The position numbers were made by a program, and so were the translations under genes. A stretch of DNA of 64,000 nt, taken from positions 4,526,001 through 4,590,000 of the forward strand of contig CAKKNE010000004.1 in NCBI GenBank assembly GCA_918797485.1. Direction: 5' to 3'. How positions within the stretch are numbered: position 1 is the first letter of the stretch; each line of letters opens with the position of its first letter. Source of the stretch: Pelagomonas calceolata. Lineage: Eukaryota; Sar; Pelagophyceae; Pelagomonadales; Pelagomonadaceae. Of this stretch, positions 1 to 64,000 are shown in pieces. Below the pieces are notes generated by a model that saw only the letters and a list, made by a program, of their open reading frames with translations, was not told where the DNA came from and did no database searches.

Positions 1-52
1 GCGTGAAGTAAAAACGAACTTTCTTAATACAAAACTCACAACGCCGTCCCAA

Positions 53-760
53 CTACTCGTCCGCGCGCCCGTGCCAATCCAGGAACCGCGCCACGGAATC
101 CGCGTAGGCGGCCGCGTCCGCCGCGGGCAGCGGCCGGTGGCCCTCCGCATGCGTCCGGCGCTCCGGTCGTGCGAACAGAGTTGCTAGCTCGTCGCCGTTA
201 CCGACGACTGCGTCTTGCGCGCCGGCACCAATCAACGCCGGCGTAGTCAGCGGTCGCTCGAACGCGCCAGGTAGTTGGCGCGCCCAGCCGGGTCGCGCCG
301 GACAAAGCAGCACCACGGCGCGGAACGGCGCGCCCCGCCGTTCCGCCCGCGCCGCGAGCATCGACGCGAAGTTGGCCCCCTGCGAGAAGCCGAGCAAGCA
401 GTCAGCCCCCGAAACTCGGCCTTCGAGCGCCTCGACGGCTTCGTCGAGCTCGTTATAGGTCCGCCAGCCGCGGTCGTCGGCCGTCGCCTCGGCGTACTCG
501 CGCAGCTCCGCCGACGGCCCGTAGAAGCGCCGCATCATTTTGACATGCGGGTTGTCCTCGGCGCAGCGCTTGGGGCCCTCGACGAAGGTCACGTCCCACG
601 TCTCCCGCAGCTTCGGCAGGAGCGGACCCAGCTGGATGGTAAGTGTTTTGGCCGAGCCGGCGGTGCCATGGAGCAGGGCAATGGTGCGGCGGCGGGGCTG
701 CCCCGGCGAGGCTGGCTGCGCAAAGGTGGCCATGGATGCGAGGAGGCAGATGAGCATCAA
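53..760 (-). CDS. FSH1/OVCA2-type serine hydrolase, secreted or organellar
   Basis: Single-exon ORF of 235 aa. It begins with a hydrophobic stretch (MMLICLLASMATFAQP) that looks like a signal peptide, so the protein probably enters the secretory path or the plastid. The body fits the FSH1 family of alpha/beta hydrolases: an early LLHGTAGS strand/turn, a nucleophile elbow GFSQGA near residue 123 (G-x-S-x-G), an Asp in GAGAQDAVV near 178, and a His in EGHRPLP near 207, giving a full Ser-Asp-His triad in the right order. Length is usual for the family. The substrate is unknown; relatives are esterases or thioesterases. It is divergent from the next gene, with a 372-bp spacer. Confidence 0.85.
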   Translation of the reverse strand: MMLICLLASMATFAQPASPGQPRRRTIALLHGTAGSAKTLTIQLGPLLPKLRETWDVTFVEGPKRCAEDNPHVKMMRRFYGPSAELREYAEATADDRGWRTYNELDEAVEALEGRVSGADCLLGFSQGANFASMLAARAERRGAPFRAVVLLCPARPGWARQLPGAFERPLTTPALIGAGAQDAVVGNGDELATLFARPERRTHAEGHRPLPAADAAAYADSVARFLDWHGRADE

Positions 761-1132
761 TGCCCAGTCCTGGCCTCTACACCGACATCAGAGAGGCGGC
801 AGAGGCCATCTGCAGAGGCCCTGCCTTTTTGTGGCAGACAAGACCACTAGACCTGGAGTTTAAGGCCGCAGGGGGACTCGTGCAGACTTCCGGGCACGTG
901 GAAGGGCATCATGGTGTAATTTGCTGGGGCTCGCACCCCGTACCCTCAGAGTGAGCTTGCCAAGTGTCGGCTCGGAGACCACATTACTCGACCGCTACGG
1001 TTCCACAGCTGGTGCCACAGTAGATACAGGTTCACTCCAGCAAGATCTTTGGCTGGAGGCGGTACGACCTCGCGCGGCGCCGCCCAGCCAGAGCTTGAAG
1101 GCAGTGAAGTTTAGACCACAAAACAAACAAAA
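761..1132. other. divergent spacer
   Basis: Spacer between the start of the FSH1-type hydrolase (minus) and the small membrane-protein gene (plus), so it must hold both promoters. I see no copy of the CTAG-type box found in other divergent spacers and no clear TATA element. Confidence 0.5.
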
Positions 1133-1376
1133 ATGGCCGATGCGCCAGACTGCTCGCCGGATGGCCCGGTGAACCTCGCGGACGACGAACAGCAGCCGAC
1201 CGAGGAGGTCGGCGTTGTTGGTGGTGAGTCTCCCTGCGTTCCCCGCGCGCGCCGTATACAGGCCGGCTCGCACCGCGCGCCCCCCCACCGCAGACACGAA
1301 CCTCGGCGTCGTGATGCTCGCGCTGCTGGTCATGGGCCTCATCAACTACTCGATGCGCGACCCGTGCACGTGCTAG
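1133..1376 (+). CDS. 57-aa tail-anchored membrane protein, two exons
   Basis: Exon 1 is 1133-1223 and exon 2 is 1294-1376, joined in phase 1 across a 70-nt GTGAGT...CAG intron (1224-1293). The protein has an acidic, soluble N-terminal half (MADAPDCSPDG...) and one hydrophobic segment (NLGVVMLALLVMGLINY) close to the C-terminus, which ends MRDPCTC. This is the layout of a tail-anchored membrane protein. The perfect donor, the pyrimidine-rich acceptor and the transmembrane segment appearing exactly in the spliced frame support the model. I recognise no family; function unknown. Confidence 0.6.
1224..1293 (+). other. spliceosomal intron, conventional
   Basis: 70 nt, GTGAGT donor and a C-rich tract ending CCGCAG. 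No inverted repeats or target duplication are visible, so this is either an ordinary intron or an introner too old to recognise. Confidence 0.6.
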
Positions 1377-1448
1377 TGGTCCGTCCTTCGTTCCCGCTCC
1401 TCGCACAAACAAGCTCTCGTGTGTAATTAAGATAGATACAATACAAAA

Positions 1449-2863
1449 TTAAGAATCAAGCTCCCCCCGCAACAACTCGGGAATCTCCAACCCAATATCC
1501 CTGGCCCAGCCCAGCGCGTGCTCGAGGCGCTTCATCTGGGCCTCGTCCAGGATGATGCCCTCGCCCATGTCATAACCTTGGTCTTTCTGCGAGAAGACGC
1601 GGCACAGCATAAAACACGCCGCCGCCGCCGCCGGGTTCACGTTGCCTTTCGACGCGGGGCCCGTCGACAGCGCGACCTCGAGCGCCGTACAAAAACCCTG
1701 CACGAGGCGCGCGGGCGACCGCGCGTCCCGTAATTCTTTCGTGTCGGCGCCGAAGTTCGCGAGCGCGACCGTCGCCGTCGCCGCGTCCCGTGGAATCGCG
1801 TCCGGGTCGCTCACGTGCGCGTCGCGGAGGCGCTCGACGGCCCGTGCTCGTATCTCCGGCCGCGCCTCGCGCTGCTTTATTAGTTGCTCTTTGCTGAGCT
1901 CGCGCGGCCGCAGCGCGCAGAGCTCGACGACCTGCGCGTTTCTCGCGTCGACGGCGCATCCCGTGGACGTCGTCGCGGCGATGGCGTGCCCTCCACGCCG
2001 TCGCGGCAACGCGTCGCTTCCCACCAACGAAAAGGGACGCCGCGCCACACGCGCAGCGCCGAGTCGAGGCCGTCGCCGTGCTCGTCGAGCTTCGTCGCGT
2101 GCAGGTCCTCGGAGCCGACGTCTTGTAAGGCGTCCAAGACGGCCTTGAGCAGCGCGTCCTCGACGCACAAAGCGTCGAAGACGTCGCAGTCGCCGTCGTG
2201 GTCCGGAAAGAACCGCGCCGCGAAGGCGAGCTCCAAAGCCCGCGCCACGAGCCTCGCGTCGAGCGAGTTCTCGATGCAAAAAAGGACTCTCGTTTTCAGA
2301 GAGATGGCCAGGGACGCCCAGGCGTCCGCGAACGGTTTGAGCAATTTGCTCCGATCCCGTTCTTCCCGCAGCACGAGAAAGCACGTCTGCATGAGCCGTA
2401 ACGACTCCGTCAGCAGGCCGGGGTCCTCGCTGCCCACCAACGCCGTGGCCACGAGCTCCCGCGCGTCCTCGCTCTTCGCTAGTTCTGGGAGCCAGCCGCA
2501 GACGTTCGTGTAGATGCCCAGAGCTACTTCCGCGACCCTGTCTGGAGCGCCTCGCGCCGTATCCAACAGCGTCGACGCGTGGGGACCAATGACGCAAGCG
2601 TGCGCCTTCGTCGCCGATAGGTCCCACAGCAGTTGGCCCGCCTTCTCGCGCTTGTCGGCTTCGGGTGGCGTCGTGCCGTCGCCGCAGAAGCCATGCAACA
2701 ATTTCAGGATCGTGAGCGGCTCGATGAGCGGCGCGTCCTCGTCCGAGCCCTCGTCCTCCTCTTTGTTTGTCTCTGGTTGCTTGGACTCCTCCGCAGGCTG
2801 CACGGGTGGGGCATCGGCCAGCGGGGGCATGTCGGCGTCTTCATTCTCTGCTTGGGCGCTCAT
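1449..2863 (-). CDS. SAAL1: SAAL1-like armadillo-type protein
   Basis: Exon 1 is 2863-2051 and exon 2 is 1931-1449, joined in phase 0; 431 aa. After an acidic, Pro-rich N-terminus comes a helical, armadillo-like region. Its block AGQLLWDLSATKAHAC and RVAEVALGIYTNVCGW resembles the serum-amyloid-A-like 1 (SAAL1) family core, and length is near the human protein (about 470 aa). The family is linked to cell proliferation in animals; its biochemical role is unclear. An in-frame ATG at 2930-2932 would add 23 residues; I chose 2863 because the acidic SAAL1-type N-terminus begins there. Frame and composition change sharply at the intron. It is divergent from the coiled-coil gene at 3236, with a CTAG-type box between them. 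Confidence 0.65.
1932..2050 (-). mobile_element. introner-like intron in SAAL1-like gene
   Basis: 119-nt intron, donor GTGTGG, acceptor GCGCAG, needed to join the two SAAL1 frames. Its ends CTGCGCGTGTGGCGCG and CTGCGCGTTTCTCGCG (the right end read as reverse complement) match at 13 of 16 positions. It holds an exact ACGCCATCGCCGCGA 15-mer (1973-1987, minus sense). No GT-starting 8-bp duplication fits here, so the donor may lie in the terminal repeat; this copy is less certain than the others. Confidence 0.5.
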
Positions 2864-3006
2864 GGCTGCCAGTATGGTGGCCGAGTTGTTGATCTCTTCA
2901 GCCGTATGGCTGCGGTGCTGGAAAAATCGCACACTGGCTATGCCGTCGCTGCCACCACACTTCTACAGCACCGATGAGGTCGAAACGCGCGGCCGCGTAA
3001 AAGTTA

Positions 3007-3031
3007 GCTAGCGTCACGTAACACACTAGCA
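3007..3031 (+). promoter_or_regulatory. CTAG-type promoter box
   Basis: AGCTAGCGTC followed by ACGTAACACACTAGC. Lies between the SAAL1-like start (144 bp away) and the coiled-coil gene start (205 bp away). One of about ten related boxes in this window; see findings. Confidence 0.55.
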
Positions 3032-3235
3032 GGGAAGCTTATCGGGCTTGCTTTGGACACGTCGAGCAGTTTCGCCGTCCTTCGGCCGCGTCGGCGACAC
3101 ACCGGGTCGACACGTCTGCCACCAGTTCGTTTCTAGCGTGCCACGCGCGCGACACTACATCGATTTCTTGGAATTGCTCTCGGACAAAAAAGAGAGCTTA
3201 CCGACGCGACGCCGACGACGCGAAGCATCTCCGAG

Positions 3236-4552
3236 ATGTTGCGCCAAACGTCACCGAAAGCCGCTTCAGGCGGCACCGGCTTCGCCATGCTCCCGAGCGC
3301 CCACCGCAAGCCGGAGCGCCGCGACTCGAAGGCGTTCAAGATGGAAACGCAGTTCAATACCGGCCGCGCGTGGTTCCTCTCCGTCGCGCTGTTGCTGGGC
3401 ACGCTCGGCTTCGTGCTCGTCGACCACTCGAGCCGGACGGCCAATTTGCGCGGCCACCTCCACGAGAAGCACGCGCGCGCGAACGAGCAGATCGCGACCC
3501 TGAAAACGCGCCTGCGCGGCCAGCTCTCCGCCGAGGCTCAGGCCAAAGAAGAGGCCCAGGCCTCGGCTGAAGCGGCCAAGAAGGAGGCCGCGGAAGGGAA
3601 GCGGTACTACCAGCAGGCGCGCGAGACGGCCGAGACGATCCGGCAGGCGCGCGACACGCTCAAGGCGGAGCGCGACACGGCGCGGCTCGAGCGCGACGTC
3701 GTGAGCGGCGTGAGAATCGCCACGCCGTCGACGCGACGCCATCGACGCGTCGGACGCCACGCCATCGACGCGTGATTCGCACGCAGGCCGCGAGGAAGGA
3801 CGCGCTCGCCGTCAAGGGCAAATTGGAGTACGACATCGAAATGGTGAAGGAGGAGGTCCAAAAATGGAAAAACCGGGCCCAGCTCGCGGTGCGGCAGGAT
3901 AACGAGCATAAGCAAGCCGCCGAGACGGCCGCGAGCGCCGCGGCGGCGAAGCTGGGGGAGGCAGAGCTCAACAAAGCCGCCGTTGCGGCGGAGAAGAACG
4001 CGGCCGAGGCCCGCGCGGCCGCGGCCGAGCGGAAGGTCGAGAACCGTGTGGAAATCAAAATTGTACGGCGTGTTCGTGCTGAATCGTCGCGTCGACCTCC
4101 ACGCCATCGGCGCGCCGCCAGCTCGACGGCGTGGCGATGCCGGTTCCCCACCGCTCGACGGAGCCAGCACGGCCGCGTCGTCGCCGAGAAATGACTGATT
4201 GGTTTCCACACAGGTCGAGAACCTCCAGGCGGAGCTCGACAAGGCGCGCGGGCTCCTCAGGAAGTGCCAGGACATGTTCGACACGCGCAACGCGGAGCTC
4301 CAGAAGCTCCGCGCCGACCACTCCGAGGACCACAACCAGGTCGTCGCGCACCAGAAGGAAATCGAGGCCATGAAAGAATGGTCCGAGGAGGCCAAGGGCC
4401 AGATGCAGGAGCTGTCGCAGCGCGCGGCGCAGACGCCGGCGCACATGTCCACGCTCGAGGCCATCCTCGCGCGCATGACGGCGCGGCCGACGGAAAAGGA
4501 CGTCGCGGAGGCCGAGCGCCTCCAGAAGGTCATGGCGGGGGCGGAGGACTAG
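3236..4552 (+). CDS. membrane-anchored coiled-coil protein with two introners
   Basis: Exons 3236-3700 (or to 3697), 3787-4035 and 4214-4552, all joined in phase 0; about 350 aa. Near residues 45-62 there is a transmembrane segment (WFLSVALLLGTLGFVLV). The rest is a long, highly charged coiled coil rich in Ala, Glu, Lys and Arg (for example residues 85-155, EAQAKEEAQASAEAAKKEAA), so the protein is probably a membrane-tethered rod or tether. I recognise no family. Both introns carry introner features, and the heptad pattern runs on across both junctions. The gene is convergent with eS27. Confidence 0.7.
3698..3786 (+). mobile_element. introner, intron 1 of coiled-coil gene
   Basis: Acceptor ...GCACGCAG at 3786. 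Left 8-mer GTCGTGAG (3698-3705) and right 8-mer GCCGCGAG (3787-3794) match at 6 of 8. Terminal repeats are CGGCGTGAGAATC and, as reverse complement, CTGCGTGCGAATC. Two ACGCCATCGACGCG cores lie inside. The donor is GT at 3698 (rule of exact restoration) or the stronger GTGAGC at 3701; both keep frame and differ by one Val. Confidence 0.75.
4036..4213 (+). mobile_element. full-length introner with perfect 8-bp duplication
   Basis: The best copy in the window. The intron is 178 nt. GTCGAGAA (followed by CC on both sides) occurs at 4036 and again at 4214, right after the acceptor. The element begins CCGTGTGGAAATCAAAA and ends ACTGATTGGTTTCCACACAG, a clear inverted repeat. Taking GT of the first duplication copy as donor and CACACAG as acceptor restores ...AAG GTC GAG AAC CTC... 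exactly in frame. The identical duplication suggests a young insertion. Confidence 0.9.
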
Positions 4553-4744
4553 GTGTGTCCATCGTTCCTACTACTACTCTCCTGGGGCTCGACGCGTAGC
4601 GTGCTGCGTAGGGCCGGGGGCGTACGGGCGCGGCGGCGAGATCACGCGGACCCCGCGTCGGCTCCGCGGCTAGGTGGCCTAAGCGAGCAGACGCGAGACC
4701 GAAGGTCCACGACGTCGCGGCAACGGCGCAAAACCCCTCGCCAT

Positions 4745-4759
4745 ACGCCGTCGCCGCGA
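4745..4759 (+). repeat. 15-mer ACGCCGTCGCCGCGA in 3' spacer
   Basis: Lies 18 bp past the eS27 stop codon, in the spacer between convergent genes. One of a family of 15-mers shared by 3' spacers and introns; see findings. Confidence 0.6.
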
Positions 4760-4777
4760 CAACTTAAAGGAACATAC

Positions 4778-5026
4778 TTAGTCTAGCTTCTTTCGGAAGG
4801 AGCAGCCCTCCGTGAGTCTGGCTTTGCCGCCCGTCGGCTGGCAGAGCATCATCGAGCACGAGCCGCACAGCACCGTCGTCTGCGCGTGGCTGAAGACCGT
4901 CGTGATGTTGAAGCAGCCCGGGCACTTCACGTCCATGAAAAAAGAGTTGGGGGATTGTACTAAGCGCTTGAGCTTGTGCTTCCGTTTTTCCTCGCTCGCC
5001 GAGGGGTGGAGGAGGTCGCGCACCAT
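4778..5026 (-). CDS. RPS27: 40S ribosomal protein eS27
   Basis: 82 aa, the normal length. It has the family's zinc ribbon, with CPGC at residues 36-39 and CGSC at 54-57, and the typical start [18 protein letters not shown]. eS27 is a zinc-binding protein of the small cytosolic ribosomal subunit. No intron in the coding part. The start codon sits in a good context (AAAAACCATGG). Another zinc-ribbon small-subunit protein gene, uS14, lies 1 kb away in divergent orientation. Confidence 0.95.
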
Positions 5027-6021
5027 GGTTTTTGGTGGCGATGCGCTCCTGGGGACCTGTGTGGGAGATACGGGTCTGCTGGCGGCTCGGGCGGGCGGCG
5101 CGGTCTCTCGGGCGTCTTCCTGGCTGCTCTTGGCGGCTCGGCGGGCGGAGAAGTCTCTCGAGACTGAAGCCGCGGGCCGCGGCGCGCTCCGACGCTTTTG
5201 CGTCTTTGCGGCGGCCAGCGCTCGCCGTGGGGCACGGCCTCTGGGCCGCGGGCGCCCGCGCGCCGCCTTTTTTGAGCTGCTGAAGAGCTGTCTCCAAAAG
5301 CTGGTGCTCGCCGGTGCGACGACGGCAGAGTCCGCGCTTGCGCCAGCAGTCCGTTCGGCTGAAGTTCGAAGCGATGCGCGGTTGATATTAGCTCAGGTGT
5401 CCACCTTGACTGCGTAGAGCGGGTGTCTATTTTTGTCCTCGCTGACTTTGGCGGTCTAGAGCCTCCAGCCTCAGACCACCGCAAGCGTCGCTCGCGCTCG
5501 TTGCCGACGTCGTCTTCGACCGCCTCGCGGCGTGAGAGCTTCCGGGACGCTTCGAATCGCTAGATAGAACCACTAGCAATTCAGCTAAAGACAGCGATTT
5601 TGCAAAACAGCCCGCCGTCTAGCCTAAATAGACGTTCACAGCTGCGTCCAAGCTCAATTCCTGCTTCATCGATGCCTAGCTTCAGCTCCTGCTGCGCGCG
5701 GCGGCCCCCTGGCGTGTTGGCGAGGCAAAATGCAAATGCGCTCAAAATCGCGTTTGACAGCGGTAGAGCCGCGACGCGCGGCCGAGAGACAAGTCGTCAA
5801 GGGCCGCTGCGCGAGCAGCCAAGGCTCGACACGACGCAACGCCGGGCAACGGCGCACGCGGCGACCGCCGCGAGGCGGGAGCCGCGACACGCCGTCGATG
5901 CGTTGACGCCGTCGCCGCAAGCGACCACACACAGACCGCTCGCACAGAACGTCGACGCTCACCCGGTTGTCCCCCCACAGGCCTTCGTTCACCGCATCCG
6001 TTTCGAGTGTGCTGACGAAAG
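5027..6021. other. 995-bp spacer between two ribosomal protein genes
   Basis: No convincing gene. It must contain the promoters of eS27 (minus) and uS14 (plus). At 5080-5160 an imperfect unit (GGCGGCTCGGGCGGGCGG / GGCGGCTCGGCGGGCGG, each followed by GTCTCTCG) is repeated about 49 bp apart. A weak CTAG-type box (GCTAGATAG then AACCACTAGC) lies at 5559-5577. A TTGTCCCCCCACAG sequence just before 5982 is a plausible 3' splice site for a 5'-UTR intron of uS14, preceded by ACGCCGTCGCCGC-type sequence near 5905. Confidence 0.4.
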
Positions 6022-6192
6022 ATGGGCGCCAAGGCTCTCATCAACAGCCACCCGAAGAAGTTCGGCAAGGGCGGCCGCCGGTGCCGCGTCTGCGGCAACC
6101 AGCAGGCCATCATCCGCAAATACAACATGAACATCTGCCGGCAGTGCTTCCGGACGTACGCGAAGGACATCGGCTTCGTGAAGTACAACTAG
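6022..6192 (+). CDS. RPS29: 40S ribosomal protein uS14 (S29)
   Basis: 56-aa ORF beginning [20 protein letters not shown] and ending DIGFVKYN. It has the family zinc site with CRVCG and CRQCF spaced as in S29, and the usual length. uS14 is a zinc-binding protein of the 40S head. The coding part is intron-free. It lies divergent from eS27 across a 1-kb spacer; a 5'-UTR intron is possible because a good acceptor (CCCCCCACAG) ends 41 bp before the ATG. Confidence 0.95.
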
Positions 6193-6888
6193 GTCTTGTC
6201 GTAAAAAAAAAATAACACTACTCCGTTCCTGTCGGTCATGCCTCCCCCTCGCCGACGACGTCGCTTGCCTTGGGGCGACGGCGTGTGATAGGTGTGCGAG
6301 GGCCGGGGCGGGCCGGGCGTACGTATGTTGGCGCGGATCCGGAGTCGAGGCGGCGTGCGGGGACGCGGCGGGGTCGCGTCTATGGCGTCGGGGGCGGGAT
6401 TGACCGTACGGCGCCTGGTAGCAGGACGCGGCGCCTGGCCCCGCGTCGCGGCTTATAATGGGGCCATGGGCTGCCCAAAGCGCGGGAGGGTCCTAGAGGC
6501 GTCCCGTCCGGCCCTGCGGGCATGTAACCGCCAGTTTTACGGCGAGGTACGGGTGCTGGGCAGCCAGATGGGGCTGCCCTGGTTTAACCTCCGGCAGGTC
6601 TCCGAGGACCCCGGATGGGACGCCGCGTGGACTGAACCTGCATTCAAAGCGCCGCGCGACCCTTCCGGCCGTCAGATGACCAAAAAAGTACCCCCTACTT
6701 TGTTCCGAGCCGCTCAAATAACTTTGCGCTGTGTGTCGTATAACCGCTGCGCCCAAAACGCCAAACCCTAGCTGGCCGCTGAAACCGGCTTCAAAACACT
6801 CCACGAGCCCTAGAGGAACGCTCCAGCGCCTACGACGCCATTACCTGCGCCTGCGCTCAAGAACCAGCCGTGCGCGCCAAAAGTCGTC
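6193..6888. repeat. spacer with degenerate repeat units
   Basis: No supported gene. The word TCAAAACACTCC occurs at about 6790 and 6917, each within longer similar context. In one minus-sense frame the two units read ECFEAGFSG and ECFEMCFRG, each followed after about seven residues by FGA or FGV. This looks like an old duplicated repeat that reaches into the first codons of the next gene model. A GGCGACGGCGTG word, related to the 15-mer family, lies near 6276. Confidence 0.35.
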
Positions 6889-7755
6889 TTGGCCGTGCGA
6901 CCCCTGAAACACATCTCAAAACACTCCAGAAACCCACCCGCAGCGCCCAGCATGACCTGCGCCGTCTGCGCGCGCGTACAGACGAGGCCAAAAAGGGCCA
7001 GTAGACTCGGCCGCAGCGGTAAAGGCCGCCGCGGCGGGCCCATCAAGGCTGTTGTGGCCGCCTACGCGCTCACGAGCGCGTCCGCCCTCTCGGCCGCGCC
7101 CGTGAGGCGGGCGGCGCCGGTGAAGAACTCCGACGAAGTCCCGGCCGCCGTGAGCCGCCGCTCGCACCTGACGACGAGCGTCACGGCGCCGGTCGCCGCG
7201 GCCGTCGGCGCCAAGGGCTTGGTAGCGGTGGCCCAGGACTTGGCCGCGCGCCGCGCGGGCGACGTCGTCGTCCTAGATCGGGTGACGCGCCACGTCAACG
7301 ACCTCTTCGCGGAGGACGAGGTGCTCGCCACGGCGGCGTCCTTCTCGATCCTCACTCGCATCAAGTCCGCCTGGTCGGCGAACGAGAAGCTCACGGCGAA
7401 GGGTCTGGATCATGTCAATTCGTTAAGGGACATCGCGGGCGTGCGCGTCGTCGTCGACGAGGGCCCGCAACTCATAGATGAGGAGGCCGGCTACGCGCTG
7501 TGCTACCGCGTGCTGAGGAGGTTGGCGACGTCGCCGTACGTGCGAGAAGTGACGGATCTGAAGGACTACGTCCGGGCGCCGAAGCCGAACGGCTACCGGT
7601 CGCTCCACGCGACGATCGTACCCACGTCGTCCCGGTTACCTCGCTTCGAGATCCAGGTGCGGACGCGGGCCATGGACAACGTCGCGATCCACGGCTCGGC
7701 GGCGCACCGCGCGTACAAGCTCGCCTCGGCGGGCCGCGTCGCCGACGTGGTATGA
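6889..7755 (+). CDS. RelA/SpoT-type (p)ppGpp synthetase, plastid-targeted
   Basis: 288 aa as drawn. The second half is a RelA/SpoT nucleotidyltransferase domain: the SILTRIKSAWSANEKL helix (residues about 155-170), LRDIAGVRVVV (the beta strand of the catalytic site), DYVRAPKPNGYRSLHATI (the family's most conserved block) and FEIQVRTRAMDNVAIHGSAAH. There is no HD hydrolase domain, so it should make alarmone only, as in small or plant-type plastid RSH enzymes. The N-terminus is hydrophobic with ASALSAAP near residue 66, compatible with plastid import. The true start is uncertain: the first ~20 residues lie in degenerate repeat sequence, and MTCAVC at residue 22 may be the real start. Confidence 0.8.
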   Translation: MAVRPLKHISKHSRNPPAAPSMTCAVCARVQTRPKRASRLGRSGKGRRGGPIKAVVAAYALTSASALSAAPVRRAAPVKNSDEVPAAVSRRSHLTTSVTAPVAAAVGAKGLVAVAQDLAARRAGDVVVLDRVTRHVNDLFAEDEVLATAASFSILTRIKSAWSANEKLTAKGLDHVNSLRDIAGVRVVVDEGPQLIDEEAGYALCYRVLRRLATSPYVREVTDLKDYVRAPKPNGYRSLHATIVPTSSRLPRFEIQVRTRAMDNVAIHGSAAHRAYKLASAGRVADVV

Positions 7756-8190
7756 TGAACCTCGCCGCCTCCTGTCATTTGTTGAACAGACCACCGCTGA
7801 ACAGACCACCGCATGTCGATATCCGCAAGAAGTCCTCCCCTCGAGCCCCGCGTCGCGTTGCGGGGAAGAAGAATGTAACGTACCATATATGTATTCTGTT
7901 TGGGGGTCCGAAGTTAGAGCTAGGCCGCCTAGCCACCACAACCGCACGCCCGCCCCCAACCGCCCCCGGCCCTCGTACGCCGTCGCCGCCCCGAGTGTAA
8001 CTAGCTCGGAGGCGGCACGAGTATGCCAATCAATTCTCTAGTACAGGGGGGGCGAGGGACGGGTCCACCGCCTACGGACGTTCAAGAGGGAGCTAATTAT
8101 CAAGGGGGGGGGGGCGCATGCAGCGCTTCCAAATCCAAAGCAGGGACAGGAAGCGCGCGACGGCGATGGAGAGCGACCGCGACGGCGCGA
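7756..8190. other. convergent spacer with 33-bp repeat copy A
   Basis: Spacer between the stops of the RSH gene and the Cys-rich gene. It holds copy A of a 33-bp repeat (7871-7903), a near match to the 3'-spacer 15-mer at 7977-7990, and a run of ten G at about 8104. No gene seen. Confidence 0.5.
7871..7903 (+). repeat. 33-bp direct repeat, copy A
   Basis: Starts GAATGTAACGTACC and ends ATTCTGTTTGG; identical over 33 bp to 9167-9199. It is preceded by a small hairpin (CCCCGC, loop, GCGGGG) that also has a counterpart (CCCGC/GCGGG) before copy B. Confidence 0.85.
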
Positions 8191-8952
8191 TCAAGCGGAG
8201 AAAAGGAGGGCGACGAGCGCCAGGAGGCCGACGGCGCGGGGCGCGGCGGCGTCGACGACGGTCGACGACGTGGTGTGCGGGCAGTTCGCGGGCAGCCACT
8301 GGGGCGTCAGGCCGCTCCACGAATACGCTGCGCAGTCGGTCTGGGATATGAACGAGACGCAGTCGTAGCTGGTGGTGTCTTCTCCGGTCGCCTGGATGGA
8401 GTGGCGGAGCAAAAAGTCGGACGGGCAGCAGCCCGCGGCCCCCGCCAGGTCCGTCGCGCCGCTACAACCGGCGAACGCGTTGCCGTACACGAAGGCGCAG
8501 CAGGTGCCGTCCGCGGCCGCGTCCGCGACGCCGTCCTGGTCGTTGTCGCGGAAGCCTTTGGGGGTCGGCGGCGGCGTCAGCTGAGGGGCCGGCGTCGGAG
8601 CCGGCGTCGGCAGAAAGTGCGGACACTGAAAGGACATCCAGATGGGCGTCTCGGTGCCCCAGGGGGCGCTCCACGAGTACGCGGTGCAGTCGGTCTGGGA
8701 CATGAACGAGATGCAGTCCCACTTGGTGGTGTCTTCGTTGCCGTCGGACCCGATGGAGTAGCGGTGGAGGAAGCCGGCCGGGCAGCAGCCCGCGGTCCCC
8801 GCCAGGTCCGTCGCGCTGCTACACTCACTGAGCGCGTTGCCGTACTTGAGAGCGCAGCAGGTATCGGCCGCGGCGGCGTCCGCCACGCCGTCGCCGTCGA
8901 GGTCCGCGGCCCGGGCTGCCCCGAGGCACAGCAGAAGGGCAATGGACTTCAT
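8191..8952 (-). CDS. secreted Cys-rich protein with duplicated domain
   Basis: 253 aa from the ATG at 8952. MKSIALLLCLGAARA is a clear signal peptide. Two copies of a ~85-residue domain follow. Each starts with a Ca-loop-like D-x-D-x-DGVAD (DLDGDGVADAAA, DNDQDGVADAAA), then CCA-YGNA, ATDLAG-AGCCP, TTxxDC-SF-SQTDC and AYSWS. They are joined by a Thr/Pro linker (LPTPAPTPAPQLTPPPTP). The C-terminus is hydrophobic (AVGLLALVALLFSA) after a polar stretch, suggesting GPI anchoring or a tail anchor. Eight Cys per domain suggest disulphides. I recognise no named family; a cell-surface or wall role is inferred only. An ATG six codons upstream is less likely. Confidence 0.75.
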   Translation of the reverse strand: MKSIALLLCLGAARAADLDGDGVADAAAADTCCALKYGNALSECSSATDLAGTAGCCPAGFLHRYSIGSDGNEDTTKWDCISFMSQTDCTAYSWSAPWGTETPIWMSFQCPHFLPTPAPTPAPQLTPPPTPKGFRDNDQDGVADAAADGTCCAFVYGNAFAGCSGATDLAGAAGCCPSDFLLRHSIQATGEDTTSYDCVSFISQTDCAAYSWSGLTPQWLPANCPHTTSSTVVDAAAPRAVGLLALVALLFSA

Positions 8953-9166
8953 CTTGGCTATGTGCAGCAAAAATAGTGGTCTGGGCAGCGCCGCGCGCGC
9001 CCGGGCAGATCCCGGTGATGAAACTGCCCGGGCAGATCGGGTCGGGCGCGTGCCTCAGATCGGTCCGACGCGCCTCTCTGCAGGACTAGTATGGCTCTTC
9101 GGCCAGGCGTGCTCCTGTTTCCGTTCCCTGCTTTGGATTTGGTAGCGCGAACCCGCGTCTGCGGGG

Positions 9167-9199
9167 GAATGTAACGTACCATATATGTATTCTGTTTGG
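9167..9199 (+). repeat. 33-bp direct repeat, copy B
   Basis: Identical to copy A at 7871-7903. It lies between the start of the Cys-rich gene and the stop of ASCC3. An exact 15-mer TCGCGGCGACGGCGT follows at 9203-9217. Confidence 0.85.
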
Positions 9200-9246
9200 T
9201 GGTCGCGGCGACGGCGTTCGGATAAACAGCACTCTTACACACAACA

Positions 9247-12200
9247 CTAGGAGCCAGGCATGACGAACTCCGCCGCCCCCGCGTCCAACGCCTTGCCCAC
9301 GACGGTGATCGGCGGCAGCTCCACGGCCGCGTCGAAGCCCCGCGCGCCCTCGTAGACCGCGCGCAGCACGAGGCGCCACTCGCACGCCTCGTCGGGCGCC
9401 TCGACGGCCAACGAGGCCTCGCACGTCGCGCCGCCCACGACGACCTTTTTCAGAGCCACCAGCTCCTCGTCGTCGCTCAGGACGAGGTAGAAGGCGCGCG
9501 CGCCGCGGCCGTTGCTCCCCAGCGTCACCTCGACGGAGAACTCGCCTCCGGCCCCCACGTCCGCTACCGTTTTAGCGGTCAGCTTCGTCCGGCCGCGCGG
9601 CAGCGCCTCGCGCGAGCACTTGGACCGTATCGCCTGCGAGAGCTCGAGCAGCGCGAGCGTCGCATTTACACAACCGGCGTCGGCCGCGACGTCGATCAGG
9701 GCCGCCAGCACGCGCGGCGCCTGCTCGAGGACGCTCCTCTGGTCCGTCGCGTAGTCGGCGATCGGCAACTTGCCATCCCTTAGTTTCGCATGGATTAACA
9801 ACTGGGCCTTGGCGTGGGGCGAGTCGTAGCCGAGCTCGAGTAACCCCTGGATAGTCTCAGCATCATCATCGAGGAGCTGCGACGCTAAGTCAGAGTTCTC
9901 AATGTCCTCGTTGTGGCGCACGGGCAGCTCGTCGAACTCCCTTGCGGAACACAAAAACGCCACGGCCAACGCTTCTCTACGGCGTTGCGTAGCGTCCAAG
10001 ACCTCGGCCTCGAAGTCATCTACGTTTATAGAAGCTTCGGACGTCGTCCTATAATCTAAGTAGTAGTAGGCCGCGACGCTACCCAATGTAGCCGAGGATA
10101 CGTCATCCCCGTCCAACTCGACGACGCCGGCTTCATCCAAATCAATCAATACTTTACGAGAGAGCGTCTCCAAAAATGTGGAGATAGTTTTATCATCGCT
10201 ACCTTCACATTCGTAGAACGACGGGTTCCTCCGTAAGCGTCTATACAAGTAAGTCCACTTGAGCCACGCCACGCAGTCATTAATTGACTTGATTCTACCA
10301 CATAAACAAACCTCGGCACACACGAAGTTATGTAACGAGGATAGCAATCTACTTTCCACCGGAAAAGGTTCGTACAGGAACTTTTTGTAAAATTCCTTCT
10401 TCGGCTGGTGGACAAATATACAAGCCACACCAACACTATCAAATTGGGGTCTTCCCGCTCGTCCCATCATCTGCAACACGTCCGTCACCGGAAAGTCCAC
10501 GTACCGACCGAGCTTCCCGTCAAAAAACTCCGTGCCTTTCACTATAACTAATCTTGCGGGAAAGTTCACGCCCCAGGCTAGTGTGGAAGTACACACTAAA
10601 ACTTGGATCGCGCCCCTCTCAAACAAGTTCTCCACTATTTTACGGTCGGCCTCGTCCAGGCCGCCGTGGTGCACGCCGACGCCAAAAGGGAGGCAGTGCC
10701 TCAGTGCGGGGTCGTGGCACGTTTTCGCTATGGAATCCAGATCGTCGTCAGTACCGACCCAGGACTGGGTGTCATCATCAGACGCCGCGAGCGCTATTAA
10801 GTCCAGCGCGGTCAGCCTAGTTTGTCTTCTCGACGCCACAAAAATGAGAGCGGGCCGGCCCGACCTGTGTGGAAATCAACCAGTGTGTCGCGTGCGTCGA
10901 GCGGTGAGGAATTGACACCGCCACGCCGTCGAGCAGGCGTCGCGTCGATGGCGTGAGATGCGCCGCGACATTTGATTTCCACACAGGTCGCAACGCGTGC
11001 TCGCGCAAAGCGGCGTAACACGGCTTGTTCATCGTCGCCATGCGCGGGCAGTAGTGCTTGCCCGTGAAGCCCTGGATGTGCGCCTCCATGGCGACGGGCC
11101 GCACCGACGCGCGGAAATTAAAAACGTGCTCGCGAGAACCTACGTGGACATCAAATTTCGGGCGCCCCACGCCGTCGACGCGATGTCGTCTCCGTAGCTG
11201 CGTCGGCTCGATGGCGTGGAGGTGGATTTCCACGCAGGCAAGCACAGCCGAGCCAGGTACCGAGGTCGTGGGCGTTCGCCAACGCTGTTGATAAAGCCAC
11301 CACCCTTGTGGTAGATGTATATCTAGCTCTAGAAACCAACGCTTCCAAAACAGGCCCGCGATCTTCCCCGAGCAGGTGGACCTCGTCCAGGATCATCAGA
11401 GCGGCATGTCTCGCGTAGTCTCTCCGTTGGAACTGGCGCGTGACGCCGTCCCACTTCTCGGGCGTTGTTATTAACACATCAGCCTTCTTCAGAGCTCTTT
11501 GATCCGGTGCGGAATCGCCCGTCAATTCTTCCACCGAGAGACCAATAGCTCGGAACTTCGGCGTCCAGTCTCGGACCCTTTCCCTAGCTAATGCCTTCAA
11601 TGGAGCCACGTACACGGCCTTCAGCTTCTCGTCACCTCTCCTTCGGAGCAATCGGAAGATCGCCAACTCTGCTAAACAGGTTTTTCCGCTTCCAGTAGGA
11701 GCCCCTACCAATACATTTCCGTCCGTCCGAAACAACGCATGAAACACTTGCGTCTGGACGGGGTTGAAGTGGGAATACCCATAGAACTGCTGGAAGCGGT
11801 CGTCCTGCAAGGCTTCGATGGGTAACGGCCGTAATGGGAGCAATTCCGTCGGTGGTGGAGCCGGTGGAGGTAATTCCAACGTATTCGTGGACAACTCCAG
11901 TAAATGCGAGCAGGCGGACCAGCGATCACTTATAGCTCGGACGTAGAACTGGGGCGGCAGGGGATCTCGCACGGCCATCGTGAAGCTGAGCACGATAGCA
12001 TCGAGCGTTTTGCGCCGCCGGTCGACGGGGAACAAGGCCAATTCACAATGGTGGATGCGCTCCTCGGCGGCGTCCTCGACCCAGACCCACCACCTGCGTT
12101 GGGAGATGATCACGACGACGGCCTCAAAAGAAGGACGCTGCATACGCGCGGCTCCGGCCCCAATCCGTGGACCCGCGCGGCCCAGTCGTACAGCGGCGTC

Positions 12201-15200
12201 AGTGTTAATGATACGCGCAGCACGGACCGCGTGATCGGCTTTAACGAGCACTCTAACGTAACGGCGGGCAAACTTCTACAAGCCCGCACCAGGAACGGCG
12301 CCGCCCTACTATTACGTACCAGTGCCCCGATCTCAGCAACATCATCGATATCGTTCAAGATCCTATCAGGAGACAACCGTTGCGCCTCGAGCTGCCTGAG
12401 GGCATCTTCCGGGAAGCGCTGCCTTCGCACGTTCTGATTCGGCTCCAAATCCGCAATTTGCCGAATCGGGTGCTGGAACCACCACAACCTTCGCTCCACA
12501 GCCTTCGCTAAAGCCAACAACCGCTCAGCTAATGACGGCCAATGGGCTCGTAGAGCCATTTCAAATAAAGCGCGACAGACCCTAGCTGCATTTTTCGCGA
12601 CGTAAGTCGCATCTGAGGCTAAAGTAAACGCGGCGAAGGGCGCCCTCGAAATATGCGCTTGGAGTAACGTGGCGGCCTTGCCCGCGGGCTCGTCCTGGAT
12701 GGCTCGCAGTTTTTCCGAGCGGAGCGGGCAGCACGCCTCACTACTTCTAAGTCGATCGAGCTCGGCCATTTCTTCGTTGCGCGGTTTCAGCTGTTCGAAC
12801 TCATGGGCGCCACAGACCACTACAAGTATGTCGGCGTCGGAGGCGTGCTGCCTCAACGTCTCATTGAACTCCCTGATACTTTCATGTCGCAGGTAGTAGT
12901 GCGAACCTACTCGACCAACGTCGGTCCCGGCTAAGGCGCCTGAACGCTTATCATATCTACACATGCGCGCCTCGTCCAACTTTCGAGCAGCTTGACGTAG
13001 TAAAGTATCCCTATATCGCCCCATCCTTGGGTCCTCTTGGGCCTGGTCGTACGAGCAGCCGTACGCTAATGGGTTTCGACGTAGTCTTACCGCTAAAAAA
13101 GTGTGATCTAACCATCTGTCCGCGTCTTTGATGGAAGCGACCGTGCCGGCAGCGACTTCCGCGTTCACGGCGTCGGCCAAGCGAGGCACCAAGCAACTCT
13201 CGATCGGCGCCGCTCGCGCTAATTTACGTAAGTAGTCCGGTAGCGCTTTGGACGAAGTTAACAGTGTAGCCTCGCCGAAGTCGTCGAACTGCGGTCGTCC
13301 GGCCCTCCCAAAAATCTGCAGTACATCTAACATCGACAGGTCCACGTTGCCGCCCCGTTGGGGGTCATAGACGTCCGTACCCTTACATATGACCGCATGT
13401 GCGGGTAAATTGACGCCCCAGGCGAGCGTTGCCGTACAACATAATACCCTGACTGCTCCCGCCGCGAATAACCGCTCCGAGAGGCCTCTGTCACTACGAC
13501 TCATGCCCGCGTGATGGAGAGCAAAACCCGACTCCACGACTTCCGCCAGTTCGCGATGTCTACAAGATTTTAACTGCGATCGAAAGGGCTTCAAGGGGTC
13601 GCCCTCCGTATTGGCAAATGAGGCGTCGTTCCGCGCGGCCCGATCCCGCAAGTTCCGAGCTGTCTTCAGCGTTTCTTTTCGAGAATGCACAAAGACCATG
13701 ACCTGGTGACCACGGTTAACAGCGGACAGAGCAACATCATACGCCAGCTCGTCGAGCTTCATGCGCCGCTCGTGGTTCTTCACGGCCGTCACGCCCACAA
13801 ACGTCTGTTTCAGCGGCACGGGCCGGTATTCGGGACCGAAGAAGAAGACGCTATCGTCGGAACAGCCTAAGAACTGTCCCACATCCTCGTAATTGGGTAG
13901 AGTGGCTGAGAGACCCACGAGTCGTATTTGGGACTGCGTCGATTCGACCAATCGCGTCGTTCTCGCCACGACGCACTCCAGCACGGCACCCCGCTCCTCG
14001 GCCAACAAATGGATCTCGTCGACAATCAGCAGTCGGCAGCGCGAGGCCAACGAGCCCATGGCGTCTCCCGAACCTCCCCCTTGCTTCCTCGTCACGACGT
14101 CCCACTTTTCGGGCGTCACAACTAGTATATGGGCGGCGTCCGCTTCTCGTCTTGTGAGCTGGACGTCGCCTGTGAGTTCCCTCACTTGAATTCCTAGATT
14201 TCCGAGCCGCTCGGAGAACTTGGAGACGACCTCTTGCGCTAGCGCTTTCAGGGGGGCAACATACACAGCTTTGTGGTTCGCGAGTTGGGCGAGGAAGTCG
14301 TCTTCATGAGATGCGCGGACCCGCGCGACCTGCGTGGACAATCAGTGAGTCGGGTGCTCCCGCCACGCTGTCGAGCAGGCGTCGCGTCGATGGCGTGCTG
14401 GTCATGATTAACCGTGGGCGGAAGCGCAGCAAAATTCCACACGGCTCGCGACGAGCTCCAGCACCGTCAGTAGAGCGACGTTGGTTTTACCAGCACCCGT
14501 CGGCGCGCAGACGAGCATGTTCTTCCGCGACGAGAACGCACAGGGGTAGACGGCCGACTGCAACCGATTCAGCGTCTGCGTGCCCCGGAAGCAGCGCCGC
14601 GCCCACGCCGGCAAGGCAGAATCGACGCGCAACAACTCTCCTTCGATAGGTGGCGGCAGCGCCCGCGGCGGCGGGATCTCGACCTCCTCGTAGCCGTCGC
14701 CGTAGAATTTTTCCGCGCCCGACGGTAAGCCTGCTCTTTCAGCCCTATATTCTCGTTGGGCTTCGTCCAGAAACGCCGCGTGCTTCTTCTGCGGCGGTTG
14801 TGATAGACCTAGCGCGCGCTCCTGCGCGAGGTAGTGCTCGTCGAAGCCTAGAGCAGCCAGGTAGTCGGCGCCCTCGTCGATACCTTTGGCCTCGGCCTCC
14901 CGTCGTTGCTTCCGTAATTGCTTCTGGCGCCGCTGGGACTGCTTCTTAGGAGCACTGCGCACGGCGCCGCCCCTGAACTGCTGTTGCTGTGGAGGTGGTG
15001 GTCCCGCGACCTGTGTGAAATCAAAATGTCGGGCGTCCCCGTAACTCACTGGTTGATTTCCACGCAGGCCGCGACGCCAGACGCGGTCGCGATGGCCCGG
15101 ATGTCCCGCGCATCGACAGCAGCAACCGCGGCCTTCTTTGCACACAGCTCGCCCATCAATGCCAAAGCTTTATCACCAAACCCCAGCAACTCCATGAGCG

Positions 15201-15537
15201 CCTGCTGCATCGAGGCATCATCTCTTTTCGCCGCGTCGACGCAGCCGCACGCGAGCTCCGCCGCGCCGACCGCGGAATCCAAGGCGCGGCACCGCTCGAG
15301 GAGCCAGCCGGCGCCCACCGTCTCCGTGGGGGGTGGTGGTGGTGGCGCCTCTGGTTCTGGTTCGGGCGCCGTCTGTGCACCATAAGGGATCGCGTGGCGC
15401 CATTCTTCGCCAGCACTGGACGATGGCGCTCGCACGTCTTCTGTTTTCGCATTCGCTTTGAGCGCTTCGAGCTTGGCGACGTCGTGGGCGATCGATGCGC
15501 TGTCCAGGAGCGCTAGGAAGATGTTGGCTGGAGCCAT
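9247..15537 (-). CDS. ASCC3: ASCC3-like double Ski2 helicase
   Basis: Six exons: 15537-15076, 15010-14453, 14329-12150, 12093-11246, 11139-10995, 10864-9247; 1936 aa (human ASCC3 is about 2200). ASCC3 is the 3'-5' helicase of the ASC-1 complex, used in DNA alkylation repair and in splitting collided ribosomes. Cassette 1 has CAPTGAGKT near residue 322 and DEIH near 444. Cassette 2 has GAPTGSGKT near 1196 and DEVH near 1290. Each is followed by a Sec63-like block. The pre-helicase helices (ALMELLGFGDKAL), TELLPLRPLPIEAL and the ISDRW motif fit ASCC3 better than its relative Brr2. The spliced junctions in exons 4-6 match the human protein in length, as I remember it. Four introns are introners; a fifth may be GC-AG. 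Confidence 0.9.
10865..10994 (-). mobile_element. introner, intron 5 of ASCC3
   Basis: 130 nt. Ends CTGTGTGGAAATCAAATG and CTGGTTGATTTCCACACAG form a near-perfect inverted repeat. Left 8-mer GTTGCGAC and right 8-mer GTCGGGCC match at 5 of 8. The donor at the first base of the left copy gives ...EHA-SGRPALIFVASRR, the same length as human ASCC3 (SHS-PAKPVLIFVSSRR, from memory). It shares about 39 bp of nearly identical interior with the intron at 14330-14452. Confidence 0.9.
11140..11245 (-). mobile_element. introner, intron 4 of ASCC3
   Basis: 106 nt. Ends CTGCGTGGAAATCC and, as reverse complement, CTACGTGGACATCAAA. 8-mers GTGCTTGC / GTTCTCGC match at 6 of 8. The donor at the left copy (phase 1) gives WLGCSREHVFNFRASVRPV, which equals the human segment in length. 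The acceptor is TAG rather than CAG. Interior holds CGCGTCGACGGCGT-type core sequence. Confidence 0.88.
12094..12149 (-). other. candidate GC-AG intron in ASCC3
   Basis: Homology requires ...GPEP to join WWVWVED (human GEPWWIWVED). The only phase-compatible join I find is GAGCC|GCGCGT...AACGCAG|GTGG, a 56-nt intron with a GC donor. A GT donor four bases on (GTATGC at 12145) does not keep frame with this acceptor. A 23-nt GT-AG alternative seems too short. Confidence 0.55.
14330..14452 (-). mobile_element. introner, intron 2 of ASCC3
   Basis: 123 nt. 8-mers GTCGCGAG / GTCGCGCG match at 7 of 8. Ends CCGTGTGGAATTTTGC and CTGATTGTCCACGCAG. Core ACGCCATCGACGCG present. The donor at the left copy gives ...TVLEL-VARVRASHED in phase 0. 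A second in-frame donor (GTGGAA in the terminal repeat) would add VASR. Confidence 0.88.
15011..15075 (-). mobile_element. short introner, intron 1 of ASCC3
   Basis: 65 nt, the shortest clear copy. 8-mers GTCGCGGC / GTCGCGGG match at 7 of 8. Ends CTGCGTGGAAATCAACCAGT and TTTTGATTTCACACAG. Nearly all of it is terminal repeat, with GTTACGGGGACG inside, a word shared with the calpain introner at 21037. Frame is kept in phase 0. Confidence 0.88.
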
Positions 15538-16016
15538 GCTGTCCGAACCGCGCTGCGCAATGCGCTCGCTTCAGGTGTGCTCCGCTGCACCAGTGCTGCG
15601 CTGTGCAATCGAGTCGCGAAAGCGATTGCACTCGTACTGATATCGATGTATCTATAATTTGCAGCAATGTCCTGCAGCCGTATGCCGGTTGCGCACTGCT
15701 CTGCGCGCCGCACTGCAGCTTGCTTGCTTGCTAGTGTCTTACTGCCGCTAGCGACCGGTGCCTTGGTCCTTTCCCATCTTTCCACAGCCATCCGCGGGAG
15801 CCGTGCGGGCGCGGAACTGGCGTCGAGCGGCCTGTCGATTTGTGGGCAACAGAGATTTCAGGCTGATTGTGTGGTGTTTTGGCACCAGCGTACGCGTTGT
15901 AAACAATCTCATCCAGCTCGCTGCCAAGCGTAGAGAGCACGAAGACACGTCCGACAGCGGCTACGCAAGAAACTGTGCATCAAACGCCGTGCACGTGGCG
16001 ATATTGCAAAAAAAGC
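15538..16016. other. divergent spacer ASCC3 / alanine aminotransferase
   Basis: 479-bp bidirectional promoter region. Contains a CTAG-type box at 15730-15752. No gene seen. Confidence 0.55.
15730..15752 (-). promoter_or_regulatory. CTAG-type promoter box
   Basis: Plus strand reads GCTAGTGTCTTAC then TGCCGCTAGC; one base shorter than the other copies. Lies 193 bp from the ASCC3 start and 265 bp from the aminotransferase start. Confidence 0.6.
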
Positions 16017-17480
16017 ATGGCGCGCATCATCGTCGCGCTCGCATTGCTCGGCGGCGCCGCCGCGCAATTGACGATCGACGCCGTCAATCCTAAAGTGGTT
16101 GAGGCCGAGTACGCGGTCCGCGGCAAGATCCTCGACCGCGCGGGCGAGATCGAGCGGGACATGGCCGAGAACCCGGACAAGTGGCCCTTCAAGGAGATCG
16201 TGCGCTGCAACATCGGCAACCCCCAGGCTTTAGGGCAAGCTCCTCCTGCTTTTGCGAGAGCGGTCCTCTCGCAAGTTGTATTACCTAAAAGTAAAGGCTC
16301 GAAGCAGGTAAAAGAGCGCGCCGACGCGTATAGAGCCGCTTTACGAGGTGGTGTGGGCGCCTACTCCGACTCCCAGGGCGTGTCATTAGTACGAGAGGAG
16401 GTCGCGAAGTTCATCTCCGACCGCGATGGTTATCCTGCCTCCCCGGCTGACATCTTCCTCACCGATGGTGCCTCCGCTGGTGTCAGACACTTGACACAAT
16501 TACTCGTCTCGGGACCGCAAGACGGTGTGTTAGCACCAGCGCCCCAGTACCCGTTGTATTCGGCCACCACCACATTATTTGATGGCACGCTCGGCTCGTA
16601 CTACCTCGACGAGGCCGCGGACTGGGCCGCGCCCGTCCAGGAATTGAAGAAGGCCTACGACGACGTTGTTGAGAAGGGCGCCACGCCGAAATTACTGGTG
16701 ATCATCAACCCCGGCAACCCGACGGGGGCCTCGCTACCTAGAGCGTCGCTGGAGGCCATCGTGCGTTTTGTGGAAGAGAGACCTGGGTTAGTGTTAGCCG
16801 CGGACGAGGTCTACCAGGAGAACGTCTACGGGGACGCCCCTCCGTTCATTTCCTTCAAGAAGATCGTGCGGGATTTGGACTCGAAGATCCCGCTCGTGAG
16901 CTTCCACTCCATCTCCAAGGGCTTCACGGGCGAGTGCGGGCTGCGCGGGGGGTATTTCGAACTGACGAACATCGATACCGCGGTGAAGGCGCAACTCACC
17001 AAATTAGCCTCCGTGAGCTTGTGCTCGAACACCATGGGCCAGGTCGCGGTCGGCCTCATGGTCAACCCGCCCACGTCCGGTCCCGAGCTCAAAGCTTATG
17101 AAAAGGAGAAGAAGGAGAAACTAGCTTCCCTCGAGCGCCGCGCGAACAAGGTGGCCGCGGCCCTCGACGCTTTGGAAGGCGTCTCCTGCGTCCGCCCGCA
17201 GGGCGCCATGTACCTCTTCCCGTCCATCACGCTGCCGGATGCGGCGGTCAAGGCCGCCAAGCGGTCGTCGATGGCGCCCGACGCGTTCTACGCGCTCCGG
17301 TTGCTCGAAGGCACGGGCCTCGTCACGGTGCCCGGCAGCGGCTTCGGCCAGAAGAACGGGACCTGGCACTTCCGTACGACGTTTTTACCGGCGGAGAAGC
17401 AGATCGACAACGTCGTCCAGAAGCTCGCGGGCTTCCACGAGTCGTTCCTGGCCAAGTACGGCGGCGGCGGCGAGCTCTAA
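16017..17480 (+). CDS. alanine aminotransferase (PLP, class I)
   Basis: 487 aa from the ATG at 16017. It transfers the amino group between alanine and 2-oxoglutarate. A short hydrophobic N-terminus (MARIIVALALLGGAAAQ) looks like a signal or plastid bipartite leader. Family marks in order: NPKVVEAEYAVRG, CNIGNPQALGQ, the substrate-side TDGASAGVRHL, IINPGNPTGASL, the cofactor Asp/Tyr in LAADEVYQENVY, the PLP lysine in SISKGFTGECGLRGGY (near residue 300), and Arg in HFRTTFLP. Length matches animal and plant ALT. Single exon. The upstream in-frame ATG at 15975 would add 14 residues without a targeting pattern. Confidence 0.93.
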   Translation: MARIIVALALLGGAAAQLTIDAVNPKVVEAEYAVRGKILDRAGEIERDMAENPDKWPFKEIVRCNIGNPQALGQAPPAFARAVLSQVVLPKSKGSKQVKERADAYRAALRGGVGAYSDSQGVSLVREEVAKFISDRDGYPASPADIFLTDGASAGVRHLTQLLVSGPQDGVLAPAPQYPLYSATTTLFDGTLGSYYLDEAADWAAPVQELKKAYDDVVEKGATPKLLVIINPGNPTGASLPRASLEAIVRFVEERPGLVLAADEVYQENVYGDAPPFISFKKIVRDLDSKIPLVSFHSISKGFTGECGLRGGYFELTNIDTAVKAQLTKLASVSLCSNTMGQVAVGLMVNPPTSGPELKAYEKEKKEKLASLERRANKVAAALDALEGVSCVRPQGAMYLFPSITLPDAAVKAAKRSSMAPDAFYALRLLEGTGLVTVPGSGFGQKNGTWHFRTTFLPAEKQIDNVVQKLAGFHESFLAKYGGGGEL

Positions 17481-17855
17481 AGAGGGGGTGCGCCTGTGCA
17501 ACGCGATCGTCCCCCGGTTATAAAAAACTAGTATCAGTAGTCTTCCTTTCGCGACGAGGCGCTGCACCAGGCCTGGCTCTCGCTATCAAGAGCAGTCACT
17601 GGGCTCCACGCCCCGACGGATGGGTCCCGGAGGAGCGGGAGCGACTAGGGGGTCGCGCGCCGTGTAAAACCCGAACCCGAAGCAGAATCGATATCTAGAT
17701 CTCGCAGCCGAGCTGTGCCAGCTGTGCCGGCGCGGATGCATTAGCTGCCTGCGCAAGGACCTGGGCAGCCATAATCACGGGGCTTGGCACCAATCAACCA
17801 CCGCGCGCTGCCGCTACGCGCCCAGCCAGGCGCTTAGTCTCTGGTACAGACAACG
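17481..17855. other. spacer
   Basis: 375 bp between two plus-strand genes. I see no repeat, tRNA or box of the recurring types here. Confidence 0.5.
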
Positions 17856-19094
17856 ATGAGCGAGGAGCTGCCGCGCGAGGAGGGGCTGCCCGCAGAGTCC
17901 GAAGAGTCCGAGCGGTGGATCTCGAACCTGTTTTCAGCACTGCCCGAAGGCCGGCCGAACCTGTTTTCATTGGGCGTTCGCGCGGCCGAGCGAACGGAAA
18001 TCTCTCGAGTCCGAGTCTGTGCCACCTGTCGGCGCTCCCTCGATAAGCTCAATTTCAGCAGGACGCAGTGGAACAAGAAACAAGTAGGCGTCTCGCGGTG
18101 CTGGGAATGCGTCTCGTCGGATCTTGAGGCGCCCGAAGCGTCCGAGCGGTGGACCACCGAGGCCGAGGCGGACGTCCCGAGGGAGCCGTTCGATTGGTAT
18201 CGGCGGCGGGCGCGCGAGCGCGCGCGCGAACGAGAGGTGCGTCGCAACGAGGACTACGACGCAGAGGCGGCCGAGCGAAGGCCGGCCCAGCGCCTCAATA
18301 AAGAGGAGCGAACAGTGCTGTGCTGTCTCGTCTTAGGTATCCTGCTCTACTTCTGCTGCGTGGTCGTGGCGTTTGCTGCGCTCGCCGACGTTCCCTCGGG
18401 CTGCGCGGTCGCCCTCATCATGGTCGCGTTCGCTTTATCGTTCAAAAGCGGGGAAAAAGAAAACCGTTGCCGCCTGCGCGCCGCCCTCGTGATACATGTA
18501 CTAGGACTGCTCCTCCTGGTCGTGGCCATGGTCCTGCTCGCCATGAAAACGCACCGCGTGATGTCGCTAACTCCAGATCCGACGTGCGAGCCCTGGGCGG
18601 GCTCCTGCCAAGAGGGCGGCCAGCGCTCCGACGGGCGCACCGAGTGCTCCGACTGCTCCGACGAGGTCTCGTGCGTGGACGTGTCCGCGGCCGGGCTCTG
18701 GTGGTCCGAGAGGGGCGCCCGGTACTTCCCGGCATCGGAAAAATATGGCAGATACTGGGGCTGGGGAAGGACAAGACGCCTGAACGGGTGCGGGATCCCA
18801 CAAAAACCCTCCGAACGGCTCGGGATCCCAGATGGCTCGTTCGGTGCGAGCGGAAATACCGAACAGAAACGCCGGTGGGAGGCGGCCAAAGAAACGGGTG
18901 ACTGCCGGCCGCTCTTCACGAGCCAGGCCAAGTGCGAAGATTACTGGGGACGCTGGCAGGACGCGTGGAGCGAGGAGTGGGGCGGCGCGTGCATAGTCCG
19001 GCTCTTGTTCAATGCGGCATTGATATTCTACGGTTTCTCGTTTTTTTCCGAGATTGGTCCGGACATCTTATTTTTTTGCTTGCTTACCAGATAG
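17856..19094 (+). CDS. Stc1-domain multi-pass membrane protein
   Basis: 412 aa, single exon. Residues about 54-85 hold a zinc-ribbon-like CATC...NFSRTQW...CWEC pattern (C-x2-C, F-S-x-x-Q, C-x2-C) typical of the Stc1 domain, which occurs in many protist proteins. A basic, helical stretch follows (RRRARERAREREVRR), then at least three hydrophobic segments (about 155-178, 180-195, 205-228), a Cys-rich loop (CEPWAGSCQEGG...CSDCSDEVSC), and a hydrophobic C-terminal tail. The membrane topology and function are unknown. The zinc motif is seen; calling it Stc1 is by family pattern. Confidence 0.65.
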   Translation: MSEELPREEGLPAESEESERWISNLFSALPEGRPNLFSLGVRAAERTEISRVRVCATCRRSLDKLNFSRTQWNKKQVGVSRCWECVSSDLEAPEASERWTTEAEADVPREPFDWYRRRARERAREREVRRNEDYDAEAAERRPAQRLNKEERTVLCCLVLGILLYFCCVVVAFAALADVPSGCAVALIMVAFALSFKSGEKENRCRLRAALVIHVLGLLLLVVAMVLLAMKTHRVMSLTPDPTCEPWAGSCQEGGQRSDGRTECSDCSDEVSCVDVSAAGLWWSERGARYFPASEKYGRYWGWGRTRRLNGCGIPQKPSERLGIPDGSFGASGNTEQKRRWEAAKETGDCRPLFTSQAKCEDYWGRWQDAWSEEWGGACIVRLLFNAALIFYGFSFFSEIGPDILFFCLLTR

Positions 19095-19104
19095 GCCGCC
19101 TATA

Positions 19105-19128
19105 ACATATCCCGTCGACGGGATATGT
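19105..19128. repeat. 24-bp perfect palindrome
   Basis: ACATATCCCGTC followed at once by its exact reverse complement, with a central GTCGAC. It lies in the 105-bp spacer between two convergent genes, 10 bp after one stop and 71 bp from the other. Confidence 0.85.
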
Positions 19129-19199
19129 CAGCACCGGACTTGGCACCGGGCTTGTGTGGGTTTCGACCGACCGGTAGGAAGCTAAGTGACGCACAACCA

Positions 19200-20048
19200 T
19201 TATTCAAAGGTCGCCGGCGGGGGTGGGACGATCGGCTCGGGCGGCGGCTGCGGCGGGTCCTCGACCTCTACGGGCGGCTGGTACTTGCTCATCTCCTCCT
19301 GGACGGCCGTGACGGCCGGCGGCGGCGCCGCCCTTTCGAAGAACGGCGAGTTGATGTAGACCTCCCAGACGACGGCCGCGAAGGCCGTCGCGTAGACCGC
19401 CTTCTTGACGATGCCGCCGACGCCGTAATCAAACGAATCCGTCGGGTCCGCCGGCCGCTCGCCGCCGATCTTCTCGACGCCGCCGAAGTCCGGCAGCTCC
19501 AAGCGCGGCAGCGGCCACTTCGAGTCGACGTCGTCCTCCTCTACCACTGGTTGTTTTGCGCGCAGCTTCGGTGCCGGCGCGCCCTTGGGCCGGCTGCCGA
19601 ACAGCTGCTCGTCGGCGGTCTGACCAAACAGCTTCCCGGGCTCGTCGACGATCAATGACTTGAGGTCCTCGTCGAAGGGCGCGGCGGCGGGCGTCATCGG
19701 TGGCGCGGGCGCCGGCGGCGGCGCGTCGAACGCGACTGGCGGAGGTGCCGGCGCGTCGAACGCGACGGGCGGCGGCGCGGCCGGCGCGGCGGGTGCCTCG
19801 GGCGCTATCGCCGCGTCAAACGTGACGGGCGGCGGTGTGGCGACGGGCGGCGGTGCCGGTGCCGGCGCGGGCGGCGGTGCTGGCGCCGCCTTGGCCGCTT
19901 GTTTCTTTTGCACGCGCTTGCTCTTTTTCTTCTTTTTGGCGTGCAAGAGCGTGGGTTTGTTGTGCAGTGGCGACACCGGCACAAAGGCGCTGCCGCGTGC
20001 CAAAAGCAGCGCCAGCCACAGCAATGCTTGCTTTGACCTGAGGATCAT
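19200..20048 (-). CDS. plastid-targeted Pro/Ala-rich single-pass protein
   Basis: 282 aa from the ATG at 20048. It starts with a hydrophobic signal (QALLWLALLLA) running into GSAFVPVSP, an ASAFAP-type bipartite plastid leader, then a Lys-rich stretch. A long low-complexity region with repeats of PPPVAFDAPA follows (residues about 55-125). Near residue 215-235 there is one possible membrane segment (VYATAFAAVVWEVYI), then another Pro-rich tail. No domain recognised. It may be a thylakoid- or envelope-linked scaffold; that is inference. Eight upstream codons with an earlier ATG are less likely. Confidence 0.7.
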   Translation of the reverse strand: MILRSKQALLWLALLLARGSAFVPVSPLHNKPTLLHAKKKKKSKRVQKKQAAKAAPAPPPAPAPAPPPVATPPPVTFDAAIAPEAPAAPAAPPPVAFDAPAPPPVAFDAPPPAPAPPMTPAAAPFDEDLKSLIVDEPGKLFGQTADEQLFGSRPKGAPAPKLRAKQPVVEEDDVDSKWPLPRLELPDFGGVEKIGGERPADPTDSFDYGVGGIVKKAVYATAFAAVVWEVYINSPFFERAAPPPAVTAVQEEMSKYQPPVEVEDPPQPPPEPIVPPPPATFE

Positions 20049-20186
20049 CCTGAATCGCTGTTTTTTGTGCACGCCGTCGTCGTCCAGTGCGAGTCCGTTG
20101 CTCCGCCCACGTGTTTTTGCAGCGATGTCAATTGCTGCGCGCTCAGGAGCGTCTGACGCCTCAAGATCACCGATTATGTTTTAGCT

Positions 20187-20210
20187 GCTAGCGTCCAGTA
20201 AGGCACTTAA
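20187..20210 (+). promoter_or_regulatory. CTAG-type promoter box, diverged
   Basis: GCTAGCGTCC then AGTAAGGCACTTAA. Between the plastid Pro-rich gene start (139 bp) and the calpain start (243 bp). The right end has lost CTAG. Confidence 0.45.
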
Positions 20211-20452
20211 AAAAGCTTCTCGATCGCCTCGACTGCCTCGACTGCCTCTATCCGCGCCCAGCGCTGCCTCCACCAGTTGTCTTCGCTCGCATCACGACCG
20301 CGCACTATCCAACCGCTCGTCTGCAGCATTACGACTGCACCGGGCAGCCCCTTGGACCACTCGCCATCCCCCTTGCAGCAAGTCCTGCAACTCATCTCGC
20401 ACGCGCCGTCGCTGCATCCACGCATCAGTTGCCCACGGTAGCCAGGCGAGCC

Positions 20453-21998
20453 ATGGAACGCCTCCTCCTCGCCAGCGTGAGCACCGCGCTGCTCGGCTAT
20501 GTAGCGTACGCGTTCCTCCGCCGCAACAAGAGCTCTAGGAAGCACGGCCGCGCCGCGCTCGCCGCAGACGACCAGCAATTCACGAGGCCGGCGACGGCAG
20601 GCGGTGTGTCGCAACGCATCGCGAAGGCGCGCGCCAACTGCTTCGGCCGGCAGACGTTCGAGAAGCTCACGGCGGAGGCGGCGGAGCTCTCGGCGAGAGG
20701 CGCCTTCTGGTCGGATCCGCTCTTCACGCATGACGACTCCTCGCTATTTATGGACCCAAGCCGCCCGCCGGAAGACTGGCTCCGCGACGGCGAGCGCGGG
20801 AAGGTCATCAAAGGGGCCGAGGTCGTGTGGTGTCCGCCGCCGAAATTCTGCACGGCCTCGCGACCTCTGGGCAAGCGCGCGCGCGACGGCGGCGCCACGT
20901 GGCTGTACGGGGACGCGGATGAGACGGGTGCGGTCTCGGCGGGCGCGAGCCAGAACGCCGACGACGTCGCGCAGGGCTCGCTCGGAGATTGTTACTTGTT
21001 GTCGGCCCTGGCGCTGGCGACGCGGGACAGCGCCGTGTGAGACGCTGTGTGGAAATCATGTTACGGGGACGACGTCGCGTCGATGGCGTGGGGGGCGCGT
21101 AATTTGATGCCCACACAGGTGCGACGACCTCATCGACGATACCTATGAAGACGTGGGGATCTATGGCGTCACGCTCTGCGTGCGCGGCAGATTCACAATG
21201 GTGTGGGTCGACGCGCATTTCCCGTGCTGGCGGCCTGCAAATGCGCACGGCAAGCACCGCCGACCTAAACCAATCTATGCGACGAGCACGGACCATAGGG
21301 AAATTTGGCCGATGGTGGTCGAAAAAGCGTACGCGAAGGTAGCGGGCTCCTACGAGGCCATCGGCCGCGGCGGTCGCGTCGCGCCAGCGCTCGAGACGCT
21401 GACCGGCGGCGCGGCCTGGTCCGTGGACGCGATGACCATCCCGTGGAAGGACCTCCGGCGCGCGGTCGAGGACAATGATGTGTTCGTCGGCGCCGGCTCG
21501 GAGCACAACCTATCTGAAAGAGAACTTGAGGGTGTCGTCGGCGGCCACGCCTACTCGATTTTACACGTGGTCGACGTTGGCGCCGACGCCGACCGCGTGC
21601 GTTTATTACTACTACGCAATCCGTGGGGGAAGAGCGAGTGGAAAGGCGACTGGAGCGACTCGTCGTCCTGCTGGCGCAAGCGGCCCGACGTCGCAGCCGC
21701 CGTCGGGAACAAGCGCTCGCACGACGACGATGGGCGCTTCTGGATCCAACTGCCCGACTTCCGCCAGCGCTTCCGCACCGTCGATCTGTGTCGCGTGAAG
21801 AACGGACAGCTGAAGGAGCGCAACACGCTCAAGGAGCGGACCGCGGCGGAGAGTGCCGCCGACGCCGAGGCGGCCGCCACCGACGACGACTGGCTGGCCG
21901 AGATACCGGGCGCGTCGCGCGCGAACGACTCGCCCAAGGCGCCCTCGAAGAAGAAGTCCAAGTCCAAGAAGAAGCACAAGAAGAAGTCCAAGCGCTGA
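20453..21998 (+). CDS. membrane-anchored calpain-like cysteine protease
   Basis: Exons 20453-21036 and 21119-21998, joined in phase 2; 487 aa. A single N-terminal membrane segment (LLLASVSTALLGYVAYAFL) precedes a calpain protease core with all three catalytic residues: Cys in QGSLGDCYLLSALAL, His in VGGHAYSILHVV, and Asn in LLRNPWGKSEWKGDW. The tail is a Lys-rich segment (KKSKSKKKHKKKSKR). No penta-EF-hand domain, so Ca control, if any, is in the core. The catalytic Cys and His lie on different exons, so the introner must be removed for activity. The spliced join reads DSAV-CDDLIDD. Confidence 0.88.
21037..21118 (+). mobile_element. introner in calpain gene
   Basis: 82 nt. 8-mers GTGAGACG / GTGCGACG match at 7 of 8. 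Ends CTGTGTGGAAATCATG and TTTGATGCCCACACAG. Core CGCGTCGATGGCGT inside, and GTTACGGGGACG shared with the ASCC3 intron 1. Donor GTGAGA at the left copy is the only phase-2 donor that reaches the right frame. Unspliced read-through meets a stop within two codons. Confidence 0.92.
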
Positions 21999-22037
21999 CG
22001 TCCCGGGGCCGCGCGACCTTAATTAGAAGACTTTTTA

Positions 22038-22937
22038 TCAGATGCTTACGCGAGGCCGCCCGGGCAAGAGATCCTCGAGCGCCGCCCGAGCGATCGCCTC
22101 GGGCGTCAATTCGTCGTCCTCGTCGAGCGGCGGCGATGCAGGGATAGAGCGCTCCCAGAACGCGTCGCCCATCGCGGGCGCACGCGCCACCGCCTCGCCG
22201 TCGATCCACGTTCCGTAGCAAGTCAACCACTGCCACCCGGCGTCGAACCGCGAGAACGGCGCCAGGGCCCGCCCGTCCGACGTGGCCTGGCGCTCCCACG
22301 GCATCAGTAAGAAGCGCGCGGCGCAATCTACATCCCTCCGAGGCCACCGGAAGCTGTCCAAGCGCCGCTCGGCGAGTCGAACAGTAGAGGCCGGCATCGA
22401 CTGCTTCATCTGTATCACGCCCTCGCTATCGACCTCGATGGTCCACTGTCGGGTTGCGTGCTCATAAGCAACAACACGCCCGACCGACAAAGTGTGCCTG
22501 CCCTGGCGCGCGCCGTAGCCGCCCTGCGCGCCCGGGTGCGGCGGCGTGTGCTGCGAGTAGCGCACGAGCGCGCCGACGGGCGGTAAGACCGCGCCCTCGA
22601 TGAGCGCGGGGACGTCATAAAATTCGGCCTCGGCCACTAATTCTGCTCGTGTCGTCAGATCCATCCTATCTAGAACCGTGCGGCCCAAAGCGCCCCTCAA
22701 AAAAGTGAGCATCGTGTCGAACGCTTGTGTGGCGTCGCGGTCGACGAAGATGCGGCCCTGGGCGTCGCGCGGCGCGGCGAAACTTCCGGACGTCAATGCT
22801 CGCAGGAAGCCGCTGTTCTCGAGCGTCTGGCGCGTCGTCGTGTACGGCTTGCCGCCTATATTGAGCTCCACCAGACCGCTCCGGCCCATGATCAGCGGCG
22901 GCGGCGTGTCGGGGGGTGGCGGCGGCGTGTCTGTCAT
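22038..22937 (-). CDS. KCTD-type BTB/POZ (T1) protein
   Basis: 299 aa from the ATG at 22937. After a Pro-rich start, residues about 20-115 form a potassium-channel-tetramerisation (T1) BTB domain: LVELNIGGKPYTTTRQTL, the FLRALTSG turn, GRIFVDRD and FDTMLTFLRG, then AEFYDVPALI. KCTD proteins form oligomers and often serve as cullin-3 adaptors. The rest (residues 120-299) has no domain I recognise, though IPASPPLDEDDELTPEAIARAALEDL at the end is acidic and helical. Single exon. An earlier in-frame ATG (23012) adds a basic stretch with no sign of conservation. Confidence 0.8.
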   Translation of the reverse strand: MTDTPPPPPDTPPPLIMGRSGLVELNIGGKPYTTTRQTLENSGFLRALTSGSFAAPRDAQGRIFVDRDATQAFDTMLTFLRGALGRTVLDRMDLTTRAELVAEAEFYDVPALIEGAVLPPVGALVRYSQHTPPHPGAQGGYGARQGRHTLSVGRVVAYEHATRQWTIEVDSEGVIQMKQSMPASTVRLAERRLDSFRWPRRDVDCAARFLLMPWERQATSDGRALAPFSRFDAGWQWLTCYGTWIDGEAVARAPAMGDAFWERSIPASPPLDEDDELTPEAIARAALEDLLPGRPRVSI

Positions 22938-23251
22938 CGCTCTCGTCTGGCCAGATGGGGCTCTGAGCAGGTGTGGCTTGCAGTGCTTGGCCGCGCGCGT
23001 CGGCGGCGTCAAAATGCGCTAGATCTCGTGCAGCCTGCCAGATCTGTCGCGTGACGCTTTCGCCGCGATAGCTGCGTCCGCGGGGTGGCCGTACTGAGCC
23101 GTCTAAGAGCCCTGCTCTCTTGGCGCTGCACCAGCTCTCGATGTGCAGCTGGCGCACGGGTGCGAAACACAGACCGGCGGTTAGTTGATAAGCGACGGAC
23201 GCATCACCTCAAGCCTTTGCGAGCCCCTCGGCACGAATGCGCCGCGGCACG
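22938..23251. other. divergent spacer
   Basis: 314 bp between the KCTD gene and the AAA gene. No CTAG-type box or other recurring motif recognised. Confidence 0.5.
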
Positions 23252-25102
23252 ATGCGCTACAGCCTGGCAGTGCTGCTCCTAGGTGGTGCAGCAGCGCTCA
23301 CGGCGCCGACGCTCGCGCCACCCTCTGTCCTCGACGGCCTCGCGCAGCTCGCGCAGCGCGCCGTGGCCGCGCCGGAGTATAGGGACCCGCGCGACGGCAC
23401 GTGGGGGGACAATCCCGTCGGCGGCGCGGCCGAACGCGATGGTAGCTGGCTGGATCAAGACACGCGCGCCGCGATCAAGGCGGCACTCGACGGCCTCGCG
23501 GCCCGCGACCGGCATGGTCTGGCGAAAAAGCTCACTGACCGAGGCTCGGCTTCGCTCGAGGTCGCGAGCGGCGAGCGATACTGCGTGCGCGTGCTGGCGC
23601 TGGAAGCGGGTGGCGCGGCCGTGCGCGAGACGCACCCGTCGGGCACGGTCGTGATGAGCCGGTGCGTCGCGGGCCGCTGCAGCGCAGTGCCGCTGCGGCG
23701 CATCCGGTACGACCAGCCGTGGGAGCCTCGGGTGACCTCGGCGCGCACGCGGCGCCGGAACGACGGGTGCTGGACGAGTTTAGGTGGGCCGCCGCGCGAG
23801 GTGTCGTGCTCCGGGGCGCGGCCCGCTCTTGTGCTATCTGTGGCCCTGAAGCCGCCAGTCGAGCAGAGTATCGCATTGGACGGCGGCGACGACGCGGCGC
23901 GACGAGGCGTTCTAGCGGACGACGACGCTGCTGCGTTTGTCGTCGCGACGGATGACGACGACGACGACGACGCGCCGCCGCCGTCGCCTCTGGCGCGGTC
24001 CGTCGCCGATCGCGTCGGCGGGCTCGACGCCGTCGTCGCGGAGCTGTCGCGTCGATTGTTAGCTTCGCGATTAGCGGGCGAGGCGGGCCGGCGCTTGGGC
24101 GTCAAACACGCGCGCGGCGCGTTGCTACACGGTCCTCCGGGCTGCGGCAAGACGCTCCTCGCACGGGAATTGGGCCGCGCCCTGGGCGTCGAGGACGACC
24201 GTATAACAATAGTGAACGGCCCGGAGCTGCTCGACAAATTTGTCGGCGTGGCCGAAGCTCGAGTGCGGGGCCTCTTCGAGCGGTCGCAGCAGGAGTGGGC
24301 ACGCTACCGCCTGAAATTGGATGGAGGCGCCTTTTCGCGGGATACGCGCCAAGTCGACTCAACTTTAACGCCGCCGCCGCCGCTGAACGTGGTCATCTTC
24401 GATGAGATCGACGCGGTCTGTCGCGAGCGCGGGACACTTACCGGGGATACGACCGGCGTGCGCGACGGCGTGACGGCGCAGTTGCTGGCTTGCTTGGACG
24501 GCGTCGAGGACGCGGGCAATGTTGTGGTCGTGGCCACGACGAATCGGCCGGAGTTGCTGGATCGTGCGCTGCTGAGACCAGGGCGATTGGAGATCCAGAT
24601 CTTCGTCCCGCCTCCGGACGCCTCGGGTCGGCGCGCGGTCTGGGACGTGCACGCGTCGCGCCTTGTGGCGGCTGGCGCGCTTGACGATGGTGCGCAGCGG
24701 TTTGTTGATGATCCCTCGTTCTTCGCGGACGATGGTGCGACCGACGGCTTCTCGGGCGCCGAGATCGAGGGTTTGGTGCGCGCTTTGGCGTCCTACGCAC
24801 TCGAACGAGCGAGTGCCGGAGCCGATGCTGTGGTGACGGCGAGCGACGTGAGGAGTGCGCTCGCCGACGTGGTCTCCGACCGCGCGGCGTCGAAAAAGGC
24901 CGCGTCGATCCGCGACGCGGCGTGGACGGAGCTCGCGGAGCTCGAGAGCAAATGGCAGGGGGGACCACCGACGGATCGCGCCGAGGTCCTCGCGTTCCTC
25001 GAGGCGCGCGCCTACGACGTGCGGGACATCTCGCTGCCGCTGCGGCGGGGTGACGTGGACGACCTCGTGGGGCACTTGTATCGGTATTTGCGGCGGGAGT
25101 AG
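23252..25102 (+). CDS. NSF-like single-AAA ATPase with signal peptide
   Basis: 616 aa from the ATG at 23252. MRYSLAVLLLGGAAALTAP is a signal peptide with an ALTAP junction, so plastid or secretory import is likely. After an unplaced N-domain and an Asp-rich linker (DDDDDDDD near 240) comes one AAA module that resembles NSF D1: GALLHGPPGCGKTLLAREL (Walker A), NGPELLDKFVGVAEARVRGLF, NVVIFDEIDAVCRERG (Walker B), the sensor NRPELLDRALLRPGRLE (arginine finger), and a helical lid (GFSGAEIEGL). NSF and p97 have two AAA modules; this has one, plus a novel C-terminal ~100 aa. It may be an NSF-type disassembly ATPase inside an organelle. Single exon. Codon use is like its neighbours. Confidence 0.85.
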   Translation: MRYSLAVLLLGGAAALTAPTLAPPSVLDGLAQLAQRAVAAPEYRDPRDGTWGDNPVGGAAERDGSWLDQDTRAAIKAALDGLAARDRHGLAKKLTDRGSASLEVASGERYCVRVLALEAGGAAVRETHPSGTVVMSRCVAGRCSAVPLRRIRYDQPWEPRVTSARTRRRNDGCWTSLGGPPREVSCSGARPALVLSVALKPPVEQSIALDGGDDAARRGVLADDDAAAFVVATDDDDDDDAPPPSPLARSVADRVGGLDAVVAELSRRLLASRLAGEAGRRLGVKHARGALLHGPPGCGKTLLARELGRALGVEDDRITIVNGPELLDKFVGVAEARVRGLFERSQQEWARYRLKLDGGAFSRDTRQVDSTLTPPPPLNVVIFDEIDAVCRERGTLTGDTTGVRDGVTAQLLACLDGVEDAGNVVVVATTNRPELLDRALLRPGRLEIQIFVPPPDASGRRAVWDVHASRLVAAGALDDGAQRFVDDPSFFADDGATDGFSGAEIEGLVRALASYALERASAGADAVVTASDVRSALADVVSDRAASKKAASIRDAAWTELAELESKWQGGPPTDRAEVLAFLEARAYDVRDISLPLRRGDVDDLVGHLYRYLRRE

Positions 25103-25155
25103 TTTGCCGGGCGCGGGCGGAGGCGTATTTAGTTCGGATGGTGGTTGGTTAATGA

Positions 25156-25440
25156 TTATGTGTTCTTCTTAACTAATCTCACGAATTCTCCGGTCTCCGA
25201 GGGACTCCTCAATCGCATTCGTGCCACTTCGAGGGATTTCTCGATCGACGAGGCGAGTGGGTGTGTACTTCCGAGCACGCGTCGTGCATTCGGTGCCAAC
25301 TCCTCGAGCAGCGTCACGGCCTCGCGGAGATCATCGAGCGTCAGGGTAGTGTCCATATAGAGCGCGAAGGCGTAATTGAACTTGATCAAGATCGTGAGGC
25401 GATGAGACTCTCCGAGGACGCGTTGCGAAACATGGACCCG
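25156..25440 (-). pseudogene. kinesin-light-chain-type TPR fragment (minus)
   Basis: The minus frame reads VLGESHRLTILIKFNYAFAL then DLREAVTLLEELAPNARRVL, STHPLASSIEKSL, a TPR unit of the kinesin-light-chain type (L-G-x-x-H-x-L-T ... RRVLG). There is no proper start and only about one and a half units. It is read head-to-head with a second fragment on the plus strand. Probably a broken piece of a large TPR gene family; a short expressed gene cannot be excluded. Confidence 0.55.
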
Positions 25441-25664
25441 AGCACGAAGTCACGTTGACCCTCCGCTGGAAATACGCGTGTGCGATCGGTGAGTGCTCTT
25501 TGTGTGATCCGAACGCCCTCCGCGAGGCAATTTCGATGCTAGAGGCCGTCTTAAAGATATCGCGTCGCGTTCTAGGCGCCAAATATCCTACGACGAAGTG
25601 GATTCAGGATAGCCTGACGTACTTCGGGCAATTCGAGCGAGCGCAGGATTTCTTTTTTAAATAA
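25425..25664 (+). pseudogene. kinesin-light-chain-type TPR fragment (plus)
   Basis: The plus frame reads HGPEHEVTLTLRWKYACAI then ALREAISMLEAVLKISRRVL, GAKYPTTKWIQDSL, aligning unit for unit with the minus fragment at 25156-25440. It ends with a stop after AQDFFFK. It has no good start codon in its own frame upstream of the first unit. The two fragments are diverged paralogues in opposite orientation, 5' ends facing. Confidence 0.55.
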
Positions 25665-25678
25665 CTTACTGTTTAGTC

Positions 25679-26998
25679 TCACAGAACACTCCTCGGCACC
25701 CGCGCCGCGAACACCCCGGGCTGCCCACGCATTGGCACGCCCCGGCCCAGCCATCGCGCGTCGGTGATCGTCGTGACGTATCGGCCCATCGCCTGTCCCG
25801 TCGCGCACGCCCCGGCTTCGACCTCGGGCGCGCAGCGATCGCTCTCGTCCGCAATCAATTCCGTCTTCCCGACGCGGACGACGGCTACAGCCTGGCCGCG
25901 CGAGAATCCTGAGGGTAATGACGTCACGCGGTCAATTTCCGCCTCATCAAGGCTACGTCCGAGGATCTCTCGATGCACGCCTCCGTCTGGATACGTTCGT
26001 CGCCCGACGTGTAACAACACCTCTTGACCCTCATAAGGAACAAACATAGTATGGTTCCGCGTCTCGAGAGTTTTCACGCCATGGGCCACGAGTCCAGCGA
26101 AGGGCATATTCATCGAGAAGATAGGCCTTTCGACCTCGTCGAGCGTGTCGCCGGCCCCGTCGACGGCTTCGACGGCGTCGCACTGGCGGCGCCCACGGCT
26201 GTCCACGCCGATCCTGACTTTTACCTTCATTCCCGGCGCCAATGCCACGTTCGATGCTACACTAGAGCCGTGGAAGAACACGTCGCCCTTCACGCCATCG
26301 ACGCGCACGAAGCCAAAGTTCTTCTCGTCCCTGAACATCTTGATCGACGCCGCAACAAGTCCCTCGGGCAGTGCCTCCGGCACGCGTCCCGGGGCGTCCA
26401 CTACGGTTCCCATGCCCTCCCCGGCCTCCTTCAGCCGCGAGAACTCGGCGAGGGCGTTCGTCCACACCTCGGTCGTAATGCCATCCGGGCAGTGGGCGCT
26501 GCACACGCCCATCTGGGCCACTTTTGCACAATTCCCGTACTTCCCATCGCGCGCATCATCAAAGAAGAGCATGTCGCCAAAATCAATCTCCGACTTCTGC
26601 TCGAGGTTGTTGAAATGTGCAATTTTGTCGCCCGTGAAGATCTCCTTGTACTCTAGCAAGTCATCTAACGATCGGCCAGCCACGGTGAAGTCCCGGAGCA
26701 GCTGGCGCGCCCACGGTCCTTTATTGGTCCGCGAGGCGCAGGCAAGCGCCGTGTCTTTCCACGCCTCGTCCGTGGCCAGCTCCTCGAGCGCGGCGCGCGC
26801 CCCGGCGTACAGCTTCACGTCTTGATCAGCCATGGGCCCGGGCGGACCGGCCGATGCATAGTTGGGCAGCCGTCTTAATTTATACAACTCAGGCGTCCAG
26901 AGCGTCGCGTCGAGGTCGAAGACGATGAGCTTCGGCCGCGCGACCAATGCCGACGCGGCGACGGCGTGCAGCGCGACTGCGATGCATCGATGCGGCAT
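25679..26998 (-). CDS. MDP1 phosphatase / cold-shock / ASCH fusion protein
   Basis: 439 aa, single exon, three domains. Residues about 20-190 are a magnesium-dependent phosphatase-1 (HAD) domain: LIVFDLDATLWTPELY (nucleophile and acid Asp), the Ser/Thr motif around ACASRTNKGPW, and MLFFDDARDGKYGN. Residues about 215-285 are a cold-shock (nucleic-acid-binding) domain: GLVAASIKMFRDEKNFGFVR, then GDVFFHGSSV. Residues about 295-430 resemble an ASCH/PUA-like RNA-binding fold: PIFSMNMPFAGLVAHGVKTL then ETRN. A hydrophobic N-terminus (ALHAVAASALVARP) may be a leader. MDP1 dephosphorylates sugar or protein substrates in other organisms; the added RNA-binding modules suggest an RNA-linked substrate here (inference). 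Confidence 0.8.
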   Translation of the reverse strand: MPHRCIAVALHAVAASALVARPKLIVFDLDATLWTPELYKLRRLPNYASAGPPGPMADQDVKLYAGARAALEELATDEAWKDTALACASRTNKGPWARQLLRDFTVAGRSLDDLLEYKEIFTGDKIAHFNNLEQKSEIDFGDMLFFDDARDGKYGNCAKVAQMGVCSAHCPDGITTEVWTNALAEFSRLKEAGEGMGTVVDAPGRVPEALPEGLVAASIKMFRDEKNFGFVRVDGVKGDVFFHGSSVASNVALAPGMKVKVRIGVDSRGRRQCDAVEAVDGAGDTLDEVERPIFSMNMPFAGLVAHGVKTLETRNHTMFVPYEGQEVLLHVGRRTYPDGGVHREILGRSLDEAEIDRVTSLPSGFSRGQAVAVVRVGKTELIADESDRCAPEVEAGACATGQAMGRYVTTITDARWLGRGVPMRGQPGVFAARVPRSVL

Positions 26999-27326
26999 TG
27001 TACTTGTTATCTATGCGATCTCGCAGCGCTAGGTGTGTTGAAGCAGTGCAGTGTGTGAGGCAGTGCAGAGAGCTTGCCTTCAGCGTCACGCAGCAGCCAC
27101 AGCGTTAGCGAAGCGCGTTGTGGTGCCAGAGAGACTACGAAATGACGGCGCACGCTTGCAAAGGCTATCACCAAGCGACGCAGTGCGAGCATGAGTGCTG
27201 GAGGCAAACACTAGAGACCATCACGCTGGTCGACGCGACGCTAACGAGTATAACAGGAGGATGATTCAAGATTTAAGGGGGAGGGGATGGAAGGGGGGAT
27301 TTCTTCGCGCGACCCGCCGGCGCGGC
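26999..27326. other. spacer
   Basis: 328 bp holding the MDP1-fusion promoter and the 3' end of the F-box-like gene. GCAGTGCAG is repeated near 27045 and 27063; GTCGACGCGACGC near 27230 resembles the introner core. No gene seen. Confidence 0.45.
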
Positions 27327-27909
27327 CTAGTTGTCCTCGCCACAGACCTTGATGACCGGCGAGTTGTCGGGGTCGAGGTCGAAGTGGTTCCATTCCACCG
27401 TGCCCAGGATCTTCTCGGGCAGCGCTTCTTCGGATTGACCCTCGAGGACGAAGGCGAGGTCCATGACCAACGACTTCGAGCAGGACTTGAGGATGCGCAA
27501 CGCGCCGGCGGCCGTCGACGACGAACTTAGTCGCGAAATGCCGCACCGATTGCGGAGGAATTTCCACAAACTCGAGCTTTTGGTCTCCACACAACCCGCG
27601 GCTCTCATAACGCCGCAGCAGCACGGACCGCTCGAGCGGGTTCGCGAAGGCCAGCTTCACGGAGTCGTCGCCGCCCCGCTCGAGCTTGAAGTGCACCCGA
27701 TGGAGGCCACCAGTGTAAAAATAACCGCGAAACACAACCCGTTTCGTAGCAATAAGCACTCGCGAGTCGCTCGCCGTTTTGCTCACGACACGCAGCGCCT
27801 GCAGGTCGGTCGGGGGCACGAAGCCGCCGATGGCGTCAAGGGCCCGGTGCGAGCCTAGGATCAGACGCGGATCACCGGCGTCCGACGCGTCCGCACTGTC
27901 GCCGTCCAT
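27327..27909 (-). CDS. F-box-like small protein, probably two exons
   Basis: Two good frames must be joined: 27909-27547 (MDGDSADASDAGDPRL... to FVEIPPQS) and 27485-27327 (SCSKSLVMDLAFVLEG... to KVCGEDN), 173 aa with a 61-nt GTGCGG...AAG intron. That intron is my best guess; a frameshift is the alternative. The N-terminal region (ALDAIGGFVPPTDLQALRVV SK) has the shape of a degenerate F-box. The C-terminal part (EALPEKILGTVEWNHFDLD) is strongly protein-like. Function unknown; if the F-box holds, an SCF-ligase adaptor. Confidence 0.5.
27486..27546 (-). other. tentative 61-nt intron
   Basis: GTGCGGCATTTC...CATCCTCAAG in phase 0 joins the two frames of the F-box-like gene. No introner repeat or 8-bp duplication is seen. 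The acceptor AAG is weak. Confidence 0.35.
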
Positions 27910-28069
27910 AAGAGTTGGGTCAGTCAGTCTGGAGTCAAAAACGTCGCGAGACTTAGACTCCCAGCCGACGAAGAAAGAATTAGTCACAAATGCTCTCAAG
28001 CATATAACGCGTCCTCTAAATGCGAGCTTACGGTAGCGCGACGCTCCTCGTAAGCCCAAGTTGTCCTGC

Positions 28070-28095
28070 AGCTAGCGGCCTGTAAGACACTAGGC
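28070..28095 (+). promoter_or_regulatory. CTAG-type promoter box
   Basis: AGCTAGCGGCC then TGTAAGACACTAGGC, one of the best copies. Between the F-box-like gene start (161 bp) and the thioredoxin start (220 bp), which are divergent. Confidence 0.65.
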
Positions 28096-28314
28096 ATCCC
28101 TTAGCAAGCAAAGACAAAAAAAGGACTGACCGCACGGGTCGGCCCGTTAGGCGTCGTCTTGTGGCCCGCAAAATACTCATCAGTGACCTTAAGAAGCATA
28201 CACGACAGCTCCCTCGCTGTCCGTCCAACACAGCCCGTAGCAGCATCACAAGGAGCTCTACTCCATTGCAGCAAAAACAGCGCATACGTCGCAGCGAATA
28301 AATCACCGCCAAAA

Positions 28315-28773
28315 ATGTTTGTCATGGATGCAATCAATTGGCTCGTGGCGAGACCGGTCCTGTGCTTACTTATATTCATGTTCATCAGAAGTATGATCCA
28401 GAGCCGACAACCGTTCCCCGAAGCCGGCGGCCGCACGAAGGGCGCCCACTCGACGGCCGAGTTCGACGGCCTCGTGAAGGACGGCCTGACGCTCGTCGAC
28501 TTCTACGCGACGTGGTGTCCTCCTTGCCGCGCCTGTACACCAGCGTTCGGCGCGATGAGCATGAAATTGGCCGGCGCGGAATTTGTGAAATGCGACGTCG
28601 ACGAGTGTCGAGAGGTCGCGCAGCGCGAGGGCGTCTCGGCCATGCCCACATTCAAGATCTACAAGGGTGGGAAATGCGCCTGGACGTGCACGGGGTTCCG
28701 ATCGAGCGACATCGAGGCCAAGCTCCTCGAACTGGGCGCGACGCGAGCGACGGCGACGAACAAGACCGACTAG
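28315..28773 (+). CDS. membrane-anchored thioredoxin
   Basis: 152 aa. An N-terminal hydrophobic segment (WLVARPVLCLLIFMFI) anchors a thioredoxin fold: LVDFYATWCPPCRACTP holds the redox pair (WCPPC rather than WCGPC), followed by FVKCDVDECREVAQREGV, the cis-Pro in SAMPTFKIYKGG, and a final helix. It should reduce or isomerise disulphides, on whichever side of the membrane the domain faces. I chose MFVMDAINWL because the upstream ORF has no domain and runs through the promoter. Confidence 0.88.
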   Translation: MFVMDAINWLVARPVLCLLIFMFIRSMIQSRQPFPEAGGRTKGAHSTAEFDGLVKDGLTLVDFYATWCPPCRACTPAFGAMSMKLAGAEFVKCDVDECREVAQREGVSAMPTFKIYKGGKCAWTCTGFRSSDIEAKLLELGATRATATNKTD

Positions 28774-28935
28774 TAGGACTACTAAGAAAACTGAATGAAC
28801 ACGACGTCGCCGAGCAACCCGGGGAAAGTAAACAAACAGTGCGGTTAATCCCAGCCCCCGCGAGACGTCGACGAAGCATCATCGCGGCGACGACGACGCC
28901 GGCGAGGCAGCAAGTGAGTCTGCGGCAGAGAACAA

Positions 28936-31900
28936 CTAGTCCTCGTCCATGGCGGCGGTAAGCGACTGGATCATCTTCATGTCCTCCTCGGCCACGTCCG
29001 CCTTGCGCTCGAACGTCGCGCGCACGAACATCATGACGTTCCGCTTCAAGCGCGCCCAGCCGTGCGTCCGCCAGTACTCGTCCTCGTCGGCCTGGGCCTC
29101 CTCCAGCCGGATCATACTGATGAACTCGGCCATCTCCATGCGCGCAACAGAAGCCGCGATGCGGCCCATGTAGCCTCTGAAAACACGTTCGATCGTAATC
29201 GCGGACGCCGTCATCAAGGCGTTCATCGCCTCCAATTCCGCGCGCTTCACGGCCCATCGCCGCGCCGCCTTCCGGCCGAGATGGCCGCGGTAGAAGGCCT
29301 GGAGCTTGGCACAGGCTTGGAGCTCGCGCTTCTCGCGCCGGACCTTCTCATGGAGTTTCGAGGCTGCTTCCGCCCGCTCCTTGGCCAAGCGTTTTCTAGT
29401 GCGCTCCTCGCCGACTTTGGCCCGATTCAGCACGTGCTGCATCTTCTTTTGCCGTTCTTCGAGCAGGGCCTTTTCGCGGCGCATCTTGCGTCGTTCTTCG
29501 GTCGGTTTCTGGGGGTTGCCTTCCGACGTAATCGCGTCGTGCGTGCCACTGAAGGTGTCGCGTTCTCGTCTGACCAGAGACATCGCTCTAAAGAACATCA
29601 GAGTAATACAGAACAGCCCGAATTTGAGCGTCGTCTCCGTAAAATCCAGGTGCTTCTCGTGGTCGTTCCCATCTTTCGCCACTTTCTCCGTGCCTAGTCT
29701 GAATTGCGCGTTCCGCTCGATCTTCTCGGCCTTCGTTCGCGGCGAACCTGTGACCGCTTCGTCTCGCTGTTCATTTGATCGTTTGGCGGCTCGATCTTCG
29801 GCGTCGGCCTGGGCTAGGACCTGGTCACTCCCGGCCCGCACGAACCCGTCGGACTTGAGCGATGGCACGTAGCCCGCCACGGAATACCGCGACTCCCGCT
29901 CCCCAAAGTGCCAGCCCTCCAACATCCATTCTAAAGCATCATCTACTATATCGGAGGCCACGACCATGGCCACGTAGCGATTACGTTCCCTTTCTAGCGC
30001 GCGGCGCGCCTGCGTGTGAACGATACCGTCGCGAAACTGCCGCACTCTCATGCGGCCGCGTCGACGGCGTCGCGGCGACGGCTTCGCGGCGACGCGGCCT
30101 CACCAAGACGCCATCGCCGCGAGACAAGTTGAAGGGCCATGTCCGGACGGCGGCACTCACGTTGTTCGTCCACATCATCGTCGCGTAGCCATGTAAGGCC
30201 TTGACCTCCATGTACTCCTTGTTCGTCGCGTGGGCGTCATGTAACTCCCTGTCGAGAGCATCCAAGCGAGACCGCATGGCCAGCTGCTTGTCCTCCCAGG
30301 TCAACTCATACAGCAAATCGTCCCGCCGAAAGTTCGGATTACCCCCGCGAGCCGCCGACAGAGGCACGTAACTCTCGAGCACCTTCACGTCGGGGTGCAT
30401 CCTCACGTAAACCAGCTCATCACTAATTTGTTGTCGTCGCTGCTTCACATGGTCCCAGTCGACGGACGAGGTCCACTCGCACACGGGCTTGCGACAGCCT
30501 AAACAAGCCTTGGGTCCTAGAGCTTGTAGCTCGGCTTCGAGCATTTTGGTCGCTTCGTCCTTGCCGGCCTCGGCGAGAGCCGCCTTGCGCTGCTGGAAGA
30601 CGTTCTTGCTCACATGATCAGGTTTTCTAATTCCAGTCCTCTTCTCCTTCTCTTCCTCGTCGCTGCTATCGGTCTCGAAGGCCGCGTCGGGGTCCTCCTG
30701 CTCCAGTAAGAAGCGAGTAGCTCTCTCTCGCTCGTAGACCTGCTCTCTCAGTAGACTATCCAGTTCTCTCTCGAGCTCCAACCGCAGCACCGTCGTAGGA
30801 TAGCGCTGCGGCACGCCGCCGTGCAAGACCGACGAGTTCATCTCCGGGTTCGAATTGTGCACAGCTTTGTCCATCTCCGACTGGAGCTGGCGACAGCGAG
30901 CATCAAGGTCCGTTTCGACACTTACTTTTTCAAAGTCCCGCGCGAGGCGGTTCTGCTGGCCGACGGCGGCCTCGCGAGACCGCTGTTGGAGCTGCTGTTT
31001 TTGAATAGCAAAAAACTCCGCAAAATCCCCATTATACTTCTTCAGCAACACGTGGGCCTTGCAGCGGTCCGCGTCCCAGGCGGCCTGCGGCCGAGCGGCC
31101 GCCCAGACCTCCATGATCTGCGGTCTCGAGAGGGGACAATTCCAATCGCGACCCTCCTCCGTCGCTAGTCTGGCAGCATCGTCAACAGTAGTAGTTAACG
31201 CAGAGGAAACGACCTGCCCGAACAAGTTGCCCATGCGCCCGAACATGGACTTCTTCTTCGCGACGGAGGGCGGGGGCACGTCCTCCGGGTCAATGGTCTC
31301 CTTGATGCAGTCGGCGGGCTTCAGATACGACTGCAGCTGGTCCGCGGTCTCCTGCGACTGGTCCTTCATAGATCTTAGTTTGAGGCCGTGCCAGAGCTCC
31401 GGGTTCAGGATCTTGTCCAGCGACGCCCACTCCCTTTCTTCTTTCGTCCAGGACCGCGGGTGCTTGAACCTACAGTTACCGGCCAGTTCGGGGTCAAAGC
31501 CCTCGGGGCCGACCTTCCTCCGATCCACCAGTAGTTGGGGGTCGTTGTGGAACCGCTTCATGAGCTTCCAGACACCTCTCTCTTGTCTTGTGAGCTTGTC
31601 AAAGGTGCATGCTGCCACCCTATCTAATTCTCCTTTAGCGTAGCCCGCCATGCCGCGACACGCGCGGGGCAGCTTCCGCTTCAGCGGCTTCAGGTTCTTC
31701 CGCTCTCGATCTAAGTCCTCAGCTGCTTCTTGATCAGCTAACCAGCCGTACTTCAGCGGCTCGCGGATGCGGTCCAAGACGGCCCACTGCTGCTCCGGTA
31801 AAGTGAGGGCGTTCCAGCCCTCCTGGCGGTGCCTTCTACGGACTTCCTCGGCGGGCGTCATCATCGACGTCACGAGGCCCTTGACGGAGGCCAGTTTCTT

Positions 31901-34900
31901 CCACTTCGCCTTCGTCGCGGCGTCGGACTTGATGTTCTCGAACGTCGTATTCAATAACAGCGCTGATTTGGTCGCCGCGTCGATGCCCTGCACGAGGCCC
32001 GCCGCGCTCGGCGCGTGCTTCTGGAGCCAGGTCAGCTCTTTGCTCAGCGTTTCGATTTCTTCCAAGCGTTTCCGGCGTTCCTCTCTCAATACCCTTAAAC
32101 CCTTCAGCAGGTCGACGCGTTCTTGAGAACGAGACGCGAAGAGGCGGCACCAGTGCGCGAACTCCACTTCTAGAGTTCTTACTTGCGTGTAGAGGGCCTT
32201 GCGCCTGTGTGGACGTCGACGGCGTCGGAGCGCGTCGTCCCACGCCATCGACGCGACGCGTTCCTCGCTGTCTCGGCACCGATGTCTTCAGCTCAAACTC
32301 GGACACGACCGCCGAGCGCCCCACGCGACCGTATTGAGAGCGTAACACCTCCCCCAAACCCCGACACACCGCAAATTGAAGTACAACTTGAAGACACGGC
32401 CCGCGACTGCTCGTCCGTCATCTCCATGCGCTCGTCGTCGATCTGCAGCTCCTGGTTGCACCGCTCCGTCTCGCCTTCACAACGACTGGACTCGACCTCG
32501 GCCTCGTCCATCAAGCCTTGCACTACGAGCACTTTCCGCTCGCCGAGGCGCATCGACGTCCAGAGATCGTCGGTCGCGACCCTACAAACTTTCAACCTCT
32601 CTTGGATCTCCACACCGCGCTTGTGTTGTGCATCTAATTCCGCATTCGCCGTCCGCACGGCGTGGGCTTCGACGGTAATACTGTATTTAGTTGCTGAAGC
32701 TGCACCTAACACGACGTTGTAGACTCCACTTTTCAGAGGCTTTTCACTCGGATCATGCACGAGCACGGTCTTGCCGAAGGTCGTGCCCGTGTTCAACTGT
32801 TGCGAGGAGTAGGGCGCATACCCGATAGGTATCGGTGGCGATAATTGGCCCTTCGTAGGTAGGCGAAACAACGTAGCGGCAATCCTTCCGAGTCGATAGC
32901 CTCTTGCTGTAAAAACTCCCCTGTAAACAACAGTTATGGTAAGTGATAGGAACTTCCTATCCGTTTCCTCGGGTACGACGAACCGATGCGTCCGCGATTC
33001 TCGCGTTTCGAGACTTTCATTTTCATCTAACAACGACGCGCGTTTGCCCTCGTATTCAAATAAGACAGCTTGGGGGTCTTTCGGCTTCGGTCTTAGTTCG
33101 TTCAACTTTTCTACACTCTCTACAACAGTCACTGGTGGTTTGGCAATGGTCACCGTCGACTCATCGTCGTCAGAGCCAAAGCGCTCCGCTCGAGCTATAG
33201 CTACATTCTGTAGCGGATCACCACCAACAAGACCATCTTCGAGCGTCCCGTCATCATCAAAACTACCTCGAGACCGTCGCGATTCCAGCGAACTTTCCTC
33301 GGGAAAGTCCGTTAAATCGCGCTGTTTCCTATCATATCTATCTTGGGCGATCCTATTGAACTGCTTGTCGAGCTGTTTCTGCGCGCCTTTCCTGCGCCGC
33401 CCGTGCGTGTCGACCCGACCGTCGACGTAAAACTCCTCGAGTAGCAATCTAACTTCTTCGTCCGGCTCGAACGCCAGCGGTGGCACGGCGTCGACCAACT
33501 CTAGTAACGTTTCTCTAGTGTGTGCTTCGCCGTTGATGCGGTAGGGGAACCACTTCGTCGCGAAATGTAACTCGACGTCCGTGGCGCCCTGCTCGTACAT
33601 TTTACGCTGTGCGACATATTCATCTCCCTGGTTCAGGCCTACGGTAGCGTCCATTCCAGCTGAAGAATGGGCCTCTTCGAGCAGCTCCAAGGCCCGCGCG
33701 TCGTCGTCCGCATCCTTATCACTGGCTTGGGGCGCGAAATTCAACTCAGGATGTAACAATCTGTCAAGTACTAAGTAGCGGGCCTCGTCCTCACTCAGCT
33801 CGATCGCCTGCATCGACCGTAGCCGTGCCAGACGCCTCTCCCTTAGTACAATGTCGAGCAATGCCGCAGTTTTTTGTTGTGCCCCAAAGGATCTGTTCGA
33901 TGGTGTTTGCGTCGACTCGCGTCGCAGCGGGTCCTCGTGGTCCACAGACGTAACTCTACGTTGATGCAAACCGCCCTCCAACACGCGCCCCGTCTTATCT
34001 AAGCTTCTAAAGTGCGCCTCCCCCTCTTCGTGGGTATACATGCACAGCAGTCGGTGAGCTTCGATCTCCTGGTCAGAAAAAAGAAACGGTAAGGCTAACT
34101 GCAACACCCTCGGTAGCGCCAGGATCCGCTCGATGTCCTCGGGCGGCAGCGTCGGCGCGTAGTCCGCATCGTACTTCATCTCCTCGGCCTCCTGCTCGGA
34201 CACGTGGCCGTACGCGATCGGATTAATCAGCACATCTAAAGCAACCCATTTTTTTTCATCTTTCGAACGTTCTGCTGGTTTCATATGCCTCACACGCATC
34301 GCCACACAATCACCTTGCCCTGTTTTGTTGGCCTTGTTCTGCAAATTCTCCTCTGCTGCCCTTTCTTCGTCGAGCTTTGCGGCGCGTTCCTGCTCCTGGA
34401 TCATATCTTTTAATTCCTGCATGACGGATCTTCCGGTCGCTTCCTTGTGGGCGTCCACCACCGCATTCATGACGTCCTCGACGGTCGCGGCCTCGCCGTC
34501 CAAGGCCCTCAGATCTCTATTGGAAGCTCGCAGATCTCGCTCCGACTGTTTTAACGTGCGATCGAGATCCCTGACACGTCGCTCCAACGCCAACTGTTCC
34601 TTATTGAGCGAATGCTTCAGATCTTTCGTGGCCATGCGCTGCAGGACGCCGGGGTTCCACAGATCCGAATTCACGAACTCGGCCGTGTGACCCTTGACCC
34701 TTCCAATTTCGATGTCGACTTTGGCCAAGCGATCCTTCGCTTGCTTGATGGTCTTGCGCTGCTCCACGGCGTTTCTCTCCTTTTCCGTTTTCTCCAGGCG
34801 CTTCTGGCCCCTTCTTGTTCGTAACATCCGGCCCAGTCGATCCAAAGCCGCCACTAAGATTTGCGCGGCCTGCTCCTTCTTCTCTACCACTACCTTCAAG

Positions 34901-37900
34901 GCTTGGGCGATGCGATTCGCCAGTCGCAACTTCCTCTCGCGACTGGCGAGCACATCACTTGTAGACTGATACTCAGCTACCTTGAGCTCGTGGGCGCGGC
35001 GCATCTCGTCTATTTCGGTCTGTTTCGGCGCCAGTGCGCCTTTCAGGCCCCGATTCGACTCTAGCAATCGCAGCGTTCTCTGCAGTTTTCGCGCCTCGTG
35101 GTCCGCCCGCTCCGCGGACTTACTAAATTGTTTGACCACGTCTTCGAGCTGTAGACACTGTTGCAAGGCCAACACTAACCGAGAACGAGCCTCAAACAAA
35201 TCTTGCGTCATGCGCATGGCGCTTTCGCGGATCTCCCGCATCGGCGGGCACCGCGAGTCCTTTTTCGCGGTCGAACCTCTTACAAACCGATCCAGACCAC
35301 CGCTCAAATACCCGCCAGAAGCCTCCCCATCGAGTTTCACACATTCGACGAGCATTTGTTCCTCCTCCTGCCGCTCCCGTTCCCGCCGTTCCATTTTGAG
35401 TGAAGTGCGAACCACGCCCTGCTCGTGTCTCAGCTTCACGGCTTCCTCCTCGTCGCGCTGCTCCAGGATGTAGTCCGCCTTGTCTAACGCGCGATCGGCG
35501 CCCTCCAAGTATACAGCTAAGCGATGCTCGTCCTTCCGCACCTCGCGGCTCCGAAAGTCCTCGTACCGCATCGAAAAACGTTCTTCCCGTTCCGCGGTCT
35601 TGATGTTCTCGGCCGCTTCGGCTTTCCGTAAGGCCGCCAGTCGCCGCTTCTCGGCGCGCTTCCGACGCTTCTCGCTCGAACCTTTGTTGGCTCGTCTCCG
35701 CCGTTTTTTCTTCTCGACGCCCTGCGAGTCGACGGTCATTTCATCTTCACTTAGTGCGTCGGAATCGACGTACTCCTCGTCCGAACTACTGGACGACGAC
35801 TCAACAGGTTGGGCCGTCGAGACGCGCGAATCCTCGGCATCCAAAGCCGCGGCCATGGACTTCTCCAATTCTTCGCGCTCTCGAGCTCGCCGTAAGGCGG
35901 CCACGACCTCCTGGTCCTGCGCGGCGGGCGCCGGCGCCGACGCGTAGCTCAGGAAGGACTTTGGCGGGTCGTCAAGGGAGACTACGGTAGTCTCCTCTTC
36001 TTCGTCGACGGACGCCCTGAGGACGTCAAAGACCGTCGTCGCGATGATTTTCCGGTTCTCCTGGTTCATCTCGTGGCCGCAGTCCACTTCCTCGTAAGAG
36101 TAGATGGTGCCTCCCGTCCTGACGGCAGACGCCGCCGACGGAGCCCGGTCGACGCGCGCCTTCTCTAAGGCATTGACCGCTAGATCACTATCGACAAAGG
36201 TTGAGTGAGACGACTGTAACAGCACGAGAGGCACGACAATACGGTTTAACACAGGTCGCACATCGTCGTGATCTAGGATGCCTCGCAGCTGCGCCATGGC
36301 GCCCTGGGGGCCCGTCTCCTTGGCCGGTCTTCTTGCTGATTTTATGAGTTCCTCAGGAGCCTCGCCGACGATGACGAATTTGCGCGCCTGCCAGAACTCT
36401 TTGCAGACCTTCTCGCGACCGTGCTCATTTATAAACTCTGGGGAGAGGTGCATAGACTCGATAGCCATGACGCGTTCCGCCTTCACGGCCGACGCGAGCA
36501 CGCGATGGAGGGTCTTGGCCTTCTTCTTGAGGCCGTTCGCGCTGAAATAAGCATTGACCAGAATCATCGCTACAGTACTTGACTTCACATCTGCCAGGGC
36601 TTGGGCCCGTTCCGTCAAATGACGAGAAGCGAACTTCGCCAAGCAACACGCGCCGTTCCCAAAGCCCAGGAAAATAATTCGCAGGTCCTTGTCTCGCGGG
36701 AGGCGGTCGCGGTTCTTCAGATGCACGAGCAACTGTTCCACACAAGTCGCTTGTAACGAATTGTTCACATTCCCCAACTTTCTAGCACCGAATCTCCCAG
36801 CGGGCCAGACCGTATGCGGCAAGCCGGGCGTACCCACTAACAGAGCGTCGCCGACCGCGTCGGGTCTTGACAGCAACGGTCGTAAATCTCGCTGCAACGC
36901 GTCGAGCGTCATGAAGATGTCCGGAGCTACGACCAGTAAAAAGCGCATCGGTTTATTCGTCACGCTGGGAAGATTTTTGGGCCTATTATTTCGATCCATG
37001 ATCGCTTCGGAGTCAATTAATGCTTTCGCCTGCTCTAGATACGTAGCCGTGCCCAGATTTGAGGGAGCTGGGTGCTTCGCTCCCACCAAGTACCTGTAGG
37101 TACACACGACGCCCTGTTGCACGTGGTAGAACTCGTCCTCGTTACTTAACATGTCTGGTAAAGGGAATACTGATTCAGCTAACGCCGACTTCTTCGTCTG
37201 CTCGTCCTCGGAGGAATCTTCGTCTTCTTCGGACTCATCCACACTCTCGTCGTCGGGCGCGGGGGCCGGGCCCTCGACCTGGGGACCGCGCTTCTCGAGG
37301 CGTCGTTGCTCCTCGGCCAGCCGCACCTCCTCCTCCTCGCGCTCTTCCGCTAATCGTTTCCGTCGTCGTTTCGCCGCGTTCCGCAATTCCGCCAGAGCTT
37401 TCCGCGACTGGTTCCTCGTATCCGGGAGAGAGAGGAAGTCGCCGCCCCAGCGCTCCCTTATCTCCTTCTTCGAGAGGGCTAGTGGTGCTCGCTTCCTTGT
37501 CTTCAGTTCCGACTCACTATCCGACAGCTCTTGTTTCGCCTGAGAACGGGCCATATAACCAGTAGTCATCGGCGCTTGTACTGGAGGGTTTAGTAACCTT
37601 TTGGTCCGCTCCCGCTGGAGAGCGACGTCCTCGGCAGTTTGGACAGATCGCAAACCTTCTGAAACCTCTTGCTGATGCGTCGCCCGCAGATCTTCCCGCT
37701 CCGCGCGACTCGGTTCCTTGCGCGGCCGCGGGCCGTCCGTACTGAATCTATGTAAATCTTGCACGGAGAAGCCTCGTATCGAAGAACCAGATAGGTCCTC
37801 CTGGAGTAAGGCTGCCGCGTCGTCCGAGATCTTCGTTCCTAGTAAGTCTAATCCAGTGATCAATCCAGCCACGTCGACTCTTCCTAACCCTTGGGGATCG

Positions 37901-38925
37901 AAGTGCTTGAACGAGGCCCGACTGTCGACGCCTCTTTTAGCTGCCAGTGCGAGCAATCTCATCAATTCCTTTCCTGCATTTTTAGCTTCTTCCCTCGTCG
38001 CCTCGTGCGCCTCGAACGCTTCGGCGTCGACGCGCGCGGGCGCTCGGTTCACGAAGCGGATGTGGCAGACGGGGCACCGCACCAACCACAACGTGCCTCG
38101 TCCATCAACGGAGGCTTCGACGTCCAGCGCGTCGACCTCCAACCCCAAATCTTCGACCGTCGCTTGACCGATGTCCTCGTCGTCGAGCTCCGTCAGTCGG
38201 GACTTGGCCGGAGCATAAGTCGACTCGGCGAATTTTGCGAGCGCTCGTGCGAGGTGGGCGAGGTCGTCCCGCGACGCGTGCTCGGGCTGGCCCGCGGCCA
38301 AGGCTGCCGCCGCTCGTGCCGCGGCTTCGGCTCTCGGGGCGAGCGATTGTTTCGCATTCCTCCTGAATGATCCGGAGGCGGTCCGTCGCGCCGTGACCTT
38401 CGACTGCAAGGAGGCGACTTGGATGCGCCAGCGCGCGTGCGAACCGAGGTACAAGAGCTGCTTCACATTTAAATCTTCCCTAACACCATCGTAGTACTCG
38501 GCGACGCACACGGCCGGGGCGCTTTCGTCCTCCATATGCAGCTCCGTGGTGCCCCCTCCCCTCCTCCAGGCCTCGGTAAATTTCTGAGCGAACATCTTGA
38601 TGCGCTCCGACGCGAAGAACTCGTCTCTCACGTCGTTCGGGACGCTCATGGACCCGCGCACGGCCTTCAGGGCCGGGGGTTCTAAGTCCCTCCTTATCAG
38701 ATAGCCGTCGTCATCTGTTCCTAACCATTTCGTGGGCGTGCCGTCCTCGAAGAGCACCGTTTCTGGCACACTCAAGTGGAGTCGCGGGCTCCGCCGGAGT
38801 CCCGTCCACAACGTGGAAAACAGCCAGGACCAGTGCTTCTCCTGCTGCTGGCCGCGGGCCTTGTTGAGGCGGGCCTCCTCCCTCGCTTTGTCCTTGGCCG
38901 CTTTGAGCTCCGCGGCGCTGAACAT
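28936..38925 (-). CDS. giant EF-hand / pseudo-hydrolase / coiled-coil / IQ protein
   Basis: Three exons (38925-32408, 32204-30161, 30036-28936), 3220 aa. An EF-hand-like region lies at about 315-395 (FKHFDPQGLGRVDVAGLI). An alpha/beta-hydrolase-like domain lies at about 650-970; its nucleophile elbow reads GFGNGA, with Asn where Ser should be, so it is probably not an esterase. Long charged coiled coils follow. A beta-rich segment at about 1985-2090 (FLSLTITVVYRG) may be C2-like. Two IQ-type calmodulin sites lie near 3090-3150 (LQAFYRGHLGRKAARR, IERVFRGYMGRI). A repeated short motif W-x-x-LD-x-IL-x-P-x-x-YG occurs at least four times between about 1550 and 2440. A cytoskeletal or flagellar scaffold is my guess; no family is recognised. 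Confidence 0.75.
30037..30160 (-). mobile_element. intron 2 of giant gene, introner-related
   Basis: 124 nt, donor GTGAGT, acceptor GCGGCAG, phase 0 (WTNN-FRDGIVH). It contains an exact ACGCCATCGCCGCGA 15-mer (30108-30122) and several GCGTCGACGGCGTCGCGG-type blocks. Terminal repeats and target duplication are not clear, so it is an old copy or an ordinary intron carrying the shared core. Confidence 0.6.
32205..32407 (-). mobile_element. introner, intron 1 of giant gene
   Basis: 203 nt, the longest copy. The right end (CGTCCACACAG) is a good terminal repeat; the left end CCGTGTCTTCAAGTTG is diverged. ACGCCATCGACGCGACGCG lies inside (plus strand). The donor at CA|GTCGCGGG (phase 2) gives MTDEQRKALYTQVRTL, a continuous coiled coil. 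The flanking 8-mers GTCGCGGG / GCGCAAGG match at only 3 of 8. Confidence 0.75.
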
Positions 38926-39280
38926 GGCTACCGGTGGCCCAGACCAGTGGTGCTCTTGTGTCTGTCAGGCGCGTCCAAATGGCTGCCCGGCGGCGCGCGG
39001 CGGGCCGGGTCCTATGCGTTTTCGATTTCTGCGCAGCCAGCGGCGCCCGCGCGGCTGCCTACCAGGCGCTTTTTGTGCAGCGCCGAGCGGCTGCCAAGGC
39101 TTTGTTTTGCAAATCGCACTAGCCTGGTGCCCGTTGTTCTTCGCGGAGACGTCTATTAGTCGTCGAAACCGTGTGTTGCGGTGTGCGACGCGTCCCTTCG
39201 AGCTAGCGGCCAGTAAGACACTAGCAATACAATAGCAAGCCAGGTCCAAACGAGACGGGCCCATTTTGTGACTGTTACGC
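38926..39280. other. divergent spacer giant gene / NHL gene
   Basis: 355-bp bidirectional promoter region with one good CTAG-type box. Nothing else recognised. Confidence 0.55.
39201..39225 (+). promoter_or_regulatory. CTAG-type promoter box
   Basis: AGCTAGCGGC then CAGTAAGACACTAGC. Lies 276 bp from the giant gene start and 56 bp from the NHL gene start. Confidence 0.65.
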
Positions 39281-40456
39281 ATGGTTGCCACGCGCACACG
39301 ACCCTGGGGAGCGGCCGCGCCAGTGCCGCCAGCATCCGTGCGGCGCGCAATCCAGTCGGACGACGTGCTGCTGTGTGTGGTCTCACAGCTCGATGTGCGT
39401 GAAGGATGCATACGCAGCGTGGCGTCAGTCAACAAGGCGTGGCGCAACGCGTGGCGGCGAAGGTGCTCGGGCCGGTGCCGACTGCTGCGCGCGGGCATCG
39501 GTGAATTTCAGTACGCGAAGCAGGTTTCGGCGCTACCTGGCGGCGGCGCTATCGTCCCGGATTACGGTCATTTTCGACTCGAAGCATATTCGCCAGATGG
39601 TGACTCGCAAGGCATCTACTGCGAGAATTTTGAAACGCCGGGGGCGATAGCGCTTCTCGGAGACGGTACGGCGTGGATGTTGGCGAGGGACAGAGCCCGT
39701 GTCTGTCGCGTACGGTGGCAGGACGAAATAGGAGCCGAACCGGCTCAATTTAGGTGGCCGCATCTCAACCAGGGAGGAGATTTTGGGGACCCATACAGAA
39801 GAACCTTGCAGCACGTCGACTTTGGTGCGTTGTTCGCGTCGGAAGAACTGAGCGGCTACTTGCATCCTTATGATCTTGCGGTTTCTGGTGATAGGCTGCT
39901 TGTGCTGTGTAGTGGGTTCACGTGTGCGCGAATCTGCGTGTTCGACAGTCAGACCGGCGCGTTTCTCTATCACATCGGTCGGGGGAGAAGCGCCGGAGAG
40001 GCTGATGCGCTAAGCAACCCAAAGGCCCTTACGGCGCATCAAGACCTGTGCTTCGTTGCAGATACCTACAACCACGTGATCAAGATTTTCAATTTTCGCC
40101 AACGGGTGCTCGTGAGGACAATCGGTAGCGCTGCCGCCAGCGATCTGCCCTGCGAATTCGATGAGCCCGCCGGCGTCGCCTTTCGCGACGGACGTCTTTA
40201 TGTCAGCGAATGGGACGGCCAGCGGATTCAAATCCTGCGGTTTGCCAACGGTATCCACGGGGCGGTGGAGTGTTTGCAGATTATTCCGTCGCCCAACGGG
40301 CTGGAGCTCGCCGGCCTGTGCTTGAGCGGCGACCGCTTGTGGTGCATGGGGGGTAATGGTGGGTCCGTACGGTGGGTCCCGTCTCTTGTCGCTGGTGTCA
40401 ATGGAACCGTGTGGACCTCGAATTCCTGCATCCACCTCTTCACGGCCTGTGCCTAG
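39281..40456 (+). CDS. F-box-like / NHL-type beta-propeller protein
   Basis: 391 aa, single exon. Residues about 22-60 look like an F-box (VLLCVVSQLDVREGCIRSV, then VNKAWRNAWRR). The remainder consists of repeated beta strands of NHL/propeller type: the clearest are LSNPKALTAHQDLCFVADTY-NHVIKIF and FDEPAGVAFRDGRLYVSEWD-GQRIQIL, each with the D/E-x-x-N/G-x-R/V-I-x-I/F pattern. Such proteins bind partner proteins or RNA; with an F-box, they select substrates for SCF ubiquitin ligases. The partner is unknown. GC content is a little lower than in neighbours. Confidence 0.7.
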   Translation: MVATRTRPWGAAAPVPPASVRRAIQSDDVLLCVVSQLDVREGCIRSVASVNKAWRNAWRRRCSGRCRLLRAGIGEFQYAKQVSALPGGGAIVPDYGHFRLEAYSPDGDSQGIYCENFETPGAIALLGDGTAWMLARDRARVCRVRWQDEIGAEPAQFRWPHLNQGGDFGDPYRRTLQHVDFGALFASEELSGYLHPYDLAVSGDRLLVLCSGFTCARICVFDSQTGAFLYHIGRGRSAGEADALSNPKALTAHQDLCFVADTYNHVIKIFNFRQRVLVRTIGSAAASDLPCEFDEPAGVAFRDGRLYVSEWDGQRIQILRFANGIHGAVECLQIIPSPNGLELAGLCLSGDRLWCMGGNGGSVRWVPSLVAGVNGTVWTSNSCIHLFTACA

Positions 40457-40506
40457 CCATTCGAGTAAGTATATAACCTAGTAAATGGGAAATTTACCCG
40501 ATAAAC

Positions 40507-40521
40507 ACGCCGTCGCCGCGA
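40507..40521 (+). repeat. 15-mer ACGCCGTCGCCGCGA in 3' spacer
   Basis: Four bp past the stop codon of the SDR gene (minus), between convergent genes. Confidence 0.6.
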
Positions 40522-40525
40522 GCCC

Positions 40526-41497
40526 TCAGCTCGACGCCATCCCGCGCCCCTTGTCGTTCTGCTTGTAGTCGGGCAGGAACGGCGCGACCACAGCAATCAA
40601 ATGCGCGAGAGCGTTGTAGGGCAACAACGACACGCCCAGGCGCATCCCAATCGCCGTCCCACCAACATCCCGCAGCACACATCTTCCGACCGAAGCAAAA
40701 ATATCTCCCGGCAGTTCGGACGGCGCCACGGCCACTTTTTTAAAGGACTCCATCGAGTCGATCTTGTGCTCCACTTTATTGTAGAAGTGCGACGCGACCG
40801 GTGAAGGATGGACCACACAAACATCAATGCCCTTGCACTGCAATTCCACCGCGATCGACGCGGCGAACTGCGACATGAACGCTTTTGTGGCACCATATAT
40901 AATAGCGAAGGGGTTCGGGATGTAGGCCGAGGCGCTCGAGGTAAATACAATGCATCCTTTTTTGTTGTTCTTGACCATGAGCGAGGCGAAATGATGGGTA
41001 ATAGCTACGGCTGCCGTAGCGTTGCACTCCATGTTCACCAGATGCTTGCCGAGGGGCTGGGAGTCGAAGAAACCCGTGACAATAAATCCCGCGTTGTTGA
41101 AGACCAGTTGAATGTCTTTTCCGGCGGTCGCTTGCTTGATCTTGTCCAGATAATCGCCGCCCGGGGCAAAGCTACATGCGACGCCCACGAACTGTTGGGA
41201 GGCGTACCTCGTCTGCAGTTCCTTGATGGCCGGGGTTAATTCAGGTTCTAAACCTTGGACGACCACATTTAAACCCTGCTGGGCCAGCGCCTCGGCGATG
41301 GCTCTCCCTATTCCCGTCGAGCCGCCGGTCACGAGGGCCCACTCCGCACCATACTTCTTCTTGAGGTCCTGCGTGCCTCGCAACCGAATGTATAACAGGG
41401 GGAGGACGTAGGCGGCGAGCCAGAGGCAGGTCGGCGCCGCGAGCAGCATGTAGAGCCATTTGGGCAGTGACGCCAGTGCGGAGAGGAGGAAGACCAT
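40526..41497 (-). CDS. SDR reductase, 17beta-HSD12 / 3-oxoacyl-CoA reductase type
   Basis: 323 aa from the ATG at 41497. The N-terminal membrane segments (FLLSALASLPKWLYMLL, LWLAAYVLPLLYI) fit an ER enzyme. The SDR core has TGGSTGIGRAIAEALA (NAD(P) site), NNAGF (near 165), the catalytic Ser in FTSSASAYIPNPF and Tyr/Lys in YGATK. Family members reduce 3-oxoacyl-CoA in very-long-chain fatty acid elongation or act on steroids; an elongation role is the more likely in an alga (inference). A lysine-poor tail ends RGMASS. Upstream ATGs give no targeting pattern. Confidence 0.82.
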   Translation of the reverse strand: MVFLLSALASLPKWLYMLLAAPTCLWLAAYVLPLLYIRLRGTQDLKKKYGAEWALVTGGSTGIGRAIAEALAQQGLNVVVQGLEPELTPAIKELQTRYASQQFVGVACSFAPGGDYLDKIKQATAGKDIQLVFNNAGFIVTGFFDSQPLGKHLVNMECNATAAVAITHHFASLMVKNNKKGCIVFTSSASAYIPNPFAIIYGATKAFMSQFAASIAVELQCKGIDVCVVHPSPVASHFYNKVEHKIDSMESFKKVAVAPSELPGDIFASVGRCVLRDVGGTAIGMRLGVSLLPYNALAHLIAVVAPFLPDYKQNDKGRGMASS

Positions 41498-41587
41498 GGT
41501 TGCCGCTGCGTCGTTGATGCTTTTAGAGCAACCACTGTCGCCGCGCGGCTCGCGTGATATCCAGCAGACGCGCGACGCAGCAGGATT

Positions 41588-41610
41588 AGCTAGCGTCGAG
41601 AGACACACTT
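41588..41610 (+). promoter_or_regulatory. CTAG-type promoter box, diverged
   Basis: AGCTAGCGTC then GAGAGACACACTT. Between SDR (91 bp) and the scaffold gene (185 bp), which are divergent. The right CTAG is lost. Confidence 0.4.
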
Positions 41611-41794
41611 GGACTCCTGCAAAATCGGCAAAATATTGTTCCTTCGCGGCGATCGACGCGCTACTCACAGTGGAGGAACACACATCGATACCCAGAACGT
41701 GATCCCGCAGCCGCAACCGAACCACAAACGCCGGCACCGCTCACAAACAGCACCCACCAGGAGACTGCTGCGCAGCAGTTTGCAAGCGCAAAAA

Positions 41795-43999
41795 ATGGAG
41801 AAGAAGGAAAGCGACCTTCACGACCACCACCGCTCCGGCTGGCACACGATGTATCAGAGTAGACAGGCGGTGCCGCAGCATTTCAACAAGCCGCAGCCGC
41901 CGCCCCCGAGAGAAGACCCGCCGACGCCGCCTCCCTCACCACCGAGAAGGACGCGCGACGACGATGTTGACGAGTTCATGAGCTTTACGGGCGTCACCGA
42001 CCGCGCCTTGGCCGCACGCCTCGTCGAGGACGCCTTCGCGCAAGGCAAGTCATTAAGGCAGGCCATCCGCGAGTACCTCGAGAGTTTAGATCAAATGAAG
42101 AAGGACCGGAGAGATGCTGTGATTGCCGAGTTGGTCGGGATGGGTTTTGACGCTGATTTGGCAGGTCGCGCATTCGACGCGTGCGGTGACGACGTTCCGA
42201 GATGCGCCGCGTGGTGCAAGGCGCGGCGCGACGCGGTGATCGCCGAATTAGTAGGCATGGGCTTCTCCACGGACTTAGCGGGGCGCGCCTTCGATATTCA
42301 TGGAGACAATATTGAACAGTGCGCGGCCTGGTGCCTGGCCCAGCGACCGCCTGTACCGCAAGCGTCCGACGCCGACTTCGCGCTGTTCGGTTCCATGAAA
42401 GCGCCGGCGCCCGCGCCGCCGCCGCGACCTCCAAGACCACCGCCGCGGCCCGCACCCGTAACCACGGCGCCGCCACCCGCAAAGAAGCCGGAGGCGCCCT
42501 GGTCCGACCTGCCGCCCGCGATCGTGGCCGGCACGAACCCCTACGGCCACGCGCCTCTCAAGATCATTAGTACGCCTGCGGCTGGTGTTGCGGATGGCGC
42601 CTTCGAAGCCCAGAAAGCAAGGAATGCCGCAGGCTTAGTACAGAAGGCCGGAGCCTTGTCCAAGTTGTCCTCGGGCGGCCTCATCGGCAAGAAGGCCGTC
42701 CGCTGGCAGGGCCGCCACTTCTCGTTAGGTCATAGGTCGTTGGCCTACGGCGAGACGCCGGGCGAAGGGCTCTGGGAGGCGAAAAAAAAATTTAACATCT
42801 GGGGCTCGTACGTCGTCCCGGAAGCGGCGGATCGAGCTGCCGGGCGGCAGCACGCTATTGCGGTGTATCGCGGCGACGAGGACGTCATCGCGGGGCCTCG
42901 ATCCGGTGCGGATAAAAGAAGAAGTGCGGCGGCTCTATCAGACAGAGACGCGACGGCGCGGGACCAGATTTTGCTCGTTGCGGCGGATTCTGATCTGGAA
43001 GCGCGCCAGTGGACTTTGAGTCTGATGGCCGCGGCTGGCAGAAGGGGCGTTGGGATCGTGATAGGCGAGGACGCTTCTCACATAGATCTTAGGGCGATAC
43101 TGGCCGAGCCGTTAGGCCTCGAGGCGGTCTCAGCGGACCATCGTCCATTGATAGCAACTATCGAAAAGAACGGCGCGGCCCACGCCGCCGGGCTGCGAGC
43201 GGGCGACGAGCTCGTGCAAATTAACGGCGTCAACGTGCCGCCGGCCGACGCGCCTACTTTGAATAAGATCTTACAGGCGTCGGCGAAGCCCCTCGACTTG
43301 CGATTGAGACGGTGCACGTCGCAGATCAACCAACGGACGCGGCGCGACCTCGCGCGAAACGCGCTGCGGTCCGTCGCGTCGATCGTCCAATCGCGAGACG
43401 CGCTCCACAAGCAGTCGCTCGAGGTCGGCGCGGCTTTACGGGCGGACCAGCAAGCTAGGAGTGATGCAGCGCAACGCCAGGCCGAGGAAGCTTCTAGGTT
43501 GGAGGCGGCGCGTCGGGCTTCTCTGGCGGACGAGGCGCAGCGGTCCGCGCGCGTCTCTCGTAATGATGCGGTGGACGCGGCCGTCACGGACGCATTATCT
43601 GCGGCGCGCAAGGCCGAGGAGGCCGACGCAGTCTTTGATCCAGGAAAGGCCGCCTCTCTGAAAGCGGAGGCGCGCGGGATGCTTGATAGGGCCGCGCCGA
43701 TGTTGAGGTCCGAAGAGGCTAGGCAACGCCTCGCCGCGGCGGCCCCCGGTTTGGACCTCGCCGCTTTGTATGATCGGTTGGTTGGGCCCGCGCCATCGAC
43801 GCGCACGGCCGTGGCGACGCACGCCTGGGAGGCCGCGGAGCCGTGGCAGGTGGCGTTGGCCGCGGGCGCGCGCGTCGCCGTCACCAAAACGCTCGAGGAC
43901 GGCTGGTCCGAGGTGAAGCGCCTCGACGACGGCGCCTCGGGTTTGGTGCCTACCGGGTATCTGGAATTTGAGGCGGTGTCGGCGAACGCGCGCGTGTAA
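41795..43999 (+). CDS. UBA-UBA-PH-PDZ-SH3 scaffold protein
   Basis: 734 aa from the ATG at 41795. In order: Pro-rich start; a UBA-like helix bundle (about 55-100); two tandem UBA domains, both reading RRDAVIAELVGMGF then DLAGRAFD (about 104-180); a Pro-rich linker; a PH domain (about 305-425, AVRWQGRHFSLG to DLEARQWTLSLM); a PDZ domain (about 440-510, HRPLIATIEKNGAAHAAGL then AGDELVQINGV); an Ala/Arg-rich coiled coil (about 530-660); and a C-terminal SH3 (ATHAWEA, DGWSEVKR, GLVPTGYLE). UBA binds ubiquitin, PH binds phosphoinositide, PDZ and SH3 bind peptides. So it is an adaptor that could link ubiquitinated cargo to membranes. The upstream ORF extension is discarded as it runs into the promoter. 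Confidence 0.85.
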   Translation: MEKKESDLHDHHRSGWHTMYQSRQAVPQHFNKPQPPPPREDPPTPPPSPPRRTRDDDVDEFMSFTGVTDRALAARLVEDAFAQGKSLRQAIREYLESLDQMKKDRRDAVIAELVGMGFDADLAGRAFDACGDDVPRCAAWCKARRDAVIAELVGMGFSTDLAGRAFDIHGDNIEQCAAWCLAQRPPVPQASDADFALFGSMKAPAPAPPPRPPRPPPRPAPVTTAPPPAKKPEAPWSDLPPAIVAGTNPYGHAPLKIISTPAAGVADGAFEAQKARNAAGLVQKAGALSKLSSGGLIGKKAVRWQGRHFSLGHRSLAYGETPGEGLWEAKKKFNIWGSYVVPEAADRAAGRQHAIAVYRGDEDVIAGPRSGADKRRSAAALSDRDATARDQILLVAADSDLEARQWTLSLMAAAGRRGVGIVIGEDASHIDLRAILAEPLGLEAVSADHRPLIATIEKNGAAHAAGLRAGDELVQINGVNVPPADAPTLNKILQASAKPLDLRLRRCTSQINQRTRRDLARNALRSVASIVQSRDALHKQSLEVGAALRADQQARSDAAQRQAEEASRLEAARRASLADEAQRSARVSRNDAVDAAVTDALSAARKAEEADAVFDPGKAASLKAEARGMLDRAAPMLRSEEARQRLAAAAPGLDLAALYDRLVGPAPSTRTAVATHAWEAAEPWQVALAAGARVAVTKTLEDGWSEVKRLDDGASGLVPTGYLEFEAVSANARV

Positions 44000-44013
44000 T
44001 ATGCTATTGTATC

Positions 44014-45108
44014 TTATACGCCGGTCCACTCGAGGCCGTCGAGGGCGCATGTGTCGAGCTTCATGCTACTGCTGTAGCCCGCCGATATTCCCACGCAACC
44101 TTGGTCCTTGTCACCGTCCGGGAGCTCGCAGAATCCGTCGAATGTGTCTTCCCTGAATATCATCGCAACGTCGCCAGGCTGCCAAGCCTCGGCGATCATC
44201 TCGCTGAAACCCATGGGAAAATCGGCCGGTCGGCCGTCGAACGTGAGATAGAGGTCTAGGCCGAGCTCGCGCACATCGCCCCCGCGGCGCTTCCTCTCCA
44301 CCTCTTCCGGCGTGGCGCCTGCCGCGCGGAGAGTCGCCTCGTGCTTGTCCTGGCGAGCCATCGCCCGTCGCCGCACCCAGGAGCGTTCGGGCTGGATCGG
44401 GTATAAAGTGCCGTTGAATTCGATGCCCTGATTGCATGTGGCCATGAGCTCCAGTTCCGTGCGTACGACGGCGCCGTCTGCGCGCCGGATGAGAGATAAC
44501 GACGCCCGCACAGTCCCTTCTGTCATCCTCGAAGGCACGCCGCCGGCTTGCTCTAGCGCCTCCTTCCAGCTAATGTTTCGTTTGCCCATGCTGATTTCAC
44601 GAGCGCGATTGCGAATCGGGTCTTCCGCGGCGACCTGGGCGACCAGAACATCGTATGCCGCGGACGGCGCCGGCCGCAGCCGAAGTGTGTTTTCGTAGTA
44701 GCTAGAGCTAGCCGCCGCGCTTTGCCGTTGCATTTCATCGAGCGGCGCCGTCGCCGAAATCAACGTCTTCCCGTCTACTTTGAGCTCGAAGAGAACCAAG
44801 ACTCCCTCGGGCGTCGTCTCCCTCCGCGGCTGGGGACAGGCCAGCCGGGCGTACAGCGCGCGCGCGTCGAGAGCCTTTCGCGCCGCGAGTCCAGACCAGA
44901 CGTCGGGCCAGCGCCGCTGGACGAAGCCTTGCCAGAGCGCGGGCGTGACCGCGGCCCGACGCCACCGCCGACTCATTTGTGCGGCGACGCCGCCGACGGT
45001 GCGCACATCGAGGAACGCCATGATTGCTGTGAGCACGTCATTTGCGTCGGGAAAGCGCGCCGCCTGGTCGACTCGTCGGCGGGAAGCAGCGTCCTTTGCT
45101 GCCTCCAT
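44014..45108 (-). CDS. F-box protein
   Basis: 364 aa, single exon. Residues about 20-70 match an F-box (FPDANDVLTAIMAFLDVRTV then GGVAAQMSRRWRRAAVTPALWQ). The rest is a beta-rich region of unknown fold (for example LVLFELKVDGKTLISATAPL, VRELGLDLYLTFDGRPADFP), with a Lys/Arg-rich helix around 255-285. It probably selects substrates for an SCF ubiquitin ligase. Convergent with the scaffold gene, only 14 bp between the stops. Confidence 0.75.
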   Translation of the reverse strand: MEAAKDAASRRRVDQAARFPDANDVLTAIMAFLDVRTVGGVAAQMSRRWRRAAVTPALWQGFVQRRWPDVWSGLAARKALDARALYARLACPQPRRETTPEGVLVLFELKVDGKTLISATAPLDEMQRQSAAASSSYYENTLRLRPAPSAAYDVLVAQVAAEDPIRNRAREISMGKRNISWKEALEQAGGVPSRMTEGTVRASLSLIRRADGAVVRTELELMATCNQGIEFNGTLYPIQPERSWVRRRAMARQDKHEATLRAAGATPEEVERKRRGGDVRELGLDLYLTFDGRPADFPMGFSEMIAEAWQPGDVAMIFREDTFDGFCELPDGDKDQGCVGISAGYSSSMKLDTCALDGLEWTGV

Positions 45109-45170
45109 CTTTGCAGCCCGGGGGCAGCAGTTTGAGCTAGTGCGCGCGCCCGCGAGATGATGTTCGGGAT

Positions 45171-45195
45171 GCTAGTGTGTCACAATTCCGGTAGC
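45171..45195 (-). promoter_or_regulatory. CTAG-type promoter box
   Basis: Plus strand reads GCTAGTGTGTCAC then AATTCCGGTAGC. Lies 63 bp upstream of the F-box protein start. Confidence 0.5.
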
Positions 45196-45227
45196 ATTTC
45201 CTAAACCTCCCGGATTTGGTACTACTC

Positions 45228-46142
45228 TTATTCCGGTGACGCTTCCGACGCGGTCCGCTCCGCGGCCTCCGCGGTTTTACCGCCGCTCAGCGAGTACCTC
45301 CCCAGGATCAGGTTCACGTCGCCGAGCGCGCCCCACAGATTCAGTAAAGTATTCTTCTTGATGGTCAACCCACCGGAATTGAGCAGCTTGAGGCCGCCCC
45401 GCGCCTCGTAAATTTCCGAGGCGGGCACGTCGTACGCGTCATCCGCGTCACCGTTCAAAAGTGCCGACGAGAAGAAGACCCGACCCGGAGGTATGCTCAC
45501 GTCGTTCCGCTCGGCGCCCGCGGGAAAATCCAGAAAGAACCTCAGGCTCTGCTCGCCGGGCCGCCCCGTCGGCGCGGCCCACCAGCCGCCTCCATCACAC
45601 GCAACAGTAACAGTGCCGCCCGGCCCGACAAAGGAGCCGCCTTCGCAGTCGAGCCGCCGGCAGTAGCGGCCCGCGAGCGCCTCCTCGCCCGGGAAGCCTA
45701 GATCCAACTCGTCGCCCGTAAAGCTGCACTGCAAGGGCAGCAACAGCCGCGCGCCGCTCGCCGCCCAGGACTTGTCCATCCAGGTTCCGCTCTCGCGGCC
45801 GACGGACATCGTGATCTTAAAGTCGAGGCCCGCCAAATCCGCCGACGGCTCGCCGCCGTCGGGCTGCGCCACTCCGCTTTGGGTCGCGAGCTGCGTCGCG
45901 ACGAAGGCGGTGAACGCGACGTCTATTGCCGTACCGAAGTAGTCCGCCTGGTCGGAGCCGAGCTTCGGGACTTCCAGTATGAGGTCACGTATGCTCTGGA
46001 TGCCAAGCAGTCCTAGCACGACGCTGCCGCCATACTTGCGAATGGGGTTTTCGGCGTGCAGCGCGGTCGGCGCGCGCAGCGATGGCGTCGACGGTGCGAA
46101 TGCATGCGTGGCGCACAGCAAGTACGCAGCGACAATGCGCAT
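45228..46142 (-). CDS. plastid-targeted protein of unknown function
   Basis: 304 aa from the ATG at 46142. MRIVAAYLLCATHAFAPSTP is a textbook bipartite plastid leader (signal peptide with a HAFAP cleavage motif), followed by a Ser/Thr/Arg transit stretch and ALHAE. One weak membrane segment (GSVVLGLLGIQSI) lies near 47. The main body (about 100-270) is beta-rich with spaced Cys (RYCRRLDCEGG) and ends in a conserved-looking block (ARGGLKLLNSGGLTIKKNTL) plus an acidic tail. It resembles lineage-specific plastid proteins of algae with red-derived plastids; no named domain. Confidence 0.72.
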   Translation of the reverse strand: MRIVAAYLLCATHAFAPSTPSLRAPTALHAENPIRKYGGSVVLGLLGIQSIRDLILEVPKLGSDQADYFGTAIDVAFTAFVATQLATQSGVAQPDGGEPSADLAGLDFKITMSVGRESGTWMDKSWAASGARLLLPLQCSFTGDELDLGFPGEEALAGRYCRRLDCEGGSFVGPGGTVTVACDGGGWWAAPTGRPGEQSLRFFLDFPAGAERNDVSIPPGRVFFSSALLNGDADDAYDVPASEIYEARGGLKLLNSGGLTIKKNTLLNLWGALGDVNLILGRYSLSGGKTAEAAERTASEASPE

Positions 46143-46330
46143 GATGATACCTTTGCGACTCAAAGCAGCCAGCCAGGGGGCAGTCCTTGTTGTAGGTCTG
46201 TGAGCACGCGTTCGATGCTTCCACGGTTGTGCAGGAGTTCACGGTACCGTTATATGTAAAAACGCAGTCCTTAGTATAAAATAGTAGCAAGCACGCGCGG
46301 CAGCGGCTAAGATGTGCTTGTTGCTTGGAT

Positions 46331-46355
46331 GCCTAGTGTCTTACAGGCCGCTAGG
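46331..46355 (-). promoter_or_regulatory. CTAG-type promoter box
   Basis: Plus strand reads GCCTAGTGTCTTAC then AGGCCGCTAGG. Between the divergent plastid gene (189 bp) and ankyrin gene (118 bp). Confidence 0.62.
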
Positions 46356-46472
46356 TCATAACCCCAGGGCTCAAGCCGCGGCGTGGGCTAGTCGAGCGTC
46401 GGGAGGGCGAGATCACGGCCGTGGAAATTCGGTGGAGAGCGGTCGACGGCAGACAGTGCCGGATCATCAAAA

Positions 46473-47204
46473 TTGATGATGACAGACATGGAACCAATAC
46501 ACAGGGCCGCCCGCGAGGGCGACGTGGACGCGTTGCGACGAGAACTCGAGAGCGGTGTCTCGCCCGACGTAGTATCTCCGCAGGGCTTAGTGCCTCTCCA
46601 CTATGTCGTAGCTTGGGCCGACCATGATCGAGTCGCCTGCGTCAGACTACTCGCAGCCGCGGGAGCGAATATGTCATCGGCCACCCCCGACGGGAAGATG
46701 ACGGCGCTTCTGTATGCTGCCAGGGACTGTAATCCGACAGTTATGGCCGCCCTGCTCGACGCCGGTTCGGACGTGAACCAACGCGATGCCGACAATTGGA
46801 CGCCTCTTCACTACGCAATCTATAGCGATCGTGGTGCCGACTCCATCCGCATTCTCATTAATGCAGGTGCCGCGTTGAACGCGAGGTGTAGAGACGGAAT
46901 GACGCCCCTGGAGCTCTGCATATCGCGGCGTCAGAGGTTTCTCCGAAGCATTTCCGCCGGCGATGCCGTTAACTCGGAGAGACAACGCCGCCTCTACCCG
47001 ATTTTGCTCCGCGCCGGCGCCGCCCTCCCCGCAGAAACGGACGACGCGTACATACGAAAAGTGCGCGCGGCGGGCAGCTTCCAAAATTACGAGCGCGCCC
47101 ACCTCAACGCCATCACCGCGACGTTCCTCCAAAAGCTCCCTAGTCTCCCGCCGGAGATGGTCCGGCGAGTCGTCGAGTACGCGTTCCACGTGGGCGACTA
47201 TTGA
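46473..47204 (+). CDS. ankyrin-repeat protein with SOCS-box-like tail
   Basis: 243 aa, single exon. Four to five ankyrin repeats are visible: EPIHRAAREGDVDALRRELE; GLVPLHYVVAWADHDRVACV; MTALLYAARDCNPTVMAALL; NWTPLHYAIYSDRGADSIRI; GMTPLELCISRR. The C-terminus (LPSLPPEMVRRVVEYAFHVG) has a short helix-turn typical of SOCS/F-box-like tails seen in many protist ankyrin proteins. It may present substrates to a ubiquitin ligase; that is inference. Three ATG codons stand together at the start, so the exact first Met is open. Confidence 0.8.
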   Translation: MMMTDMEPIHRAAREGDVDALRRELESGVSPDVVSPQGLVPLHYVVAWADHDRVACVRLLAAAGANMSSATPDGKMTALLYAARDCNPTVMAALLDAGSDVNQRDADNWTPLHYAIYSDRGADSIRILINAGAALNARCRDGMTPLELCISRRQRFLRSISAGDAVNSERQRRLYPILLRAGAALPAETDDAYIRKVRAAGSFQNYERAHLNAITATFLQKLPSLPPEMVRRVVEYAFHVGDY

Positions 47205-47274
47205 TTAGTGCGCTGCTGAGTAAGAATATGTCTCCGCGCGTCTAGGGATGGGTGCGTGCAGGTTTAATACACAA

Positions 47275-48411
47275 CTAGTGAAACCTTATGTTGTTCGCCG
47301 ACGCCGCCGCGGAAGAAATCTTGTCCCGCTGGAACCTAGCTGAGGTAGGCCCGGCCACGTCCCAGCGCGCGTCCTCGACCCACTGGTTGGCATCCACCAC
47401 CCCTGGAAAATTATCGGTAGTAAAATCCGTCACCGGTGCTGTACAGTAGTCCTTGGCCGAGGCCTTTTTATTTAATGGACCATATTCACGAGTCCACTTT
47501 TCCGTGCCGTAGTCCTTGACCCACTGCGGTAGCGTGGCCTCCCTCGATTCGCCGTGGTTCTGGGGACCTAACACTTCACTCTCGGGCCGCGACAGCAACC
47601 AGATGTTCGCCGGGTCATTTAAACAGCTCCACTGGTCTCTTGGATTGACTTTTGGTGGAGCATCCGAATCCGAATCTTCGGAAGACGAGGATCCCCACGC
47701 CCCAATACCTAATTCACCTACCTGTGAAGGCTCGACGGGCACGGTGGCCTCGCCGTCCCACTCGGCTGGCGTGAGCGGTACGGGGTACAGCGTAGACACG
47801 TCGATGTCCTTCTTATGCGCGATGAAGGCGGCTTCGATCGTGTCGAGCACCTTCCGCCAGCGCAGCAGCCAGTCCATCGACTCGGGCTCCCGACCGCCCG
47901 GCTTCCGTCGCGTCCCCTTCAGATCCTCGAAGGCTTTACTGACAACGAGTAGCCGGAACTCGGATTCATCTTTCCACACTTCGCCGGTGTTCTCGATGCG
48001 CAGATAGGTAGGTGCGTAGGCCGCCCGCAACGTCTTCTCCATCAATACCTGTCTAGGACCAGGCTTCGGCTTCTTCTTCTTCTTCTTCGCGGCGAACCAG
48101 CCCCTTTTTTTCTCCTTTTTTTTGCGCGCGGCCTCCTCCTCCCTTAGTTTTTCTTTTGCGGCTTCCCGTTCCGCCCGATGCGCGGCGTACCTCGCCGCGC
48201 GCTGGGCCTCCTTCTCCTTGGCGTATTCCGCCGACGCCTCGACGCTCACGAAATTCGCCCCGGCGTGCTGCTGCACGGCGCCGACGCCTAATGCCGCGAG
48301 GACGCCCTTGTTGCCACTCTCTAATTTACGGAGTTCGCGCTTCTTCTGGGCCTGGGCCTTGGCCAATTCTAAGCGCGCTTCGTCGAGGTCCTTGTTGAGG
48401 GTGGCGCTCAT
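47275..48411 (-). CDS. Lys/Glu-rich coiled-coil protein of unknown function
   Basis: 378 aa, single exon. The N-terminal half is coiled coil with basic runs (REEEAARKKKEKKRGWFAAK, then KKKKKKPKPGPRQ). The C-terminal half is compact, with W-rich segments (SMDWLLRWRKVLDTIEAAF, then LPQWVKDYGTEKWTREYGPL), and a Ser/Asp-rich acidic stretch near 240-255. No family recognised. The mix of basic coiled coil and tryptophan motifs is a little like parts of the giant protein at 28936-38925, but I cannot show homology. Confidence 0.6.
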   Translation of the reverse strand: MSATLNKDLDEARLELAKAQAQKKRELRKLESGNKGVLAALGVGAVQQHAGANFVSVEASAEYAKEKEAQRAARYAAHRAEREAAKEKLREEEAARKKKEKKRGWFAAKKKKKKPKPGPRQVLMEKTLRAAYAPTYLRIENTGEVWKDESEFRLLVVSKAFEDLKGTRRKPGGREPESMDWLLRWRKVLDTIEAAFIAHKKDIDVSTLYPVPLTPAEWDGEATVPVEPSQVGELGIGAWGSSSSEDSDSDAPPKVNPRDQWSCLNDPANIWLLSRPESEVLGPQNHGESREATLPQWVKDYGTEKWTREYGPLNKKASAKDYCTAPVTDFTTDNFPGVVDANQWVEDARWDVAGPTSARFQRDKISSAAASANNIRFH

Positions 48412-48728
48412 CTTTTATGTGCTCTTGGTAGGGTAGCTGCTTGGGGCGCGTCGGCGGCGTGGGGAGGCTGCCCAAAGGTGCTGAGCCCTTCGTTTGGGAT
48501 GCGTGCGGCAGCCCTTAGGCCTCTCTGTCTCGAGGGAGTGCCTCAGGAGGCGAACACAGCGCCTTTTGCTTCGATCCTAGTATGTCTGTGAACGCTACCA
48601 CAGCGCGACGTCATTTTTTTTCGAGGCTCCCATACGCGACACAGAGAGTCTCCGAGCACCACTGCTCATAGGATCAGACGCACACATTGCCAAACTTGTT
48701 TACGAAAACTGCTCAGCTTCGCTGCACG
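48412..48728. other. divergent spacer
   Basis: 317-bp bidirectional promoter region between the coiled-coil gene and the VOC gene. It has a weak CTAG-type box at 48576-48599 (CCTAGTATGTCTG then TGAACGCTACC). Nothing else recognised. Confidence 0.45.
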
Positions 48729-49289
48729 ATGGTGCTCTTTTTAAGGCGTTTGACTGCGAGCATCGCAAGCCAGGCCGCGAGGCTGCCGCGGCTCGGATTG
48801 AGGCGAAGCAGCAACGCCACGGCCTACGAGACGCGCGCCCAGCCGGCGCCCGGCGTGCCCTTCCACGTGGCCATTCCTGTGCACAACATCGACGTCGCCA
48901 AGCAGTTCTACGGCGAGACGCTCGGTTTGGAAGAGGGCCGGTCCTCCACAAAGTGGCAGGACTACGCGATGCACGGCCACCAGGTTGTGGTTCATTGGGT
49001 CGGCGAGGAGTACCGCGCCCAGGACTACGTGAACCCCGTCGACGGCGACGAGGTGCCCGTGCCGCACTTTGGGCTGCAGATGCCGACCTATGAATTGTGG
49101 AAGGACGTCGTCGATAGGGTGAAGGCTGCGGGCATTCCTTTTATTATTGAACCGACTTTGCGCTTCGAGGGCGCGCCGGGCGAGCAGTGGACGTGCTTCT
49201 TCAAGGACCCCTCGGGCAACAATTTGGAGTTCAAGCACATGTCGAAGCCCCAGAATTTATTCGCGAAGTACAACGTGGCGGAGGGGTAA
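48729..49289 (+). CDS. VOC-family (glyoxalase-like) protein, mitochondrial
   Basis: 186 aa from the ATG at 48729. The basic, amphipathic N-terminus (LFLRRLTASIASQAARLPRL) suggests mitochondrial import. The body is a vicinal-oxygen-chelate fold: FHVAIPVHNIDVAKQFYGET then LGLEEG, with a first-strand metal His, VPHFGLQM with a second His, and FKDPSGNNLEFKHM with the metal Glu. All three metal ligands are present. Proteins of this type include glyoxalase-like lyases and dioxygenases; the substrate cannot be told from sequence. I chose the second ATG because of the targeting pattern. Confidence 0.82.
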   Translation: MVLFLRRLTASIASQAARLPRLGLRRSSNATAYETRAQPAPGVPFHVAIPVHNIDVAKQFYGETLGLEEGRSSTKWQDYAMHGHQVVVHWVGEEYRAQDYVNPVDGDEVPVPHFGLQMPTYELWKDVVDRVKAAGIPFIIEPTLRFEGAPGEQWTCFFKDPSGNNLEFKHMSKPQNLFAKYNVAEG

Positions 49290-49290
49290 G

Positions 49291-50493
49291 TTACTTAATG
49301 AAGTTACCGACTATTTCAGATACGTCGCCCTCCTCGTGGGGGCAGTGGCCCGCTCCAGCAATCTCCACCAACTCGACCGACGCCGCCGGGGCGCTCGTCC
49401 GCAAGTTCTCCACTAATCGACGGGCGTTCGCCACCGGCACGAGAGCGTCATCTTCACCATTAATGACCAGAACGCGGTCCAGAGGTATGTAGGCTGACCT
49501 GAGGGCGCGGGCGAGCCGCGCTTCGATACTATCACCCGTCAGCAGAGCATTCAACACCTGCTCGAGGCGCGCCGCGCAGAACGCGAGGAGGCCGCGCTCC
49601 CAGCCGACGACGCCGGCCGCGCGCGCGTAGCGCTTTGCGTAGGCGTTTAATTGATCAGTGTCCTGGCGTGCGCGCTCTCCATAAGTAGCCCCGAGGCCGC
49701 GCGGCCAGAAGTCCTTTGCGAGGACGAGGCGCCTCACTAGAATGCGGAAGGGCCAGCGCGTCACTACTAATTTTGTAAGAGCGCCGACGGCGCGCGCTAT
49801 GACTGATCGTCTCTTGACAGAGGGGGGACCGATTGATCGTCCCGCGACGATCGCCGGCGCAATTAACACTAATGCAGTCCGCGTCCCGGCCTCGGCCGCG
49901 CGCACCGCCGCGTCCGTCGCCGAGACCGCGCCCATGGAGTGGCCTATAAAAACAACAGAGGACGCGTTCCGCGTCAATGCGAGCGCGACGTCGCCGCCGA
50001 GCATGTACTTATGTCGCTGCGACGGCCTCTTTGTTAATCCAAAGCCCGGGTGGTCGTGCGCGATGACAGAAGCTACATTCAATTGTACAGAGAGCGCCTC
50101 CAACAACTCCTGGAAGCTCTCGGCCGTGCTCCCGAAGCCGTGCGACGCGTGGACCGCCACGGCGCCTCTGCCTTCGTAGGCGACGATGCGCACGCCTTCT
50201 AAAGGTTTTGTGGAGACGATTCTCGAGTTGGCATCCGGCAGTAATGTTACAGGTTCGGCAAGAACAGGCGCTCGTAGCAGGTCTCGCGTTATGCCGGCCG
50301 CCAGTGGTTGAGTTAATAACCCCGCGACAACCGCGGCCGCCGGGCGTCTTTTTACTAACTTGGCGAAGACGCCGAGGGCCGCGAGCCACGATAAGGCGCG
50401 GTCGCCGGTTTCAGTCGGCTTGTATACTGCTGAAGGCGGCAGCGCCCCCGACGAGAGCGCCGCGGCCACCCTCAGGAGGAGCAAAAGCCTCAT
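49291..50493 (-). CDS. alpha/beta hydrolase with signal peptide
   Basis: 400 aa, single exon. MRLLLLLRVAAALSSGALPP is a signal peptide or plastid leader. The hydrolase core shows HGFGSTAESFQELLE (oxyanion region), HDHPGFGLTKRP, the nucleophile GHSMGAVSATDAA (near 184), the acid in INGEDDALVP (near 350), and the His in IAGAGHCPHEE (near 380). Full catalytic triad. It resembles chloroplast and bacterial-type hydrolases of the lipase/esterase or epoxide-hydrolase groups. Its ATG overlaps the stop of a 59-codon ORF (ATGA). Confidence 0.82.
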   Translation of the reverse strand: MRLLLLLRVAAALSSGALPPSAVYKPTETGDRALSWLAALGVFAKLVKRRPAAAVVAGLLTQPLAAGITRDLLRAPVLAEPVTLLPDANSRIVSTKPLEGVRIVAYEGRGAVAVHASHGFGSTAESFQELLEALSVQLNVASVIAHDHPGFGLTKRPSQRHKYMLGGDVALALTRNASSVVFIGHSMGAVSATDAAVRAAEAGTRTALVLIAPAIVAGRSIGPPSVKRRSVIARAVGALTKLVVTRWPFRILVRRLVLAKDFWPRGLGATYGERARQDTDQLNAYAKRYARAAGVVGWERGLLAFCAARLEQVLNALLTGDSIEARLARALRSAYIPLDRVLVINGEDDALVPVANARRLVENLRTSAPAASVELVEIAGAGHCPHEEGDVSEIVGNFIK

Positions 50494-50669
50494 CGCTGCT
50501 TCCTTCGCTGAACACGCTCGAAGACCGCCTCGAGCAGGCGCGCCAGGGCGTAGATTATTAGAAAGGCTACAGCAAAGAGCACGGAGGCGAACGCTGCCGT
50601 TCGCAGGCGTGCGGCGGGATTGGACCAGCGGTTGAGGATGTCAGCCTCGGTTGCCGGTTTTCCTAGCAT
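50490..50669 (-). CDS. 59-aa single-pass membrane ORF overlapping the hydrolase start
   Basis: 59 codons: MLGKPATEADILNRWSNPAA..., a hydrophobic segment (FASVLFAVAFLIIYALARLL) and a basic tail (ERVQRRKQR). The stop TGA overlaps the ATG of the hydrolase by sharing ATGA at 50490-50493. The peptide reads as a real small membrane protein: polar N-terminus, one helix, positive-inside tail. In a eukaryote this overlap would mean a bicistronic mRNA, a uORF, or two separate transcripts. Function unknown. It is too short to be certain. Confidence 0.45.
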   Translation of the reverse strand: MLGKPATEADILNRWSNPAARLRTAAFASVLFAVAFLIIYALARLLEAVFERVQRRKQR

Positions 50670-50872
50670 CTATGCGGCGACGGCGTGCCTGAGCTTTTTT
50701 GTTCGCTCGCGTCGGCACTTAGTGCTGCCTTTGCTGCAGCTGCTGCAAACACCTTTCTCGACGCCTTACACGTTGATTGATGGACTGATTTCGCAGCTAT
50801 GGGCTGTGAGCTATACAGGCCGCTTTTCTTAGAGCGCTGTGGCTCGCTAGGGCTGTTTACACTGAGTGTTGC

Positions 50873-50897
50873 AGCTAGCGTCGTGTAAGACACTAGC
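50873..50897 (+). promoter_or_regulatory. CTAG-type promoter box
   Basis: AGCTAGCGTC then GTGTAAGACACTAGC. Between the 59-aa ORF start (204 bp) and the M16 protease start (110 bp), which are divergent. Confidence 0.62.
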
Positions 50898-51007
50898 CCG
50901 CAAAACATCAATCAACTCGTGCAGCCACGAAGCACTGGAAATACACACCCGCGCTGCAAAATTGCATCAATAAGGCCAGCCGCTACGCGCGCTGACAGCG
51001 CAGCAGC

Positions 51008-54000
51008 ATGCGTGCATCAATGTGCGTGCTGACGCTGCTGCTGACAGCCAATGCTCTCCGCACGCCGTCGCTGCGTATGAGCGTCGCGGATCCACAACGA
51101 AGACGCCTCTTCCAAGGCGCCGCAGCATTGATAACTTTCCGAGCCTACGAAGCACCCGCAGCATCGAAGACGACAAGAATACTACAAGAGACCTTCGCGA
51201 AGCCGCAAACAGACTCCAAAAGCTACCGACTCGTAGAATTAGCGAGCGGCGTCCGCTGTTTACTCGTGCAGGACCCGAGAGCCGAGAAGTGCGCCGCGGC
51301 GCTAGATGTACATGTGGGCCATATGTCCGATCCAATCGACCGCCCGGGCCTCGCCCACTTCTGCGAGCACATGTTGTTTCTGGGAAACGACAAGTACCCG
51401 GGTGAGGACGAGTTCGAACAGTACATCTCGAGAGTCGGCGGCTCCTCGAACGCGTTCACGGACACCGAGGACACGTGCTACTTCTTCGAGCTGCCTGATC
51501 CGGCGAAGGTCGGCTCCGCTCTAGAGCGGTGGGGGCCCTTCTTCTCGGCCCCCAGATTCGCGCAAGATGCGACTCGTCGAGAGGTCGAGGCGATTGATAG
51601 TGAACACTCAAAAAATCTGAAGAGCGACGGGTTTCGGCTCTTCCAGCTGACGAAGTCGCGCTTTCCTTCCACGCACCCCTTCTCGAAGTTCGGCACGGGG
51701 ACGCGGAAGACCCTGAGGCCTCCGAACGGCGACGGCGACCCGCCCGTCGACAAGTTGCGAGAATTTTACGGTACGAACTACGTTGGTAGTAATATGGCCT
51801 GCGTCGTCTGCTCGACGCAATCCTTGGACGTGCTCCAGAAGCTCACCGAGAATGCTTTGGTAGATGTCAGAAGTACTACTGAGCGAAGGCCTCCGTCCAC
51901 ATTGTACTTCGACGAAGAGCCGCTACCAAAAGATTCAGATGCCTATGTCCTGGCATCCCTGCAGTCGCAACGAGAGCTCAGTGTGCAGTGGGTCTTACCG
52001 TATGACCGTAGTGATCCAGACAGTGCCTTTGCCGATAGGATACAAAAACGCTACTTCCGAGATGACCTGTTTCTGTCTCATATTTTGGGGCACGAAGGGC
52101 CTGATTCAATCCTAGCGGACCTAAGGAGGCGAGGCCTCGCCACGGGGCTCGGTGCTGGTAGTGGTGAAGACACCGATCAGTTCCGAACTTTTGATGTTTC
52201 TGTACAATTAACACAGAAAGGTTTAAAGGAGTGGCGCAGCGTCTTGGCGACGATACGGGGCGCGGCGCTTGGTTTACAAACGGCGGAGTGGCCCTCCAAC
52301 TGCTTCGAGGAGACGGCGCGGATGGCGCGGCTCGGGTTCCAGTGCGGTCTCGGCGTCCCGCAGTTATCGTCGCGTCGATGGCGTGGGAGCGCTACGCCAT
52401 CGAGCGGGGCCCAGTGACGTTGATGTCCGCGCAGGTGGGGCGAGACGCCCGACGTGGCGAACCTCGCGACCGCTTTAGCTGGTAAATTACAAGTGGTGGG
52501 CTGGGGCGCGTCCGAAGATTTGAGGGATCTATTGGCTTTAGATAGGACGCCGCGCGACGCGTCGACGGATGAGAGAAGACGGGCGGTCTCCGAGTTATTG
52601 AGGGAGATGAACACTAACGTGCCATTGGTGACCGTAGTGGCGCCTCAAGATGAGTTACAAGTAGCCGCCAAGGGTGCTAAAAAGGTAGAACCCATCTACA
52701 AGACGCCCTATTTCGCCGAGAAGCTCTCTGAAAAAGTGACCTCGTCTCAGATAAAATTTCCGCCGGTGAACCCGTACATACCCGATACAGACCCAAAGCC
52801 CAAGTACGCCAAGAAAGCTAAGCCTACGCTCAAGGACTTCGGGCCGCCGACCAAGTTACTAGACGACGGCTTCGGCAAGCTGTGGTTCAAGGAGGATAGG
52901 ATCTTCGGCGTGCCGCGCGCGGCCGTTTTAGTTTTGTTGAGGACGGAGGCCACCGGTTCGAGAAGTGCGGCCGACGCGATTCACGCGCGGATCTGGACGC
53001 GCCTCGCTGCCGATGCCTTGAGAGATGCGGACTATCAACGAGAGTTTGATTCTTATGATGCTTCTTTAGCTGGCTTAGAATGGACATTAGGGGCCGGGCC
53101 GCGCGGCGTGCAGTTGTCGTTTGGGGGCTACGATGCTAAGCTTCCCGAGCTTGCGGAGGCAGTGGTGAGTGCGGTGAAGGGCTTTGATGCCGTACAGTAC
53201 GCTCTGAAAAATGATAATCTCGAGCGCGTGCTCGATGGTACGAGAAGAGACATAAGAGCGGCCCGGGCGGCGCCGGCCTCGTCGCGATGCATCGAGGAGC
53301 TCGGGGTGCTCACAGAGCGACCGAAGTTCCCTTTGATCGAGGCCGAGAACGCCCTCAAGAAGACGAACGTCGAGTCCCTGCGGAAATGGTTGACTGAGAA
53401 CGCGAACGTGTTTGGTTCTGTGGCCGCGACGGATGTCCTGGTCGAGGGCAACTGCGACGAGACTTATGCGAGGCGCATCGAGAAAAGCGTCCGAAGTGGT
53501 TTATCAGGCGGTTCGACCATCCCGGCGGAGCCCTCGGTGCTCCAAGTGCCTCTCTCTACCAAAGTACCTATCAGATATGCGGCGAAACCCTCTGCAAGTG
53601 ACGAGGTCAACTACGCCGCCATTTATTCCTACCAAACGGGAAGCGGGTCTGACGTGCGGGCGGCTACCTTGGTACTTTCATCAGTGCTAGAGGCGCCCTT
53701 CTACGAAGCGTTGCGGACGAAACGGCAATTGGGTTATGTGGTCCAGGCCGCGTCGCGCTACCGAGAAGGTGTGTCGTCTATGGTCTTCCTGGCGCAGTCG
53801 GCGAAGGATGATGACGTGTGTAGAGGACCGTCGGATTTGGTCCGATATATCGACGAATTTTTAGATACTGAAGCGCCTCAATTACTAGATAAGTTGGACG
53901 CAGCCCAGCTCGCGGACATCGTCGACGGCCTCGCGCGGCGGTTAGACGAGCTCCCGAAGGCGCTGGGCGGCGCGGTGGCCCCGCACTGGGACGAGATCGT

Positions 54001-54232
54001 GTCGCGGCGCTACGACTGGGACCGGCGGGCCCGCGAGGCGGCGGCGTTGCGGAAGTTATCTGTTGGTGACGTGCGCGACCTGTTCTATCTTTCGCTTGCT
54101 CGTACTGGTGCTTCTCGGAGACCTATACTCGTCGTCGCGGACCGCGGGAAGCCGTCTTCATCAATGAGAACGGACGCGATCCCGGACGCGGCGGCGTGGG
54201 CTTCGAAGCTGGAGAGCTGGGGGTCGGCGTGA
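51008..54232 (+). CDS. M16 zinc metalloprotease (insulysin family), organelle-targeted
   Basis: Exons 51008-52341 and 52435-54232 joined in phase 2; 1043 aa. The inverted zinc motif HFCEHMLFLG (H-x-x-E-H) lies near residue 117 and the distal Glu in EVEAIDSEHSKNL near 195. Four M16 modules are expected from the length; the R-x-Y pair of the C-terminal half is suggested by YEALRTKRQLGYVVQ (R and Y present). The N-terminus (MRASMCVLTLLLTANALRTP, then DPQRRRLFQGAAALITF) combines a signal peptide with a twin-Arg, hydrophobic second signal, like a thylakoid-lumen leader. Its likely job is degrading imported presequences or small peptides. The join reads LGFQ-WGETPDVANLATAL. Confidence 0.88.
52342..52434 (+). 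mobile_element. introner in M16 protease gene
   Basis: 93 nt. 8-mers GTGCGGTC / GTGGGGCG match at 5 of 8. The right end is a clear terminal repeat (TGACGTTGATGTCCGCGCAG); the left is diverged. Core CGCGTCGATGGCGT and a second ACGCCATCGAGCG half inside. The donor GTGCGG at the left copy (phase 2) is the one that gives FQWGETPD, in register with insulysin (AFRFKDKERP, from memory) without extra residues. Confidence 0.85.
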
Positions 54233-54267
54233 GCTTTTCTGTGTAAGTTGTTTATACGTATCTGCTT

Positions 54268-54290
54268 GCTAGTGTCTTAGCGGTCTAGCT
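54268..54290 (-). promoter_or_regulatory. CTAG-type promoter box
   Basis: Plus strand reads GCTAGTGTCTTAG then CGGTCTAGCT. Lies 144 bp upstream of the mitochondrial carrier ATG and 36 bp past the M16 stop. Confidence 0.55.
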
Positions 54291-54433
54291 CAGTACCACC
54301 CGGGTGCACCACCAAAGCCGCAGCTCGCAAAGCGATGCATTGAATTACGTGCACTTGGATCAGTCGACACTTTACGCCATCGCTGCGACGGCCGAGACCG
54401 TAATTTGCAACGAATCCATCGCTACGGTCAGAA

Positions 54434-55255
54434 ATGGCAAGCAGCACCAAAGCCCAGCTCTCACTGATCGACGTCGCGAAGTGCTTCTCGAGCGGCGCCG
54501 TCGCCGGCGTCGTCTGCGACTCGCTGCTGTACCCGCTGGATCTTTGCAGAGCGCGACTCAACGCGCCGCGGCCGCGCGGCGCGCCGACGCTCCCGTCAGA
54601 TCCATTAAGGGCGCTGCTGGCTATAAGCAGGGAGCTGCGGCCGAAGCCGCGGGCGCTCTATCGAGGGCTCCTCTGTGTGCCATTCTTCGCGCCGGCGGCG
54701 TACGGGCTCTATTTTTCCGCGTACGAGGTCGCCTCCCGGAAAACGGAGTCCGAGCTGGCCGCGGGGTTATGTGCTGAAGCTTGTGCAAATCCCTGCTACA
54801 TTCCCTATGACGTCGTGAAGCAGCGGTACATGGTCGGCCGCGCGCGCGGCACCGTCGTCACCGCGACGCGACTCATTTTGAGGCGGGACGGCCTGCGCGG
54901 TTTATATAGGGGCTTCCTGCTGACGTTCGCCACCTACGGTCCTTTTAGTGCGATCTACTTCTGGAGCTACGACTTATTTACGCGACGCATGGGACAGTAT
55001 CCGCTCATAAACGGCACGCTCGCCGGCGCGGTGGCCGGCGTCGCGACGCAGCCCGTGGACTGGCTGAAGACGCGGGTCCAGGTGTCCGCCGACGTCGGCG
55101 GGTCCTCATCGCGTATTGTTTTTGATGCGATCCGCGACGAGGGCGTCTCCGCATTATTCCGGGGCGCGGCGGCGCGCGCGTTCTGGCTCGGGGCTTCTTG
55201 TGGGATCACGATGCAGGTTTATGAGTCCGCGAAGGCGGGGCTTGGGGTGAGTTAG
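54434..55255 (+). CDS. mitochondrial carrier family (SLC25) protein
   Basis: 273 aa, single exon. Three repeats each carry the carrier signature P-x-D/x-x-x-R/K: YPLDLCRARLNA (about 37), IPYDVVKQRYMVG (about 120), QPVDWLKTRVQVS (about 215). Each has a matching second half-helix such as DGLRGLYRGFLLTF and EGVSALFRGAAARAF. The first two signatures end in R and the substrate residues are not diagnostic, so I cannot name the cargo; the shape (short loops, PLDL at the first site) is like S-adenosylmethionine-type carriers. Inner mitochondrial membrane, or plastid envelope. Confidence 0.85.
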   Translation: MASSTKAQLSLIDVAKCFSSGAVAGVVCDSLLYPLDLCRARLNAPRPRGAPTLPSDPLRALLAISRELRPKPRALYRGLLCVPFFAPAAYGLYFSAYEVASRKTESELAAGLCAEACANPCYIPYDVVKQRYMVGRARGTVVTATRLILRRDGLRGLYRGFLLTFATYGPFSAIYFWSYDLFTRRMGQYPLINGTLAGAVAGVATQPVDWLKTRVQVSADVGGSSSRIVFDAIRDEGVSALFRGAAARAFWLGASCGITMQVYESAKAGLGVS

Positions 55256-55472
55256 TGTTTTTTGTTTGTATTTGCTCTTTCGCGTGTTTCTTGCGTCGAG
55301 AGGCAAAGCCCGCCGTGGGTCCTCGGCCCCGCCCATCGGTCATAAGGCGTAAGGAGGAGTGCCCGCCGAGCAATGATGGCGGCGTCGCGCCGAACACAAC
55401 AGCTCTCCGCAGATCTCACAGAAGGCGGAATTCACGCGTTTTCAGGCACCTCTACCGCACCAAAACACAATC

Positions 55473-56102
55473 ATGCAGCGATTACTTGTCACTCTTTGCC
55501 TCGGCGCCGCGTCGGCGTTCGCGCCGCAAGTTTCGACGACGAACAGCCTTGTTAGGCTGCAGGCCAATCCCATCGACATCTACAGCAGTCCTGCGGCGCG
55601 GAATCGCGACTTCGTACATTCGTGGGAGCGGCAGCAATTGGACTACTTCGCGCTGCCAATCGTCGCGCTGCCGGAAGCCCGGACATCAAAGTTAGCGACG
55701 TGACGCCACCGCGCTCTGAGGCCGATAGAGGATCGATTCCCGCGCGCAGGCGCGGCCGAGGACTGCTTGCAGGAGGAGTGCTCCGTCGACACGGTCCAGA
55801 TGCTCGTGGGCCAGCTCAAGACGCGCGAGCAGGAGCTCGCGAAGAAGGGCCGCATCGTCGACTACGAGCGCGAGGCCGCACTCGCGGGCGTGCGCACGAT
55901 GATCCACGACCTTGAAGGCGCCGACGCGGCGTCCTCGCTATTTTCACGCCATCGACGCGGCGGGGGGATGGCGTTGCGGTAGGGTAGAATTCCGACGCCA
56001 TCGACACGTGCCCGCGCAGGCCCGGCCGACCCCAACCCCGTAGTCCTTGCCGTCAAGGCCGCGTTCGACCTGAACAAGGCCAACGTCTACGTCAACAAGT
56101 GA
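55473..56102 (+). CDS. small plastid-targeted helical protein, three exons
   Basis: Exons 55473-55661, 55731-55917, 56020-56102; 152 aa. MQRLLVTLCLGAASAFAPQV is the classic ASAFAP plastid leader. The mature part reads RNRDFVHSWERQQLDYFALP then IDRFPRAGAAEDCLQEECSV, and is helical, ending AAFDLNKANVYVNK. No named family; such short conserved helical proteins occur in plastids of stramenopiles. Intron 1 (69 nt, GTCGCG...GATAGAG) is less sure than intron 2. Intron 2 has a GC donor. The last exon is in frame only with that GC-AG splice. Confidence 0.7.
55662..55730 (+). other. 69-nt intron in small plastid gene
   Basis: GTCGCGCTGCC...GATAGAG, phase 0, joins ALPI to DRFPRAG. No introner ends. A GC-donor alternative that uses the CGCGCAG acceptor at 55750 is out of frame, so I prefer this one. 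Confidence 0.5.
55918..56019 (+). mobile_element. GC-AG introner in small plastid gene
   Basis: 102 nt. Splicing G|GCGCCGAC...GCGCAG|GCCCGGCC gives LEGPADPNPVVLAVK in frame. The 8-mers GCGCCGAC / GCCCGGCC match at 5 of 8. Two ACGCCATCGAC cores inside. No in-frame GT donor is near. So the target began with GC and the intron is GC-AG. Confidence 0.65.
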
Positions 56103-56175
56103 GGGGCCGCAGGCGCCCTCCCTGATAAAGACAACAGACAGTATTTACTAGATACAGGCGAGGCAGACGCCCTCG

Positions 56176-56190
56176 ACGCCATCGACGCGA
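56176..56190 (+). repeat. 15-mer ACGCCATCGACGCGA in 3' spacer
   Basis: 11 bp past the stop of the EngB gene (minus), between convergent genes. Confidence 0.6.
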
Positions 56191-56201
56191 CACACTTGGC
56201 T

Positions 56202-57269
56202 CTAGAACACCAGTAGGTCGTCGTCTGAGAGCGGCACAGGGTCCGAGGAGGCGTCCGAGAGCTCCTCCTCGGGCTCATCGATGACCCACTCGACTTCCTC
56301 CTCCTCCTCCTCACTCTCCGAAAAGAGCAACTCGTTCACGCGCGCCCAGAGCTCCGGACGGCCCTGGCGCGTCGTCGACGAGAAGAAGAGCGGCTCGGTC
56401 GCGTAAAAGTCCTCGAGCGCGTTTAGTGAGTTAGCGAACTCCGCCGAGCTTTTTAGTTTGTCTATTTTGGTCGCCACGAGCACCACGGGCAGGTTCTTGG
56501 ACCGCAGCACTTGTATAATCTCCATATCTTCAGGGTTCGGGTCCCTTCTACAGTCCACCAAAAAAACAATACCGCGTAACTGCCGCCTCCCATCGAGATA
56601 CGCCTCCAAGAACCGCGAGATGTCGGCCTGCTGCGCGTCCGCAATCTTCGCGAAGCCGTAGCCGGGCAAATCAACAACTCGAGCTCGTCCACCTCCCGAA
56701 TCTTCAATCTCGAATAAATTGAGTAATCGCGTCCGGCCCGGCGTCCGGCCCGTGACGGCCACGCCTTTTCGAGCGCCTACGAGCGCGTTGAGCATCGAGG
56801 ACTTGCCCACGTTACTTCTTCCGACGAAGGCAATCTCCGGCAGCGGGTCGCGCGGCATCTCGTCCGGGGTAGTATACGAACCTAGGAAGCTAGCTTCTAA
56901 CTGTCGGTTGCTTTGGATCGGCCGCTTCGCTTGACCTTTTGTGGGCTCGGCTCGTGGTGTTGTAGGAGGTGGTCGCCGCGCCTTCTTCTCTGTAATTTCA
57001 ACCACATCGGGCGTGCCGCCCCGCGTGTCCCGTCCTCTCAACCGTTCCGTGCGCCGCGCCTTGCTCTCCCGCCTCTTCTTCTGCAGCGCTTCGTAGGTCT
57101 TCGCGGCCTTGGCCTCCTCCTTCGCGGCCTCGTCGAGGCGCTTCCGGGCGGCCTTGGCGGCCTTGTTCTTCGGGCGGCCGCCGAAGCAGACGGTGTGTTG
57201 TGCTTTTTGTGGCTGCGGCGGCGTGAAGGCGGCAGCGATCGCTATGAGGGCCCAGACGTGGAGACGCAT
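56202..57269 (-). CDS. EngB/YihA-type GTPase, plastid
   Basis: 355 aa from the ATG at 57269. MRLHVWALIAIAAAFTPPQP is a plastid leader (AAFTPP). A basic coiled-coil linker follows (about 28-110). The GTPase domain has GRSNVGKSSMLNAL (P-loop, near 150), the switch-I T in VTGRTPGRTR, DLPGYGFAKI (G3), TKIDKLKS (G4) and a late SSTTRQG (G5). EngB proteins help assemble the bacterial-type large ribosomal subunit; here the target is probably the plastid 50S. The tail is strongly acidic (EEEEEEVEW). Confidence 0.9.
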   Translation of the reverse strand: MRLHVWALIAIAAAFTPPQPQKAQHTVCFGGRPKNKAAKAARKRLDEAAKEEAKAAKTYEALQKKRRESKARRTERLRGRDTRGGTPDVVEITEKKARRPPPTTPRAEPTKGQAKRPIQSNRQLEASFLGSYTTPDEMPRDPLPEIAFVGRSNVGKSSMLNALVGARKGVAVTGRTPGRTRLLNLFEIEDSGGGRARVVDLPGYGFAKIADAQQADISRFLEAYLDGRRQLRGIVFLVDCRRDPNPEDMEIIQVLRSKNLPVVLVATKIDKLKSSAEFANSLNALEDFYATEPLFFSSTTRQGRPELWARVNELLFSESEEEEEEVEWVIDEPEEELSDASSDPVPLSDDDLLVF

Positions 57270-57610
57270 CGTCGACAGCGTGATCGGGCTGCTACCCTGC
57301 CGTGAATGTCCGCAGGGCGAGGTCTGTTGTGCCCGCGACGTAATAGCCTGAGCCTGAGCCTGTGCAAAGCACTGCTCTGTTTGGTATTGCCGCGGCGTCG
57401 CGCGCGCAGACAAGTGGTCTTGCGCGTGTTGGATCGCGTCTGTAGGGCGACTGCAGCGGTTGTTTCGATACCTTGCTTGCCCAGGCGCGCGCCCAGCCAG
57501 ACTTCAGGCTGCAGGCAGCAGCGCATCGCTCCGAGGTAGCAGTTGCTGTTTGCGCCGCGCGCAGCCTCACCGATTGAATTACGCCTTCAAAAGGCGAGCA
57601 GTAACACAAA
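57270..57610. other. divergent spacer
   Basis: 341 bp between EngB and the next plastid gene. No recurring box recognised. Confidence 0.5.
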
Positions 57611-58531
57611 ATGCGACGCGCAAGAGCACTGCTGTCGCTCGGCGCCCTCACGGCAGCACTGCAGCCCCTGCCGCATGCAAGCCGCCGCACGGCCCTTCGA
57701 GCGGTCGACGACGACATGGTGCTGGAGCACGACTACAAACGAAGCACGGACCACCCCGGCAGCTTCTCCGACGATGTTATAGAAGAGATCGACGAGCTCA
57801 TCGCGCTGCGGAGCGACGCGAAAAAGAATAAAAACTACAAGCAAGCGGACGCGCTGCGAGAAGAATTGAGCGGATGCTACGACGTCTACGTCGACGACGC
57901 GTTGAGAGAGTGGCGCGCCGGCGCGCCGCCGGAGCCTGAACAAGTACCGATCCCGGTCTACGACGGGCCCACCAGTGGAGGATTTGGAATAATCGACGAG
58001 GACGCCGAGTGGGAGCGGCGGCGCATTCCGAGAGGTCGGAAAGCTCTGGCCGCGCAGCGCAAGGCGTATTTCGCGTTAGATGGTGAAATCACGCAAGTCT
58101 GGGCCCGCGCGAAGGGTCGGGACTTCTTCGTCGGCCGCGTGAAAGGTGGAAATGCGGCATTTGCGATGCAGTTCGATTTGATAGATTGGTCGGCGAAGGA
58201 GCTGCACCTGCCGCTCGGCGCGTCTCGGAAAGTGGCTTATCTGATCGCGAAGGATGTAGAGCGGGCGGACGTCGCGGCGTGGGAGGCGACACCGAACCGC
58301 GAGGCCCAGCCCTCTTCGTTGAAAGCGCCTTCAGACGCCGTCGATGCGGACTTATCAGTGAGGACGGCGGACAAGGTGGGTTTTCTGGCCGCCAAAAGCC
58401 CGCTGCCTCCCACGACCCTGGGCAATCTTGTTAAAAGGTGGCGCACGCGGGGCCAGTCGGCCTCCGATTTGACGCCTGAGATGCGGCCGACGGGCTCCGC
58501 CGCCGGGAACACGGGGCGGGCCAAGCGCTAA
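57611..58531 (+). CDS. organelle-targeted protein with a CysRS-tail-like helix
   Basis: 306 aa, single exon. A hydrophobic leader (ALLSLGALTAALQPLPHA) with Arg-rich transit part suggests plastid or mitochondrial import. Residues about 60-90 (EIDELIALRSDAKKNKNYKQ then ADALREEL) match the short R-x-x-AR-x-x-K-x-[YF]-x-x-AD-x-LR pattern found at the end of cysteinyl-tRNA synthetases and in some plastid proteins. The rest (about 120-306) has no recognised domain, though FFVGRVKGGNAAFAMQFDLI is beta-rich. Role unknown; nucleic-acid or tRNA binding is only a guess. Confidence 0.65.
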   Translation: MRRARALLSLGALTAALQPLPHASRRTALRAVDDDMVLEHDYKRSTDHPGSFSDDVIEEIDELIALRSDAKKNKNYKQADALREELSGCYDVYVDDALREWRAGAPPEPEQVPIPVYDGPTSGGFGIIDEDAEWERRRIPRGRKALAAQRKAYFALDGEITQVWARAKGRDFFVGRVKGGNAAFAMQFDLIDWSAKELHLPLGASRKVAYLIAKDVERADVAAWEATPNREAQPSSLKAPSDAVDADLSVRTADKVGFLAAKSPLPPTTLGNLVKRWRTRGQSASDLTPEMRPTGSAAGNTGRAKR

Positions 58532-58618
58532 GTATATCTATCCGAGTCCGTCGAACCATCGGAGTCGGACATGTATTTCTTACACGAGTCGAGGGATGAA
58601 TTTGGTCGTCACAGTAGA

Positions 58619-59730
58619 TCACCAGGCGGTGAACGTGCCCCAGACGGACCGCTGGTCCTTGAGGAACGGCAAGAGGCGCGCCGCGAGCTCGACGGGCGCC
58701 GGCGGCAGCTCGCCCACTAAATAGTGGCCGCGCTTGCCCAGCACGACGCGCTGATCACCTAATGTAACTTCAGCGCCGTCGGCGCCGCGCGCAAAGGAGT
58801 CCACCGTCTCGCGCGCGCCCGCCGCGACCGACGACGCCTCGTGCGCCTTGATGAGCTCGCGGTAGTCCAGCAGCGTGTCGAGGAACGACCGGCCTGCGTG
58901 CTTGTCTTTGTACTGCTGCTGCGCGTCCGCGAACTTGGCCGCCTGGGCCTTGTGGCGCGTCGCCGCCTTCGCGGCCTCCTCTCTCAGGGATGCGGCGTCG
59001 TCATATGGCAGCGACGTCGTGCGCAGCGTCACCTTCGTCATCTGACCGTCGCCATCTTTCACGAAGCACCAGCATTCAAAAATGTCCGGCGTATCCCGCT
59101 GCGGGCCCTGGACCTTGGCTGGCATGAGCCGCCAGCCGGCGCCACCGGCTTCTAATGTGCAAGACGAGTCGCGGCCCGACGCCGGCGTCACAATACAACC
59201 ACCTGACTCGAGGAAGCTCCACTGCGCCCGGAGGAACGCCGCGTCGCCGCCGTCCAGGCCCCGTAAAGTCGTGCGGAACTTGATTCCGGGCAACGCCGAG
59301 GGTGCCTCTTCGACAAATTCAAGGATGTTGTTCTCGATGCGCTCGAGCTTGGCCTGCTGGAGCTCGTCGGACAGCTCGGCGATGGACGCGCGCAGCGCGT
59401 CGGCCTCGTGAGCGTACTCCTCGGCGAGCGCGGCGCACGACTCGGCGTCGTGGCAGTCCGGCGGCGGCGCCGGGGCCTTCGGGGCGACCTGCGTGTTCGG
59501 CGTTGTGTTCAAGCAGGTAGTGCGCGCGGTGTAGGCGTTCCGGGCGGTGCGTCGGCAGCTTTTCGGGCGTGGGCGACGTTTCGATCGTGTGTTTTGGGCG
59601 TTTGTTCAAGCAAGTTGTTTGGAAGCTCCATTATGGGCATGACCTTTTCGACACAGCGCAGAACCTTCGTCGGTGCTAATGTATTAACAGCAACAGCTGA
59701 ACACGCGGTAATGAGGGCTGGGAGTTTCAT
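58619..59730 (-). CDS. secreted or plastid protein of unknown function, two exons
   Basis: Exons 59730-59578 and 59488-58619 joined in phase 0; 340 aa. The first exon supplies a leader (MKLPALITACSAVAVNTLAP) with a TLAP end, which the second exon alone lacks. Then comes coiled coil (ALAEEYAHEADALRASIAEL), a beta-rich middle (LRAQWSFLESGGCIVTPASG to ECWCFVKDGDGQMTKVTLRT), another helix, and a C-terminal VTLGDQRVVLGKRGHYLVGE block. No family recognised. I found the first exon through the 8-bp repeat rule. Confidence 0.65.
59489..59577 (-). mobile_element. introner-like intron with 8-bp duplication
   Basis: 89 nt. 8-mers GTCGCCCA / GTCGCCCC match at 7 of 8. Acceptor GAACACGCAG. Donor GT at the first copy and phase 0 on both sides give DRN-VAPKAPAPPP. 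Terminal repeats are weak, so the element end is old. Confidence 0.7.
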
Positions 59731-60108
59731 GGTGGGCGTAACAGGGCGTCAGAGCGCCGTCTTGCTAAGAATTGTTAATCATCTAGGCGAGACATACTAG
59801 AATTTTTTTTCTATCGCCCACGAAATTAGTCTTTTCGCAGCCGTGGCTACTCCCGGACATCGAATTGTACTCCTCTCGCAACCGGCGCCGAGCCTGGGGT
59901 CACCGCGATCGACGACGCGCGTGACTCCCCATGCAAAAGCACACACTGTAGACACACACCACACCGCGGCCAACTAGGTTTCGGCATCCCCGACGCACGC
60001 CATCGCCGCGACCCCCTCTCGAGCGAGACCGCCACGAGCTATTTAAACGTGTAAGCAACTTAGAGGATAGGGATAACAATAGACTTGTGCGAGGCGGACG
60101 GGCTTCTA
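59731..60108. other. spacer with 15-mer
   Basis: 378 bp between two minus-strand genes. Includes the 15-mer at 59997-60011. No gene seen. Confidence 0.5.
59997..60011 (+). repeat. 15-mer ACGCCATCGCCGCGA in 3' spacer
   Basis: 97 bp past the stop of the minus-strand gene at 60109. Same family as 4745, 40507, 56176 and 63622. Confidence 0.55.
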
Positions 60109-60786
60109 CTACTCCGTGAAGAGGCGCGCGGCGTCCTTGATCGAGAATGGTCGCGAGTGCGGCGCTGCGCGCGTCCAGAACGCGTTGCCCGCGGCGACGC
60201 CGTTGATGTCGACGACGGTGAACGAATAGTCGTGGTCGAAGTCCGGATTTAATAACCGGGCGCCCGGGATGAACGTCTCGAAGACGTACGAGGCGTGGTG
60301 CTTCGAGTCGACGGGAAACCCCTCGTCAAAGACGACCTCCGCCTGGACCGTCGCGCCGTACTCGGCCAATAACCGCTCCTGAGTGCTCTGCGAGTACAGG
60401 AACTCGTCGACGCCGCCCACGACGACCAAACAATCACCCAATTCGATTCGCTGCAGCGGCTCGCGCGCCTTCGCGCAGGCGGCGCGGTCCGGCCCGACGA
60501 CCATCCGAACGTTGTGGAGCCTGGCCGCGCCGGTCGCATCGTAGGCGTTCGGTGTTCGCGCCTCCCGCTGTGCAGCGAGGTCGCGCATGAGCGATTTCTG
60601 GCAGGTCGCGTCGACGAACTTGCGCGCCTGCAGGTCGTGGCGTCCATTTTTCAATTCATCCGAGATCGTGTTGGCAGCGTGCGTCGCGCCGCGCAGCAGC
60701 TCCTCGGGTGTCGTCTTCAGCGCGTGCTGGAAGACGAACTTTTCTACTTGCGGAGCCACGAGCGTGCCCACGACAGAGCGCAGCAT
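60109..60786 (-). CDS. probable mitochondrial/organelle protein, Tim44/Mba1-like shape
   Basis: 225 aa, single exon. The N-terminal helix (MLRSVVGTLVAPQVEKFVF) is followed by a helical region (ELLRGATHAANTISDELKNG). After about residue 90 comes a block (LHNVRMVVGPDRAACAKARE, GDCLVVVGGVDEFLYS, AEVVFDEGFP, DHDYSFTVVDINGV) with alternating strands, somewhat like the NTF2-like folds of Tim44 or Mba1. That likeness is only by pattern. Function not assigned. Confidence 0.6.
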   Translation of the reverse strand: MLRSVVGTLVAPQVEKFVFQHALKTTPEELLRGATHAANTISDELKNGRHDLQARKFVDATCQKSLMRDLAAQREARTPNAYDATGAARLHNVRMVVGPDRAACAKAREPLQRIELGDCLVVVGGVDEFLYSQSTQERLLAEYGATVQAEVVFDEGFPVDSKHHASYVFETFIPGARLLNPDFDHDYSFTVVDINGVAAGNAFWTRAAPHSRPFSIKDAARLFTE

Positions 60787-61111
60787 GGTTGTGTACAGCT
60801 ATTTGCGCGGCTTCTCGTGCGCTATTTGTTGCGGCACTTGCACAGGCAATTGGAATATACCGCGTGGTACTGCGGCTGGTTGGATATCGTATTTCAAGCC
60901 GCGTCGACCGCGTACAAGGCTGCGCACTGCGAGCGGCGTCATCGGAGCAGCACGAGTCTCTGTAACCGTCGGGCTTCAAACACGGAGCTCTCGCACGCCC
61001 TCTGTTTCCGTTCCGTACCCTTCTCCTGCCTGGGTGACTGCATACTACGCCGTGATCAAGATGACCACCGTCGCGGGGCCCGCGCTCGACGCGAGTAAAC
61101 AACTAGATATA
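60787..61111. other. spacer
   Basis: 325 bp between two minus-strand genes. No recurring box, repeat or tRNA seen. Confidence 0.5.
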
Positions 61112-62029
61112 TTAGTCCCTCCCATCATCCGCGTCGTCGCCGAACGCGACCTGCTCCTGCATCATGTTGTGCCCCTGCATGTCCAGCCGCCCATTCATCG
61201 CCTTGGCCAGCTCGCGGCCCGTGGCGCCGTACCGCTCCCCCAGTATAGAAACGCGCTTCGCGGCGACGGCCTGGCGCACCTGCGAGTCCCGCGCGAAGAT
61301 GAGCCGCGTGCGCATCCAAGATGCTTCCGCTGGATTGGTCATCCAATTGATATACCTATCGGCGGCCTCGTCGCACGCCGCGACGGCGGCCTCGACGGCG
61401 TCGCGCGGATACCGCGCCCGCAGCGCGAGCGGCCCGCCAACAGAGCCCGCGTCGTCGTCGCCGTACTGGCGTCTTCCCTCGACCACGAGCGTCGCCCACC
61501 GCGGCGTCACAGATTCGGCGTCCACCAGCTTCGTGGCCCGCCAGGCCCGCGCCTCGGCCGAGAAGAAGAGCTCGTCATAATCAACGCGCAGAGCCTTCTG
61601 GGAGAAGCCCGCGCGCGACGTCGGCGCTGGGTACTCTCGCGCGTCCGTCGCCTCCACCGCGAGATCGTAGCCAGCATCGAGCCGCGGCCTGAAGTCGACC
61701 TCGACCTCTATATTCTCACCGTCGTCCTCGAGGGACGCGTAGAAGTGCGGCGCCTCGACGCTCGGGCCGTTCCAGGCCTCGAGCTCCCACGACGTCGACG
61801 TGCCGTCGATGATCGACGTGGCCGCGCACCAGGCGCAGTCCCGGTCCGTCGCCTCGAAGCTGACTACTGTCCCTTGAGCCCCGTCGCCGAGATCGATCAC
61901 GTCTTCCTGCAGCGGCGTCGCGGGCTGCAGGGCGGTGTGCAGCTTGTGCATGGTGGCACGCATCGATGCGCCGACGTCGAGCGCCGATGCATGGCTCGCG
62001 GCCAGCGCTATTGCTATTGCAAGCTGCAT
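61112..62029 (-). CDS. secreted/plastid protein, weak resemblance to red chlorophyll catabolite reductase
   Basis: 305 aa from the ATG at 62029. MQLAIAIALAASHASALDVG is a signal peptide or bipartite leader. The body has a W-rich block near 75-100 (STSWELEAWNGPSVEAPHFY) and long beta stretches (NIEVEVDFRPRLDAGYDLAV, TPRWATLVVEGRRQYG), and ends in a helix (ILGERYGATGRELAKAMNGR). The PHF...DFRPR spacing recalls the RCC reductase / bilin reductase fold, but I cannot claim it. Function unknown. The upstream in-frame ATG (62080) lies in promoter-like sequence. Confidence 0.62.
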   Translation of the reverse strand: MQLAIAIALAASHASALDVGASMRATMHKLHTALQPATPLQEDVIDLGDGAQGTVVSFEATDRDCAWCAATSIIDGTSTSWELEAWNGPSVEAPHFYASLEDDGENIEVEVDFRPRLDAGYDLAVEATDAREYPAPTSRAGFSQKALRVDYDELFFSAEARAWRATKLVDAESVTPRWATLVVEGRRQYGDDDAGSVGGPLALRARYPRDAVEAAVAACDEAADRYINWMTNPAEASWMRTRLIFARDSQVRQAVAAKRVSILGERYGATGRELAKAMNGRLDMQGHNMMQEQVAFGDDADDGRD

Positions 62030-62183
62030 GGCAAAAGGCTGCGTCTGCAGCGTCGAAGGCGTGCAAGTGTGCTGACACACGTCGCCGGCGTGAAGCTGTG
62101 GTCTTGAACAGCACGGGGCTAGTGCGTAACGGGTATTTTATGCAGCTATGCAGCTCCAATTGCCAATTGCCCACGCCGCACCG

Positions 62184-62208
62184 AGCTAGCGGCATGTAAG
62201 ACACTAGC
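62184..62208 (+). promoter_or_regulatory. CTAG-type promoter box
   Basis: AGCTAGCGGC then ATGTAAGACACTAGC. Lies 155 bp upstream of the minus-strand gene start at 62029. Confidence 0.62.
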
Positions 62209-63621
62209 AGAATCGGAACGCACATGCAGCCATTTGAGTACCGTTCGGTTCGCTAATGGTCCAAAGAGATCAATGGGACACGTACCGGGGGCCGAAAAAG
62301 GAAATTTTTTAATTCGCGGCCGAGGGCGCCCTACAGTCTATGGCGGCCGCGCCGGTTTAATCCTGTCAATCCGTGGTCCTGAGATCTCCCTGGGGTCGTT
62401 TAAGGTGGTACTATACATGGTTAGTCGCCTACGCCGCATGCGCCGCCGCTTCGAGGGATTATCGGCCAATTCTCTCAACACTCCAAGCCATTCGAGCATG
62501 AATTACTTGGCAATGGCTTCCAGAGCCCTCGGGGGGCCCAAGCGCCGGCGTATGCGGCGCAGGCTACTACCCACTACCAGACCTACCCCGAGAGGCCTCC
62601 AGGAGCCGATCTGCCCCCGAAAAAAGTGTGTAATTTGGGCCCGATGGCGCCCCGTCCCCGTAAAAAACGTCAATTACCCGAGGGCCCCCAGTAGTCGCCG
62701 TAGCGGTCTCGTTGGACCCCATACTACCCCAGCGATAGTCAATTACAAGTATATGACATCTACACCACGAGAAGGGTACTTTTGGTTGCCCAGGCTCGGG
62801 ACGTGAACATCTTGATCTGGACCTCGCGCAAGTCGGTCGATCATGGAACAAATGATCGCGTTATGATCCATGGTGAAGGTACACGGGCTGCTGGTCGCAG
62901 GTCCAGGTCTGAAGCTCGAATTGGCGAGATGTTGGGCCCGCGAGACAGTCGACCCGCGCCGAGCATCTTTGGGTCTCGGAGCAATGTAGTAGCCAATCAG
63001 GCCGGTTATCTGGCCTGTCCCATACCCGAAGCGCCTAGAAAGCAAATGTATTTCACAACTCACCGGTCTGGGGCCAATTCAGTGCCCCGCGTACGCACCG
63101 TCGCCCGCGGAGAACGGGCAAGTCGGTCGATTGTGAATAGAACAACGGCGTTATGGTCCATCTGGATGGTGGCGTCGCTGATACTCGCGGGTCTAGGTTC
63201 TGATGTCGTTTTCGCAAAAACATGAGGGCGTGAAGTCGACGAATCGCGCGGAGCTTTTGGCGCCCGTTATATATATAGGCAACTGTACTAGCGCTCTAGA
63301 TGGAATCTACCAACAATAAACGGATGGAAACGAACATAAATTCGAGAGTCGTCTAGTAGAATTCTTCTCCCGCCCTCCGAGCGCGGGCCGTCGGCTCCGG
63401 TTCCGTCGATTGTGTATGAAAACTGGGCTGGAGTTGATATGATGTACCATTTGGACGGTAGATGGCGCCGTCGATCGCTGGTGTATTTTGGCGAGCCGCA
63501 AGACATAGTCATCTAGCGCATCGACATACTAGGACGCATCTCACGCCGGCGAGGATATGTTCCTGGCCCCTGCCCGTCAACGAATGGCCTCGCGGGCATG
63601 TGTTGAGACCTACCACACCAC

Positions 63622-63636
63622 ACGCCATCGACGCGA
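63622..63636 (+). repeat. 15-mer ACGCCATCGACGCGA in 3' spacer
   Basis: 17 bp past the stop of the partial gene at 63654. Confidence 0.6.
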
Positions 63637-63653
63637 GGTATAAGACAACCACA

Positions 63654-64000
63654 TTACACTCCTTGCTCCGCAGTAGGCGCTGGGGTCGGTTCCGAAGGAG
63701 GCTCTGCCGCCGGCCCGGCAATGGCTTCCTCCGCCATCTCGCACGCCGTCCGGAACATACCCAGGAACATGCCCGCCTCGGCGAAACCAGCTGAAGCCTC
63801 GAGGATGTCAGGAGAAGGCAGCGGCGGCACGCCCGCCCGTCGCACGGCCGCCGCGACCGCGTCCCGATCCCCGGGCCGGTCCTCCAGCAGGAACCGCAGC
63901 TGGCAGTGTACTACCAAAGCCTCGAGCGCGCTGCCCGCACACATATCGTCGAGGCCCTGGAGCGCGTCCTCGTTTTCGATAGCAGCGTCGAAGGCGCGCC
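63654..64000 (-). CDS. partial gene at right edge, unknown protein
   Basis: The open frame runs from a stop at 63654 up through the window end, with no start inside: RAFDAAIENEDALQGLDD then MCAGSALEALVVHCQLRFLL and a Pro/Ala-rich end (EPPSEPTPAPTAEQGV). Only the C-terminal ~115 residues are seen. Helical, acidic. It cannot be named from this part. Confidence 0.6.
   Translation of the reverse strand, partial: RAFDAAIENEDALQGLDDMCAGSALEALVVHCQLRFLLEDRPGDRDAVAAAVRRAGVPPLPSPDILEASAGFAEAGMFLGMFRTACEMAEEAIAGPAAEPPSEPTPAPTAEQGV

Follow-up and report, generated by a model that had tools for sequence, protein, structure and literature searches.

The origin of new introns is a long-standing question, to which the best-documented answer is DNA transposons that splice themselves out of transcripts. 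The question is raised here by a window of 64,000 nucleotides from Pelagomonas calceolata, in which an earlier note had listed 11 introns with related ends. Judged by sequence, small DNA transposons seem to have turned into introns hundreds of times in this alga. The mechanism is that already known for the introners of Aureococcus, and is established for Micromonas as well; what is new here is the anatomy of the family, a sense/antisense test, a share of 29% GC donors, and the scarcity of unspliceable copies. The alga is abundant in the ocean and available in culture, its genome is assembled at chromosome scale, and the family includes a young 203-bp class, so that insertion, decay, and the donor filter become measurable copy by copy.

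Introns of the window and their family

All 11 introns were located and are given below with their strands. The words are the 8 bases at the predicted donor and the 8 exon bases beyond the acceptor, with the number that match. Four of them, and one further short intron, belong to a single helicase gene.

3698..3786, plus strand: introner-derived intron, 89 bp, decayed; words 3698-3705 GTCGTGAG and 3787-3794 GCCGCGAG, 6/8; frame kept, phase 0
4036..4213, plus strand: introner intron, 178 bp; word GTCGAGAA at both 4036-4043 (donor) and 4214-4221 (exon), 8/8; frame kept, phase 0
4044-4213, plus strand: element of the preceding intron, ends CCGTGTGGAAATCAA and TTGGTTTCCACACAG
9250..15537, minus strand: ASCC3/Slh1-like two-cassette helicase gene, 1,936 aa once five introns are removed
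10865..10994, minus strand: introner intron of the helicase gene, 130 bp, its 15-bp ends perfect; words 10987-10994 GTTGCGAC (donor) and 10857-10864 GTCGGGCC (exon), 5/8
11140..11245, minus strand: introner intron of the helicase gene, 106 bp; words 11238-11245 GTGCTTGC (donor) and 11132-11139 GTTCTCGC (exon), 6/8
12094..12149, minus strand: short GC-AG intron of the helicase gene, end CAACGCAG, placed by hand and required for the 1,936-aa open frame; no recognisable introner features
14330..14452, minus strand: introner intron of the helicase gene, 123 bp; words 14445-14452 GTCGCGAG (donor) and 14322-14329 GTCGCGCG (exon), 7/8; frame kept, phase 0
15011..15075, minus strand: introner intron of the helicase gene, 65 bp; words 15068-15075 GTCGCGGC (donor) and 15003-15010 GTCGCGGG (exon), 7/8; frame kept, phase 0
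21037..21118, plus strand: introner intron, 82 bp; words 21037-21044 GTGAGACG (donor) and 21119-21126 GTGCGACG (exon), 7/8; frame kept, phase 2
32205..32407, minus strand: probably a decayed introner intron, 203 bp; a single end, at 32205, can be recognised, and the words match at 3/8 with no recognisable duplication; frame kept, phase 2
52342..52434, plus strand: decayed introner intron, 93 bp, core TCGCGTCGATGGCGTG; donor word 52342-52349 GTGCGGTC, exon word 52435-52442 GTGGGGCG, 5/8; frame kept, phase 2
55918..56019, plus strand: decayed introner intron, GC donor, 102 bp; words GCGCCGAC and GCCCGGCC, 5/8; frame kept, phase 1
59489..59577, minus strand: decayed introner intron, 89 bp; words GTCGCCCA and GTCGCCCC, 7/8; frame kept, phase 0, with a weak upstream score

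Comparison of these sequences confirms that the window holds introners, that is, short inverted-repeat DNA elements that appear to duplicate 8 bp and to become introns. Their end reads CTGTGTGGAAATCA, the terminal inverted repeats measure 14-15 bp, both ends terminate in ...CCACACAG, and the main class is about 203 bp long. A scan of the window for the 15-base end motif, with as many as 3 mismatches allowed, found 13 occurrences where 0.53 were expected. Genome-wide counts, made over 32.4 Mb in 8 contigs, gave 1,642 exact matches with none for the reversed control, and 2,612 matches with at most one mismatch against 6 for the control. The inverted-repeat family proposed in the earlier note is borne out by these ends and by 92 copies in which both ends are present, a set found by close match to the ends and in which old copies are under-sampled.

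Many similar introns occupy different gene positions in this one genome. A search for similar sequences in the genome scored the best 40 of 829 candidates, and one with intron 4036-4213 as the query scored the best 40 of 775, the query itself being included in both. CAG acceptors and GT or GC donors are general features of introns, and the elements might be ordinary old introns whose end motifs came to be shared by convergence on splice signals. Against this, similarity between copies extends through the entire element (95% over 151 bases in one comparison), 33 copies of the 203-bp class differ by 3.6% from their consensus, and no part in splicing is known for the left end repeat; convergence is hardly credible. 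In the young 203-bp class the duplicated words differ by 2.4% per site.

The 8-bp duplication and the mode of spread

A duplication of 8 bp had been claimed for the window, and the register of the signal agrees with this length and no other. Read in gene sense, 66 of 88 word bases match over the 11 introns, compared with a mean of 44.8 when the right words were shuffled among the introns (1 of 20,000 permutations reached 66, p 5e-5), and a shift in register of 1 to 4 bases either way leaves 16-33 matches. The eight word matches counted previously (8, 7, 7, 7, 7, 6, 6, and 5) hold, and the remaining three introns have 5, 5, and 3. Over the 92 two-ended copies the mean match is 6.86/8 (0.857) versus 2.92/8 (0.365) for cross-pairs, and it is confined to a spacing of 8 bases, with values of 0.20-0.35 at spacings of 2-7 and 9-13. 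Copies with matching 8-mers, on whose existence the earlier note had staked its reading, are present genome-wide: 72 of the 92 match at 7 or 8 of 8 positions (21 and 51 copies, respectively). The words of 11 copies match at fewer than 5/8; these were excluded from the counts of 81 and 68 copies used below. Their sense-side donor is GT in 8 and another dinucleotide (GG, AG, TG) in 3, and of the 8 copies among them called coding, 6 are in frame.

The graded series from identical to decayed duplications described for the window stands when taken over the 92 copies, where the two signs of age, ends and words, correlate (Spearman 0.40, p 6e-5). Within the window itself end and word ages are not strictly parallel, and the intron at 10865 has perfect ends yet a word match of only 5/8.

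Target-site duplications and inverted ends, the marks of the DNA-based class of introners, are therefore both present. Spread through reverse splicing has been proposed for fungal introner-like elements. On that proposal the RNA of a spliced-out intron enters other transcripts by reverse splicing and is then copied back, which would suit the presence of GT or GC on at least one side in all but one of the 92 copies, and the 68 of 81 good-word copies that were called coding. However, 8-bp duplications with inverted ends are signs of DNA transposition, and the asymmetric element lies in both orientations relative to the splice sense (22:21), whereas reverse splicing would preserve one. Orientation was readable in 43 of the 81 copies; the other 38 comprise 19 with GY (GT or GC) on both sides and 19 with no readable inner orientation. 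Fungal introner-like elements share with P. calceolata near-identical introns at many gene positions but, in the part of PMC9860276 that describes them, are without inverted ends or duplications. The fungal type would also, by reasoning, show one orientation only, and the present family departs from it on all of these points. We regard spread at the RNA level as very improbable and DNA transposition as the mode that the copies point to.

The donor, the reading frame, and the GT/GC rule

The introners are very probably copies of a non-autonomous transposon of the cut-and-paste type, in which the duplication gives the donor and the element gives the acceptor. The source would be an inverted-repeat MITE, with a main class of about 203 bp and shorter derivatives that are on average older. 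Insertion into an exon would duplicate 8 bp and bring a 3′ splice site (CAG) flush with the element end whichever way the element lands, because both ends finish in the same motif. Where the copied 8 bp start with GT or GC in the sense of the gene, they could serve as the 5′ splice site. The intron would then consist of the left duplication plus the element, and splicing would restore the pre-insertion mRNA exactly.

Removal of the left word and the element restores the coding frame under a codon-usage model. The best reading frame was unchanged in 11/11 introns of the window (chance 1/3 each), the smallest margin being that of the intron at 59489, whose upstream exon has a score near 0. Among 62 sense-unambiguous copies (the 81 minus the 19 with GY on both sides), 60 are in frame, as are all 68 coding-called copies with words of at least 5/8. 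The 13 good-word copies not called coding include 3 that are out of frame by this weak model, and one (L037) with AT on the inferred sense and GT on the other side.

The earlier note had read the donor from the frame. Its placement at the first two bases of the left word stands; its argument does not, and frame was rejected as proof because a GT inside the end repeat (CTGT-GTGG) adds 12 bases and is also in frame. With a donor at that position (CTGT-GTGGAA), each insertion would add 12 mRNA bases, 4 from the element and 8 from the duplication. Frame would be kept equally well, 12 being a multiple of 3, and the first four bases of the element are followed by GT, as is required by the Aureococcus sp. 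case in the relevant part of PMC9860276. Protein comparison weighs against this donor. Two pieces of the helicase, of 286 and 420 aa, match the solved structure of ASCC3 with E values of 1.9e-119 and 1.9e-251, and the alignment with ASCC3 (8alz_B) crosses the junctions of 10865..10994 and 11140..11245 without an indel, where four extra residues would break it. The junction of intron 14330..14452 falls in a loop of variable length. An in-frame stop occurs within the 12 extra bases in 1/68 copies, a count that is not informative, since translation of the left word follows the ancestral frame, and the copy of the word to lose GT first was split 2 vs 2, too few changes to tell.

The dinucleotides at the two sides of the element separate the possibilities further. 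In the 68 coding copies the sense-side word always starts with GT (48) or GC (20, or 29% of donors), while the opposite side has GY in 14/68, near the background of 18% of flanking dinucleotides. The GC donors extend the earlier note, which had named GT. A donor within the end repeat leaves this asymmetry unexplained, and we consider such a donor very improbable. Together with the frame and the helicase alignment, the asymmetry upholds the earlier placement of the donor in the left duplication and of the acceptor AG at the element end. As far as sequence can tell, the element carries one splice site and co-opts the other from the duplication.

The 81 copies divide into 30 with GY on the left only, 32 with RC on the right only, 19 with both, and none with neither; over all 92 the figures are 34, 35, 22, and 1. 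GY side and coding strand concur in 50/51. Genome-wide, GY stands 8 bases beyond the end in 1,038 of the 1,642 exact matches (GT 679, GC 359), or 63.2%, and the value for the 81 copies is 61.7%. A transposase that preferred a GY....RC-like target could produce a GT/GC rule with no effect of splicing, and 19/81 words do satisfy both sides where about 10% would be expected by a hand estimate from the 18% background per side, once copies have been filtered for GY on either side. Yet a symmetric enzyme would be blind to the coding strand, and the contrast between 68/68 and 14/68 follows that strand; target preference as the origin of the rule is very unlikely. The contrast argues instead that the duplication supplies the predicted donor and that splicing, not target preference, sets the rule. 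The same sense/antisense comparison offers a simple separation of splicing selection from insertion preference for any introner family. Intron phases in the 68 copies (28/12/28) follow the availability of GT by codon position (0.069/0.027/0.059).

Insertions whose sense-side word lacks GT or GC are scarcely observed, so that selection, or another filter, would have left the spliceable ones; we infer both that the elements are spliced and that selection is the filter. Unspliceable copies seem almost absent genome-wide: one of the 92 (L054, with words below 5/8) has GT or GC on neither side, and the GY share of 63.2% allows at most about 8% (bootstrap 97.5% bound). By comparison, 31.8% of random window positions receive no coding call, and neutral intergenic copies would be expected. 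Insertion may therefore depend on DNA that is transcribed and spliced, perhaps because active genes have open chromatin or because nascent RNA is contacted; or else copies that are not introns may be purged very fast while introns are shielded from deletion. We put this forward as a rather unlikely explanation.

Known introners and candidate transposases

In 2016 Huff, Zilberman and Roy are said to have described the introners of Aureococcus anophagefferens as short DNA elements, non-autonomous, that have inverted ends plus direct repeats of fixed length and reportedly carry one splice site and co-opt the other from the duplication. Like P. calceolata, this species is a pelagophyte, with inverted-end elements and one co-opted splice site. 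Aureococcus introners have direct and inverted repeats of constant length and canonical splice motifs in the excerpted text of PMC7789003, in contrast to the GC donors in 20/68 coding copies here. The P. calceolata genome paper, in the portion concerned, already links the species to such elements or hints at them (Guerin et al. 2022); an introner of 8 + 203 = 211 bp can be set beside that remark. Transcriptomes of RCC969, RCC2362, RCC706, and RCC981 are also named there. Family 4 of Aureococcus sp. TARA_AOS_82_MAG_00129, as drawn in Fig. 2F of Gozashti et al. 2022, also has an 8-bp duplication, and four element bases precede its donor, which fits an NNNNGT end (compare CTGTGT in P. calceolata). 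That element carries both splice sites and adds 12 mRNA bases, whereas in P. calceolata the donor would lie in the duplication and nothing would be added. Introners of Symbiodinium microadriaticum, as drawn in Fig. 2B of the same paper, have inverted ends like those of P. calceolata, but their duplication is 4 bp and not 8 bp.

The elements would be transposed in trans by a putative transposase. Searches of the genome by transposase family, with inspection of end pairs, found no autonomous element with introner ends. An 8-bp duplication is typical of hAT DNA transposons, which the introner resembles in this and in its short inverted ends, and a hAT-like transposase is perhaps an even bet. Two hAT loci (PF05699) are present in the genome, as elements with perfect 8-bp duplications and ends of their own, CAGGGCAGCAGAAGGG and CTAGGTTGCCATTAAC; they lie on contig 4 and contig 5, the contig-5 transposase at 1,220,744-1,223,239. 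Neither was accepted as the partner, since their ends differ from those of the introner: the element with CTAGGTTGCCATTAAC matches the introner end at 10/16 positions and at 9/16 with its other end, and the contig-4 hAT end matches at 5/16. The genome yielded neither a second full copy of either element nor a partner transposase with introner ends. Genome searches gave 0 matches for the MULE family, 0 for KDZ, for which the controls were also silent, and for DUF4371 one sub-threshold match (E 0.26); the open frame containing it, of 810 aa, has the look of a coiled coil by eye.

Viruses were considered as carriers and set aside, with 0 exact matches for the 203-class element pair in viral contigs. 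A 17-base match in a 58.8-kb viral contig had no partner end in the 9.5 kb examined, lay in DNA of 45% GC, and was judged to be chance. Long end pairs were inspected by eye among the matches listed, mainly on contig 1. The pair C1:549074/552511 was rejected as a long autonomous copy on its non-matching words, and C1:1839238-1841456 proved to be separate introners and not one long copy. The first introner of that stretch sits within an acetate-kinase-like gene, recognised by eye.

Introner copies in the window and the genome

The coordinates of the 11 introns that an earlier note attributed to introners are all correct, and the 8-bp duplication proposed for them is borne out. Across these introns, 66 of 88 positions of the flanking words match (mean of 44.8 when right words are permuted, p 5e-5), as do 46 of 66 when positions 3-8 are taken alone (26.2 when permuted, p 5e-5). 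Shifting the register by one to four bases abolishes the match, and the words of intron 32205-32407 match at only 3/8 positions. At ≤3 mismatches the window holds 13 instances of the end motif, with 0.53 expected. The core word CGCCATCGACGCG is also found outside these introns, at 26293, 43791, 56177 and 63623, which may be chance or may mark old copies that are no longer recognised.

The genome comprises 32,445,274 bases in 8 contigs; the window covers 4,526,001-4,590,000 of contig 4 and has a GC content of 61.7%. Pelagomonas calceolata is a pelagophyte, in the same class as Aureococcus (Table 1, PMC9481584), and for strain RCC100 Guerin et al. 2022 (PMC9481584) describe a GC content of 63.6% and, besides single plastid and mitochondrial contigs, six nuclear contigs totalling 32.4 Mb. 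Genome-wide, the 14-base introner end occurs exactly 1,642 times (833 + 809 by strand; reversed control 0), and 2,612 times at ≤1 mismatch (reversed control 6). Facing end pairs ≤320 bases apart, with ≤4 mismatches in total, were collected from 93 sequences (sampled sequences L001-L092 and the window), giving 92 copies from 78 sequences once duplicates were removed. Their flanking words match at 8/8 (51 copies), 7/8 (21), 6/8 (5), 5/8 (4) or fewer positions (11). Among these copies, 8 bp is the sole duplication length with signal (0.857 match per position versus 0.365 for cross-pairs), lengths 2-7 and 9-13 being close to their nulls.

Elements are 52-206 bases long; 33 of the 92 fall at 200-206 bases, 22 of them at exactly 203. 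This 203 class looks like the young one, because its mean divergence from the consensus is 3.6% (33 copies) and its words differ less per site (2.4%, 31 copies with words matching ≥5/8) than those of other copies (9.3%, 50 such copies), in a sample that selection by close end match biases toward young copies. Over all 92 copies, word mismatches increase with end mismatches (Spearman 0.40, p 6e-5). Left word and element together make a 211-base intron in this class, in agreement with the genome paper, where intron lengths peak near 210 bp (PMC9481584). In one 203-class copy, L036:1501-1702, the predicted RNA fold is strong (-81.4 kcal/mol, z -3.7 versus shuffles), pairs both ends and could bring donor and acceptor together. 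Another intact 203-base copy with perfect ends, L065:1451-1653, is flanked by GTTCTGGC and ACCAGAAC, which match 1/8 directly and, by eye, 7/8 as reverse complements.

Position of the splice donor

Every one of the 81 copies with words matching ≥5/8 has a left word starting in GT/GC or a right word ending in AC/GC (30 through the left word alone, 32 through the right alone, 19 through both and 0 through neither); for all 92 copies the counts are 34, 35, 22 and 1. The coding strand was assigned by codon usage alone, excluding the words, with a model whose training set was 158 long open frames from sampled DNA of the genome. All 68 of the 81 copies called coding carry GT (48) or GC (20) on the sense side and are in frame, compared with GT/GC at 14/68 on the antisense side, near the 18% in flanking dinucleotides. 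Splicing from a donor in the left word, as the earlier note proposed, accounts for this difference. A target preference for GT/GC that is blind to strand cannot give it, since such a preference would not distinguish sense from antisense. Among the 13 copies not called coding, the word begins with GT (9), GC (3) or AT (1), and 10 keep the frame. Poorer words (<5/8), in the remaining 11 copies, begin with GT (8), GG (1), AG (1) or TG (1); 8 of the 11 are called coding, 6 of these in frame. Relative to availability, GT donors are favoured about five-fold over GC (48:20 versus 0.155:0.341 per codon), and intron phases (28/12/28) track GT availability (0.069/0.027/0.059).

With this donor, the frames that score best by codon usage on either side agree at 11/11 window introns, but the test is blind to a donor at the GT in bases 5-6 of the end repeat, because the 12 bases this would add to the mRNA also preserve frame. 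Gozashti et al. 2022 (PMC9860276) describe such an arrangement in a single family of Aureococcus sp. Here, the GT/GC asymmetry of the words speaks against it, as does the protein encoded by a helicase gene.

Features of the helicase gene in the window
9250-15537, minus strand: helicase gene, 1,936 aa after removal of four introners and one short GC-AG intron
12094-12149, minus strand: 56-base GC-AG intron, with an end (CAACGCAG) similar to that of the introners

Pieces of 420 and 286 aa align with ASCC3 (8alz_B; E 1.9e-251 and 1.9e-119), and the junctions of introns 11140 (WLG|CSREHVFNF) and 10865 (LREH|ASGRPALIF) lie within a gap-free stretch of the alignment. Junction 14330 sits in a length-variable loop and junction 15011 lies beyond the compared pieces, so neither is decisive. 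At the 56-base intron no duplication was recognisable by eye.

Route of spread and candidate transposases

Orientation is readable, from asymmetric inner sequence and unambiguous splice sense, in 43 of the 81 copies, with 22 elements lying along the splice sense and 21 against it. Both ends finish in CAG, so either orientation can work as acceptor. The mixed orientation, the duplication and the inverted ends fit DNA transposition; reverse splicing as the route of spread does not fit them.

A genome search with the hAT dimerisation family gave two loci above the cut-off. In a protein scan the contig-4 locus stays above it; the contig-5 locus drops under it, and a DUF659 match next to that locus is also sub-threshold.

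hAT elements and their ends
L041 4450-8100: contig-4 element; ends CAGGGCAGCAGAAGGG, 16/16; duplication TTGCTCGC, 8/8
L042 4022-6890: contig-5 element; ends CTAGGTTGCCATTAAC, 15/16; duplication ACACTCGG, 8/8

The best end pair in a control stretch of the window reached 12/16. Neither element turned up in a second full copy, and a single relative of the contig-5 protein, 63 residues long, lies on contig 3. Between the contig-5 end and the introner end, 10/16 positions agree, a likeness equalled by 0.27% of window 16-mers starting with C; this may point to the introner's source, as a lead rather than a proof, and the introner is not classed as a hAT element. In the contig-4 hAT element, the stretch around the gap between its two open frames, L041:6981-7047, is introner-derived (67 bases, 85%), so an introner has apparently inserted into a transposase gene.

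Scarcity of unspliceable copies and other repeats

The introner mechanism was reportedly already known from Huff et al. in 2016, so this family is not a new kind. The additions made here are the anatomy of individual copies, the comparison of sense and antisense sides, the share of GC donors and the scarcity of unspliceable copies. The main text of the P. calceolata genome paper, the one article found that links this species with introners, mentions "introner" once, with reference to a Supplementary Note (PMC9481584), where the family is possibly already described. The Aureococcus elements always have constant-length direct and terminal inverted repeats, according to the Amoebophrya paper (PMC7789003).

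Genome-wide, 1,038 of the 1,642 exact ends (63.2%) have GT (679) or GC (359) at a distance of 8 bases on their outer side, compared with 61.7% of ends in the 81 copies, each of which has it on some side. Unspliceable copies would lower this share, which thus bounds them at near 8% at most (97.5% bound by resampling, assuming 18% GT/GC at such ends). Under the same rule, 68.2% of 2,000 random window positions are called coding, so more intergenic copies would be expected than are seen. Either insertion is biased to genes, a bias discussed for introners in general by Gozashti et al. (PMC9860276), or copies that land elsewhere disappear more quickly. Of all the points here, the scarcity of non-intron copies is the least explained.

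Other repeats occur in the window. The motif GTAAGACACTAG, often as CTAGCGGC..GTAAGACACTAG, is found eight times at ≤1 mismatch (3018, 15731, 28082, 39213, 46333, 50885, 54269 and 62196; 0.11 expected), and sampled loci totalling 267 kb contain 12 exact matches (reversed motif 0); several sites look intergenic. The region ~7870-9200 resembles a cassette that is mobile or has been duplicated, with a 30-base inverted repeat (8123-8152 / 9119-9148, 90%) enclosing an internal 178-base duplication (77%) and, outside it, identical 33-base direct repeats at 7871 and 9167.
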